Shown here: one piece after another, positions 1 to 64,000 of the stretch
Layout: each line of letters starts with the position of its first letter
Numbering within the stretch: the stretch's first letter is position 1
Assembly: GCF_042453785.1 (NCBI RefSeq)
Contig: NC_091668.1
Coordinates: 3,240,501-3,304,500, forward strand
Reading direction: 5' to 3'
Source: Malus domestica
Lineage: Eukaryota > Streptophyta > Magnoliopsida > Rosales > Rosaceae
Length of the DNA: 64,000 nt
The notes under the pieces: generated by a model
Told to the model about the DNA's origin: nothing
Seen by the model: only the letters and a program-made list of their open reading frames with translations
Databases searched by the model: none
Translations under genes and position numbers: made by a program

Positions 1-509
1 TTATTATGACAAAGCATTGTGTGGCTTAGCTCGAAAGATATAAGAAAATTAAAACTGAAGCATATGAATATGATAGCATAAGCCTTATCATAACCTCCAT
101 CTGGTTTATTTCGACTAACATTTCCCAACCATAAAGATGCCACAAATAAAAGAATTGTGCCAACAATTCAGTACTTCCTTGTTTTTAAGGTATCAACATA
201 CAAACTACAGAGAGTATTTAATCCTTAAGAAACACCGCAGATTGCAGGTAGCGTTTGACTTGTTCATTCAACATGTGAGAGACCCCCACCTTCAGCCTTT
301 GTCCTACAGACGAGAACAATTGACAAAAAACGAAACATATACATGCATCAGTTCACTTGACAGGACATGAAACTCTAGGGATGGAGTTGTACTGATAAAG
401 CAGCGTGCCAAAGAAAATGCAATGTCCATGAAGCGAGATTTAATGACGACTGCTATGTCTAAATAAAGGAGTCATCAACATTTTACGATTCCACATGGAT
501 AACGAAGAC
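1..509. other. 3' flank of the PITH gene, no gene seen
   Basis: AT-rich sequence downstream of the PITH stop codon. It should hold the 3' UTR and polyadenylation region of the minus-strand gene. Short open frames here (for example 137-370) show no recognisable protein character. Confidence 0.5.
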
Positions 510-3309
510 TTACTTGTGATCGGAAGGATTTGGCCTGAGTTCGTAAACAATTGTTGCGACAACATCCCTCTTCAACTGTTCATCGTAGACAAGAAAAATG
601 TATTATTTGCCGAAGTTGCACAACAAAATCTGCTCGTATGGAATGAAATTACCTTTGTAGCTTCGCCCTTAAAGCCAATGTACTCTATCTTAGTTGTATC
701 ACCACCAAAACTATCGGGAAAATGCAATGTGATGCTGGCCACGTTTTGAAATTTGGAATATCTGATTATGTGGACAAAAGTAGTATCAGAAGGATAGTTG
801 ATGGTTTAAATGGATTACCTTCGGTGTTGTCAGTTTGAAAAGGAATAATATTTCCCCTCAATTTTTACAGGTATCATGTTCTCAAACATTACAAAACATG
901 ATCTTTGTAGCACAGGAGGCTATAAATAAATACCTTGTCTGGTACTCCAACGTTCCTTGGAAATTTTCGACCAGATCCCACTCCTTAAAACAACAAGAAC
1001 ACATGTTTCAAAGCTGAAAAGTTGAACTTATCAATTAGCTTTCCAACAAGCTAATACGAATGCAATACCTGAATAGCTTGCATTCCTTGAGCATCTGAAA
1101 AGTCAATGCCTTCTCTGTTGATGAACCTAATTTAAGCAATGCAGTTCTAATTTTAGTTTTTCCAAATATATGAAACGAGATGAAGTGAATATTGGACATC
1201 CATCAAAGGCTGTTTCAATAGATATTTTCTCAGAAAACTCATACAGGGCTACACTCACGATCACTACTATATATTGAAAAGAACGCAAAAAATTCCCTGC
1301 ATATTCCAAGTTAATTCCAAATCATAGGTACTGACTACATAAACATGAAATGGATGAGACAAGAAAATATGAACTTTATGCAAGGAAATGGTGGTACATT
1401 AAGACGAAAAAAAATTACCAATGAGTTTATTTGAGTAAAACGAAGGGGTGTGATATCCACACACCCCTTTTTACTTCTCTCACACCCTTTTAATTTTCGG
1501 AAGTCGGATCGGATGAATTAAAGAAGATCAAAGGACAGAAATTAACAAGGGGTGTGGGAGAAGTTAAAAGGGGTGTGTGGATAGCACACCCCAAAACGAA
1601 TTATCACTTAAATCCTCATCATTCTAACTACACCAATATAAGAAGGCTTTGCCTTAGGTAGAAGATATAAAATGTCAAACTTACGCCCTCATCTTGGAAG
1701 GACTTGTTCCGTCAACACCACCGACAACAGATATGCTCTTTATCTTTACATCTGATGTAAATCTATAAAAAAATAAATGAGGAAAATATAACTCAGTTAG
1801 ATGTATGTAACAACATCAGCGAATACTAGGTTCTAATTAAATCTCTGCAAAAACAAGCAATGACAAGTTAAAATAGAAATACATCCTCAAGATCATGACT
1901 TGTATCTCCTACGGATTTCACAGAAATGACAAACCATTCAAGAAACACGAAAGGGAGCTATGAGTGCACGACAAAAGGAAAATTATAAAATGATGCACAT
2001 ATTAAGTTTCACGTTTTGGAAGAACCTGAAGATGCTACTGAGGTTAAGTCCCTTACTCAAACTCATACAGACCAGATTACGGAGAATCAGGCACATGCTA
2101 CCATTGAAATTGAACGGAAAGATGGAAAATGGGTAAAAGTACTGAAGCACTGGATCTACCTGTCCCCATCCATTTCATGCTCATGCAGTCAATAACTCAT
2201 GTTATAAAAGACAACATATCAAACAACAAAAAATGGGACACTCACGGAATGTAAACAAGTAACTCAGGATCACCCTCATTGCTCTCCAAGTGCCCCTGTA
2301 GCAGAAAGTAGGATCCAATGAGCCTTCTTACGCCTATAAATTCAAACATAAATTACCACCAAAATATATGGTAAACCTGAACTGGATCTCAATCAGTAAC
2401 TTCCTAAACTTGTGCTAAAATATTGTCATGACATATCAATCTGAGATTTCATTTATAAAAACTTACGAAGTTGGGATTAGTACATTAACAATGACATCTA
2501 CAAATAATGTTCGTGAATCACTCTATTGTTTCACTCACAGGAAAGTGTTCAAAACACCTTCAGAAAAAGAAGATAAAACAGACAATCATATATAAGGAAT
2601 CATTACCCCACTAGAATTCAGTCTTTGCTCCCAAGCTTTGAAAACCGACTTGACGCTTCCAGGAACCGCCTCATTCAAAGCAGTAACCTATAACAACAAA
2701 ATTTCAAATCCTTTCAAGGAGGGACCATGGTGCATACTGATGATTATAATCCAAACAGAATTCAGCTGAAAGTGGCATCATGTCAACCAGCAAACACAAG
2801 CTCCAACGAAACACGCCATTTACAGAAGAATTAAGTGTGGGAGTATTCCAAAGTATCAACAAACGCTCATCAGAAATCACCAAATACTCCTCACAAAGCC
2901 ACCCATACAGAAATCGGAAAGCCCAACAAACCCCCATTTCATAATTTTCCACTGCAATCATGAAATCTATACACAACAAACGCAATGCTTACTCAAAACG
3001 CCAGTAAGAGAGAGAATTTCAGCTCAACGGGTTAATCCGAGTCACTGATCTTTCAACGAAAAATTTCCATCTGGGTACTTTCAGATGAACCCGAAAAATC
3101 ATAAAATATTAATCAGATTGCAATCCCACCCAAATAGAGCAGCAGCGTGATAGTTCATACAGGAAAAAAAACGCAGGAATAGTGAAATTAAGAGCGAGCA
3201 AAGGAGAAAGGCAGAGAATTTGGACCTTGGGGAGGTCGATATGCTCGTAGAGAGTCCAACCGGACGAACAATCATGATCTTCGCAGCTGTGGTCGTGCAA
3301 GCAAGCCAT
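510..3309 (-). CDS. PITH-domain (thioredoxin-like C-terminal) protein, 8 exons
   Basis: Exons on the minus strand, in gene order: 3309-3226, 2687-2607, 2295-2246, 1762-1685, 1126-1069, 983-934, 761-653, 575-510. Every junction has GT-AG borders and the joined length is 576 bases (191 codons plus stop) with no internal stop. The protein starts MACLHDHSCEDHDC, then has PITH-domain blocks: ALNEAVPGSVKSVFK, HLESNEGDPELLVYIPF, SDVKIKSISVVGG, FINREGIDFSDAQ, ITLHFPDSFGGDTTKIEYIG, and ends near PNPSDHK. PITH proteins bind the proteasome in animals and fungi; the plant role is poorly known, so function stays general. Length is close to the plant family norm (about 175-190 residues). The upstream side faces the crooked-neck-like gene, about 0.9 kb away. 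A MITE lies in the intron between exons 4 and 5. Family assignment is firm; exon ends are predicted. Confidence 0.88.
1445..1592. mobile_element. hAT-like MITE in an intron, 8-bp TSD
   Basis: A 148-bp near-palindrome. The left arm starts GGGGTGTGATATCCACACAC and the right arm ends with its near-perfect reverse complement; the arms run about 45 bp with few mismatches around a short loop. It is flanked by a perfect 8-bp direct repeat AAAACGAA (1437-1444 and 1593-1600). Eight bases is the usual target-site duplication of hAT transposases. It sits inside the intron between exons 4 and 5 of the PITH gene and has no coding capacity. Confidence 0.85.
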
Positions 3310-4190
3310 CTCTTTTTCCCTCTATTACTGAATTTCTCACAAGAAAATTACGAAAGACGAAGGAAGAAGAAAGAGAAGCAACCAGATAATAAGAGCCGAG
3401 CCAAGCCAAGCCGAGTCGTCGCGTTTTTAAGAGTAAATTACATTTTTAACCCTGTGGCGAATTTCATCCTTTTTTTGTCACTTACGAAATGTGTAAATTG
3501 TAACAATGATCACTTAACTTTAATCAAATTAGAACAATAATCATTCAATTAAAAATTCATTATCATTGGTTCCTTAATTCATCAAAATGTGTAGATATAG
3601 TCATTTTCGTCAACTTCGTTAGAATTTTATCAAAATAAGTTATGTTTGAAGGATCATTGCTGCAATTGGAGTCCCTCAACTCATCAAAACGTGTAGCTAT
3701 GGTCATTTTCGTCACCTTCGTCACAATTGTATCAAAATGAGTCATGTTGGAATGATCATTGCTACAATTTGGTTAAAGTTGAGGGACCATTACTCCAATT
3801 TGGTTAAAATTGAGGGACAATTTCTCCAATTAGATTAAAGTTTAATAACCAATCGTAATGAATTTTTAGTTAAGAATACACGTTTTGATAAATTAAGAGA
3901 TTAATGATAATAAATTTTTAATTAAGAAACAATTGCTCCAATTGAGTTTAAAAAAAATAACATTACTACAATCAGAAATCACACATATATATTGTGATTT
4001 CGTAATGTTTTTAATTAAAAAAACATTACGAAAGTAAAGGGCACAGAGGGGAACTGCAGGGACTCGAAGTCCAATTTTATCGCGGACTCAGTTTCCTGTT
4101 TGATTTGGGATTCTCGATTTCCTATTTGATTTGGGACTCTCAGTCTCCTATATATTGTGATTTCGTAACCCTTATCAGAAATCACACCTC
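3310..4190. other. Bidirectional upstream region with diverged repeats
   Basis: Spacer between the divergent PITH and crooked-neck-like genes. Positions 3540-3900 hold diverged copies of a motif (CATCAAAACGTGTAG, TGGTCATTTTCGTCA, GTTGAGGGACCATTACTCC) and look like a decayed dispersed repeat. Beyond 3970 there are inverted repeats described separately. No convincing gene. Confidence 0.5.
3976..4033. repeat. Stacked inverted repeats upstream of the crooked-neck-like gene
   Basis: Two hairpin-forming repeats abut. GAAATCACA (from 3975) pairs with TGTGATTTC (from 3993). TTTCGTAATGTTTTT (3998-4012) pairs with AAAAACATTACGAAA (4019-4033), a perfect 15-bp inverted repeat with a 6-base loop. The same words TGTGATTTCGTAA and ATCAGAAATCACAC recur in opposite order near 4157-4188, just upstream of the gene. 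This may be a MITE remnant or a promoter element. Confidence 0.6.
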
Positions 4191-4271
4191 TCATTCTTTC
4201 CTTTCCACACTTTGATTTGGGGTTGGGGTTTTTTCGAATTCGAGTTCAAACTTTTTAGTTTCCAGAGGATT

Positions 4272-6347
4272 ATGGCGAAGGACACCGATGACAAGCTGCC
4301 GCGGGCGAAAAGGGTTAAGAACAAAGCCCCAGCTCCTGTCCAAATCACCGCGGAGCAACTCCTCCGCGAGGCGCGTGACGGTCAAGAGGGTGACATCCGT
4401 CCTCCCAAACAGCAGATAAATGACTCTACCGAGCTTGCTGATTTTCGCCTCCGAATGCGCAAGGGATTCGAGGACCAAGTCCGGCGCCAGAAGCAGAATG
4501 CCCGCGTCTGGATCAAGTATGCTCGGTGGGAGGAGTCCCAGAAGGAATTGGACCGTGCACGCTCTGTTTGGGAGCGGCTGCTTGAGGTGGATTATCGAAA
4601 CCACACCGTCTGGGTCGAGTATGCCGGGATGGAGATGAAGATTAAGATGATCAACCATGCGAGGAATGTGTGGGAGCGTGCTGTGCAACTCTTGCCGAGG
4701 GTGGATCAGCTCTGGTACAAATATATTCACATGGAGGAGATGATAGGGAATGTGGCTCGTGCTCGGGAAATATTTCGGAGGTGGATGGATTGGATGCCGG
4801 ACCAGCAAGGCTGGATCGAATTCATCAAGTTTGAGCTTCGGTATAACGAAATAGATCACGCGAGAGCGATTTTTGAGCAGTTCGTACAATGTCATCCAAA
4901 AGCTGACGCTTGGATTCGGTATGCCAAGTTTGAGATGAAGAATGGCGACCTTGCAAGGGTAAGGGATGTGTATGAGACGGCAGTGGATATGGTAGACAAT
5001 GATGAGGAGGCCGAACGGTTGTTTCTGGCTTTTGCTGAATTTGAAGAAGGGTGCAAAGAAATCGAGCGTGCAAGGAGTATTTATAAGTTAGGGCGCGATC
5101 GTATACCAAAAGGAAAGGCTGCTTCTTTGTATAGGATGTTCGAGGAATTTGAGGAGCGGTATGGGGACAGACAGGCGATAGAGGATGCAGTTGTGAACAA
5201 GGCAAGGTTCAAGTACGAGCAGGAGGTTAGGAAGAATCCTTTGGATTATGATGCCTGGTTCGGTTATATAAGGCTGGAAGAAAATGCAGGGAACAAGGAG
5301 AAGATTAGACAAGTTTATGATCGAGCGATTGCCAATGTACCACCGGCTCAAGAAAAGCGGTATTGGCAGCGCTACATTTATCTCTGGATCAACTATGCAC
5401 TGTATGAGGAGATTGATGCTCGCGATGAGGACCATGCACGCGCTGTCTATAGAATGTGCCTTGAACTGATTCCTCATAAGAAGTTCACATTTGCAAAAAT
5501 GTGGATTCTCGCAGCCGAGTTTGAGATCCGACAACTGAAACTCGAGTATGCACGTAAGATACTTGGTACTGCAATTGGCAAGGCAGCTAAAGGCAAGATA
5601 TTTAAGAGGTACATTGAGATTGAGTGGCAACTACGTAATGCTGATCGCTGTCGGAAACTGTATGAAAAGTTTCTGCATTGGTCGCCGGAAAATTGCTATG
5701 CGTGGATCAGGTATGCAGAGTTTGAGAAAAAACTTTGCGACACGGAACGAGCCAGATCAGTTTATGAACATGCCATCAGCCAAAAACAACTCGACAAGCC
5801 CGAATTGCTGTGGAAGTCATATATTGACTTCGAACTAGCAGAGAGAGAGTTTGAGAGAGCTAGAGATCTGTACGGGCGACTCTTAGAACGGACCCAACAC
5901 GTTAAAGTGTGGATCAGTTACGCAGCATTCGAGGCATCGGCTATGGTGGGAGGAGACGGAATGCGCTCAGAAGATGTTATTGAGCAAAAGGAACAATGCA
6001 TTCAGCGCGCCAGAAGGGTTTTCAAGAGAGCGTCGGAATATTTTAGAACTTCAGCGCCGGAACTTAAGGAACAAAGAACTATGCTGCTAGAACAATGGCT
6101 GAACACGGAGGAGGAGTTTGGGGATTTCGGTGATGTTACGTTAGTGCAAGCGAAGCTGCCGCGGAGATTGAAGAGGAAGCGGCCAATAGTTATTGAAGAT
6201 GGTGGTTCTGCTGGGTTTGAAGAATACATTGATTATCTTTTTCCAGAAGAAGCTCATAACACGAACTGGAAGCTTTTCGAAGCTGCCTACCATTGGAAGA
6301 GGCGAAAAGATTCTTCTGCGGAGGATGCGGAAGATAAAGAAACATAG
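4272..6347 (+). CDS. CRNKL1: Crooked-neck-like pre-mRNA splicing factor (HAT-repeat protein)
   Basis: A single open frame of 691 codons from the ATG at 4272. The frame is open back to 4212, but the 20 extra residues are unlike the family, while MAKDTDDKLPRAKRVKNKAPAP matches the plant CRNKL1 N-terminus. The protein is almost entirely half-a-TPR (HAT) repeats, with units such as ARVWIKYARWEESQKELDRA, RARSVWERLLEVDYRNHTVW, AWIRYAKFEMKNGD and RARSVYEHAI, and ends in a charged tail. Family members (yeast Clf1, human CRNKL1) scaffold the NineTeen complex in the spliceosome, so a nuclear role in splicing is expected. Length matches plant homologues (about 660-705 residues). No intron is present. 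It is convergent with the COPT5-like gene. Confidence 0.95.
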   Translation: MAKDTDDKLPRAKRVKNKAPAPVQITAEQLLREARDGQEGDIRPPKQQINDSTELADFRLRMRKGFEDQVRRQKQNARVWIKYARWEESQKELDRARSVWERLLEVDYRNHTVWVEYAGMEMKIKMINHARNVWERAVQLLPRVDQLWYKYIHMEEMIGNVARAREIFRRWMDWMPDQQGWIEFIKFELRYNEIDHARAIFEQFVQCHPKADAWIRYAKFEMKNGDLARVRDVYETAVDMVDNDEEAERLFLAFAEFEEGCKEIERARSIYKLGRDRIPKGKAASLYRMFEEFEERYGDRQAIEDAVVNKARFKYEQEVRKNPLDYDAWFGYIRLEENAGNKEKIRQVYDRAIANVPPAQEKRYWQRYIYLWINYALYEEIDARDEDHARAVYRMCLELIPHKKFTFAKMWILAAEFEIRQLKLEYARKILGTAIGKAAKGKIFKRYIEIEWQLRNADRCRKLYEKFLHWSPENCYAWIRYAEFEKKLCDTERARSVYEHAISQKQLDKPELLWKSYIDFELAEREFERARDLYGRLLERTQHVKVWISYAAFEASAMVGGDGMRSEDVIEQKEQCIQRARRVFKRASEYFRTSAPELKEQRTMLLEQWLNTEEEFGDFGDVTLVQAKLPRRLKRKRPIVIEDGGSAGFEEYIDYLFPEEAHNTNWKLFEAAYHWKRRKDSSAEDAEDKET

Positions 6348-6860
6348 CAAATTGTACTCGATTTTAGAGATAAATGTTTTTTATATTTTAAAAGCACTTG
6401 TAAAAAGTTTTGTTCAAGATTTTTTTTTAAAATTGATAGTAAAAATATTTTTGTCAAAAGTGTTTTTAATTATTTATGAACACGTTAAAAATGTTTTTAA
6501 TTATTTAAAAGCAATTTCAAACATGGTTGCTCGTGCTGTTGCTTCACGCGCTGTCTAGCATGATGGTACTTTCCGATTGAATACTTTTGATTTCGAGTGT
6601 TTTTTATAATATTTTTGCCGAAAATGTACACGTTAGAATTTAATAAAGTTTCAACGAGCTGATAGATTCTGTTTTCGTTTTTGGATTCATATATTCGTAA
6701 TGCATCGAGCAACGTATAAATTAAACAACAACAATAATGCAATATTTTTTTATAGAAAGCAGACAATTACATGTCGATAGCAAGTTGGCAAAGATGCAAG
6801 TTGCAGCCTTTCGATTTCGAGTAGTATCTATAAAATTACTAAATCCACCCAAAAAAATCT
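6348..6860. other. Convergent 3' spacer between CRNKL1 and COPT5
   Basis: AT-rich sequence holding the 3' UTRs of both convergent genes. The part at about 6365-6500 (AAAAGCACTTGTAAAAAG and similar) resembles a MITE-like repeat type seen at 39,573-39,785. No gene. Confidence 0.5.
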
Positions 6861-7313
6861 CTAAGCACACGCACACGAATTATCCACCACCACACGCGCC
6901 ACGTCATCGTCCCCACTCCGAAACGCCCAGTAACCAATCGCCAGCCCCAAAACGATGGCCACGAACACTCCCCCGTTAAACGACATGATCGCCAGCATAA
7001 TCATGTACCCGATCGCCGCGTTGACTCCGAAAAGCACGCTCTCCGCCAGCCTCCCTGCCGAGAACCTCCCTCCGGCGCCGCCGAGCTTGGAGCCGATCAG
7101 CGGGGTCCGGATCGGCGCGTCGGACGCCGATTTCAAGGAAGACGAGGAGGCCGCGCGCTTGATGCGCACGCGCAGGTCCTCGAGGTACCGGTAGAAAACA
7201 GGGACGAGAAGGCAGGCGAGCAGCGTGAGGGAGTAGCTCGCCCACGTGTCGGTTTTCCACGAGTCGAAGAGGAGCGTTACCTGCCGGCTCCAGTAGAAGG
7301 TCATGTGCATCAT
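6861..7313 (-). CDS. COPT5: COPT5-like copper transporter (CTR family)
   Basis: A 150-residue intronless protein, typical for plant COPT members. It begins with a methionine/histidine cluster (MMHM), followed by TM1 at about 24-43, a soluble loop at about 44-90, TM2 at about 93-112 with the copper-selective MxxxM motif (M106 and M110), and TM3 at about 114-132 with a GxxxG packing motif (G123 and G127). It ends in a CxC copper-binding tail (C147, C149). CTR proteins work as trimers that move Cu(I). COPT5 in Arabidopsis is at the vacuolar or prevacuolar membrane and exports copper, so that site is inferred here. The block LFGVNAAIGY and the SFNGGVF stretch are strongly COPT5-like. The start at 7313 gives the conserved N-terminus. 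Confidence 0.93.
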   Translation of the reverse strand: MMHMTFYWSRQVTLLFDSWKTDTWASYSLTLLACLLVPVFYRYLEDLRVRIKRAASSSSLKSASDAPIRTPLIGSKLGGAGGRFSAGRLAESVLFGVNAAIGYMIMLAIMSFNGGVFVAIVLGLAIGYWAFRSGDDDVARVVVDNSCACA

Positions 7314-8958
7314 CTTCTTCGATTTCTAGAGAGAGAAAGTAGAAGCAGCGGATTTTTGGGGGATTTTTGGAGAAGAAGACTTGCCAGAGACGGGCAAGAA
7401 ATTTAGAAAAATGGATAGTTTGATCCGTTTGGTGTGTACGTTGTTAATTGTTTGGTACGAGATGTGCGTTCGGATGTACCCTTGGAGTTGTTATTATTTA
7501 CGATTTTGTCTCAGTGGGTTTCTGGACGTCTTTTGATTTTGTATGATTAACAGTGTTTAGAGGGGCTGATTTGGAATTTAGAAAATATGGGGCCCCGCTA
7601 AGTATTTGGGCTTGATGGCAATTTTGTCCTAAGAAAAAAAACCCAAAATGCAGTACAAGGATCGAAGATGCTAAAGATTGTACTGCAGACAGTACAATCT
7701 GAACAACCCAGACGAAGCCCCAAAACTACCCTTTTCTCTCAAAAGGGAGAACAACTTGTATGGATCGAATTTATCATCATTGTGACATTTTGTTATTATT
7801 TATATGTTTTTTTACATGATATTGAATTATTAGATCAGGAGGTCACAAGATAGGATTATGGTATTATGAATGTAGTCTCACTTGCTCCAATCCAATATAT
7901 TCAATCAAAAGCTTCTACATCAAAGGAGACTAGGCCTATAAGTCTTACAATTTGATATGCAGGAAGTACTAACCTAGGGATAGAGATCCACTCTGTATCT
8001 AATTGTCCGAAGCTCAAGGATTGGATAATCTGGACTACTCAAAATTGAATTTGATGGTCCTATTAACTTATTTCGTTAGCCCATCTCACACAAATCAATG
8101 ACTCTTATTTCTCTCTTTCACACCCAAAAGCACATATTTCCTGGTCCTTGGACTCGGGGCACTAAGGTCTAGAAAGGGTCCAACTTTATCTTCCTCTCTT
8201 TAGATGAAGCAAATGAAATTATTCAGGTGAATAGTAAATAAAAATAGTACAAATTTTTTTTTTGAATGATGACTTTCAGCAGATGGGCATCACGAGTGAA
8301 TTGTAACTTTGCTCGCTATTCAACAACAAATTTTTCAGTGTATTCAGAACACGAAACAAAACACTACATGTCATTATATAATTAGAGTATAGCACCTCAT
8401 GTTTCAAGCTTACTGGATTCTCTCCTATTCAACAATCCATGAATTTCTTGATTGTCGAGGAATTTGAGTCAAAATATACAATTGCTTTATGGGTTTTTTT
8501 TTTTTTGAGTTTTAGCGAAACACTCTCGTATTATTCACTTTCACTGGTATTATTCACTACACATTTATTTGTAATTTTTCATTAAAACTAAAGTTTTTTT
8601 GGACTTTTTGTTAGTTTTCTTTTTTTTTTGTTGTCTAAAAAGTTGCTTGATGGTTGGAAAAACACTTGGACTTTATTTTCTAATAAATCATTGTATTTTG
8701 AACAAAGACACATAAAAAGCAATTGTAGAATGCACACTTAATCAAGTACACCTAATTATGTAATATTTATACTTACATAACAATTCGAACTATTAAATAT
8801 TTTTATTGAATTTTTTATATGGGATCCGTCCCTTGCAATGAAATCATCATTTGACCCAAAAAAAAATTGTATCTTGAGAAAAAAAAGAAGTGATAACCCA
8901 CAATAAGATTTGAAACCCTTTTATATAACTTTTAGGTGTGTAGCAATGTCATATGACA

Positions 8959-9062
8959 AGTATTTTGAGTAAGAGAGAAACTCTTATAATATACGTAATA
9001 CAAACTTAGAAGTATTTTGAGTAAGAGAGAAACTCTTATAATATACGTAATACAAACTTAGA
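8959..9062. repeat. Perfect 52-bp tandem duplication
   Basis: Units 8959-9010 and 9011-9062 are identical by eye, each starting AGTATTTTGAGTAAGAGAGA and ending CAAACTTAGA. The lack of divergence suggests a recent duplication or gene-conversion event. Confidence 0.95.
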
Positions 9063-9350
9063 ACATGGAGCAAATATATATTAGGCGAATAATGTTATTA
9101 GACTATGTCTTGATTATAAGAGAGAATCTTTCATTAAGTATAGCTATCTCACATTACGTTGAGTGGGACTCAATTTTAGGAGATTCACAAGCTTTGATAC
9201 ATCGTTGGGCATGGCCAAGTTAACTAAAATTGTAACTCCATCTGCAACTAACTAGTTGTATGATGAAACTTTTTACTTCATTCATTAAGAAAATATAATC
9301 CTTCTCCAAAGTCCAAAATCCAACCGCATGATCGCTATGATTATTGTATC

Positions 9351-9655
9351 TGAGTCTTGTGCTATCGTCAATCCATTTTGTGCCAGTCAATGCCGTTAAC
9401 TTCTCTGTTCACATGATTAAATAGAAAATATACAATCATCCTCAAACCAAACTAAGTCTTGTGCTACCGTCAATCCATTTCATGCCAGCCAATGCCGTTA
9501 ACTTCTCTGTTCACATGATTATTGTATCTGACCTGTTGAAAAATCACCATGAAAGAGCACAGGTCCAAGCAGCAAGGAGTCAAAAGGCTTTAAGGATTCA
9601 TTTTCGAACGCCTGCTAAGATATCATGGCATTGTTGAAGATGATCAAAATTTCAG
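9351..9655 (+). repeat. Third copy of the AIP2/NBS-LRR spacer, with internal duplication
   Basis: It matches sequence at about 11,860-12,060 and 35,750-35,985: GTCAATCCATT, CACATGATTATTGTATCTGA, GACCTGTTGAAAAAT, AGGTCCAAGCA, then GATGATCAAAATTTCAGTTG. A 102-bp offset repeat starting GTCTTGTGCTA is present at 9354 and 9456. It is a remnant of another spacer copy upstream of the intact block, with no gene left. Confidence 0.7.
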
Positions 9656-10401
9656 TTGAAGCTGCTTTTTGTATAATTGGAAAAATTGGAAAAATTCATT
9701 AACAAAGTATTGTAGCTCCATGTTTTGTATAATAAGCCGCTTTTTGCAGCTTCCATTTTTTGGCTTTTTTTCATCTGAAACTTTGAAATAAAGTTGTTTT
9801 GGAATGTTTACCAAACATAAAAAACTCTACCAACTTTTTTAAAAATCACCTCAACCCCAAACTGGGGCTTCATCTTCCCATCTTTAGTGGGCTCTCTCTA
9901 ACCCATCTATTGGGCACAATAACAACTATATATTCTAATGGGTATACAAGAATCTTTTGTTAATATGATTGAAAATCAAACGAACTCAGATAAAATAACG
10001 TGAAGAAAAAATGTATAAAAAACTAAAAGAAAAAAAAAACTGAAGCACAAACAACTTCATACATGTCCTAACTTTTTGGTAATCTTTTGCTTCATGTTGA
10101 ATTTTTTAGTGTCAAAACTTACCCACCACCAGGCAACTCATGCAAACGACCACATGTAAATCAAACGACGTTGATAAAGGTGTCGTTTATGAAGTAACGA
10201 GAAGGCGTGAGAACGCAGTGACGTGGACAGACAGTTGGAATGTGAGACTGCGTGCAGACGATCCGATTCCCACCTTCGTCTCCCAACGGTGACCTCCTCG
10301 CCAACCCAAACTCACAGAAATATAAGAATAATCCGACTCCGAAAAACGCAGAAAAATAAAATATCCGATACGATACAAACCGATTTAACCCGAATCTGAA
10401 A

Positions 10402-11297
10402 ATGGAAGTCAAATTCAAAGACGAAAAGAAATTGGAGCAGCGATTGGAGGAGCTCCACAAGGACGTTTCCAAGAAGCACAAATTCGAGGACGCCGTCACC
10501 GCTCTTAATTCGCTGCTCCGGGACCATTACTCCTCCGCTTCTCCGTCGCTCTTCATTCGCTGTTCGAGGACGTTCCCAAAATTTATTTTCTTTTATTGGA
10601 ATTGAATTTTTGGTTTTTTAGGATATTTGTTTGAGGGGCATTTGACTTTGGGGCGGGAGCCGCCGCAGCCGCGGTGGCTGGTGCAGTCGAATCTTTTGAC
10701 CGCGGCCATGGCGGCGGGGTGGTCTTCTGAGTCGGGTCCTGGAATCGAAGAGAACTCGGAAGGCGCAGTGAATCTGCTTCAATCGCTCATTGACAACCTC
10801 GACAGCGTTTTGCCGCCGAGGATTTTGGATGACGTGAGGGCGGCTCCGAGGGTCCCGCCTGCGAGCAAACAGGTGGTGGCCAATCTTCCGGTGATCACGA
10901 TCACCGAGGAAGTGTTGAAGGAGCTCGGAGAGGACGCAGATTGCTGCATTTGTAAGGAAAACTTGGTTGTCAATGACAAAATGGAGTTGCCCTGCAAGCA
11001 CACTTTTCATCCTCCTTGCCTAAAGCCATGGCTGGTAATACTAATTTTTCAACATTTGCAATATTGCTAATGTATCTCATTGGTTGCGTTCAATTCGAAT
11101 TTTAAGTGGCTGACTGACGGGTTTTTGGGTTGTTTTGATTGTGGCAGGATGAGCACAATTCTTGTCCGATATGCTGGCATGAGCTGCAGACGGATGATCA
11201 TGTGTACGAGAACTGGAAGGAGAGGGAGAAGGAGGCCGAAGAAGACGGAAAAAGAGCTGCGAATGCGATTCGAGGTGGTGAATACATGTATGTTTAA
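10402..11297 (+). CDS. AIP2: AIP2-like RING E3 ubiquitin ligase, middle region missing
   Basis: The first exon starts at 10402 (MEVKFKDEKKLEQRLEELHK) and matches the AIP2 N-terminus up to about SSASPSL at 10550. The next AIP2-like exon runs from an acceptor at 10620-10621 (GYLFEGHLTLGREPPQP) through ASKQVVANLPVITITEE and the RING start CCICKENL, ending at PCLKPWL with a GT donor at 11034. The last exon (11149-11297) begins DEHNSCPIC and ends GGEYMYV. RING-H2 cysteines and histidines are kept. AIP2 family members ubiquitinate ABI3-type transcription factors in abscisic acid signalling. Roughly 90-100 residues normally lying between SPSL and GYLFEG are absent: only about 70 bases separate the two parts, and no GT donor there keeps frame. 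The residue before ELPCKH (usually Q) is also missing. This is probably an impaired gene, or one making a shortened protein. Confidence 0.72.
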
Positions 11298-12610
11298 TGT
11301 TTAGATGATGACATTTGCTTCAACAATTGTCAGATTTGCAGCTTCATTAATAAATTCTTATTCAGTGCATCACATTAAGCATGTCTATGAGTGTGTTTTG
11401 ATGTGAGCCTGTTTTGAAGTGCTTTTAGAATTGCTAAAAGTGCTTTCGGACAACTAAAACTGTTTTAAATGCATCTGTTGTTGTGAGCTATTTGTTGAGT
11501 TTCTTTGCTTGGAACTGAAGACTTGGATCGTTATATTTCAACTGAAATACTGGCCTTTTTCTTTAGACAAGGCCAAGGTGGTAGAGAGCTAACCATTTAT
11601 TCCAGGTTCACGGCTTTTATTCCAGGCCGCCCAACTATACTATACACCGAACTTCGTCTAAATGAAAAGAAGTATGATATTCATTAGCGTTATGGAAGAA
11701 TACGTACAGGAGAGGATGGGGTGCACCACTGAAAGGGACCTCAGTATAAACATTGTTGGGGATTTCAACCCAATTGAAGGAGAAAGAACTCTACACGCCA
11801 AAATTACATAGTATGACTATCCTTTACAAGGAGATGTACAATCTTGTAAGCTCCTCAAACCAAACTACGTCTATGCGAAATGCAGTTAGCTCCCCTGTTC
11901 ACGTGATTGTATTTGACCTGTTGAAAAATGGCCATGAAGGATCATTAAGCGCAGGTCCAAGCAATGAGGAGACAGCAGAGGAATGCTTTGAGGAATCACT
12001 TTCCAATGCCTGCAGGTTCTCATGACTTAGGTGAAGATGATCAAATTTTGTGGGGAAGCTGCAGTAATGGTATGTTGATGGTCGACATCACGCTTTTAGG
12101 TTCTACAGAATCCCTGAAACGATAGGTAAATTACCTATTCAGCAACATCTATATGACATTGTCCTAGAATTAAATTTTCCTAAGAAACGACCAAATAATG
12201 TATATTAAAGCCAAACAACAAACCTCATGAGAAACCTGAAGGTGACTTCAACTGACGCTCTTTAATTTGGCTCACCTCTGCTCAAGTCTTACTATTTTCT
12301 GCGAAAACTTAAGCAACTAAGATAAGAAAATTATGCGCCGTGCAAATTTGATATTGAATTTGGCACGGACATATGAATAGTTACTAAAAAGTGCTTCATA
12401 AATCAGTATATATAAAAAGGAAAGAAAATAACCTTTCAAAGAAGATTAATAGATATGCCTAGCTCGCGAGTCACCACTTGATCGACGTTGTTCATGTCCT
12501 TTGAAGATTATCTTAATTCTGAAAAAAGAAAAATAAGAAAAATAAACAAATATGATGATAGCATACGTACATGTGTAAATAAGATAGATAGTGCTCAATT
12601 ACCTTAAGGA
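11298..12610. other. Spacer between convergent AIP2-like and NBS-LRR genes, duplicated at 35-37 kb
   Basis: Non-coding sequence that includes the 3' UTRs of both genes. Long stretches are homologous to 35,023-36,230 and 36,605-37,050 (for example TTTGCAGCTTC, GGAACTGAAGACTTGGAT, GGAAGAATACGTACA, CTCAATTACC). Small open frames within it (11,505-11,687 and 11,753-12,025) are not conserved between the copies and are not genes. Confidence 0.65.
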
Positions 12611-15445
12611 TTAAAAGATTTTGATGTTTGGGATTTGAGAAATCTTGGGCCGCTCCTCTCCACTGCCTTGTTCCTGCAGTGGTGTTTTCCAGAGGAAGTC
12701 TGGCAGTGTTTTTATGCCTTTGCAGAAACGAATTTCTAAAGAGGAAAGGCATGGCATGATTGAAATTTCTGAATCCTCTTTGTTCCACCCTTCCACGCCT
12801 ACTTCCCACTCCTCCAACACTGACATGAAACGAATTTCGAATTCTTTCAACTTTGGAAAAAATAAGGATGATGATGATTTCAATGACGACTCATCTTCGT
12901 CGACTATTCCCAAAAATTCACCACCAATCTTTTTCACCTTATCCACTGCATCCAAAGTCAGCTTTTCAAGGTGGGGCAATTTCCCAAGAGGAGGCAAAAA
13001 CTGACATTCACTCCATTCAAATAGATAGATGATTCTTAAGTTGTGCAAAGACATGATCCAATTGGGACAGGTGGTGCCTGAATGATAAGAAATGTCTAAA
13101 GAGTCCAGATTTTCGTGCGGTCGTAGCCCATTCAGTATTTCTACAGTGCTTCTTGTCTGCTTGTATTGAACATCCTTAGAATCAATTTCGAGATGAAAGA
13201 GTTTCTTCATGTGCCACAACTGTGCTTTCTCAAGCTCTCTCTCATCTTTCACATTCCCCTTCAATTTTATGATGAGACTGCCCTCAAGGTTCAAGACTCT
13301 CAGATCTCCCACTTGTAATGCTGCTCTGTTCTCATCCTCACCACAAACCACAACACACGCATCAATTCTTTTCAATTTTTTTAATCTCCGAATTCCTTTT
13401 GGCAAGTACTCCAGCTTACCACAACCATAAACATAAAGGTGCTTTAAGCTAATCAACTTTCCCATGTTATCAGGTAATTTTTCAAGTGACCTGCAATAAC
13501 AAATGCGCAAGGTATACAAATTGTACAACTCACAAATACTATCCGGCAATATCTTCAAACCATGATTCCATGACAAATCAATATGCCTCAAATGTATTAA
13601 TTCACCAATTTCCTTTGGGACTTCACTTATGCAATTGTAACTCAAATTTAATGTCCTAAGACATTTCAATTGTAGAATGAAGTTTGAGTCTATCGTAGCA
13701 AAGAATGAATGAAAATATGAGAGTGAACGTAGGTTTTTGCAATTGTAATATGCATTAGAAGGTCGGAACGACAGAAACTTATCACGTTTCGACCTAAAGG
13801 TTAAGGTCAAATGACGAACCTTTTCACCCAAACCCTCTATTTCACCGTCAACATCCTCAGTGATCAAACATTCATTCTTAGTGAGATATTGCACAAAGTC
13901 ATGAACAATATCATGCATTTTGCAACCTGTAATTTTACCACTAACACTGTCTTTCTCCAAATCTTGAAAAAAAGACCGTGCTACTAAGTTATCAAAAATT
14001 GCTTGACCAACTTCTCCCTCATCTTTATCCCCTTTTGAATTAAGATAATCTTGTGCCATCCAAAGATTAATCAACTCATCCCTCTCAAACTTATGATCTT
14101 TAGGAAAACTAGCACAATACAAAAGACAACATTTGACTGCTGGCGCCAAATCATAATAACTTAGAAAAAGTGGTTGAAAAACTTCTTGCTCCACCTCTTC
14201 TCGATCCCATATCTTACTATTCAAGACATCTAGCCATTCCCTCTGTGTTTTCTTATTGCACATGAGACTACCTAATGCTTTTGCAGCAAGAGGTAAGCCC
14301 TTGCATTTCTTCACAATATCCCTACTAATATCTTCAAACGCCTTGGACTCTTCTACTTCTGTATCATCAAACGCCATGCAATTGAAGATTGATAAACAAT
14401 ATTCTTCCCTCAACCCTCCCAAATTGATCATTTCATTTTTTGCTCTCATCATATCAACGACCTCACGCTTTCGTGTGGTCACCAAAATTTTACTACCAGG
14501 AGCACCACTTTTGATTAGTGGTGCCCTTAATTTTTCCCACTTCTCACGGTCGTGGGTCCACACATCATCTAGGACAAGGAGAAACCTTTTGCCCTCGATG
14601 GATGTTGACATGCGGTGCAAGACACGATCCAACTCATTTGAGCTTTGGGCATCATCACCGCTTATAGCTTTGGCAATCTTAATCTCATCAAAAGGATTTG
14701 AGACACAAACCCACACTCTAATCTCAAAATAGGCTTTAACCTTGTCATCATTATAAACAAGTTGGGCTAGAGTTGTTTTTCCCATTCCCCCCATCCCTAG
14801 AATAGGGATGATAAGGAGCCCCCTCCGATCTTCTCCACCATCACTCAACAACTTTTTTTTCAGAATTTCTTTTTCCTCATCCCGACCAAATACCTCTGAC
14901 TGGACGACAAAAGACGAAGTCCTCTGCCGTTCAGGTAATTGTTGAATGCCTCTTTCTGTGTGTAGAAACCCATACCTTTTACTTTGCTCATCAATCTCAG
15001 TTAGCCTACCATTCAGATCTTTTATCCTACTCGCAATTTTACTGCGAAAAATCACTTCTTTGGCTTTGCGAAAACAAAAGCAGCTAGAGGAAACAGAGAA
15101 AGTTACCTTCTTCTTCTTCTTCTCCTCCTCAGGAACAACAACATCTTCACCTTCTCGTTCTTGCTTCTCAACCTGTTGTCTCAGCATGTCAGTGTTCCAC
15201 TCGTCCAGCACGTCCACCATCTGGAAGGATATGTCTTTGAGCCGATCCAACCAGATCCTCACGCCGGCCTCCTTGACTTGCCTTTGCTCTGCATCTTCGA
15301 GAACGGCTTGAATAGCTCTGAGATTGCCAGCAAATTCTTCAACATCTTTCTTGGCGTCCAAAACAAGTCTCACCTCTTCGTCAACGTACTCGTAAACTGT
15401 TGAAGCCAGCCGATCCAGTAGCGTGGAAATGATCCCGTCAGCCAT
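12611..15445 (-). CDS. CC-NBS-LRR (CNL) disease-resistance protein, RGA type
   Basis: A 944-residue intronless open frame. The N-terminal Rx-type coiled coil (about 1-130) starts MADGIISTLLDRLAS and has an EDVID-like stretch near 77-86. The NB-ARC domain has P-loop GMGGMGKTT (217-225), RNBS-A FEIRVWVCVS (240-249), kinase-2 LLVLDDVW (289-296), RNBS-B KILVTTR (319-325), GLPLAAK (383-389) and MHD in KMHDIVHDF (509-517). Leucine-rich repeats fill about 560-930. The tryptophan at the end of kinase-2 is the CNL signature. All ATP-binding and switch motifs look intact, so it may act as an intracellular immune receptor; the pathogen cannot be told from sequence. The C-terminus after DFLWKTPLQE appears a little shorter than in common RGA proteins. 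Its 3' end is duplicated as a relic at about 37,050-37,285. Confidence 0.93.
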   Translation of the reverse strand: MADGIISTLLDRLASTVYEYVDEEVRLVLDAKKDVEEFAGNLRAIQAVLEDAEQRQVKEAGVRIWLDRLKDISFQMVDVLDEWNTDMLRQQVEKQEREGEDVVVPEEEKKKKKVTFSVSSSCFCFRKAKEVIFRSKIASRIKDLNGRLTEIDEQSKRYGFLHTERGIQQLPERQRTSSFVVQSEVFGRDEEKEILKKKLLSDGGEDRRGLLIIPILGMGGMGKTTLAQLVYNDDKVKAYFEIRVWVCVSNPFDEIKIAKAISGDDAQSSNELDRVLHRMSTSIEGKRFLLVLDDVWTHDREKWEKLRAPLIKSGAPGSKILVTTRKREVVDMMRAKNEMINLGGLREEYCLSIFNCMAFDDTEVEESKAFEDISRDIVKKCKGLPLAAKALGSLMCNKKTQREWLDVLNSKIWDREEVEQEVFQPLFLSYYDLAPAVKCCLLYCASFPKDHKFERDELINLWMAQDYLNSKGDKDEGEVGQAIFDNLVARSFFQDLEKDSVSGKITGCKMHDIVHDFVQYLTKNECLITEDVDGEIEGLGEKVRHLTLTFRSKRDKFLSFRPSNAYYNCKNLRSLSYFHSFFATIDSNFILQLKCLRTLNLSYNCISEVPKEIGELIHLRHIDLSWNHGLKILPDSICELYNLYTLRICYCRSLEKLPDNMGKLISLKHLYVYGCGKLEYLPKGIRRLKKLKRIDACVVVCGEDENRAALQVGDLRVLNLEGSLIIKLKGNVKDERELEKAQLWHMKKLFHLEIDSKDVQYKQTRSTVEILNGLRPHENLDSLDISYHSGTTCPNWIMSLHNLRIIYLFEWSECQFLPPLGKLPHLEKLTLDAVDKVKKIGGEFLGIVDEDESSLKSSSSLFFPKLKEFEIRFMSVLEEWEVGVEGWNKEDSEISIMPCLSSLEIRFCKGIKTLPDFLWKTPLQEQGSGEERPKISQIPNIKIF

Positions 15446-15544
15446 TTTTTGAGCCTCCGCAAAATAGAAGAAATGATGTAGAAGAAATGCAGAATGGTTC
15501 GTTGCGTTGCCTCTCTTGTATCCAGCTTGTATGATTATTCCAAG

Positions 15545-15725
15545 TCAATCAAGTAAATTAAAGTAAAGTGAGTGGTTGGTGTGCTGTCATATTCTGTGGA
15601 GGCCAATTCCAACGCACTCCGCGGAAACAAAGTAATCATGTGAAAAAGAAAAGGATTAAAAATCATCAAGCCTTCATTAAGTTACCATTTATGAACGACA
15701 AGCGTACAATTATTACTTGGTATTT
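15545..15725. repeat. NBS-LRR upstream segment, copy A
   Basis: The segment just upstream of the NBS-LRR start (TGCTGTCATATTCTGTGGAG, then CAAGCCTTCATTAAG, GACAAGCGTACAATTATTAC) recurs in diverged form at 16,500-16,665, in the same order and orientation. Confidence 0.7.
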
Positions 15726-15984
15726 TTTTTTTTTGGAAGAAATTATTACTTTGCAATTTGTATTCAAACACTAGCTTTCTTTGGGAAGAGGATATCCTTT
15801 TTGTAGAGGTCTTACAGATTCTTACATTATGGTTGTTTATTATAAATTATACGATCAATTTTTGTTAATTATTATTTTTTTAATTTTAAATAATTTATAA
15901 ACATACGATATACGATAAATGGTTAAGATATGACGATGATTATAATCTTTTGAATCCGAATTGAAATCCAAAGCCCTGTTTTTT

Positions 15985-16213
15985 GGAATTGGATCCTCGC
16001 CAGATCTAATTGCTGGGGATCCTAGGGATAAACCCACGTGGGCCGTTGATAAAAAATAGTACGGTCACAATTAAATGTTTTAAAAGTAAAATAATCTCGT
16101 TTTACGTGAAAAATAAAAAATAAAAAAATTATAACTGCACGATTTTTTATCAACGGCTATATAAGTTGATCCCTAGGATCCCCATGAATTAGATCCGGCG
16201 AGGATCCAATTCC
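15985..16213. mobile_element. Mutator-like MITE, 9-bp TSD
   Basis: A 229-bp element with terminal inverted repeats: GGAATTGGATCCTCGCC at the left, complementary to GGCGAGGATCCAATTCC at the right. The arms continue over about 50 bp with small differences. It is flanked by a perfect 9-bp direct repeat CTGTTTTTT (15976-15984 and 16214-16222). Nine-base duplications are typical of Mutator-like transposases. No coding capacity. Confidence 0.85.
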
Positions 16214-16499
16214 CTGTTTTTTGAGTTTATGTCGGCATTGATTGTTTGAAACCATTTGTTTATTAATGATATGCATCGTTTCCAATTAAAAAATTACACT
16301 AGCTCTGTTTTTACTTTTTATTTTGTTGTGTGTAAATTTTCAGCTGGAGCATTACCAAGCTTGCTTGGTATTGTACGTCGTCTTTATTCGTTGGTTGGGT
16401 CGTGCAACTTTTCTCGTAAAATCTTTTAAATAAAAATAAATTTTTATAACGTCATATAAACTTATATACTATTTTAAAATTAAATTATAAATTAAAATT

Positions 16500-16665
16500 T
16501 TAATCAATGTCATTTCAAGTAAAGTAAATTAAATGGTAGTGCGCTGTCATATTTTGTGGAGGCCAACTCCATCTCACATCGCAGAAATAAAGTAAAATAT
16601 CATGCCTTCGTTGACCCTACCTTCAATAAAAGACAAGCATTCAATTATTGCTTGGTAATTTGAAA
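16500..16665. repeat. NBS-LRR upstream segment, copy B
   Basis: A diverged copy of 15,545-15,725 (GCGCTGTCATATTTTGTGGA and AGACAAGCATTCAATTATTG). The following 16,668-16,760 also resembles 16,290-16,370 (CTGTTTTTACTTTTT, then CTGGAGCATT.ACCAA). This suggests a local tandem duplication of NBS-LRR promoter sequence, the second copy having lost its gene. Confidence 0.65.
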
Positions 16666-17079
16666 ACTCTGGTAGTTCTGTTTTTACTTTTTTACTTAAT
16701 CATGGTAAATCCATTTTTAATTTCTTAAGTAAATTTCATCTGGAGCATTTACCAAAGCTTTGGAAGATGTTATATGACTTGCATTTGAATAACTGGGATA
16801 TACTCGGGGACAATCAAGAATCTCCCTATGTTCATGGTCAAAGAAGAAAATATGGAATCATACATTAAACCCTTGTTCGGATTGTTAGATCTATTTTGAT
16901 GATACTGTGATCACATGCAATAATGTTAATGCAACCAACTCTACCTACTACTTATCGTTCTCATTTTTTTTAGTCAAACGATATATTTTGTTAGATTAGA
17001 GGTTAGATTAGTTACTGACAAAGTTCGAACCCGCCGTCATGCAAGAACTTAGTACATTTCCATCACTATAGTATAGAGC

Positions 17080-17876
17080 TCCTTGATACAAAGAAAATAT
17101 GCACTTGATATACTTAAAGACCATGGTTTCTTGGTTGCAAGGCCCGTGGAGTTTCTGATGGAAGAAATTAAACCTTTTTTTTTTTTTTTAATAAAGGGGA
17201 GCTACTCAAGGATCTTGCCAGTTACTAATGTTTGGTTGGACAAAAAATTTATCTTACTATCACTTGTCTGGACATCACATATTACGTACATGTACTCAGT
17301 CGGTTTATGCATGAAACACGGCAACCCCAAATGGATGCCGCTCTTCAAGTTGTTTGACATCTTAAATCTACTCCTGCCAAAGGTGTGTTCTTTCCATCAG
17401 ACAACAAATTAAATCTAGTTGCTTACTGTGATTCTGATTGGGCTGGTTGTCCAATGACTCGTCGTTCAACTACTAGGTATTGCGTGTTCTTGGGCAATTC
17501 ATTAATTTCTTGGTGAATGAAAAGATAGATAACAGTTTTTTTGTCTTCAACGAAGCCGATTATAGAGCTATGGTTGGTAGCTATTGTGTACTTGGCTACA
17601 TTTTATGTTGGAAGGTTTACAACTGCCGCATTCTGGAGCATCTCTTTTATATTGTTTGTGATAATCAGGCAACTTTACATATAGCGGTGAATTTAGTTTT
17701 TCATAAGAGAACTCAGCACATTGAGATGGATTATCATTTCATCATGGACAAGATAGTTGATGGCACAAAAAATGCCCAGCATGTGAATTCTTCTCAAATT
17801 AGCCGATGTTTTTACGAAACCATTGGGCAAGGAAAAGTTCTTGGTGATGTTACGCAAGTTGGGATATCTTGACATC
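17080..17876 (+). pseudogene. Ty1/copia pol 3' fragment (RT end and RNase H), decayed
   Basis: Translated pieces in changing frames match the end of a copia polyprotein: QRKYALDILKDHGF, then CDSDWAGCPMTRRSTT near 17,430, DYRAMVGSYC, VCDNQATLH near 17,660, and KRTQHIEMDYHFI. Frameshifts and a poly-T tract (about 17,177-17,190) break it. It is followed by a purine-rich tract AACTTGAGGGGG and an apparent LTR start at 17,907. Orientation is plus, opposite to the large copia element at 19.8 kb, so it is a separate insertion. Confidence 0.85.
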
Positions 17877-17894
17877 CATTCTCAAACTTGAGGA

Positions 17895-17960
17895 AACTTG
17901 AGGGGGTGTTAGAAAGTCACCGGTGATTAGATAGGAACCTTATACATGAATGATTATGTA
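17895..17960 (+). mobile_element. Polypurine tract and truncated 3' LTR start of the copia fragment
   Basis: AACTTGAGGGGG (about 17,895-17,906) is directly followed by TGTTAGAAAG, the usual polypurine tract to LTR junction. I cannot find the LTR end; similarity to LTR-type sequence fades after about 17,960, so it is likely truncated. Confidence 0.6.
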
Positions 17961-18519
17961 TGAGAGCTGCTAGATTCACCACAATGTACTATTTTCCCAC
18001 CCACATTATAATTTTACACACAGTAAAAAGTTCAAAAATTGAAATGTTATTTCTCCACCCACTATTATTCTTAAAATAACCTCTAATATATATCTAAAAT
18101 TATAAACTTATCTCTTAAAAAAAGAATATAAACGAATTATATGTAAAACTAAGATTAAGGACATAATCGTTATAGAATTGCATCTGCTTCATCTAAGATA
18201 AGAAAAATACATGATTGCTTGATATCAATATTGTTATTAACTTATTATATATCTTTTAAAGTCCTTATCGGTCATTTTATAAACGGTCAAACTTGTAATT
18301 AAAAAATACATTAAAACTTGGGTGAGGATATAAGACACTAAGGTAGTAATAACAACACTTTTTTTTTTTTTTTTTTTTGGGTATTTACATTATATCCCTA
18401 GAATTTTGGTTTTCCCATTGTCCAAGGAATCTGAGATGTATATATGTCTACGAGTCAATGAAAATATTCATTCATGCCAAATATAGTTTTCCACTGTGCC
18501 TAGCTAGATTTTGAGGATA
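17961..18519. other. AT-rich spacer, no gene
   Basis: Includes a long poly-T tract (about 18,359-18,378). No recognised feature. Confidence 0.5.
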
Positions 18520-18574
18520 TTATTGGATCGCTAGCGTCTCTTGACAGCGTTTTGCCGTTAGGGGTGTTGGATGC
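18520..18574 (+). pseudogene. AIP2-like relic, first fragment
   Basis: CTTGACAGCGTTTTGCCG..GGGTGTTGGATG at about 18,538-18,574 matches the AIP2-like gene at about 10,798-10,832 (CTCGACAGCGTTTTGCCG..GATTTTGGATG). Homology stops at 18,574 and resumes at 19,630 with the next bases of the gene, so about 1,055 bp has been inserted. Confidence 0.75.
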
Positions 18575-19629
18575 ATGATCCACACACAACCTCCCCTGAA
18601 AGTGAGTGAAAATTTCTTGTTAATTTAAAAGTACCCTAGTCAAGTCTTGAGTAAGCTCTTAGGCTTTCTTGTAAAAATGTTTCAGGCGTGCCAATGTTGA
18701 TCAAGACCAACATATTGTTTAGTTTTAGGTGTTGTGCCACAAGGAACTGGCCTTCTTCTCAAAGGATTGTTATTATGAAGAGGTTCAATTCATATAAAGT
18801 TCTTGACTTTATATTTTCCTATGTTAATACCAAGAACAATGATCACAAACTGATCAAAAATGGTCTGAGCCAGCCGGCAAATCCTTGATGGAAAAACAAA
18901 GTAAAGACAAAGAGCAAAATAAATGAAGTAAAAGCAAGAACTGAAGGGAAAGTGTTTTCAAATGCTTGCGAAGTGTTAGTAGAAGGACCATAAATAGCAT
19001 TAAAAGCCATAAGATGAAAGTAGATTACAAACACAAGCAATCGAGCAAAGTTTCAACCTATTTGGGCAATTATAATGTCTGTTGGGCAAGTTCTTGCAGT
19101 TTCGGGCAATGTACTAGTTAAAGATTTTAATACAAGAAATTACTACTACAAAGGAAAGTAGCAGAGCTATAAATACAAAGGGGATTGTACGAAGTACAGA
19201 GGAAATAATTGAAAAGTAGGTTGCAGAACTTTTAGAGGTTTTTTGTTATTTTGTTGAGTTGAGTGTCATTTTCTCTGATTCACTTTTCCTTTGCAAAATT
19301 CAGTTCATTCCCTTTCATCGAAGTTGTTGATGTAATGTTTGTTAGAAGATGAGCTCCCACTTGAATACTTGAGTTTTAATCCTCTCGAAATCTTACAGAT
19401 TTTGCCATGGAAATTCACTTTTCCTCTGCAAAATTCGCTGAGTAAGCATATTTTAGTATGAAAGAGAGCATCTTCGCCACCCATTCTTGCCACGTCAAAA
19501 GTATTTTCAAGCCTTTGGGCTTTTCACTGTTCCTTTATGTTAAAAATAAACACCCAACAGCTAAACATGAATTATTTGAGACGTTGGGCCTTGATTAGGC
19601 CCAACTGCTTCATTTAGGTCCAAACAGGG
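18575..19629. mobile_element. About 1-kb insertion splitting the AIP2-like relic, type unknown
   Basis: The bases on each side are contiguous in the intact gene, so 18,575-19,629 is inserted DNA. I see no clear target duplication or terminal repeats. Within it, 19,080-19,559 starts TGTTGGGCAAG and ends CACCCAACA, like an LTR, but flanking bases do not match. No coding frame of note. Confidence 0.55.
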
Positions 19630-19790
19630 ACGTGAGGGGGCGGCTCCGAGGGTTCTGCCAGCGAGCAAACTGGTGGTGGCGAATCTTCCGGTGATCACGA
19701 TCACGGAGGAAGTGTTGAAAAAGCTCGGAGAGGACGCCGATTGTTGCATTTGTAAGGAAAACTTGTTAGTGAATGAAAAAATGCAGGAGT
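19630..19790 (+). pseudogene. AIP2-like relic, second fragment (RING start)
   Basis: It matches 10,833-10,983 of the intact gene (GCGAGCAAAC..GTGGTGGC, TTCCGGTGATCACGATCAC) and encodes the first RING cysteines and KMQE. It keeps the CAG codon before GAG that the other copy has lost. It ends at the target GGAGT of the retrotransposon insertion and continues at 34,726. Confidence 0.88.
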
Positions 19791-19980
19791 AGTTAAATTC
19801 TAGGTTTTAGATGAATATTTTTCTCACTTTTTTTCTTCTCACATAGAGGAATATATAAACTTATACAATCTCCTACAAACTAGGAAACAAGTATCCCAAA
19901 TCCACAAGGATACCAATTACATAATTTTATACCCAAAATATCTCCTCATTCCTTATTTTCTAAGATTTCCTCACGCAACA
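19791..19980 (-). repeat. Outer copia 3' LTR
   Basis: 190 bp. On the minus strand it begins TGTTGCGTGAGG and ends GAATTTAACT. One difference from the 5' LTR (at about 19,959). Confidence 0.95.
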
Positions 19981-19987
19981 CTCCCCC

Positions 19988-22375
19988 TCAAGTTGGTGCG
20001 TAGATATCTCCTAGGCCCAACTTGTCAAGTGAGTTCTGAAACACTTTTGTCGCCACTACATGCGTTAACACATGAGCTAGCTGGTCTTCGGATCTCACAT
20101 ATGGAATGTCAATTAGCTTAACATCCAACTTTTCTTTAATAAAATGTCTATCCACCTCAACATGTTTTGTACGATCATGCTGAACTGGATTATTAGCTAT
20201 TTCTCGCGCAGCTTGATTATCACAATATAAAAGCATCGTTTCACGTGGCTTGAACCCAATCTCTGTAAGAAGAATCCTTAACCATAATAGCTCACAAATC
20301 CCATGCGCCATCCCACGGTATTCAGCCTCTGCCGTAGACCTTGCCACCACATTCTGTTTCTTGCTCCTCCAAGTCACAATATTTCCTGCAACAAATGTAA
20401 AGTACCCTGATGTAGAGTGTCTATCAGTAATGTTCCCGGCCCAATCAGCATCAGTGTACCCTTTTATCTCTAAATGCCCATGTTTCCTGAAAATCAACCC
20501 TTTTCCAGGTGCACCTTTCAAATAACTCAATATTCGCATTACTGCAGCCATGTGATCTTCACTAGGAGAGTGCATAAATTGACTTACTACACTAATAGCA
20601 TATGCAATATCTGGTCTTGTGAGAGACAAGTAAATTAACCTCCCTACTAACCTTTGGTATCTTTCCCTGTTTGCAGGAACCTGGTCCGGGTAGACAGCCA
20701 AATGATGATTCCGAACTATAGGTGTTTCTGCGGGTTTACATGCCAACATCCCAGTTTCAGACAAAAGATCCAGAACATACTTCCGCTGGGATAAGTAAAT
20801 ACCATCACGGGAACGAGCAACTTCAATTCCTAAGAAATACTTCAAACCCCCTAAATCTTTCATCTCAAACTCAGAAGAAAGATACTCATGTAATCTTTCC
20901 ATTTCCTCTGTATCATCACATGTGACTACCATATCATCCACATAGATTATCAACAAGGTAACATTTCCTCCCCTGCGTTTGATAAGCAAAGTGTGATCCG
21001 CATTCCCTTGTTGGTACCCGTATTTCTTCATTGCATCAGTGAATCTTCCAAACCAGGCCCTTGGCGATTGTTTGAGTCCATAAAGAGCCTTTCGTAGTCT
21101 GCATACTTTGCCTGCTTTATTCTGCACTTCATACCTAGGTGGGAGTTCCATGTATACTTCTTCCTCCAAGTCGCCATGTAGAAAAGCATTCTTCACATCA
21201 AATTGTTTCAACGACCAATCAAAGTTTGCAGCTAAAGACAAAAGAACTCGTATGGTATTCATCTTTGCTACTAGGGCAAATGTTTCCTGATAATCTACTC
21301 CAAAAGTTTGTGTATACCCTTTAGCAACCAACCTTGCCTTGTATCTATCAATGGTTCCATCAGCTTTGTGTTTGATGGTGAACACCCATTTGCATCCCAC
21401 TGGTCTTTTTCCTTGGGGTAGTGACTCCACGCTCCAAGTTTCATTTTTTTGTAGGGCTTTCATTTCTACCTTCATTGCCTCTTTCCATCTAGGATCTCGC
21501 AAAGCTTCTTCCACTTTTGTTGGAATTTTGATAGCATCCATTGTATTCACAAAGGCTTGGTACTTGGAAGACAGTCGATGCGTAGAAACATACTTTGCAA
21601 TAGCATATCTAATTTTCCCATCCGGAGAATACCTGTCAGGGGGTTTCCCACGATTTTGTCTCGGGGGCAATACATAATTACTTTCAATGTTAGTCAAATT
21701 ATGAGATTCATTAGATTGGAATAAGCTTACCTCATGGATATCCTCGGGCACACGGACGGGTACAACTAGAGGAGGGTTATTTCTTGAAGTGCTTGAGCTG
21801 TCACTACACGGTCCAATTTGTGTGCTGCTGCTCGGTCCAATTTGTGTGCTGCTGCTCGGTCCAATTTGTGTGCTGGACTTAGAAAGGCTTTCGGCCCCTA
21901 GGCCCTCAGACCCACTTGTCACATGATCCAAAGTAGACAAGCCCAGATTGGGCTCACACAAGTTGCTGGACTCACGACACAAGCCCATATTAGGCTTACA
22001 CAGGTTGCTGGACTCACGGCATAAGCCCAGATTGGGCTCACACAAGTTGCTGGACTCACGGCTATTTAGACCACTAGAACTCTCGGCTGGCTGGCATATG
22101 GTATTACGGCGGGTGTCATTCACCTGCACAGTTGGCAGATCAATCCAACTATAATCTTCATTTGTGCTCATCTCCCCCTGAAGATTATAGTAAGTGTGTT
22201 CAGTGGGAAAAAACATCTCATGCTCGGAAAATGTAACATCCATGGTGACGTACAAATGCTTAGTTGGTGGGTGATAACATCGGTACCCTTTTTGTTGACT
22301 ATTAAATCCTAGAAAAATACAACGAACTGCACATGGATCCAACTTATTGCGCTGATTTTTATGGAGATGCACATA
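19988..22375 (-). pseudogene. Outer copia reverse transcriptase and RNase H half
   Basis: An uninterrupted frame of about 794 codons from the nested-insertion site (target TATGT on the minus strand) to the stop at 19,988. It has the block RYKARLVAKGYTQ, the catalytic YVDDM, DLGGLKYFLGIEV, RNase H DADWAGN, the AEAEYRG block and YCDNQAA, and ends near the polypurine tract. A serine-rich linker at about residues 100-200 contains repeats of SSNLCEPNLGLCRE and SSSTQIGP. It is cut off from its own start by the nested element. Confidence 0.93.
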
Positions 22376-24195
22376 TGTTGGAAATGTGCCCTAAAGCCAA
22401 TCATGTGATGATACTTTACGGACATTTCACATGTTAAACTAATCTAGTTTTACATATAAAGGGCATACATTATTGTTTGAGCCGTCTCATATAAATGTTA
22501 TATGCTTAAGCGATAAAGTCCAAGGAATATGTGATTGGGAGAATGTAATCTAATGAAGTTAGATTCATGAGACCATTCTTTCGTAGACACATCCTAAATG
22601 TTCCTGATCATAGGATTGCCAATTGGGCGTTGACAGTCCGTTAAGATCAGTACGTACTATGTCTTCTCTCAGGGAGAGTGATTAGTCTCGAGTCATTGGT
22701 GTGTGTGACATCAAGACAAGTACGTAGGTGCTCAATAGAGAATGAGTTCACTGAACGTGATCAACGAAGAGTTCTTATATTCCATGTCACATGAGAACTC
22801 ATGGTTGGGATAATGCAAAGTAGTCCTTTGACCTGAGGCATCACAGTTGTCTTGTGGTTAAATCCTTGATCTTTGATTATGTCAAAGTCACCCCCTCGGG
22901 GTGTCCACGGCATCGTTGGGGTTAAGCCACTTAGCTATGGAGACAAGTGAATGCGCAACAAGGGATCTCTAACCTTCAAACAGTTGAGGGAGAATACTCT
23001 ATGATATGATTTGGAATCTCTGGCCAGAGTATGAATGAGATTGTGGAATGCGTTCCAAATCACATTCAAGGAAATCATATAAGCAAACGATTCACATTTG
23101 ATAGTAGACATGAGTAAATAAACTATCATACCAAACAATGTGGTCAAGAGTATTAAATTAGAGAAGGACCGTATTGCATTTGTAATCCTGAACTGAATAG
23201 GTTCTCTATCCTCTTCTGATTAGCTTGGGTAACCATGATATGCTGCTAGGTGTCACTCATGGTTTGTGGAAGCCCTAAATGTGTGTAATCACTAAAGGGG
23301 GAATTGAAAAATAGTTTCAATTCATAATCGATGTAAAATGGTTTTAATCGCTCACTGCCTCGCTAAAAGGAACCTAATGGATCGCACACCATAAAAGGTG
23401 GAGATTGAAGATTAAACGGAAATGAGTAAGAATGATTAAATGGTTTAATCATTTATTTATGGCATGGATTAATTAATATGTTAATTAATCAAACGAATAA
23501 GTTCGTTAAAGACCTCGGGATAATTTTGGACCTTAAGGCCCAATGGGCTTCGAATGTCAAGCCCATTGACTTAAGTTGTATGACAACTTAATGAATAAAG
23601 ATTCACAAAGGCCCAAAAGCCCAAAAATCCTAAGGTAGGCTTGCCATGTAGATGAATTAGGGTTTTTGTTCTTTAGGTCACTTATTTGAAGGGACTATAT
23701 AAAGGACTTTATAGCCAAATATTCATTAAGGTGATTAAGGGTTTATTTTAGGTGAAAATGGGTGAGAATTGTCTCTCCATTTTCTCTCTAAAGAAGCTAA
23801 CACCTTGGAGGGTACATCTAGCAATACTACTACTCCAAGGTCACTCATTTCTTCTACAATCAAACCTTGGTGAAGAGACTTAGAGGTTCCCTATTTTGGG
23901 AACTTGGAGAAACCTATTCTTCCATCCAAATCCATGGATCTAAGAACCAAGGAATGAAGGCCCCTATCTCTTTGGGTGATTAGCCTTTGCTTATGCAAAG
24001 AGGAATCTACAAAGGTATTAATTTCAACTCACTTTGTTTTGAGTTGATTATTGGTTCACCAATCTACTAGGCTTTGAATTTCATGGGTAATGTTTTGTTT
24101 TTGAATGCATACAAGCATGATTCCGCCTTTAATTTGTTAATTGCATGCCATATGATGTTATTCAAATGAACATGTTTTTCAAAATAATTCCTTCA
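22376..24195 (+). repeat. Nested element 5' LTR
   Basis: 1,820 bp, TG...CA. Contains a TATA box (23,696-23,705). The short open frame at 22,935-23,147 recurs in all three LTRs only because the LTRs are copies. Confidence 0.95.
23696..23705 (+). promoter_or_regulatory. LTR TATA box
   Basis: TATATAAAGG within GGGACTATATAAAGGACTTT, about 490 bp before the LTR end. Same motif in the other LTRs at 31,513-31,522 and 58,018-58,027. It is the likely start region for element RNA. Confidence 0.7.
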
Positions 24196-24197
24196 AG

Positions 24198-24209
24198 TGG
24201 TATCAGAGC
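24198..24209 (+). other. Primer-binding site of the nested element
   Basis: TGGTATCAGAGC, complementary to the 3' end of initiator tRNA-Met, two bases after the LTR. Typical of Ty1/copia elements. Confidence 0.9.
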
Positions 24210-24696
24210 CTAGGTCTAGTAGTTGGTGAATCCTTTTGGGTTTTGTAGTTCATAAGTTTATGATTTAAAAGTTGTAATTGTTACAAGCTTTATTCTTGCT
24301 TCTTTGAATGTAAATTTTGTTTGAAAATTTGCCATCTCAAATGTTGTAGATGTAGTTCATATGAGCATGAATATTGGAGCTAAAATTTGGTGCCATGATT
24401 TTGGGAATTTTCGGCCAAATCCAAAGGGTGATTTTTTGGGTTCATGTTTGTCTTGTTAAAATGGTTTTAAGGTGACTTTTGGAACCCCTAAGTACCCTAG
24501 GATGTTAGCCTCATTTTGAATGATGAAAATTTGAGTTTTATGGCTTGAAAACATTCATGGAGCTCTTATGGGTTTTCATGGATGTTCTTCATTGTTCTTG
24601 ATGTTCTTGCCAAGAACAAAAAGGTTTTGTGTTTTGATTCAAAGTTTTGAATATTTCATAAAGTTTATGTTATATGTTTTACAAATGATTTATCAT

Positions 24697-24924
24697 GTAT
24701 TTAAAGTGTTAAATATTTGAATAAATGATGATGGAAACATCAATCATCAAAACATATATTAATTTTATGAAAGTATTTAAAGTGTTAAATATTTGAATAA
24801 ATGATGATGGAAACATCAATCATCAAAACATATATTAATTTTATGAAAGTATTTAAAGTGTTAAATATTTGTATAAATGATGATGGAAACATCAATCATC
24901 AAAACATATATTATTTTTATGAAA
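24697..24924 (+). repeat. Three 76-bp tandem repeats in the nested element leader
   Basis: Units start at 24,697, 24,773 and 24,849 with GTATTTAAAGTGTTAAATAT and contain an inverted word pair GATGATGG / CAATCATC. Family member 2 has only two units (59,028-59,179). Confidence 0.92.
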
Positions 24925-27199
24925 GGTGAAAGCACTACTTGATTGTTTTTGACAAAACTAATAAATCAAAACACCCATCACTCATTTTTATCCCTAAAAA
25001 CCGGCCACCCTAATAAAATAGGGTATTTTTGGGGCTTTTATGCAATTACATAAAGTTTTGATACTTTTGTGTATTTGTACTTTGACCCGAAAGTTTACGT
25101 TTTGACGTTAAGGCCTAAAAACGCTAAAGGACAAATTGTTTTGCTCCTTTAATGAAGTTTTTGAATTTATTTAAATTTTGGGTTCTAGTTGTATTTACAT
25201 GAAGTAGTGACTTTTGTGTTTTTACAAAGTGACCCCAAAAGTTTATGTTTTCGCAATATGACCCAAAAAGTTGTGGTTATTGCATGATGGCCCAAATAGG
25301 ATGAGAACAAAATTGTTTTGTCTCTTTAAATGAGAATTGGATTTTCATTTTGTTTAGCTCCACTTAAATCAATTTATGGATACAAAAACCAAATGAAAAT
25401 GTTGCATTCAATTAATTAGTTAAAGCGTTAATTAATTAAAGGATGATTATGAACCTAAGCCTAATATAATTGAGCTATGTGAAAGGCGTTTCAAATTTGT
25501 TTGAACCATGGGAATGTGTAGATTAGATTTTGGTTGTAATTTGATTTGATCAAATGTTGTAAAAGGGCATAAGTCCTTCTTTACTTTAAGGTAATTTGTT
25601 TTATGCAAATGTTGTAATGAGCATAAGCTCATCCTTTACTTTGAAGTATTTCTTTCTTGCTTTATATGATATGCATGAAAATGAAGTAATTGGGTCCAAC
25701 GCCCCTAAGACAACACGCCTTAATGTGATTAAACGCGTAACTAAAATCAATCTCCATCCCTAGACCGAGATTCAACACAAGGCTCGTGTTGAATCTAAAC
25801 AAAGGTTCATAGTCATCCTAAGGCCCTAAGGCAACTATATAGTCCATCAAATGAATGCAAACCTTATGTTAGTAGTAACATATACTCTTGCTTTAAAAAC
25901 CGTTTTAAAAGCATAGCGGGAGTATTATGTACAACTAAAACAATCATATGGACCAATAGTTGTAATAAGACCAAAATTGTTTTAATAGAGATTAAAATGT
26001 ATATTGATATGTGATGAGACCTAAAACCCTCAACCAAACCAATATTAAGTTGAAAGCGTGAGAGTGCTTAGAACATTCTTTCGTGGCCTTCCACCATGGT
26101 AGTTCCAATCGTTTATGACTTGTACACCGGCTTCACCCTATCATGGGGAAGTACAAAGTGCATGCTTATACTCAGGAGGAGTCTATATACATATGATGAG
26201 GTGAGTGTAGGCAACGAGGATAGCTATATATCGTATCATCGTGAGGCTATTCTTGAACCCCTTCACGCACTAAGCATGGTGGGAAGAACTTAACTAAGTG
26301 CAATGGAACCAATATCATATCATTGTGAGGTTACATTCTCTAGAGGCCAAATAAGATGGGTACTTGCATTAGTTGCAAATGAGTAAGCGTACTCTCTCAT
26401 TATTATTGTTGCTAGCCATATATCGTATCATCGTGAGGTGGGCTTGGTAATAGTGAGCCTCCCATAACCTACTAAGAGTTTCATCCAAAACTCTCGAATT
26501 CCAACGAGGGATATGGAATTTGCCAAAAATAGTGGGTGATGCTATTTGAGTTAAAGACCCGAATCAAATGGCTTAAAATCAATCAATTTATATACGTTAT
26601 GTATTTGTTTACCAATATATTTGCAAACGTTATCCAACACTTGACAAATAAAAGCCGAACGTTTAGTTTACGGACTTGGTACTACAAAACCATAGATTGT
26701 CTTTAATGGCTTGTAAATGTACCTAAGTAGTCTCATCCTCACAATCTTCCTATTGATAATGTATCATTAGAAGAATATGTTAGAAAAGGTCTATCATAGA
26801 GAGGACAACACTTTTAATGTCATAATTCTTCAATTACAAATTGTTGTATGAAGAAATAGGAGTTGCTTTGAACAACCCTTAGTCAATGCAAACACTTAGT
26901 GCTTGTTTCTTTGTTAAATGAACAAAGAACTTGAGAAGAAAGCACAAAGGCATGGACACTTAATGTGCCATGATTCTTCACTTGCAAATTGTTGTATGAA
27001 GAAATGAGAGTTGCCTTGTACAACTCTTGAAAGTTTGTAATTATGTTTAGAACATAATGGTTGGTTGACAAAAATAGTCCATTAACATGGACTTATGATG
27101 ATTTTGAATCATTGAGTGTTGAAGTGTTAAACCACTTAACGAGACGGAAACTAGGCAAGGACTTCACCTTTGTTTCCCCTATCCTAATGGTTCACTAAG

Positions 27200-30065
27200 T
27201 TTATGGTAAACTATGTAGTGAACAATAACCACATACTCTCCAAATTGTTTGATGTGTATAACACAATTGAAAAAGGTTTCAAGAGAGATAGTGGGAGTTT
27301 AGGGACCATGACTAATGTAGTCAAAGGTGAAAGTCAAATAAAGAAGATAAATAACTCCAAGGGAACAAACTGTCTTTATGAAAGGATGGACATTGGAAGG
27401 GGTATTTGCAAGAAATGTCTTGCAAGTGTCAAGAACACACCTTTCGAAGGTGTTGTAAATAGTTCTTGAATAGTTCAAAACAGTTGGTTCTTCTACTTGA
27501 ATGTATGATTTCGTATTAGTAACTATGTTTTACAAATCGTTGTAAAAGTGTGACTAATAAGAAGTAGAAGATATATGAGAGAAGAAAAGGTGCTTCACAT
27601 ACGGAACGTGAATAAGATATAGATCTCTGCGAAAGCAGATAGTACTTACTTCCTCATATGAACTACCAAAGAAATTGGATTATAGTAATCTAATTGATTG
27701 TCTCTATAGTAGAGATGATATGGTAGTGTTAACTGTTTAGAATATAATGATGCTTAAAACCCAAAAGGTTGCAAGGTAGTGACTAATCCCAACTAAATTG
27801 TGATACCTCTAAAACATAAGTTACGAGTTGGTGAAACAAGGATGCTTTGGATCGTTAGATCCGGATCCAATACCTTCTTGTTAAAATTGTATAGAGGCGA
27901 AATGTTCGAATCTTTATTCTTTTGGAAAGAAGAAAGAATCACAAAGTTGTTGAGGTTAATTCACTTAGATGTTAGTGGCACTTGTCCACAACATAATACT
28001 ACTCATGTTATATGACATTCACCGAAGATCACTCTCGGTTGGACTATAGTTTATTTTGAATAAACACAAGTCCGAATACTTTGCAAAAGGTTTCAAAGAA
28101 TTCAAGAAATGTAAATAGATGAGTAAGATATCTAAAGTATTTACCTCCTTAGATTTGATCCAAGGAAAGGTAACACTTTAGATGAGTTTCCTTGAAAGAT
28201 ATCAAGGAAATAAGCATCATAAGATAATGTGTTTCTCCATTAGGAGAAGAACGAACTCGAATAAGATTTAGTTCGTTAGATATTATCTATTACCCATATA
28301 TAGGATATATACTTCTAAAACAATATGATTGTCAATGAGAAGATCTTCCAATATTTTCATGACTCCATAAGATGTAGTTGGAAAGAAAGACAAATCTTAA
28401 GCATGTTAAAGATTTGGGGTTGTGTGCTAACAAGCAATATTTGTTTAATAACAATCTTGTGGGATATCCTTAAATTAACTTTTGGATATCGCTTCTATAA
28501 ACCAACTAGCAAATGTTGTTTTGTTGGGTAGTTCATTGTAATTCTACAATGTGATTTGCCTAAAAGCAAATGAACGAGAGATAGAACTCAAAGAATGGGT
28601 TCTTTGAGAGACAAGATAGTAATCAACAAATATAACAACCTAGTTCCTATACCACAAGCTCCAAGGTAGTCGATAAGGATTTATAAACCGTCTCAGTTGA
28701 ATGGTTTTGAACTTTATGACTACAATGAGTGCATATACGATATATACTCAAGAAAATGGTAAAGTACCATTTGACTCGAAATAATGAAACCTTCAAAGCT
28801 AATTGGTAGCTTAAGGTGACTACAATCAAAGAGAATGGTTGACTTTAAAGAAACCATTTTTGACGTAGTCTTAGTTTCAATTAATTCGAAGATTGCTAAG
28901 CTACAACTAAAATGGTGATTCAATGTTTTGACATAATATGGGTTTCCGAAACCATTATTAAGATAGTCTTGATAATATATGTCCAAAACTATAAATCACA
29001 AGACATGTAAGTTGTAGAGATCCATCCATCATGGATCTTAGCAAGTTAGTAGGAGCTATTTGCATTTTATGAGGAAAAAGGATCAAATCGTTTGATTTCT
29101 CATCAAGATGTAAATGAATCTTTTGTTTACGAGTTTTACAAAAGATTAGTGGGAGTTAATCATGTTCCTAAAATGTAAGTATATATGATATATTAATTTT
29201 GGAAATGAAAAGAATACTTCTTCGTTAAAGTTATGACTTTAATACATTATATGAAGATAGAATGTATATGGGAGATATAGTCTATATACATGGGATGGAA
29301 ATATATAATGATATATTTCATGATATAATTGGATTATATCAATCCCTAATAATAGACAATGGATGCTAGGAAGTTTCTCATATGATGATAAACTTCAATA
29401 AGAAGGACGATTCTAGTGAGACTAGCAAATTGCCCTTCTCAAAGGGAACGTACCCTTTGACTCCCATAGAAATAATGCGTAAATTGAATCCTTTATGCAT
29501 AAGCAGAAAGGTGATTTATGTATTTCATATTGTATGAAAAACATTGATATGAGTTGTACCTAGAACGGTACAAGACGATATCAGTGCAAGCCCAGGATCA
29601 GAACCGTGGCAACTGTCAAGTGAGTCCTTAAGTATTTAAGAAATACTTAAGGATAGATTCCTCAAAGAATGAGGAAGAATTAGAGTAACGTAATGGAAGC
29701 GTAAATGTATTAGATTATGAATCTGATCCATCATTGGATGTTTCTTCATTATGAATGAAGAGATAAACAAATATCTCTTTATTATGACTAAAGAGATATT
29801 TGGATGGAAACATTAAAGTAATGACTTTAGTGTGTTCCATTATGAATGCAAGATATATTGCCATATAGAAGTTTACAACAATGTTGTTTGGATGGGAAAG
29901 TTCATTTATGAACTCTCTATTCGATTCCAACCAGAAAGTGTATGACACTAATGGGGCGATAGCTCAAGCCTGGGAATCAAGGTCTCATCAAGATCCGAAC
30001 ACAAATGAGAGACTGAACCACATGATTGAGAATCATGTATAATGGTGACGTCGTTATTCTCAAGG
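27200..30065 (+). pseudogene. Decayed copia gag-pol of the nested element
   Basis: Traces in order across many stops and frameshifts: a gag/zinc-knuckle tail (ICKKCLASVK, about 27,410), a protease-region trace at about 27,550-27,620, integrase (LLRLIHLDVSGTCP at about 27,945, then NKHKSEYF..GFKEFKK at about 28,060-28,110), a later block with FGYRFYKPT (about 28,480), an RT/RNase H connection trace near 29,570-29,640, and RNase H NGAIAQA followed by SRSHQ (about 29,950-29,990). No enzyme could be made from it. The 24,210-27,200 stretch is non-coding leader or gag too decayed to see. Confidence 0.82.
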
Positions 30066-30192
30066 TTGCTTCTGTGGATAACACATATAGATATCCACTG
30101 TCTAGGCCTACTATTCAGCCATTTATGAAATGACTACAGAAGAGGTATCATCAAGATGACCAAGCTGATTGGCTCTAGTGCAAGTGGGAGAT

Positions 30193-32012
30193 TGTTGGAA
30201 ATGTGCCCTAAAGCCAATCATGTGATGATACTTTACGGACATTTCACATGTTAAACTAATCTAGTTTTACATATAAAGGGCATACATTATTGTTTGAGCC
30301 GTCTCATATAAATGTTATATGCTTAAGCGATAAAGTCCAAGGAATATGTGATTGGGAGAATGTAATCTAATGAAGTTAGATTCATGAGACCATTCTTTCG
30401 TAGACACATCCTAAATGTTCCTGATCATAGGATTGCCAATTGGGCGTTGACAGTCCGTTAAGATCAGTACGTACTATGTCTTCTCTCAGGGAGAGTGATT
30501 AGTCTCGAGTCATTGGTGTGTGTGACATCAAGACAAGTACGTAGGTGCTCAATAGAGAATGAGTTCACTGAACGTGATCAACGAAGAGTTCTTATATTCC
30601 ATGTCACATGAGAACTCATGGTTGGGATAATGCAAAGTAGTCCTTTGACCTGAGGCATCACAGTTGTCTTGTGGTTAAATCCTTGATCTTTGATTATGTC
30701 AAAGTCACCCCCTCGGGGTGTCCACGGCATCGTTGGGGTTAAGCCACTTAGCTATGGAGACAAGTGAATGCGCAACAAGGGATCTCTAACCTTCAAACAG
30801 TTGAGGGAGAATACTCTATGATATGATTTGGAATCTCTGGCCAGAGTATGAATGAGATTGTGGAATGCGTTCCAAATCACATTCAAGGAAATCATATAAG
30901 CAAACGATTCACATTGGATAGTAGACATGAGTAAATAAACTATCATACCAAACAATGTGGTCAAGAGTATTAAATTAGAGAAGGACCGTATTGCATTTGT
31001 AATCCTGAACTGAATAGGTTCTCTATCCTCTTCTGATTAGCTTGGGTAACCATGATATGCTGCTAGGTGTCACTCATGGTTTGTGGAAGCCCTAAATGTG
31101 TGTAATCACTAAAGGGGGAATTGAAAAATAGTTTCAATTCATAATCGATGTAAAATGGTTTTAATCGCTCACTGCCTCGCTAAAAGGAACCTAATGGATC
31201 GCACACCATAAAAGGTGGAGATTGAAGATTAAACGGAAATGAGTAAGAATGATTAAATGGTTTAATCATTTATTTATGGCATGGATTAATTAATATGTTA
31301 ATTAATCAAACGAATAAGTTCGTTAAAGACCTCGGGATAATTTTGGACCTTAAGGCCCAATGGGCTTCGAATGTCAAGCCCATTGACTTAAGTTGTATGA
31401 CAACTTAATGAATAAAGATTCACAAAGGCCCAAAAGCCCAAAAATCCTAAGGTAGGCTTGCCATGTAGATGAATTAGGGTTTTTGTTCTTTAGGTCACTT
31501 ATTTGAAGGGACTATATAAAGGACTTTATAGCCAAATATTCATTAAGGTGATTAAGGGTTTATTTTGGGTGAAAATGGGTGAGAATTGTCTCTCCATTTT
31601 CTCTCTAAAGAAGCTAACACCTTGGAGGGTACATCTAGCAATACTACTACTCCAAGGTCACTCATTTCTTCTACAATCAAACCTTGGTGAAGAGACTTAG
31701 AGGTTCCCTATTTTGGGAACTTGGAGAAACCTATTCTTCCATCCAAATCCATGGATCTAAGAAGCAAGGAATGAAGGCCCCTATCTCTTTGGGTGATTAG
31801 CCTTTGCTTATGCAAAGAGGAATCTACAAAGGTATTAATTTCAACTCACTTTGTTTTGAGTTGATTATTGGTTCACCAATCTACTAGGCTTTGAATTTCA
31901 TGGGTAATGTTTTGTTTTTGAATGCATACAAGCATGATTCCGCCTTTAATTTGTTAATTGCATGCCATATGATGTTATTCAAATGAACATGTTTTTCAAA
32001 ATAATTCCTTCA
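30193..32012 (+). repeat. Nested element 3' LTR
   Basis: 1,820 bp. Differs from the 5' LTR at three positions that I can see (about 30,912, 31,567 and 31,766). Confidence 0.95.
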
Positions 32013-32017
32013 ACATA

Positions 32018-34360
32018 TGCCACACAACCAAAGATACGTGGGGACAAATGAAGAGAAAATGGTAATGTCACATGGTCAGCAAGAACTTCCATAGGAGTGC
32101 GAAAATTAAGCACTCGGGATGGCATGCGGTTCATTAGATAAACGGAGTATCTGACGGCATCTGCCCAATAAGAGTGAGGGGCGTGAGCACCAATGAGGAG
32201 TGCTCGAGTGGTTTCCAAAATATGTCTATTTTTGCGCTCGGCTACACCATTTTGTTGTGGAGTGTGTGGGCAAGTAGTCTCATGAAGAATGCCATGCTCC
32301 TAAAAAAATTGAGAAAGTTCGGTATTGATATATTCCCCACCATTATCTGACCTAAGAACCTTAAGGGGTAGAGAGAATTGATTTTTAACCATGCAGTAGA
32401 ACTGGTTAAAAATCTGTCCAACATCACTTTTATGCTTCATAGTATAAAGCCATGTCATTCGGGTGCAGTCATCCACAAAGATAACAAACCAACGAACCCC
32501 ATGATTAGTGGCTACTGGAGAAGGCCCCCACACATCAGAATGAACTAACTCAAAAGGAATTGTTCTTTTATTGAAACTCGAATGATAAGAAGTACGATGA
32601 CTTTTTGCAAGAATGCAATCATTACACTGAAAATTAGAGTCTGGAATGCCATGAAATAAAGACGGTAGCAATTTTTTCAAATAACCAAAAGATGCATGCC
32701 CTAATCGACGATGCCATAACCAAATTGTCTTATTCTTGTTCAGATGACCACTGCACACTTGATTTACGTGACTTGCCGATACATCATCCACATAATACAA
32801 CCCTCTCCTCTTAGTATCACGCCCAATTATCGCCCGAGTCTGGATATCCTGAAGTAGGCAAAATGTAGGAAACATTAACACAACACAATCTAATTGCTCA
32901 GTAACTTGACCAACAGAAAGTAGATGATTAGATAATGTTGGAACAAGTAGTGTATTGTGAATAGACAAAGATGGAGTAAGGGAAATAGAACCCGCTCCCG
33001 TTATAGGAGCAACATCACCGTTGGCTGTAATGACATCTTCTTTAGATGGTGAAGTCATGTGATAAAATAATGATGCATCGTAAGTCATATGGTCTGTAGC
33101 TCCAGAGTCAATTATCCAACCAGTATCTCTTTTGGTGGATGTTATTAAAACAGTACCGATTTTACCTGAATCTTCTGAGTTGTCACCCATTGAAATTTGA
33201 TTGATTAAGGATAGAAGTGGGCCCGTTTCTGTCTCCTTGGAAGCTGCCTCTGAAATTGGCACCGCAAACTGGGCTGCCGCTATTGGACTTAACGGGCTGG
33301 GCCTTAGTTGACTCGGTGCAACAGCAGCTATCCCCCTGCTCGCATCAGATTTCTCTTGTTGGGCTTTGGACCCAGCTTGGCTCCCTGCTGCATTAGATGC
33401 GACTCCTGATCCAGTGGCTGCCATACGGGCCTGTCCAGCCCGTTTGTTCCCCCGTGCCTTTAGCTCATTCTTCCTTTCCCAGTACCATTCTGGGTACCCA
33501 TGAATTTCAAAACAGGTCTCTTCAGTGTGTCTTGTTCCATTACAATGATTGCAATGGAGTTTGTCTTTATCAATATCCTCATGGGTTCGGAATGACCGAG
33601 AACTTCCATTAGATGGTGGACGCGACCCAGGTGCCTTAGTTGCCATAGCCATAGGAGGTGCTGTCATTGTAGTCTTTGTTCCCATCATAGTGACCTGCCT
33701 TTGGGATTCACATCGTACCAAATTGAAGCATTCTTCGATTTCGGGGATAGGTTTTATCCTTAGAATCTCACTCCGAACTTGGTCAAACACACTATCTAAT
33801 CCCACAAGAAAATCATACACCCTATCTTTTGCGAGTTCTTCTTTACGAGTTTTCAAATCTACTCCACACACCATACGGAGAGGACGTCGTTTGTCAAGGT
33901 CCTGCCACACACTCTTTAATTCAGTGAAGTACAAATTAATTGGACGACCATCCTGTCTTGTCCTTGTAGCTTTGCACCGGAGTTCATAGTATTGGGACTC
34001 ATCAGAACCATCATAAAACATCTGGGTGACACTCTCCCAGATATCTTTAGCCGTGGGCAAGTCTATAAAAAGGCCAAGCAGGTGGGGTTCCATGGTTTTG
34101 AGCAACCACCCACGCACAATAGCATCTTCCGTTGACCACTTCACATATCCTGGATCATCTTCATCTACTGCCGGGATTTTTCCCGTTAGATACCCTTGCT
34201 TACCAAGACTTGAAGCATGAACCTCCATCATCTTCGACCAAACCTTGAAGTTCGAGTCGCTCAATCGATACCCAAACGGAATGGAGTTGACGTTGGATGA
34301 CTCACCTTGGACCGATATGGTTTGCATGGGAATTATATCTCCAGTTTTGATGTCTGCCAT
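32018..34360 (-). pseudogene. Outer copia gag-protease-integrase, one nonsense codon
   Basis: An open frame from 34,360 runs 686 codons to a TAG at 32,302-32,300 and stays in the same frame past it up to the nested insertion. It shows a copia-type gag N-terminus, a CCHC knuckle (CNHCNGTRHTEETC), protease DSGATDHM, a GAG-pre-integrase block with LWHRRLGHAS and CNDCILAKSH, and integrase acidic sites in HSDVWGP and LRSDNGGEY. The third integrase acid, in NGVAERKN, lies past the stop. The single nonsense codon and the insertion at 32,012 are the breaks seen. Without suppression this copy cannot make a complete polyprotein. Confidence 0.93.
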
Positions 34361-34530
34361 TGCACGGACAGATGTGCAGGTTATGTATATTTGTTTTTTT
34401 TTTCTGTAGCTTTGTTGATTCCAAAGGCTACGGTGCTTTGGTTTCTGGGTTCAAAATTTGATGAACATCAGAGTTTTGGCGGCTAGGGTTTTTTCCGAGA
34501 CGAGACAGGTCGAAACCTGCTCTGGTACCA

Positions 34531-34720
34531 AGTTAAATTCTAGGTTTTAGATGAATATTTTTCTCACTTTTTTTCTTCTCACATAGAGGAATATATAAAC
34601 TTATACAATCTCCTACAAACTAGGAAACAAGTATCCCAAATCCACAAGGATACCAATTACATAATTTTATACCCAAAATATCTCCTCATTCCTTATTTCC
34701 TAAGATTTCCTCACGCAACA
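34531..34720 (-). repeat. Outer copia 5' LTR
   Basis: 190 bp, same ends as the 3' LTR. It is followed on the minus strand by the tRNA-Met primer-binding site at 34,530-34,519. Confidence 0.95.
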
Positions 34721-34725
34721 GGAGT

Positions 34726-35022
34726 TACCCTGCAAGCACACTTTTCACCCTCCTTGCATTGTATTCAAAATTTTGAACATTTGTTGTATTGTTCATGTAT
34801 CTCATTGGTTGCGTTCAATTCGATTTTCGAGGGACTGACCAGCTGGGGTTTTTGAGTTGTTTTGAGTGTAGCAGGATGAGCAAAAATTTTGTCTGATATG
34901 CCGGCATGAGCCGCAGACGGATGATCATGCATACGAGAGCTGGAAAGAGAGGGAGAAGGAGGCCGAAGAAGACAGAAAAGGGGCTTCGAATGCGATACGA
35001 GGTGGTGAATACATAAATCTTT
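34726..35022 (+). pseudogene. AIP2-like relic, third fragment (RING end and C-terminus)
   Basis: It continues from 19,790: TTACCCTGCAAGCACACTTT matches the RING helix of the gene at 10,401-11,297. The KPWL codons and the exon-end donor are deleted. The last exon is recognisable (GATGAGC..., then GAGAGGGAGAAGGAGGCCGA) but the CPIC cysteine motif has become CLIC and the ending differs. Not functional. Confidence 0.88.
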
Positions 35023-37050
35023 AATGTTTAAAGGATGATATTTGGTTCAACAGTTTGTCAAATTTGCAGCTTCGTCCATAAATTCTTATTCATTCCATCA
35101 CATTAAGCATGGCCGTGAGTTTGTGCTCTGTTTCTCTGGTAATGTATGTTGTAATTCAGACAAATAATATAGCAAATTTGATTGCTTTTTCTTATAATGA
35201 AACACATTGCATTTGCTTTCTTAAGTTTGGTGTAATCAGAATAAGTGGATACGAGCCTGTTTGTAGTGCTTCTAGAATAGCTAAAAGCGCGTTTTGAGTC
35301 AGACAACTGAAGTTTTGTAGGTGCGTCAGCGAGTTGGGAGTTATTTCTCCAGCTTCTTTACTTGGAACTGAAGACTTGGATGTAATATTTCAACTGAAAT
35401 ACTGGCTTTTGTGAATTTTGAGTTACCATATGTAGAAAATATCAGATGATTGCCGGACAGATTGGAGTAAATGTACTAGATTTCATGGAGCTGTACCTTA
35501 TCTGATAGGTTGGCCATTACTTATAGGACGAATTTTAACCAACGATACATCTCAGACATCGTGCATGCAAAGAAGGAAGGTATTCATTAGCATTTTGGAA
35601 GAATACGTACAAGATAGAATAAGGTGCTCTATTGGAAGGGGAGTGGATAAAAATTTTGTTAGGGATTTCGAAGGAGAAATGAGTGCCACACACCAAAATT
35701 ATGTAGTATGACTACCCTCTAGAGGGAGATCTGTAATCCTGTGTGACGGCTTTTCAAACCAAATCTGTCTTGCGTGAGCGTCAATCCATTCCGTGCAAGC
35801 AATGCCATTAGCTTCTCAGCTCACACGATTATACTTGACCAGTTGAAAAATGGCCATGGAGGATCTAGTGTCATCAAGATCAGGTCCAAGCAATGAGGAG
35901 TCAGCGGGAGGAATGCTTGAAGGAATCACTTTCCAATGCCTTCGCATGACATCGGAGAAGAAGATCAAAATTTCAGTTGAAACTACAGGAAAGGGACATT
36001 GATGGTTGACACCACGCTTTTCACTTCGATAGAATCCCTTAACCATGCACAGATTACCAATTTAGCAATTTCTCTAAGACATTGTCTTGGAATTAAATTT
36101 TCACAGAAACAACTAAATTATGTAGATTAAAGCCAAACAACAAACCTCATGAGAAACTTTGGGTGGCTTGATGAAACCTCAAGGTGAATTCAACGAAAAA
36201 TCTTCTGCAACTAAGATAAGCAAATCATGCAAAAAAAGCTTAATTAGGCCCCATCCACTACTCTATGATGTAAACGGGTCAGGGAACCCGACCCGTTAAG
36301 TTAACGGGTCACTCGGACCAACCCGTTAGCTTAACGGGTTACCCGTTTCACCCGTTAACAACTATTATTATTATTATTATTTTGCATAGAGTTTATATTT
36401 TGTTGTTAAGATTTTACTGAAATTACTAAAATATCCTCAACTAACAGGTGTTAACGGGTGTTAACAGGTCTAATGGGTTAACCCAAAGTGACCCGTTATT
36501 TAACGGGTTGTTAACGGGTTCACCCGTTAGCTACCCGATCCGTTAAGCATTCACCCAAATACTAATATTAACGGGTCAGGTCCAAAATACCAGGTTGTCT
36601 ATCTCTACGTTCTTTTCTGCGAAAAACTACTAAAATAAGAAAATCCTGCGACATGGAAATGTGAGATTGATTTTGGAAACATATGAGTACTTAACACGTA
36701 CTGATGGTTTATCGATCTCAACTTTACACTCAGTCGTCCTGCAGAGAAATTAGAATTCTGTTGGTGGTAGAAATCTGTAAGTTTAATCATCATTGCTAGT
36801 TTGATATAGTTCAAGAGGTTATTAGTGGGAACGGGTTTAATGTTTGAAAGAATCTTCAACACAAAATTTGGAACGCATGGATCAAAATTTAAATTAATTC
36901 TGCTTGATCAACATTGCTCCTTGAATAAAATCATGCTTCAAGATCATCTGATGATATATAGAAAACGAAAAATAAGAAAGACAAACATGATGATAGCTGC
37001 AATAGATTCATGCATAAATATGTAAATAAGAGCTCAATTACCAGGATGAG
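35023..37050. other. Duplicated AIP2/NBS-LRR spacer with insertions
   Basis: Homologous to 11,298-12,610 in order, with an ACCCGTT-rich MITE-like insert at 36,270-36,605. Short open frames at 35,103-35,306 and 35,816-36,046 are not conserved with the other copy and are not supported as genes. Confidence 0.6.
36270..36605. mobile_element. MITE-like element rich in ACCCGTTAA / TTAACGGGT
   Basis: About 13 copies of ACCCGT or its complement ACGGGT, most with adjoining TTAA, are crowded at both ends around an AT-rich centre holding an ATT microsatellite (36,363-36,380). The arrangement (clustered subterminal repeats in both orientations) is typical of hAT-type transposase binding regions. The corresponding place at about 12,300 has no such insert. 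Ends and target duplication are unclear. Confidence 0.6.
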
Positions 37051-37285
37051 ACTCATTCGTCTGCAGTGCCCTGCTTTGCTACTCGAGAGAAAGCTAATAC
37101 TTGCGTTGTGTATGATGTTTGGAATGCGAAAAATCTTTGGTCACTTCTCTCCGCTGCCTTGTTCACAACCCTCGGTAAGTTTCCGGCATTCCCAGATGCT
37201 AAGACACTGCAATGGTGTTTTACAAAGAAAGTCCGGCAGTGTTTTCATGTGATGGCGGTAACGAATTTTCAAGGAGGAAAACAAT
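37050..37285 (-). pseudogene. NBS-LRR 3'-end relic
   Basis: Matches the 3' end of the NBS-LRR gene (12,611-12,750): GATGTTTGG, AATCTT.GG.C.CT.CTC, CTGCCTTGTTC, GCAATGGTGTTTTAC.AAG.AAGTC.GGCAGTGTTTT. It contains an extra stretch (ACAACCCTCGGTAAGTTTCC) and homology ends at about 37,285. The rest of the resistance gene is missing. Confidence 0.82.
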
Positions 37286-37648
37286 ACCCTTTAATGGTAA
37301 ATAGTAATAGGGTTCGATAATACCGAAAACAATACCCTTTAATGATAATTTCTTTAAACAAATCAAGGTTAGGGGTCCGCTAAGAGTGTCATTAGGATTT
37401 ATAGAAGTCTTAAAATTGTACTCAAACACAAACACCGATGCATGCTATGGAAAATAATGCTCCAAGCCTACAAGAGTACAACCACCAGTCCACCAGATTA
37501 CCAGATGACCATACTCTACTCGACTTCTATATTATTAGTTTGTATATCTTTATCATCGCATGACTTAACACATCAACAAAGGATTGAAAAAACAAATTGA
37601 ATGAAAACGTGAGAAATAAATACATAATCGCGTATACAAACTAGAGAC
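37286..37648. other. Spacer, no gene
   Basis: Short direct repeats such as AATACCCTTTAAT near 37,286 and 37,331. Nothing else recognised. Confidence 0.4.
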
Positions 37649-37850
37649 TAGGGTTTAGATGGTTTGGACATGTGAACTGAAGATCTACAAATGTTCCAGT
37701 TAAAAAATGTGACTATGAGACGAGGACTCAGGGTAGAAGGGTAAAAGAAGACATAGAAAATGACTTTAAGAAAAGATATGGAATACGAGCAAGTAGAAGA
37801 CATGGCGCAAAACCGAGACGTTCTAGAATTCATACAGTCAGCTATTAAAC
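37649..37850 (+). pseudogene. LINE reverse-transcriptase C-terminal remnant
   Basis: Translation of the plus strand gives FRWFGHV, then a stop, KKCDYETRTQGRR, and after frame changes RIHTV. This is the pattern of the C-terminal end common to plant LINE reverse transcriptases. It is short and broken. Confidence 0.6.
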
Positions 37851-38307
37851 ACTTGAGAGTCATTAGCCATTAAACACTTGAGCGTCATTAATCACCACGG
37901 AACAAAACCCACCAAAGAACTCACTTTGCAATTAGCTAGGGCACAAAACTTACACTCCAAGGCACTCTTGTGTCTTGTGTCTCTAGTTTAATTACCAAAA
38001 CCAAACAATAATAAAAATAAAATAATTTTGGTTCAAAAAATTAATTAATTAAAAACAAAAAACATAAGCATGTATCTAAGGAAACTTGGATTAAAAGAAA
38101 GAACATGTACATTTAATCAACTATCAAAACTAATCCACTTCATTAATCAAAAACAAAAAAAACCACTTAAACCTAATTAATCAAGTCAAAAAAAATCTTA
38201 CTTTATCAGTTAACCAAATTCCACTAATCTCATCACTAATCCGTATTATTAGTTTCTCAGTCAATCACTAAACTCTCCATTAATCTTGTTTCTTATTTCT
38301 CAGTCAA
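37851..38307. other. AT-rich 3' flank of the DUF1677 gene
   Basis: No gene seen. Contains simple A-rich tracts. Confidence 0.5.
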
Positions 38308-38721
38308 TCAATTTCCCTGTGCCTTCCCCACAGTCGCAAAGCAGCTCTTCGACCTCACCATCGCCGGCCGGCAGTCGCCCAACCTCTCCCTCCTCGGCGA
38401 GTCCAGAGTCCGCAGCAACAGCTGTTTCATTGCCGATATCAGATCCTCCGTCGGGTTCGCGGGAGGAATCGACTTCCGAAACTCCTCGCAGAAGATGAAG
38501 TGCCGCTTCACCGCCTCCTCTGTGCTAATCTTCCTCGGCGACCTCGAGTTCTCGCCCTTGATCGCCTCAGTGCAGAGTCCGCAAATCCACCGGCCCTGGT
38601 GCCTCTCCTTCACCGTCGTTACGTACGCCGGTGTGCACTCCTCCTTCAAATCGCAGCAGTAGCACTTCACCTCCACCACCTCCTCCGGCTCCGAAATCCG
38701 CTTCACCTCCGCCGACTCCAT
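38308..38721 (-). CDS. DUF1677 family protein
   Basis: A 137-residue intronless protein with the core of plant DUF1677: EVKCYCCDLKEECTPAYV (residues about 17-34), then ERHQGRWICGLCTEAIK with a second CxxC pair, ISTEEAVKRHFIFC, and NPTEDLISAMKQLLLRTLDS. The cysteine pairs suggest metal binding, but no biochemical role is established for the family. The start at 38,721 fits the short N-terminus usual in the family. Its ends are GC-rich compared with the flanks, as expected for a real coding region. Confidence 0.9.
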   Translation of the reverse strand: MESAEVKRISEPEEVVEVKCYCCDLKEECTPAYVTTVKERHQGRWICGLCTEAIKGENSRSPRKISTEEAVKRHFIFCEEFRKSIPPANPTEDLISAMKQLLLRTLDSPRRERLGDCRPAMVRSKSCFATVGKAQGN

Positions 38722-41562
38722 AACAAAACCTCTCGAGAAAAAACGAAACTTTGAAGAATTTCTGACGCAATTTTCTACGTTACGGCGAGATTATGGCAGA
38801 GACTTCAAAATCTTCACTGTGAATTTGCAGAGTGGCTTGATTTGCTCTGTATTACTATTTTATTTATAGTGAACTGTTTCGGAGCCGAAATAGGACACTT
38901 CTCGGATTTGGATTCGTATTTGGATTCGGATTTCGATTCCCGATTCCCGATTCCCGAAGGAGTTACGTATTTGGGGGGCCCGCTAATTTTGTTACTGGAT
39001 ATTTGGATTTCGGGTTGAGTTTCGGTCTGTTTCGTCAATTTGTTATTGCTTTTGGGTTTCGGAGTAAACATTCGGGAAAGTTTTGTTGATGTTGTTTTGG
39101 ATTTTTCCACGTGTGGCCTTGCGATTGGGTGGAATCGACGGCCTCTAAATTTTATTGCCTGATTTCGTTTTGGTCTGCCACGCGTAGTGTTGTGCTTGGG
39201 TGGAGGGTTGCATTCTTTGGCTTGCTGGGTAGGGGATCGGATTCTGTACGAGAGATTTTTCAATATGACCGTCACATGAGGTGGTACACCATGTGTCGCT
39301 ATATAAATGGTAGTATATGTGTGTTAAAAAGATAATAACTTAAAAAATAAAATTTTCCATCATTACATAAAAACACGTTATGTATCATCCGTATTTCCGT
39401 CACAACTATAAATTTCTCATTATGTACAAGCATATATGTGTTTCGAGTTCTCTGAGCCAAACGTGATATTTAAGGAAGCAACCATGAGGTATTTTTTCGC
39501 ACGTGCTCGTCTGTCGAAGGTTGAGTCATCATGGACATGGCGTGCAGGTCCCTTTTTTATGAGGTTCGGTTACAAGCTGGTTTGGTATTGCTGTACTTTG
39601 AAAAAAGAAAACAGCTTATGCTATGCTGTGAGAATAAGCTCATTTTTGCTGCTTCACTTTTTCAGCTTTTTTCACCCAAAACTATGAAAATAAACTGTTT
39701 TTAAGTGTTTACCAAACACATTTTTTAGCTCAGTTTTTTTATACCCACTTTTTATAAAAGCACCTTAGTACCAAATCAGTACTACGTGCGGATGGGTCCC
39801 AATAAATTGTATTTTAGCAAATCACGTGTTTCGCGTGCGATTAAGTTGTACCTTATGACTCCTAAATGGGTAAATTAAAGTTTCCTAAAAAAAAAAAGGG
39901 TAAATTAAAGTTTAGATTTTTGTTTCTAGAATAATCAAATCTCTAAATAATAATATGCATTAGAACTGTTATTGACAGTTCAAAAATTTCGTCATGTACT
40001 TTTCATCACTATACTTTTATTTTAAATATTGAAATTACGGAGTATATAATGAGAATTTTTTAGCGTCAATAACAATTCTTTTTAGTTGGGTTTCAATCGT
40101 TCATTCCTTAAATTTAAACCATGTTTATCTCTTTCATTACGTGATTATTTTTGTCGTACACTCCAATTATATTCAGCTATAGCAAACGTAATTATGATAT
40201 ATGTACGTGCTTCGATCCACCGAAAACTCTCGCCGTATATTGGTGCAGTGTAGGAACTAGCAATGAATGTGTGTTAGACTGGGCTTGAACAAGTTTTACA
40301 CTATTACCATGGGTTGGGATAAATAGTTGGAGAAGATGGAGCGATCCAAGTAGGCCCAATCCAAGGCCCAATAAAAAAATATGGTCCAAACATTTTATTT
40401 ACAGAATAGTCGACATATCTCAATCTCAATGGTGGCAATAAATAATGTGGGACTCCATTGACATATTAGCCACACGAAATTTAGAGTTATTACAATTTAG
40501 TTTGTTAAGAAACATAAAAACCAGGTGGTCCAGTTCCAACAACCTGACACGTGTAGTTCCACTAGTGGAATATTCCAAAGCTTTTCACGTATTCTTCTGT
40601 GCAGTTAAATTCCATAAATAGATAGACTCTTTTTCTTTTTTCTTTTTTTTCTATTTCTGATAAAAATCCACTCTTTCCCATTGCAAAACGCCAAACAGCC
40701 GCCTCACTTGCTGTATTGTCCAGTTTCATGTCTCTTAACACATTTTTTTAGGAGAAATTTTTCATTATGATAAGAATACGGGTGATACATTACGTGTTGT
40801 GGTAAAAACTTTTATTTTTTAAGTTATTAACTTTTTAACACACATATTTTATTATTTGTATAGTGACACATAGTGTATCATCTCGTGTGTCAGTCATACA
40901 AAATATTCTCTCATTTTTTAATGTCCTTGTTTTAAAGTTAGCATTTAATTATGCGTTGTGGGCAAACATACCCAAAACAAAAGATGTGAATATCATGTTT
41001 GCCTATCAAGAGTAGCATCCCAATTATTCTAAATTAGGATTCGTGTTAAAATCTCTCTTCTTGTAGTTTAAAGTAAATTGTCGTATTGTTTGTTAAACCT
41101 AAATGTCCAATATTGCTCTTACAAGACCAACCACCCTGGCCCCCATCCTCCCTCACGTACTACCTTTCTCTTTCTTTCAAATAAGTTTCCAGTACTTCGG
41201 CTATTAGGTAGTCCGACTTTATATCTCTCAAGTAAATAAAAATAATATTTCTTCGATTTAATAGTAACTGTTCATTTAGTTTAAAATATTGAAGAAAACT
41301 TACTCTATCTCAATTTTCTTCTTATCCTACCCCCATCAAGCGACCCCCTCCCTCTCCCTAAACCATGTGATGACAAGCATGTGTATAATTTGCAACGAGA
41401 TCAAACCAAAATTTCTATCAGGCAATTTCTACACGAATTATTGGTTGTTATCGAAATTAGATCAAAATGGGTTCCAACGAGATCAAATTAAAACGATTTC
41501 AACGAAATTAAAATCTCTTGAGAAAGGGTGGTTGAGTGTAAGTGATGGCGGAGGAAGGGAGG
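38722..41562. other. Spacer with MITE-like segments, no gene
   Basis: 38,880-38,965 has GATTCGGATT/GATTCCC simple repeats. A MITE-like repeat is at 39,573-39,785. The rest is AT-rich with no supported gene. Confidence 0.5.
39573..39785. mobile_element. MITE-like repeat (AAAGCAGC / CCAAACAC type)
   Basis: GGTTTGGTATTGCTGTACTTTG at the left and AAAGCACCTTAGTACCAAATCAGTAC at the right are partly complementary. Inside are AATAAGC, TCACCCAAAACTATGAAAATAAA and GTTTACCAAACACA. Similar phrases occur at about 9,690-9,840. Boundaries are approximate. Confidence 0.45.
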
Positions 41563-41567
41563 TGGAG

Positions 41568-42209
41568 TGTCACATCCCGGCACGGGGCGGACCATTTCCC
41601 GAGCCCGCTCCACCACCGTAGCATGATATTGTCCGCTTTGAGCCCTGACCACGCCCTCATGGTTTTGTTTTTAGGAACTCACACGAGAACTTTTCAGTGG
41701 GTCACTCATCATGGGAGTACTCTCGCGCGCTACTCGCTTAACTTTAGAGTTCCGATGGAACCCAAAGCAGTGAGCTCCCAAAAAGCCTCGTGCAAGATAA
41801 GGATGGGAATATACATTTAATGATCACTCATCTGTGCGATGTGGGATGTTACAATCCACCCTCTTTAGGGGCCATACGTCCTCGTTGGCATACCACGACC
41901 AGGGTTAGGCTCTGATACCATTTGTCACATCCCAGCCAGGGGCGGACCACTTCCCAGGCCCGCTCCACCATCGTAACACGATATTGTCCACTTTGAGCCC
42001 CGACCACACCGTCACGGTTTTGTTTTTGGGAACTCACACGAGAACTTCCCTGTGGGTCACCCATCATAGGAGTGCTCTCATGTGCTACTCGCTTAACTTC
42101 TGAGTTCCGATGAACTCTGAATCCAGTGAGCTCCCAAAAGGCTTTGTGCTAAGTAAGGATGAGATTATATATATAAGGATTACTCCCCTAGGCGATATGG
42201 GATCTTGCA
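41568..42209 (-). mobile_element. Complete Cassandra-type TRIM element
   Basis: Two LTRs (42,209-41,923 as 5' and 41,853-41,568 as 3' on the minus strand, 286-287 bp each) surround a 69-bp interior. A perfect target duplication TGGAG flanks it (41,563-41,567 and 42,210-42,214). The interior has the primer-binding site TGGTATCAGAGCC (41,920-41,908) and a purine tract AGAGGGTGGAT before the 3' LTR. Each LTR carries a 5S-rRNA-like block. Cassandra elements have no genes and are thought to use a Pol III promoter. The LTRs differ at many positions, so the insertion is old. Confidence 0.93.
41712..41760 (-). promoter_or_regulatory. 5S-rRNA-like Pol III promoter block, 3' LTR
   Basis: On the minus strand the block reads GGAACTCTAAAGTTAAGCGA, then AGTAGC, close to the 5S rRNA box A and intermediate element (5S: GAACTCCGAAGTTAAGCG). 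The other LTR carries the matching block at about 42,063-42,116. Confidence 0.75.
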
Positions 42210-42214
42210 TGGAG

Positions 42215-43800
42215 TGCAATGTTTATTTATTTTTTCAATTTTAAGTGGGTGTTTCGGATTTGAATAGGGCAAAAAAGGGTTTTGAGGTGTAAAAGAATTT
42301 TGTTGGGTGAACTAAGATTAGCCTTTGGAGAGTAACTAGAAAAATTATGCACTAGTTTGGAAGTATTTTTAAAATTACTGAAAATATTTTTAGAGAAAAT
42401 GTTTTTTGGTTATTATGTGCTTCTTGCATAAAGCACCTTAAGTGTTTTTTTAGAATTTACTTGCATTTCTACTAAAAATTGATTCCAAAATTATTTTCAC
42501 CAAAAGTATTTTCAACTACTTTAAAAACATTTATATAAAGTCTTATGACCCTTTATAGGCATTTACTATACAAAATCATAAATTAGAAACTAGGTTGACT
42601 AGACTAGTAGTTGATCTTGTTTTCATTCTTTCTTTCTCCAATTCTTAACATATCATTATCATGATTTTCCTCGTTTCAAGTGAGTATACCGTAAAAACTT
42701 TGAAAACTAACATGCGAGAAAAAATGTATTGTCATCACTTGTTTATTAAAGTTACGTGATGAAAAAGATGAACACACAATTATTTATTGAAATAATAAAC
42801 AAGATAATAAGTTAATTTAGGATTTGCTTGTACTGAATCCTCACGTGCATGTACCATTGCCTCCTTTATTTAGGCAATTTAAAGCGACACAACCATATTA
42901 TTACATGGGAAATTTGGATAGTAATTGTTTTTTTAGCAGTTAGAAATTAGGGTCAATTTCATTTTGCATTTTATAGTTTGGAGTTCGTGATAATTTTTTT
43001 GAGAAGAAATACGATATTCATTGAAGATTGAAATACGTACATGTTTTAAAAATTAGCAAAATTAGTTATAAAGTTATTGTGTTCTGCATATGTAACTAGT
43101 GACATAAAAAGGGAGACACTAATTATTGGTTATCATTTTGACTAAAAATGTGTGTTAGTCATTTGATTATTTAGTTTAAAGACCATTCCAACAATTAAAA
43201 TTATATTGAATCATAAAACATGATTTGAAATTCAAGTTCTTAGACAATTAATAATGGTAATGTGATAATAAAAAAAAAACCTTGGATCATAAGTCTTAAT
43301 CTAGGGATGACTATTTGGTACACAACACGACAATGAGTTGAAAAAACGATAAAATAAATAGGTTTTAGTTGGCCATAATTATGCTCAAGTCATAATCGCA
43401 TGAACATATTTTTGAGCCAACTCATATGTAGCACGTTAAAATAAAACTTGAATCTTCTGTTTTCTTGACACGTAACATGTTAAAATCGTGTATCGTTTCG
43501 GTCTGAAATTAATGATGCAATTCATAATCATGTAGTATTGATCTGTTATGTCGTGTCAACACGAACCCAACAGGCAAACACAAATTGCCAATCCTATCCA
43601 TTTTCATATTCTTTAGAAAAAAGTACTAACCATTTTTCAAAAATATGACGCTAACAAAAAAAGAAAAACAAAAATAGAAAAAAAAAACAAAAATATAGGG
43701 CTAAAAAAGTTGTGCTCATCCTCTCTCTCTCTCTCTCCTCCGAATCCCAATTACGTCAAAGAAATATTAAAATAAAAGCAATGAGTGAGTCGTACAGAGA
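42215..43800. other. Upstream spacer of the CID7-like gene
   Basis: AT-rich. Contains a MITE-like inverted-repeat segment (43,302-43,596) and a CT microsatellite at about 43,720-43,738. No gene. Confidence 0.5.
43302..43596. mobile_element. MITE-like element with short inverted ends
   Basis: The left end TAGGGATGACTATTTG is complementary, with a few mismatches, to the right end CAAATTGCCAATCCTA. Inside are ACACGAC, GTCGTGTC and similar words. The target duplication is not clear. Confidence 0.5.
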
Positions 43801-44899
43801 TAGAGAGAGAAAGTAGAGAGAGAAAGAGAGAGGGGTCAAATCGAGTGGCGAAGGGGGTTGGGTTGTCTTTTACAGATTTCTGTGGTGGTGGTGGTGGTAT
43901 TTCCATTTAGCCCTTCTCCTCCTTTTTCTTTCTTTCTAGCCCACGGAGGGTTTCAAACAAAAAACACACAGAGGAGAGAGAAACTAGAGAGAGAAGCCAG
44001 AGAGAGATAGCCCTGAAAGCTTGAAGATAATATACTGGAGACGCAGCTCTCCAAGCACTCCATACAAAACCCCCAAATCTTCTACTTTCCCTCTAATCTT
44101 CTCTTTAGTTTGTGTATTCTTTAGCCGATGGATCCCTTCGATTTGGTACGAAAAGGTATACTCTTGCTGCTTCGTTCAATCGGATCTTGAGCTTCATCTG
44201 TTCAGTTTTGCAGCTTCATTAATTTCATTTCTTGAATTTTTATTTGATTTTTTTTTAGATTTCTTTTAATCATTGACGTTGAATTTGTTGAGATCTATTG
44301 AATTCGGTTGCTTGAGTAGTTATGGATTTGGTTGCTTGAGTAATCAAGTGTTATTAATTATTGTTTATTTTTAATCAAGATTTTTGTGTAGATTTTGCTG
44401 TGGAAAATGGTAGTGTGGAATATCAGGTCTTAATTAATTGAGCGTTGAATATAATTAATGTGTGAGATTTTTTTTTTTATAATTTTTTTATGTGTTATAT
44501 CCTTTACTTCTGCTTAAAAATTAAACTTTTTTTTGTTGTTTGTTACTTTAATCAGCGTTTGAACTTGAATTTTTAGGGGTTAAAGCATGTTTGTTTGAAC
44601 AAATAATTGCAGGTTTGGTGTATATTTGAAAATGATTGATATATGTATGATTCAATTTACAAAATAAGTAGATTTTCTCTTCCTGTTTAGGTATTATTTT
44701 CGATTATTTTATAACTGGATGCATCAACTTTGACGGACTTGTTGAATTGCAAGTTGGTTTTTCAAGAAGGGGAAGTTTTTGGTCAATGGGCTAATTATAA
44801 CACTCGATGAACTGTTTTGCAGGGTTTGGTTGAAGCTTAATGAAAATCAAGTTATTGTTTTATTCAAAGCTGTTTTAGTTATTTTCATTTGAGTAAATA
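43720..44899 (+). promoter_or_regulatory. Promoter / 5' UTR of the CID7-like gene with probable leader intron and uORFs
   Basis: CT-rich then GA-rich tracts (about 43,720-44,010) are typical of plant core promoters and leaders. A plausible leader intron runs from GT at 44,156 to AG at 44,822 (AAAAG|GTATAC and TTTGCAG|GGTTTGG). If spliced this way, an upstream ATG at 44,128 would make a 12-codon frame across the junction. Another ATG at 44,840 opens a 12-codon frame ending at 44,878. Both precede the main start at 44,900. Transcript start unknown. Confidence 0.5.
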
Positions 44900-47800
44900 A
44901 TGAACTTGTCCAAGAAGGGATCCTTTACCAACGACACCAAACTAAGCACTGCAAACAAGGCAACTGTGTTGAATCCCAATGCAGCAGAGTTTGTTCCCTT
45001 TTCCCTCAGATCTCCGTCATCTGGAAGCACCAGCACGGCTCAGGGCTCAAAAAAGTTTTCTTCCGCTGGAACATTTGGAAAAGCAGTACTAGATCGAACA
45101 GAATCTTCTATATCAAACAATTCCGATGACGAGGCCCACCAGTACTGGCGCCACCAGCTCCCTGATGATATTACCCCTGATTTTAAGGTCATGGGGGAAG
45201 ATGAGTCGCAAGGCCTTGGGAACCTCTCTTTGGCAGGTTTGTCCTTACACGATGATGTTGAAGCAACACGGTTTGCTGCCTCTACGGGCAGTGGATACTT
45301 ATTAAACGAGTCACATACTAATGGCAATAGCTTTTCCGAAAAGTTAAGAGCATCTGCACCTCCCTTTGGCGGGGAGGATCTTTCATCGGCCAGTTTCCTT
45401 CATATGTCACCGAAGCCTTGGGATAAACAGATTCTGAACAGTAATCAGCTTGTTGGCAATGGTCAGGAGGGGTCTCCTTATGATGGCTTTTCTAGACACG
45501 GGTTCATGAATGATATGATGGGTGAGCATGCAGTTGTGGAAGATGCTGATATTAACCCTGCTGAGTTTTTGGCTTCACAGTTCCCTGGCTTCTCTGCTCA
45601 GAGCGTTGCTGAAGTTTACTTTGCCAATGGCTGTGATTTGAACCTGACTATTGAGATGTTGACTCAGTTGGAGGTATACTTGCATTTGTTAATTCAAATT
45701 GACAAAAATAAGTTTGCCATCCTCAATCAAGGCAGCTTGCATGTCTACTGTTACATTGGATTGTTGTCAGTTAATATTTCTCTTTAAAGTTAAATATTGT
45801 ATTTTTTCAAAAAATCAAGTCAAAGAAAACATTATTAAATTGTTCATGCTAATTCTTTAGATTCTATGTATCCTTTTCATTGTGTGTGAATTGAGGTGTA
45901 TGATGGGATTTATTTGTTTTGACTTGTAGCTTCAAGTTGACGGTGGTTTTAATGAGAATTTGAACTCAAAGGCCTTGTCAGCTCCTGATCTTAGTTCAAT
46001 GGACTTCCCTGCACTTACGCCAACAGATGGTCATCATGATCATTCAAAATATGCTGGAGATGCTGATCTCCAGCAAAGCAATCCTTATCGATCTTCTGAC
46101 AAAGACAACATGCTTTTGTTCAAGTCTAGCTCATCAATTCCTAATAGAGGTGCAATAGATTTTGCTTCAGCTGTCAGAAAATTAGCAACCCAGGATTCTG
46201 GATGGAAGTATGAGAGAAATGGTTCTGCTGATGCTGCTATTGGCTCAAGCCGTTCCCATCTTTCGAACAGCACTTACAATACTGGGCATGGAAGAGGCAT
46301 GTACAGCGACAGGTCGCAGAATCGTGGTTCAGCTCGAACTGCACCTGTTTGGCTTGAAACGGGAGATGCCGTTGGTAATGTCCCTTGGTCAACCAAATTA
46401 GTTCTGTTCATGTTTGTTTAGTTATGGACATTCTTCTCGATCTATATATGCTTTTAACATTGTTGAGATGACAGCAAATATGTATTCTGATCTGCGGGAT
46501 GAAGCTCGGGACCATGCACGCCTACGTAATGCATATTTTGAGCAGGTTTGTCTTCAATGTTCTTCGCCTTAAATGGTCTGTTTCTGCACCCTTTCCGCCA
46601 CATCCTTCTTGCTTTATGTTAAGAGTGAAGCCTTAAATTGGCTTAAAATTGTGTTGGTGCAGCATATGGACATCTTGGTAGATTTAATTTTCGATCATGA
46701 TTGACTCTAGTGAGTTGAACACCAATTCTCTTTGCCTAAGATGTCAACATTAAAAATTAAATACATGGCCAAGAAACAAACTGCAGCAGCACATGGTGGG
46801 TGTTCACCTTCCATGGGTTGGAAACAAATGTGTATTTAACCAATAGGTATTAGTAGGAGTGTTTTTCCCATATCAAATTGTCATACCGGCATGCTACTGC
46901 AGTTTCATTTTTTTCCTTTCTACCATGCGTGCCGAATGTTGAGCCACATAATGATTTGTGGGTTCACTCCAATCCCCTCTACTAACTTTTTCAGCTAATG
47001 TTGCTATGAAACCAAATTTACCCTTACTGTTTCTATTAAAAAACAGGCACGGCAAGCATACCTTGTTGGAAACAAGGCTCTAGCAAAGGAGCTGAGCGTT
47101 AAAGGACAGCTGCACAACATGCATATGAAGGAAGCTCATGGAAAAGCTCAAGAGTCTATATATCGTCAGAGGTTTGTTGTCCCCCACTGTTTGTGCTTCG
47201 CCTGGGCAAGGATGCCCTAGTATTTATAGAATTTTGTTTAACCATACTGTCTATACTTATGTGCATTTGTGATGGCTTGATGCGGTCTTTTGGTTTCTTT
47301 TCATTTCTTAGTTAAGTCGTTTGGATTAGACTAAAATTTTAAACCCCTCCTCGTCTTTGTCTACCGAAATCCATTTATCTTCGAGGGAATAAACGAATAT
47401 TCTGGTTGACTTATTACCACCTCCTGAACTTCTTGTTATTTTGATCCGAGAATGCTTCTATATAAGCATCGCTAGAGTGCTACTTGATCATGCAGAGCAT
47501 GAGTTGGATAACATACTTAACGCAGTTGACAAATTTTTGCGTTCACCCTCAATGACCTTAGTTTTGATGTTTTTCTTGTTTTATTGATAAAGTTAATTGG
47601 TTGCCTTTTCTGCTGTTGTGTACTGTTTTCTGAAAACACAGGAACCCAGTTTCTCCAGAGATGCAGGGCAATGGGAGATCACAAGAGAGGATGATAGACC
47701 TGCACGGGCTGCACGTAAGTGAAGCCCTTCATGTCCTGAAGCACGAGCTGAGCGTGTTGAGGAATGCTGCCAGAGCAGGAGAGCCTGGTCTTCTGGTTTA

Positions 47801-47942
47801 TATATGTGTTGGAACGGGCCACCACACCAGGGGTTCCCGCACTCCAGCTAGGCTCCCAATTGCTGTACAGCGATACCTACTCGAAGAAGGCCTTGACTAC
47901 ACTGAACCACAGCCAGGGCTGCTCCGAGTTCTGTTATACTGA
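44900..47942 (+). CDS. CID7: CID7-like protein (PAM2, CUE-like, DUF1771 and SMR domains), 5 exons
   Basis: Exons 44,900-45,673, 45,930-46,374, 46,475-46,545, 47,047-47,171 and 47,642-47,942 join in frame into 571 codons plus stop, with GT-AG borders throughout. The N-terminus holds a PAM2 motif (ATVLNPNAAEFVPF, residues 21-34) that binds the MLLE domain of poly(A)-binding protein. A CUE-like region follows (about 217-258, NPAEFLASQFPGFSAQSV), then DUF1771 (ARQAYLVGNKALAKELSVKG) and a C-terminal SMR domain (DLHGLHVSEAL; GTGHHTRG). Arabidopsis CID5/6/7 share this order and CID7 is about the same length. A cytoplasmic role in mRNA regulation is inferred. The first-exon reading frame past 45,673 is intron. 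Confidence 0.93.
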
Positions 47943-49464
47943 GCCACGAAGATGACGTGTTTGAGGTATAGGATGTTTTTTTAACACAGCACAGTCCGTG
48001 AAGCCATAGTCATCATAGCGAATCTTGTATCTGTATATGGGAAGAAAACAAGTTTAGTCCAAGTCTGAAAAACGAAAGGAAAAAAAAACGAAGGATCGGA
48101 AAGTTAGAGGGAAAAAGACCGACAAAACGAAAAAAAAGAAGTGTATCATTAAGTTGGAGCAGTTGACCGAGGGATTACGTTTTCTGTAGCCGAAAATGAT
48201 CCTACATTGGCAGGTGCCTTGCATCTTTTGCTTTTTTTGTATCTTAAAATTTTATTTCTTTGTCAAATTCCTTTTTGATTCCCAGATGTAACTGATAGAA
48301 TTGAATTACATGATAGAACAATTCACCTTGCCAATTATACCCTGTGCCATTTAGCCGGAACTTTATGTTTCGCCGGCAACCTGAGAGTGGTTTTTTTCCG
48401 TCCCCGTTTCCAGTTCCTTTTCCGGCTTACCGGAGTTTGACCGGCATCATCAACTATGGAAACCTTAACAAGGAAGGGATGATTTAATATATATATACCA
48501 AATCTTCACATCCGTTTCACGGTTAGATCTGATCATGGGCAATTTGTACCAATATGGAGGCGGATTCTCTTGCGTCGGTTAGTAATACCGAGATGTGCAA
48601 TGTTGTGTGGGCTGATAGCCCTCCATCTTCATTGGTGTTTGTTCTGAACAACGAAGGTTTACCTTGTCCTCATTAGTTTTGTTTGGGTAGTGTAGGGGGT
48701 GATGTTTTTTCATGGTTGCAGCGTCCTCCTTGTTGTACCCCTCTACACTGTTGGTTACTGCTTATGCGCTTGCCTCTATGTAGGCTTTCGGTGTATGTTT
48801 CTAGCATCTTTGCCCCGGAATCTATTTCCCAGTTTATCAAAAACAAAAAAAAAAACACTCTTGTTTTAGGAGGGTGTGTTCAATTGAGATTTTGACGGAT
48901 TATAATAGATTTATAAATTCATGGATTTTGATTAAGTTTAATTGATTTGTAGAGATTATATGTAAAATTTTGATCTAATTCTCTCGAAATCTCAAGAGAA
49001 TACGTGAGGTTTGTGAATGCTTAAAATACCGTAAGAAATCTCTCAAATTCTCTCAAACTCCTCAACTCTTTAAAATTCTTTAAAACAAATTCGTAATGGA
49101 GTACTCCCAAAATGTTCTAAACTTCTTCATAATTCTAATTGAATACACTCGGATTTTTTAGGATTTTAATAAATTATTTTAAAATCATGATTAGATACAA
49201 GTTGAGTTTAAGAGAATCACCAATAAAATTACGATTTAGTGCTCCTTTATTGTTTGTTTAGTGGTCTTTGAGTTTTATTTTTTTATTACACGTTTATAAT
49301 CAATAAAAAGGTTGAGCCCAATTGGCCATGTGTTGTGTGTTCGTTTCCTTGTACTTGAGTTCGACGCATCCATCCAAAGATTAAAGAAGCTTACAATATA
49401 CACCGTCTCATTAAAATAAAAACGTTTGTAACTGATTCTATTTGTGCATATATCCATCAAATAA
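47943..49464. other. Spacer with a poly-A-ended repeat and a MITE-like element
   Basis: It begins with the CID7-like 3' UTR. About 48,590-48,856 looks like a retrotransposed fragment ending in an A-rich tail (AAAACAAAAAAAAAAAC). 48,872-49,150 is MITE-like. No gene. Confidence 0.45.
48872..49150. mobile_element. MITE-like element, GGGTGTGTTCAATT ends
   Basis: The left end GGGTGTGTTCAATTGAGAT is partly complementary to the right end ATTCTAATTGAATACACTC. The interior is AT-rich with repeated TCTCAAATTCTCTC words. No clear target duplication. Confidence 0.5.
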
Positions 49465-52150
49465 ATGTTTAAGAGACCACAATCTCTTCTCTTACTCTCC
49501 TCTGCCCTCTCTCACTCTGCCCGCATATCCCCATCTTCTTCTTCCTCCTCCTCTCAATGGTTCTCCATCCTCCGCGCCGCCGTCGCCGCCGCAGACTTGC
49601 AGCTCGGAAAGCGTGTGCACGCGCTGATCGTAACCTCCGGCGATGGCCCGGATCAGTTTTTGACCAACAACCTCATCGCCATGTATTCCAAATGCGGATC
49701 GCTTTTATCCGCACGCCGCCTGTTTGATAAAATGCCCGGCCGAGACCTTGTCACATGGAACTCCATTCTAGCGGCCTATGCGCATGCTGCGGGCTCTGAT
49801 GTTGAGAATGTTCAAGAGGGTCTTAGCCTTTTCCGGCGTCTTCGTGAGTCGGTTGTTTTTACCAGTCGGCTCACTTTGGCGCCGGTTTTGAAAATGTGTT
49901 TGATATCAGGGCACCTATGGGTTTCCGAGGCGGTTCATGGGTATGCTGTTAAGATTGGATTGGAGTGGAATGAGCTTGTTTCTGGTGCTCTTGTGAATAT
50001 ATATTCTAAATTCGGACGAATTAAGGCCGCTCGTGTGTTGTTTGATGGGATGATGGAAAGGGATGTTGTGTTGTGGAATACAATGCTCAAGGCATATGTG
50101 GAAACGGGTCTTGAGGAAGAAGGACTTTCTTTCTTCTCAGCGTTTCATCGGAGTGGATTGCATCCCGATGATGTAAGTGTGCGTTCTGTTCTCAATTGGA
50201 TTGACAAAGTTGATTCTTATGAATGCAAGAGGCACATGGAGCAGGTTCAAGCATACGCGACAAAATTGTTTTTGTATGATACAAAGTCAGAGTGTTCGGA
50301 TATATATTCTTGGAACAAGACGTTGTCCGAGTATGTTAAAGCTGGTGAAAATTGGGCTGCTATAGACTGCTTTAGAAACATGGTACGATCAAAAGTAGAG
50401 ATTGACACGGTGACATTAGTTGTTATTCTGTCTACGGTTGCCGGTGTAAATGATTTGGAGTTGGGGAAACAGATTCATGGTCTTGCTTTGAAATCACGTT
50501 TTGATTCTGTTGTTTCTGTTGCAAATAGCCTCATCAACATGTATTCACGGGCTCGTTCTGCTTATTCTTCAAGAAAAGTGTTCAATCGCATGAAAGAAGT
50601 GGACTTAATTTCGTTGAACTCAATGATATCATGTTGTGCGCAAAGTGGTTTAGGAGAGGAAGCCGTAAACTTATTCATAGGCTTATTACATGATGGTTTG
50701 AGACCGGATCAATTTACTATCGCAAGTATTCTAAGGGCTTGCTCCTCCCTTGAAGAAGGGTTGTCAGCCAGCAAACAGATACATGTTCATGCTATAAAAT
50801 CTGGTATTGTTGCTGACAGTTTTGTTTCGACAGCTCTTATTGATGTTTATTCTAGAAGTGGAAACATGGAGGACGCGGAGGTCGTTCTTGGAAATGAACT
50901 TGAATTCAATCTGGCATCTTGGAATGCAATGATGTTCGGATACATAATGTGTAATGACAGTCACAAGGCATTGGAACTTATGAGGATAATGCACGAAGGT
51001 GGACACAGCACAGATGCGATATCTTTAACAACTGCGGCTAAGGCTGCTAGTAGCCTGGTAGCTTTGGGACCAGGACCAGGAAAGCAAATTCATGCTCATG
51101 CCATAAAAACAGGTTTTGTTTCGGATTTATGTGTTAACAGTGGAATTCTGGAGATGTATATCAAATGTGGTGACATGGGAAGTGCACACACAGTGTTCAA
51201 CGACATCCCTGCACCCGATGGTGTTGCATGGACAACTATGATCTCAGGATGTGTAGAAAATGGAGATGAAGGGCGCTCTCTTTCTATATACCATCGGATG
51301 AGGCAGTCAGGAGTCTCCCGATGAATATACCTTAGCCACCCTTGTCAAAGCCAGCTCTTGTCTGACAGCATTAGCACCAGGGAAACAGATACACGCTGAT
51401 GTGATAAAGTTGGATTTTTCCTCAGACCCTTTTGTCGCGACATCACTTGTTGACATGTATGCCAAGTGCGGCAACATAGAAGATGCTTATCATTTATTCA
51501 GGAAAATGGATGTTAGGAATGTCGCCCTGTGGAATGCCATGTTGGTCGGTTTAGCTCAGCACGGAAATGCTAAAGAAGCACTAAGCCTTTTCAGAGTCAT
51601 GAAAACGAAGAACATCGAGCCTGATAGAGTTACTTTCATTGGAGTCCTTTCCGCTTGCAGCCATTCTGGTTTAGTATCCGAAGCATTTGAGTATTTTTCT
51701 AAAATGCAGAAAGATTACGGCGTCGAACCTGAGATGGAGCACTACTTTTGCCTAGTTGATGCCCTTGGCCGCGCAGGTCTATTCCAAGAGGCAGAAAAAC
51801 TGATAGCATCAATGCCCTTTGAAGCTTCTGCTTCAATGTATAGAGCCCTTCTATGTGCTTGTAGAGTAATGCTCGTAGAGTCAAAGGGGAAACCGAAACT
51901 GGAAAACGGGTAGCAGTACAGCTCCTGGCTGTGGAGCCATCTAACTCGTCTGCTTACGTGCCTTTATCCAGCATCTATGCAGCTGCAGCGTTCTCTGTAC
52001 TACCAGAGTCAGAAGCTAGCAATAGCTTATGGACTCATAAGCACTCCTCCATCCGCTGCCATTTGGGTGATAAAAAAACCTGAGAGTTTGTGAAGATTGC
52101 CAGAATGCAGTCAAATACATATCTAAGGTTTCTCAGAGAGAGATCGTTTC
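49465..52150 (+). pseudogene. PPR-DYW (PLS class) protein, pseudogene with two frame breaks
   Basis: The first frame (49,465-51,324, 619 codons) starts MFKRPQSLLLLSSALSHSAR, an organelle-targeting-like N-terminus, then PLS repeats (LGKRVHALIVTSG, NNLIAMYSKCGSLLSARRLF, ERDVVLWNTMLKAYVE). At about 51,316 the frame shifts, and repeats continue in 51,327-51,866 (PDEYTLATLVKASS, MYAKCGNIEDA, PDRVTFIGVLSACSHSG). A second shift at about 51,865 follows a near-duplicated GTAGAGT. Then come E-motif traces (about 51,870-51,980) joined abruptly to a DYW remnant (KLAIAYGLISTPPSA and, after another shift, DCQNAVKYISKVSQREI, ending about 52,140). The front of DYW is deleted. It resembles At4g33170-type proteins, which edit organellar RNA. 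Unlikely to be functional, though the first frame could make a truncated repeat protein. Confidence 0.88.
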
Positions 52151-52299
52151 ATGGGGGTTCTTTCAGTGCAGCTGCCTGCTATCCGACCCATATTTTTTGA
52201 ACAGATGGATTTCGTGGCGAATCACTTTTGGGTAACCCCATCTTCTACCTTCAGTTTTTGCTTATGGTACTTCATTGGCAACATTGCTAGATTTAGGGA

Positions 52300-53000
52300 T
52301 TCTACTGACCGATTTGGAATGAGCTTGTTTCTGGTGCTCTTGTGAATATATTCCAAATTCGGATGAATTAAGGCCGCTCTTATGTTGTTGATGGGATGAT
52401 GGAAAGGGATGTTGTGTTATGGAATACAATGCTCAAGGCATATGTGGAAACAGGTCTTGAGGAAGGACTTTATTTCTTCTCTGCATTTCATTGGAGTGGA
52501 TTGCGTCTTGATGATGTTAGTGTGCGCTCTGTTCTCCGTGGGATTGACAAAGTTGATTCTTATAGATGCAAGAGGCATACGGAGCAGGTTCAAGCATACG
52601 CGAAGAAATTGTTTCTGTATGATACAAAGTAGGAGTGTTTGGACATATATTCTTGGAACAAGACATTGTCCGAGTATGTTAAAGCTGGTGAAAATTGGGC
52701 TGCTGACTGCTGTACTGTATTCGAACGCTTGTTCTGCTTATTCATTGAGAAAAGTGTTCAATCACGTGAAAGAAGTGGACTTAATTTCGGTGAACTCAAT
52801 GATATCATGATGTGCGCAAAGTGGTTTAGGAAGGAAGCGGTAAACTTATTTACAGGTTATTATTACATGATGGGCTGTCAGCCAGCAAACAATTCATGTT
52901 CATGATATAAAATCCGATATTGTTGCTGACAGAATAAACTCAAGTTCAATCTGGCATCTTGGAATGCAATGATGTTCGGATACGTAATGTGGGATGACGG
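52300..53000 (+). pseudogene. Second, shorter PPR fragment (partial duplicate)
   Basis: Closely matches 49,955-50,960 of the neighbour: TGGAATGAGCTTGTTTCTGG, ATGGAAAGGGATGTTGTGTT, CAAGACATTGTCCGAGTATG, TGGCATCTTGGAATGCAATG. It has a stop from TAG after TACAAAG (52,630) and internal deletions at about 52,709 and 52,895-52,935. It lies directly after the first pseudogene in the same orientation, so it looks like a partial tandem duplicate. Confidence 0.88.
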
Positions 53001-53434
53001 TCAGATGGCAAAGTTCAAGATTTTTAGAGGGTTTGAGGGAAATCCCCATATCTGCACTTAATAGGCAAGGCAAGCATTTGAGTCTGGCATCTCGTTCATC
53101 AACTCAGGGAACATTTTGATGTCTGGAAGGCTCATCCCCTTTTAACTTCAATGACTGATGGAAAAAGGGAAGAGGTGAGAGTTATATACTTCATTGTTTT
53201 TACTTAATTTGTTTTAACAAAAAAAAATAGCGTGTTGAAATCATTGTCAAGAGTGTTTAGTCAAAGAATTCATAGCGCACACAGAATTTTGAGAAAAAAA
53301 AATGTTAAAAGACTTTACCCATATAGTATTTTTATTTTTTATTTATTTTTGCTCTAAGAAACGAAAAAGCACTAGATAGTGATACCATGATCACAACCAG
53401 TTCCAATACAATTAAGAACAATGATGATTCTCTT

Positions 53435-53624
53435 CGGATCCTCTTTGTGAGGATCTAGGGGATTCATAAATCGTTTTCGTTCATCGTACATCGTGCAGTC
53501 AGTTTTTGTCAGGTACTATTTGTATTCAATTTTAAATAAAAAAATTTAAAATGATTTCTAATCGCACGATATACAATGAACACACACGATTTATGAATCT
53601 CCGGATCTTGACAAAGAGGATCCG
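53435..53624. mobile_element. MITE, CGGATCCTCTTTGT inverted ends
   Basis: A 190-bp element whose left arm CGGATCCTCTTTGTGAGGAT is complementary, with few mismatches, to the right arm, continuing with GGGGATTCATAAATCG versus CGATTTATGAATCTCC. Related in style to the 15,985-16,213 element (GGATCC words). No clear target duplication. Confidence 0.65.
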
Positions 53625-54551
53625 TCACTCAAACAAGAAAGCTTTTCTTGCCATAGAAGGCAATGTCCCATCCCGAATATGAACATTAGTAAAACTAAAA
53701 CCAATGCTAGTGATTGTATTTGCCAAAAAGTTCTCCGTAAACATGATTCCACAAAATGGAGTAAAAAAAAGTCGTCAACAACTTAGTATCTGTTTAGGAA
53801 TCTACTTGAATTCAACTTTTTAAACTCAAAAACAATTTTCAAGTTTTAGGTCTTAAAAACTTGTTTGGTAGGACTATTTTAAAAAACTGAAATCGAGACT
53901 AACTAAAAAATAGTCTTAAACTCACTTATTTCTTTTTTCTCGCTCATCCCCTCTCACTCTAAATCTATCTCTCTTTTCTTCTTTCTCTTTCCTCTTTTTT
54001 TAATTTTTTTTTGTTTTTACCTTTTTCATCCCTTCTCCAATCTGCTCTATTTATTCTCACAGTTCTTTCTCTTACTCCTCTTCCTCTCTATCTCGTCCGA
54101 TCCTCACCCTTCTTTCTCTTTCCTTCAATCATCTATTACTTTCTTTCATCTTCTCTCTCTCTTTCTTGCGACCCATTCTTTTTAGATATCTTTATTTAGT
54201 TTAAGTTGTAAGATTTAAAATTTTTAAATAACAAACCAATCAAGTTTTGAGTATTAAAGAAAATTGTTTTAAAGAAATGTTTTGAGAAATAATAAAAAAT
54301 TTCAAATACGATACCAAGCCTTTAATATCTAAAGAATAAAAGAACACTTAAAAAGCAAGTTTTACGTTACATGATTTCCACGTTGATATTTCAATTAAAC
54401 TGTAAATTCATTTGATTTATATAAACAAATAAACAGTCTTCAAATAAAATAAATTCTTTTTAAGATAATGAATAAAGAATACTATTTTTTTTATAGTAAA
54501 ATAATGCCACATCAATAAGGACGAAGAATCATTTTCCTTCCTAAAACTAAC

Positions 54552-54912
54552 ACTATGTTTGGATGAGAGAAATAAATTTGAAATTTTGGTAAAAGTTAGA
54601 ATTTATAAATTAACATGCACCAATTCCCTTGTTTGGATTCATAAACATAGAAATTTAGAATTTCCACAGGGAAAAAAAACTTGGAATTTGGGACCTCTAA
54701 TTCCCAAGTTCAAATTTCATGTAAATAGGTGTCATTTCTCAATTTCTATGATTTAGAGTTTAAAAATAACAAATTCAGTATTCAATTCTATTGTTCTTTT
54801 AGATTAACTAAACAAGAAAATTTACAAACTCTTGAAAATAAAATCTTGTCATTTCAATTTCCGTCATTTTAAAATTCTTTAGTAATCTTAAATCTCTTCA
54901 TCCAAACATAAG
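54552..54912. mobile_element. MITE-like element, TATGTTTGGATGAGAG ends
   Basis: The left end CTATGTTTGGATGAGAGAAA is complementary, with a few mismatches, to the right end near AAATCTCTTCATCCAAACATA. AT-rich interior. Element type and target duplication are uncertain. Confidence 0.55.
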
Positions 54913-55640
54913 GTAAAGGAAATGTTATTCGTAGTAATTAGTAAATTCTTTTGTGTTTTGGTGAATTATAAATTCTTCTTCTTCCAGTGTTATTCACAAT
55001 GATAATAAATTTTTACGAAAACTAACGAAAATTTTAAAACAAATTTAGTTTTAATGAAAAATGACAAATAAAGGTGTAGTGAATAGTACATGAAAAGGTA
55101 AAAATGTGGTTTTTCGTTAAAAATAAACAGTACCAGTAGTGTTTCGTTAAAACTCCAATTTTGAGTCATTATTTCCTCTTCATTTTCTCCCTCCTCCTCT
55201 CACATTTTTCACTCTATCTCTCTCTTCTATAAAGAATTCAACACAAAATATTAACGTGATTTATTCATGACCATTCAAATAGTAAAAGAAAAAAATGAGA
55301 TTTAAAAATAAAAAGGCAATCTTACTCCCTTTGCTCACACAAGTTCTTTATTTATTTTTGTTTTCTTCCTTACCCTTTGAAGGAAACTCTTTTTCCTTTT
55401 GGAGTGTTGTCCACATACTATTTTTTTAAATTTTCACATATTTTTTTTTAATTTTTGATAGTCGAATTAGATAAATTCAAGAAGATTAAAAGACATAAAT
55501 TAAGGGAGTATTTTTGCTTACCACATTTAGTGTGGTATATGCTCACCATCCTATTTATCACCATTAGATGAATTTGAATTTATAGAGCAAAAATGCAAGA
55601 ACGCTATTTATCACCATTAGATGAGTGTGAATTTATAGAG

Positions 55641-56698
55641 TGTTGATGCACAAAACCGGAGGGATCTTGGAACAACGTAAATCCGACGTGAATTTGCAAG
55701 AAAGTAAAGAACACAAGATGTATCGTGGTTCATCCCAATGTTTGGGCTACGTCCACACTGATGTTGATTGTATTTCTCTTCTCTGTACGAATGTATGGAT
55801 TACAAGTGTGAGGGAGTCCCCCAGAGAAAGAGAGAGTTTGAGAGAGCCTCTGTTTAGGGTGAGGATGAGAGCTTCGAATATGAGAGTGAAGCCTTGGGGA
55901 TCTCAGGCCTCTCCCATTGTGAGAGTGAGGAGTCACTTTTGTAGAATAAGGGCTCATCACTTATTACATAATTACATTTGAGTCCCCCGAGTATTTATAC
56001 GAGGTCTAAATACGGAGGCCTTAAGTATGGTACAAATAGTAGTCCCCCAAGTCTTCAGTCAAGAAAGTCTTTTGGTTAGAGACTTGAAATTCAGTCCATC
56101 TGTGGGTCGAAGTAACTAGATGTCGTCTAGAATTGAATATTCGATATGAGGCGGTGCTCAATGTGAAATGATGCTCAACTAGATGTAGCACATGTTGCGA
56201 GGCTGCTCGGCTTGTGGCTTATGTTGCCTTGGTTGGCTCGGCTTGTGGCGTTGAAGGTGAGGGAGTCCCTTTTATAGAATAAGGACTCGCTCCTCAATAC
56301 ATAAATGATGGGCTAGAGTTGATGCTCGCGGTGAGGCGGTTGCTCAGCAGGCGGCGATGCTCTCTAATGATGGTGAAGGAGTCCATTTTATAGAATAAGG
56401 GCTCATTCTTCAATACATAAGTGATGGGCTAGAGTTGATGCTCGTGGCGAGGCGGTTGCTCAGCAGGCGGCGATGCTCTCTAATGATGGTGACGGAGTCC
56501 CTTTTATAGAATAAAGGCTTGCTCTTCAATACATAAGTGATGGGTGCTCTCTAATGAAAGTGAGGGAGTCCCTTTTATATAATAAGGGCTCGTTCCTCAA
56601 TACATGAATGATGAGTTAAGTCCCTCAAGTCTTTTTCATGAGGCCTAGTTGTGGAAGCCCAATATATTGGTACATATTGCAATCCCCAAAGTCTTCAG
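55641..56698 (+). mobile_element. LTR-like repeat with 116-bp tandem units, cut by the next element
   Basis: Starts TGTTGATGCACAAAACCGGA, then has phrases typical of plant LTR leaders (GTGGTTCATCCCAATGTTTG, GGGCTACGTCCACACTGATG). Later it has tandem 116-bp units at 56,301-56,416 and 56,417-56,532 plus a truncated unit from 56,533. Each carries GGAGTCCCTTTTATAGAATA or a variant. The element is interrupted at 56,698 by the next retrotransposon, and the other end is outside the window. Its family is unknown. Confidence 0.6.
56301..56606 (+). repeat. 116-bp tandem repeat array
   Basis: Units start at 56,301, 56,417 and 56,533 with ATAAATGATGGG / ATAAGTGATGGG. The third lacks about 40 bases after GATGGG. 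A further partial unit precedes them at about 56,250-56,300. Confidence 0.9.
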
Positions 56699-58516
56699 TG
56701 TTGGAAATGTGCCCTAAAGCCAATCATATGATGATACTTTACGGACATTTCACATGTTAAACTAATCTAGTTTTACATATAAAGGGCATACATTATTGTT
56801 TGAGCCGTCTCATATAAATGTTATATGCTTAAACGATAAAGTCCAAGGAATATGTGATTGGGAGAATGTAATCTAATGAAGTTAGATTCATGAGACAATT
56901 CTTTCGTAGACACATCCTAAACGTTCCTGATCATATGATTGTCAATTGGGCGTTGACAGTTCGTTAAGATCAGTACGTACTATGTCTTCTCTCAGGGAGA
57001 GTGATTAGTCTCGAGTCATTGGTGTGTGTGACATCAAGACAAGTACGTAGGTGCTCAATAGAGAATGAGTTCACTGAACGTGATCAACGAAGAGTTCTTA
57101 TATTCCATGTCACATGAGAACTCATGGTTGGGATAATGCAAAGTAGTCATTTGACCTGAGGCATCACAGTTGTCTTGTGGTTAAGTCCTTGATCTTTGAT
57201 TATGTCAAAGTCACCCCCTCGGGGTGTCCACGGCATTGTTGGGGTTAAGCCACTTAGCTATGGAGACAAGTGAATGCGCAACAAGGGATCTCTAACCTTC
57301 AAACAGTTGAGGGAGAATACTTTATGATATGATTTGGAATCTCTGGCCAGAGTATGAATGAGATTAGGGAATGCGTTCCAAATCACATTCAAGGAAATCA
57401 TATAAGCACACGAATCACATTGGATAGTAGACATGAATAAATAAACTATCATACCAAACAATGTGGTCAAGAGTATTAGATTAGAGAATGACCGTATTGC
57501 ATTTGTAATCCCAAACTGAATAGGTTCTCTATCCTCTTCTGATTAGCTTGGGTAACCATGATATGCTGCTAGGTGTCACTCATGGTTTGTGGAAGCCCTA
57601 AACGTGTGTAATCACTAAAGGGAGAATTGAAAATAGTTTCAATTCACAATCGATGTAAAATGGTTTTAATCGCCCACTACCTCGCTAAAAGGAACCTAAT
57701 GGATCGCACACCATAAAAGGTGGAGATTGAAGATTAAACGGAAATGAGTAAGAATGATTAAATGGTTTAATCATTTATTTATGGCAAGGATTAATTAATA
57801 TGTTAATTAATCAAACGAATAAGTTCGTTAAAGACCTCGAGATAGTTTTGGACCTTAAGGCCCAATGGGCTTCGAACGTCAAGCCCATTAACTTAAGTTG
57901 TATGACAATTTAATGAATAAAGATTCATTAAAGCCCAAAAGCCCAAAATTCCTTAGGTGGCCGGCCATATGGTGATGAATTAGGGTTTTGGTTGTTTAGG
58001 TCACTTAAAGAAGTGACTATATAAAGGACTTTATAGCCAAATATTCATTAAGATTATTAAGGGTTTATTTTGGGGGAAAATTGGTGAGAATTGTCTCTCC
58101 ATTTTCTCTCTAAAGAAGCTAACACCTTGGAGGGTACATCTAGCAATCCTACTACTCCAAGGTCACTCATTTCTTCTACAATCAAACCTTGGTGAAGAGA
58201 CTTAGAGGTTCCCTATTTTGGGAACTTGGAGAAACCTATTCTTCCATCCAAATCCATGGATCTAAGAAGCAAGGAATGAAGGCCCCTATCTCTTTGGGTG
58301 ATTAGCCTTTGCTTATGCAAAGAGGAATCTACAAAGGTATTAATTTCAACTCACTTTGTTTTGAGTTGATTATTGGTTCACCAATCTACTAGGCTTTGAA
58401 TTTCATGGGTAATGTTTTGTTTTTGAATGCATACAAGCATGATTCCGCCTTTAATTTGTTAATTGCATGCTATAGATGTTATTCAAATGAACATGTTTTT
58501 CAAAATAATTCCTTCA
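56699..58516 (+). repeat. 5' LTR of family member 2
   Basis: 1,818 bp. Aligns over its whole length with the LTRs at 22,376 and 30,193, with scattered substitutions and small indels. TATA box at 58,018-58,027. Confidence 0.93.
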
Positions 58517-58518
58517 AG

Positions 58519-58530
58519 TGGTATCAGAGC
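58519..58530 (+). other. Primer-binding site of family member 2
   Basis: TGGTATCAGAGC, two bases after the LTR, as in member 1. Confidence 0.9.
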
Positions 58531-59027
58531 CTAGGTCTAGTAGTTGGTGAATCCTTTTGGGTTTTGTAGTTCATAAGTTTGTGATTTAAAAGTTGTAATT
58601 GTTACAAGCTTTATTCTTGCTTCTTTGAAAGTAAATTTTGTTGGAAAATTTGCTATCTCAAATGTTGTAGATGTTGTTCATATGAGCATGAATATTGGAG
58701 CTAAAATTTGGTGCCATGCTTTTGGGAAAATTCGGCCAAATCCAAAGGGTGGAATTTTGGGTTCTTGTTTGACTTGTTAAAAGTGTTTTAATGTGTTCTT
58801 TGGAATCCCTAAGTACCCTAGTTTGGTTAGATGTTATTTCCCTTAAGTAAGAATGGTTTTGGAATGTTTTTGGGTGAAAAAAGTTCATGGAAAAATTTGG
58901 GTTTTTCATGGATGTTCTTCATTGTTCTTGATGTTCTTGCCAAGAACAAAAAGGTTTGGTGTTTTGATTCAAAGTTTTGATTTATTTCATAAAGTTTATG
59001 ATATATGTTTTTCAAATGATTTATCAT

Positions 59028-59179
59028 GTATTTAAAGTGTTAAATATTTGTATAAATGATGATGGAAACATCAATCATCAAAACATATATTATTTTTATG
59101 AAAGTATTTAAAGTGTTAAATATTTGTATAAATGATGAAAGAAATATCAATCATCAAAACATATATTATTTTTATGAAA
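59028..59179 (+). repeat. Two 76-bp tandem repeats in the leader of member 2
   Basis: Units start at 59,028 and 59,104. Same unit as the three copies at 24,697-24,924. Confidence 0.9.
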
Positions 59180-61455
59180 GGTGAAAGCACTACTTGATTG
59201 TTTTTGACAAAACTAATAAATCAAAACATCCACCACTCCTTTTTATCCCTAAAAACCGGCCACCCTAATAAAATAGGGTATTTTTGGGGCTTTTATGCAA
59301 TTACATAAAGTTTTGATACTTTTGTGTATTTGTACTTTGACCCGAAAGTTTACGTTTTGACGTTAAGGCCTAAAAACGCTAAAGGACAAATTGTTTTGCT
59401 CCTTTAATGAAGTTTTGAATTTATTTAAATTTTGGGTTCTAGTTGTATTTACATGAAGTAGTGACTTTTGTGTTTTTACAAAGTGACCCCAAAGTTTATG
59501 TTTTCGCAATATGGCCCAAAAAGTTGTGGTTATTGCATGATGACCCAAATAGGATGAGAACAAAATTGTTTTGTCTCTTTAAATGAGAATTGGATTTTCA
59601 TTTTGTTTAGCTCCACTTAAATCAATTTTATGGATACAAAAACCAAATGAAAATGTTGCATTCAATTAATTAGTTAAAGCGTTAATTAATTAAAGGATGA
59701 TTATGAACCTAAGCCTAATATAATTGAGCTATGTGAAAGGCGTTTCAAATTTGTTTGAACCATGGGAATGTGTAGATTAGATTTTGGTTGTAATTTGATT
59801 TGATCAAATGTTGTAAAAGGGCATAAGTCCTTCTTTACTTTAAGGTAATTTGTTTTATGCAAATGTTGTAATGAGCATAAGCTCATCCTTTACTTTGAAG
59901 TATTTCTTTCTTGCTTTATATGATATGCATGAAAATGAAGTAATTGGGTCCAACGCCCCTAAGACAACACGTCTTAATGTGATTAAACGCGTAACTAAAA
60001 TCAATCTCCATCCCTAGACCGAGATTCAACACAAGGCTCGTGTTGAATCTAAACAAAGGTTCATAGTCATCCTAAGGCCCTAAGGCAACTATATAGTCCA
60101 TCAAATGAATGCAAACCTTATGTTAGTAGTAACATATACTCTTGCTTTAAAAACCGTTTTAAAAGCATAGTGGGAGTATTATGTACAACTAAAACAATCA
60201 TATGGACCAATAGTTGTAAGAGGACCAAAATTGTTTTAATAGAGATTAAAATGTATGTTTATATGTGATGAGACCAAAAACCCTCAACCAAACCAATATT
60301 AAGTTGATAAGCGGAGAGTGCTTAGAACACTCTTTCGTGGCCTTCCACCGTGGTGGGATCCAATCGTTTATGACTTGTACACCGGCTTCACCCTATCATG
60401 GGGGAGTACAAAGTGCATGCTTATACTCAGGAGGAATCCATACACATATGATGAGGTGAGTGTAGGCAACGAGGATGGCCAATATCATATCATTGTGAGG
60501 CTATTCTTGAACCCCTTCATGAACTAAGCATGGTGGGAAGAACTTAACTAAGTGCAATGGAACCAATATCATATCATTGTGAGGTTACATTCTCTAGAGG
60601 CCAAATAAGATGGGTACTTGCATGAGTTGCAAAAGAGTAAGCGTACTCTCTCATTATTATTGTTGCTAGCCATATATCGTATCATCGTGAGGTGGGCTTG
60701 GTAATAGTGAGCCTCCCATAACCTACTAGGAGTTTCATCCAAAACTCTCGAATTCCTATGAGGGATATGGAATTTGCCAAAAATAGTGGGTGGTGCTATT
60801 TGATTTAAAGACCCAAATCAAATGGCTTAAAATCAATCAATTTATATTCGTTATGTATTTGATTACCAATATATTTGCAAACGCTATCCAACACTTGACA
60901 AATAAAAGCCGAACGTTTAGTTTACGGACTTGGTACTACAAAACCATAGATTGTCTTTAATGGCTTGTAAAAGTACCAAAGTAGTCTCATCCTCACAATC
61001 TTCCTATTGATAATGTATCATTAGAAGAATATGTTAGAAAAGGTCTATCATAAAGAGGACAACACTTTTAATGTCATAATTCTTCAATTACAAATTGTTG
61101 TATGAAGAAATAAGAGTTGCTTTGAACAACCCTTAGTCAATACAAACACTTAGTGCTTATTTCTTTGTTAATTGAACAAAGAACTTGAGAAGTAAGCACA
61201 AGGGCATGGACACTTTATGTGCCATGATTCTTCACTTACAAATTGTTGTATGAAGAAATGAGAGTTGCCTTGTACAACTCTTGAAAGTTTGTAATTATGT
61301 TTAGAACATAATGGTTGGTTGACAAAAATAGTCCATTAACATGGACTTATGATGATTTTGAATCATTGAGGGTTGAAGTGTTAAACCACTTAACGAGACG
61401 GAAACTAGGCAAGGACTTCACCTTTGTTTCCCTATCCTAATGGTTCACTAAGTTT

Positions 61456-64000
61456 ATGGTAAACTATGTAGTGAACAATAACCACATACTCTCCAAATTG
61501 TTTGATATGTATAACACAATTGAAAAAGGTTTCAAGAGAGATAGTGGGAGTTTAGGGACCATGACTAATGTAGTCAAAGGTGAAAGTCAAATAAAGAAGA
61601 TAAATAACTCCAAGGGAACAAACTTTCTTTATGAAAGGATGGACATTGGAAGGGGTATTTGCAAGAAATGTCTTGCAAGTGTCAAGAACACACCTTTCGA
61701 AGGTGTTGTAAATTGTTCTTGAATAGTTCAAAACAGTTGGTTCTTCTACTTGAATGTATGATTCCGTATTAGTAACTATGTTTTACAAATCGTTGTAAAA
61801 ATGTGACTAATAAGAAGTAGAAGATATATGAGAGAAGAAAAGGTGCTTCACATACGGAACGTGAATAAGATATAGATCTCTGCGAAAGCAGATAGTACTT
61901 ACTTCCTCATATGAACTACCAAAGAAATTGGATTATAGTAATCTAATTGATTGTCTCTATAGTAGAGATGATATGGTAGTGTTAACTGTTTAGAATATAA
62001 TGATGCTTAAAACCCAAAAGGTTGCAAGGTAGTGACTAATCCCAACTAAATTGTGATACCTCTAAAAACATAAGTTACGAGTTGGTGAAACAAGGATGCT
62101 TTGGATCGTTAGATCCGGATCCAATACCTTCTTGTTAAAATTGTATAGAGGCGAAATGTTCGAATCTTTATTCTTTTGGAAAGAAGAAAGAATCACAAAG
62201 TTGTTGAGGTTAATTCACTTAGATGTTAATGGCACTTGTCCACAACATAATACTACTCATGTTATATGACATTCACCGAAGATCACTCTCGGTTGGACTA
62301 TAGTTTATTTTGAATAAACACAAGTCCGAATACTTTGCAAAAGGTTTCAAAGAATTCAAGAAATGTAAATAGATGAGTAAGATATCTAAAGTATTTACCT
62401 CCTTAGATTTGATCCAAGGAAAGGTAACACTTTAGATGAGTTTCCTTGAAAGATATCAAGGAAAATAGCATCATAAGATAATGTATTTCTCCATTAGGAG
62501 AAGAACGAACTCAAATAAGATTTAGTTCGTTAGATGTTATCTATTACCCATATATAGGATATATACTTCTAAAACAATATGATTGTCAATTAGAAGATCT
62601 TCCAAAATTTTCATAACTCCATAAGATGTAGTTGGAAAAGAAAGACAAATCTTAAGCATGTTAAAGATTTGGGGTTGTGTGCTAACTAGCAATATTTGTT
62701 TGATAACAATCTTGTAGGATATCCTTAAAATAACTTTTGGATATCGCTTCTATAAACCAACTAACAAATGTTGTTTTGTTGGGTAGTTCATTGTAATTAT
62801 ACAATGTGATTTGCCTAAAAGCAAATGAACGAGAGATAGAACTCGAAGAATGAGTTCTTTGAGAGACAAGAAAGTAATCAACAAATATAACAACCTAGTT
62901 CCTATACCTCAAGCTCCAAGGTAGTCGATAAGGATTTATAAACCGTCTCAGTTGAATGGTTTTGAACTTTATGATTATGTCATAGAGTTGCACCTCTTAA
63001 TTCGAAAGAAATAAGAATAAAAAAAAAATATCCTTATGACTACATTAAGTGCATATACGATATATACTCAAGGAAATGGTAAAGTACCATTTGACTCGAA
63101 ATAATGAAACCTTCATAGCTAATTGGTAGCTTAAGGTGACTACAATCAAAGAGAATGGTTGACTTTGAAGAAACCATCTTTGAGATAGTCTTGGTTTCAA
63201 TTAATTCGAAGATTGCTAGCTACAACTAAATGGTGATTCAATGTTTTGACATAATATGGGTTTCCGAAACCATTATTAAGATAGTCTTGATAATATATGT
63301 CTAAAACTATAAATCACAAGACATGTAAGTTGTAGAGATCCATCCATCATGGATCTTAGCAAGTTAGTGGGAGCTATTTGCATTTTATGAGAAAATGATC
63401 AAATCGTTTGATTTCTCATAAAGATGTAAATGAATCTTTTGTTTACTAGTTTTACAAAAGATTAGTGGGAGTTAATCATGTTCCTAAAATTTAAGTATAT
63501 ATGATATATTAATTTTGGAAATGAAAAGAAAGCTTATTCGTTAAAGTTATGACTTTAAGCATTCTATAAACGATAGAATGTATATGGGAGATATAGTCTA
63601 TATACATGGGATGAAAATCTATAATGATATATTTCATGATATAATTGGATTATATCAATCCCTAATAATAGACAATGGATGCTAGGAAGTTTCTCATATG
63701 ATGATAAACTTCAATAAGAAGGACGATTCTAGTGAGACTAGCAAGTTGCCCTTCTCAAAGGGAACGTGCCCCTTTGACTCCCAAAGAAATAATGCGTAAA
63801 TAGAATCCTTTATGCGTAAGCAGAAAGGTGATTTATGTATTTCATATTGTATGAAAAACATTGATATGAGTTGTACCTAGAACGGTACAAGACGATATCA
63901 ATGCAAGCCCAGGATCAGAACCATGACAACTGTCAAGTGAGTCCTTAAGTATTTAAGAAATACTAAAGGATAAATTCCTCAAAGATCGAGGAAGAATCAA
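61456..64000 (+). pseudogene. Decayed copia gag-pol of family member 2
   Basis: Carries the same ordered traces as member 1 (ICKKCLASVK at about 61,665; the integrase region at about 62,200-62,370), with the same breaks plus further indels such as an extra block with an A-tract near 62,975-63,035. The window ends before the RNase H traces. Confidence 0.8.

What the first reader, a model, noticed from the sequence alone, without database searches (positions are those of the whole stretch)
24196..64000. An LTR family that moved after its coding region had died
Seen: members at 22,376-32,012 and 56,699-64,000 share the same disrupted coding traces, including the same stop in the integrase region (28,063 and about 62,310) and the same frame changes. 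Member 1 has LTRs with about three differences in 1,820 bp and a perfect ACATA target duplication. Inference: the shared lesions predate both insertions, so the family amplified without its own enzymes, using proteins from another copia element. It keeps full LTRs, primer-binding site and purine tract, about 6 kb of interior and a long leader.
Basis: partly seen in the sequence, partly recalled or inferred. Interest (0 to 1): 0.7.

Follow-up and report, generated by a model that had tools for sequence, protein, structure and literature searches.

The report
Protein-less retrotransposon sharing helper's RNA domain
This is a very young, many-copy plant jumping element that can no longer make its own proteins; it probably copies itself with the proteins of a coding sister family, with which it shares an unusual folded RNA region, and its dead genes seem to have turned into folded RNA.

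Summary
Confirmed and extended. M1 (22376-32012) and M2 (56699 to about 66327, past the window) are separate insertions with different perfect 5-bp target duplications and unrelated flanks. In the 14 full copies examined, from 11 contigs, LTR pairs differ at 0-12 sites in about 1815, and no interior holds a stop-to-stop frame over 108 aa. The lesions are largely shared. Against a coding sister element in the same genome the interior still shows colinear remnants of gag, integrase, RT and RNase H. So the family multiplied after its genes died. The sister has the same primer site, purine tract and a similar leader; 22 of 97 scored gag hits lie in open frames of at least 1300 aa, so a helper is plausible.

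Beyond the finding: (1) Copies are mosaics; blocks, including the U3 promoter core, assort without significant association, as template switching between co-packaged RNAs would give. (2) Leader 26010-26466 is a folded RNA domain with strong covariation, conserved in the coding sister. Its three hairpins have loops that change in concert; loop types I and II occur in both families. (3) The dead gag-pol region is hairpin-rich, and paired sites vary less than unpaired ones. Packaging or dimerisation is the likeliest role of the domain, not shown.

The parts
22376..32012 (+). M1, complete non-coding LTR element (9637 bp), nested in an antisense copia element
22371..22375 (+). left target-site duplication ACATA of M1
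32013..32017 (+). right target-site duplication ACATA of M1
22376..24195 (+). M1 5' LTR (1820 bp)
   Evidence: 1817/1820 identical to the 3' LTR
23576..23775 (+). hypervariable U3 core with TATA-like ACTATATAAAGG; up to 18.6% different between copies, 0-1 differences between the two LTRs of one copy (14 copies)
24196..24210 (+). primer-binding site AGTGGTATCAGAGCC, same in the coding sister
   Evidence: match to initiator tRNA is recalled knowledge
24697..24925 (+). 76-bp tandem repeat of the leader (3 copies in M1, 2 in M2)
26010..26466 (+). folded RNA domain of the leader, covariation-supported in 14 copies and in the coding sister L033
26215..26255 (+). hairpin 1 of 3, loop TATCAT (type I)
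26302..26337 (+). hairpin 2 of 3, loop TATCAT (type I)
26396..26457 (+). hairpin 3 of 3, loop TATCAT (type I)
26700..30192 (+). dead gag-pol region (left border set by me): remnants of gag (trace ends about 27298), integrase (about 28221), RT second half (about 29348), RNase H (about 30118); rich in hairpins
28057..28063 (+). shared break of the integrase trace
30182..30192 (+). purine tract AAGTGGGAGAT next to the 3' LTR, same in the coding sister
30193..32012 (+). M1 3' LTR
56699..64000 (+). M2, second copy (continues to about 66327 in window numbering, locus L011)

Best explanation
M1 and M2 belong to a large non-autonomous copia LTR-retrotransposon family whose gag-pol died in a common ancestor and which has kept multiplying by cis-acting parts alone (LTR promoter and ends, primer site, purine tract, leader RNA domain). 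Its RNA is most likely packaged and reverse-transcribed by proteins of a coding sister family of the same genome. The folded leader domain with three like-looped hairpins, shared by both families, is the best candidate for what lets the RNA be recognised or dimerised. Template switching between co-packaged RNAs explains the mosaic copies. Shown: young insertions of ORF-less copies, shared lesions, colinear gag-pol remnants, coding sister, mosaicism, conserved RNA fold. Inferred: trans-mobilisation, packaging or dimerisation role, template switching as the mechanism.
For: 14 of 14 copies have perfect 5-bp TSDs and near-identical LTR pairs; no stop-to-stop frame over 108 aa in 14 of 14 interiors, M2's read in two pieces. 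Lesions are shared. Remnants of 4 of 6 gag-pol pieces are colinear with L033 (L033 domains by Pfam). The sister has the same PBS and purine tract, the same LTR start, and a leader 88% identical at its start and 78% further on. Gag of the sister: 6999 first-look candidates, 97 scored, 22 in frames of at least 1300 aa (134). Recombination: PHI 0 of 1000 permutations as low; four-gamete incompatibility rises from 0.09 under 50 bp to 0.65 beyond 3.2 kb (44); block clusters show no significant association (15 block pairs, lowest p 0.065) while both LTRs of a copy carry the same U3 core. Domain: 138 pairs, 99.5% of cells paired against 38-46% slid, 19 pairs with two-sided change, covariation 0 of 500 shuffles as high. 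The fold derived without L033 holds at 122 of 137 pairs in L033, 10 of them changed on both sides, against 36-46% and 1-4 when slid.
Against: No experiment; no transcript or particle data. The 12 extra copies were chosen as paired LTRs among the 40 best matches to M1's LTR, so young and similar ones are over-represented. Mosaics could also come from recombination or conversion between genomic copies before transcription. Loop type is not matched by a different Gag: a 181-aa gag piece of 8 type I and 2 type II coding copies has one fixed difference, and between-type identity (93.9-96.7%) lies inside the within-type-I range (92.8-98.9%). The zinc knuckle in the coding copies looks degenerate, so their Gag may not be functional.
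Confidence: 0.82

Rival explanations
1. The family has its own undetected intact master copies; the copies seen are their defective offspring, so no trans-mobilisation is needed.
For: Only 14 full copies were read, while the LTR search had 3344 first-look candidates.
Against: The coding frames are not lightly damaged but decayed beyond Pfam recognition in the 7 pieces tried, and 220 of 275 stop triplets are common to all 14 copies; a recent intact master should leave copies with long frames. The coding element found differs by about 25% in the alignable LTR.
Confidence: 0.07
2. The folded leader domain serves another step (translation control of the helper, nuclear export, silencing escape, or RNA-RNA contact between the loops), not packaging; concerted loops come from copy-choice jumps between the repeats.
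For: Loop type is not tied to a different Gag piece; three near-identical repeats invite jumps; in type I copies stems differ between repeats while loops agree.
Against: The domain is kept in elements that encode nothing, so a role in translation is unlikely for them; two-sided changes in stems speak for maintained pairing.
Confidence: 0.35
3. Hairpin richness of the dead gag-pol is a by-product of reverse transcription (self-templated switching makes palindromes), not of selection for folded RNA.
For: Folding is equally strong on the other strand (mean z -3.2); the LTR is also rich in stems; two non-coding control stretches reach 2-3 times their shuffles; few two-sided changes in this part (4 against 1.2 expected).
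Against: Paired sites are less variable than unpaired sites among the other 13 copies for 6 of 6 reference folds (5 with 0-4 of 2000 shifts as low, one with 73).
Confidence: 0.4
4. M1 and M2 are a segmental duplication.
For: Both lie within 35 kb.
Against: Different TSDs (ACATA, TTCAG), unrelated flanks, different LTR-pair divergence, mosaic differences.
Confidence: 0.01

Closest known systems
BARE-2 of barley (PMC3735527, passages read)
   Same: Copia element that cannot make Gag, with conserved dimerisation and packaging signals, packaged into particles, and predominant over the coding BARE-1 in barley
   Different: BARE-2 lacks Gag and the rest of its frame may be translated; here all genes are dead. 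No three-hairpin domain is mentioned in the passages I saw.
Large retrotransposon derivatives, LARD (definition in passages of PMC4668562)
   Same: LTRs and a long conserved non-coding interior
   Different: Here the interior still shows colinear gag-pol remnants, and LTRs are 1.8 kb. In pear that paper lists 3 LARD families, 78 elements, none with identical LTRs; here 3 of 14 selected copies have identical LTRs.
HODOR, high-copy apple repeat, 9716 bp, KX869746 (passages of PMC6901071, PMC13334179, PMC8558331, PMC6445120)
   Same: Similar length and high copy number; the genome here has the size and contig layout of apple (inference)
   Different: Sequence not available to me, so identity untested; the coding sister element (about 9.8 kb, estimated from coordinates) would fit the length as well
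Athila pol-less families of Arabidopsis (PMC2410132, abstract and Discussion read)
   Same: Families without pol that propagated for about two million years, probably in trans, and recombine with coding families
   Different: Athila is not a copia element (recalled) and many copies keep gag or env frames under selection
Ty1 kissing-loop dimerisation domain (PMC5454406, search listing with start of abstract only)
   Same: Structured 5' RNA of a copia-type element with a part in dimerisation and packaging
   Different: Yeast; no homology tested

Membership tests
Copia superfamily | integrase before reverse transcriptase in pol | tested here: met
   order gag, IN, RT, RNase-H piece in L033 (Pfam names the first three; the RNase-H piece gave no Pfam hit and is named by position and look) and the same order in the M1 remnants
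LTR retrotransposon | LTRs TG...CA, TSD, PBS, purine tract | tested here: met
   LTR ends, TSD and PBS in 14 of 14 copies; purine tract unchanged in 12 of 14, one base changed in L012 and in M2
Non-autonomous, trans-mobilised element | no own coding capacity yet recent insertion | tested here: met
   longest stop-to-stop frame 108 aa in 14 of 14 interiors; LTR pairs 0-0.7% different
Non-autonomous, trans-mobilised element | helper proteins act on it | not testable with these tools
   needs particle or transposition data
LARD | coding region replaced by long conserved non-coding DNA | tested here: inconclusive
   conserved and non-coding, but with decayed gag-pol remnants rather than a replacement
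HODOR | sequence match to KX869746 | not testable with these tools
   sequence not held
Angela/Tork lineage | place in an RT tree | not tested
   lineage name is recalled from the look of the LTR ends only

The most novel reading that the evidence does not exclude
The three-hairpin leader domain is a recognition code shared by a coding retrotransposon family and its protein-less parasite: its loops exist as interchangeable alleles (TATCAT, TATAAT, AGTTCT, and TATTCT in an old copy), the same in all three hairpins of every young element examined, and two alleles are found in both families. After the genes died, the gag-pol stretch was turned into selected RNA structure, so the element now lives as a folded RNA.
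Probability: 0.35. Interest if true: 0.82.

Novelty: new variant of a known kind. Interest (0 to 1): 0.64.

Why it matters
How a retrotransposon RNA without proteins is chosen by another element's particles is little known in plants (my recall). Here parasite and coding relative share a compact RNA domain with strong covariation and natural loop variants, which makes the question testable. The dead gag-pol region offers a natural experiment on what selection keeps in a retrotransposon RNA once coding is gone.

Tried and rejected
Rejected: segmental duplication (different TSDs and flanks); autonomous master within the family (no long frame in the 14 interiors scanned, 3344 first-look candidates not scanned). 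Led nowhere: LTR-start pattern in viral contigs and genome contigs (0 matches); related loci in viral contigs for the RT of the copia element that M1 sits in (3 stretches matched a pattern, none encoded a relative); the same RT in the own genome (12226 first-look candidates, 150 scored: finds that element's own lineage, no help for M1); Rfam (0 at gathering threshold; one sub-threshold CRISPR-repeat match with E 0.046, taken as chance); ARAGORN (0). A pattern for another interior next to the same LTR start gave one place, L035, which reads as an LTR-LTR rearrangement and has no frame of 80 aa or more. Idea that loop type follows Gag type: not supported. Idea that coding traces do not exist at all: held, dropped.

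Limits: the 14 copies are M1, M2 and 12 LTR pairs among the 40 best scored LTR matches to M1; single LTRs of that list were mostly not followed. A solo LTR (L024), an old copy split by L017's element (L025, L026, edge of L017) and two further copies in L029 and L032 were used only where stated. Folding z-scores used 20-30 shuffles per window; one of the 48 control windows has z -10.2. One search used a loose column shuffle (29 covarying pairs against 8 expected over the element).
Full report
WHAT IS THERE. The window lies in a 651-Mb, 19-contig plant genome; size and layout suggest apple (inference). M1, 22376-32012, has 1820-bp LTRs with 3 mismatches, TSD ACATA, a primer site and a purine tract. 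It sits in the pol region of an antisense copia element: open frames 34360-32303 and 22372-19991 on the minus strand carry gag-pre-integrase, rve, SH3 and RVT_2 by Pfam. M2 starts at 56699 and ends past the window; its LTR pair differs at 12 of 1818 sites and its TSD is TTCAG. Twelve further full copies, the paired LTRs among the 40 best scored matches to the first 1001 bases of the LTR, were fetched. All 14 have perfect 5-bp TSDs and different insertion sites on 11 contigs. LTR-pair mismatches for M1, L012 to L023 and M2 are 3, 2, 1, 4, 0, 0, 3, 3, 10, 3, 0, 1, 5 and 12; three pairs also have indels (1, 3 and 1 in L013, L019 and L023). With a recalled rate of 0.7 to 1.3 x 10^-8 per site and year, M1 is of the order of 60,000-120,000 years old, and three copies are too young to date.

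DEAD BEFORE IT MOVED. In 14 of 14 interiors the longest stop-to-stop frame is 108 aa (13; M2 in two pieces, 93 and 82 aa). Of 275 stop triplets in M1 26700-30192, 220 are stops in all 14 copies; the TAA at 28061 is there in 14 of 14. Variable interior sites show no three-base rhythm to the eye (173, 192 and 197 by phase). The coding origin could not be shown with Pfam on seven pieces (13) or with the copia element that M1 sits in (15, 55). It became clear when a coding sister was found next to a family LTR on contig 4 (L033, L036). Its frames carry copia gag, Pol_BBD, rve, SH3 and RVT_2; the last piece, RNase H by position, gave no Pfam hit. This copy has stops between the pieces. Scored piece by piece against 30 random sequences each, M1 shows gag (z 24), integrase (z 19), RT second half (z 11) and RNase H (z 21) in order; protease and RT first half are at null level. 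The sister shares the primer site and purine tract, 88% of the first 471 leader bases and 78% further on, but only about 75% of the LTR that could be aligned. Its gag has 6999 first-look candidates; of 97 scored, 22 lie in open frames of at least 1300 aa. So open coding relatives exist; which, if any, is active was not asked.

MOSAIC COPIES. M1 and M2 differ by 0-0.5% in some 200-bp stretches and by 12-22% in others. Over 14 copies 315 informative sites give a PHI test with 0 of 1000 permutations as low; site incompatibility rises from 0.09 within 50 bp to 0.65 beyond 3.2 kb. Six variable blocks cluster the copies differently: in 15 pairwise comparisons the lowest permutation p is 0.065; with 14 copies such a test is weak. 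The U3 core 23576-23775 differs by up to 18.6% between copies, yet the two LTRs of any one copy differ there by 0-1 base, so the exchange happened before or during the cycle that made the insertion. An old copy, 86-92% identical in its aligned parts, differs by 32-47% from the young copies in the two 100-bp windows of this core. Template switching between co-packaged RNAs explains this best; recombination between genomic copies before transcription is not excluded.

A FOLDED LEADER DOMAIN. Region 26000-26480 of 14 copies gives a consensus fold of 138 pairs, 19 with changes on both sides. Counted on alignment A2, 99.5% of cells pair, against 38-46% when partners are slid, and covariation is above 500 of 500 shuffles; the number of further pair types is not (468 of 500 shuffles as high). 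The structure was derived from these same sequences, which favours it over the slid versions. The independent test is the sister: the fold, derived without it, holds at 122 of 137 pairs in L033, 10 with both sides changed (slid: 36-46%, 1-4 changed); of 41 pairs that differ from M1, 26 still pair and 15 do not. Inside lie three hairpins, in M1 each followed by TGAGG. Loops agree within each of the 14 copies: TATCAT in 7, TATAAT in 5, AGTTCT in 2; TATCAT also in L029 and L032. An old copy has TATTCT in two hairpins, one of them split right after it by an insertion, and TATTTT in the third. Of ten coding copies examined, eight have TATCAT three times (L037, which is L033, then L038-L043 and L046) and two have TATAAT three times (L044, L045), some with changes beside the loop. 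So two alleles are common to both families. A 181-aa gag piece does not separate the types (one fixed difference), which speaks against loop-to-Gag matching in that piece.

THE DEAD GENES ARE STRUCTURED RNA. In 250-nt windows folding z averages -3.6 in the dead gag-pol of M1 (17 windows) and -3.7 in M2 (14), -2.6 and -2.3 in the leaders of M1 (12) and L033 (7), -2.5 in the sister's coding region (19), -0.8 and -0.2 in the two coding stretches of the copia element that M1 sits in (10 and 11), and -0.7 (s.d. 2.0) in 48 other windows of this stretch. Perfect stems of 8 bp or more: 23 in M1's dead region against 4-5 in shuffles, 12 against 1.9 in the LTR, 5 against about 4 in the leader, 8 against 2.7 in the sister's coding region; of five control stretches outside named genes two reach 2.1 and 3.0 times their shuffles, three 0.7-1.3 times. 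In the dead region paired sites vary less than unpaired ones (161 of 2260 against 131 of 1233; 2 of 2000 circular shifts as low); counted among the other 13 copies this holds for six of six reference folds, five with 0-4 and one with 73 of 2000 shifts as low. In the LTR and leader the same test shows nothing (485 and 445 of 2000). Two-sided changes in the dead region are few (4 against 1.2 expected). Selection on RNA structure is likely; a palindrome-making habit of reverse transcription remains open.

COMPARISON. A defective copia RNA with conserved packaging and dimerisation signals, packaged beside a coding relative, is known from BARE-2 (PMC3735527, passages). Long-lived pol-less families that recombine with coding ones are known from Athila (PMC2410132, abstract and Discussion). 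Movement of non-autonomous LTR elements has been caught in Arabidopsis (PMC8704663, abstract and outline). The family may be HODOR or its relative (length 9716 bp; passages of PMC6901071, PMC13334179, PMC8558331, PMC6445120), not testable here. My paper searches listed nothing that I recognised as concerted loop types shared by a coding family and its parasite, or as a structured dead gag-pol; the library lacks most subscription journals, and I saw listings, passages, two outlines with abstracts and one Discussion only.

Noticed in passing
L033, L038-L040, L042, L047-L050: The zinc knuckle of Gag in the coding sister family looks degenerate: no CCHC match in 10 of 10 pieces; 9 show a CF.C remnant with later ligands changed, the tenth piece (L041) ends before it.
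   Followed up: no
19791-19980 and 34531-34720: LTR-like repeats (189 of 190 identical) of the antisense copia element into whose pol M1 inserted; the sequence on either side of that element resembles 10831-11396 (89% and 82%).
   Followed up: partly
12611-15445 (-): Long open frame for an NB-ARC LRR resistance-type protein.
   Followed up: no
25076-25975: Stretch of the leader with very low diversity among 14 copies (0.1-0.9% per 100 bp), with hypervariable stretches further out; 500 nt of it fold with z -6.75. Constraint or a recent sweep by recombination.
   Followed up: partly
56252-56613: 116-bp tandem repeat just left of M2.
   Followed up: no
L024 (contig 7): Single LTR of the family, 1834 bp, with no interior beside it in the fetched stretch; best scored LTR match to M1 apart from its own pair.
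   Followed up: no
49966-53010: About 90% duplication at and beside PPR-type frames.
   Followed up: no
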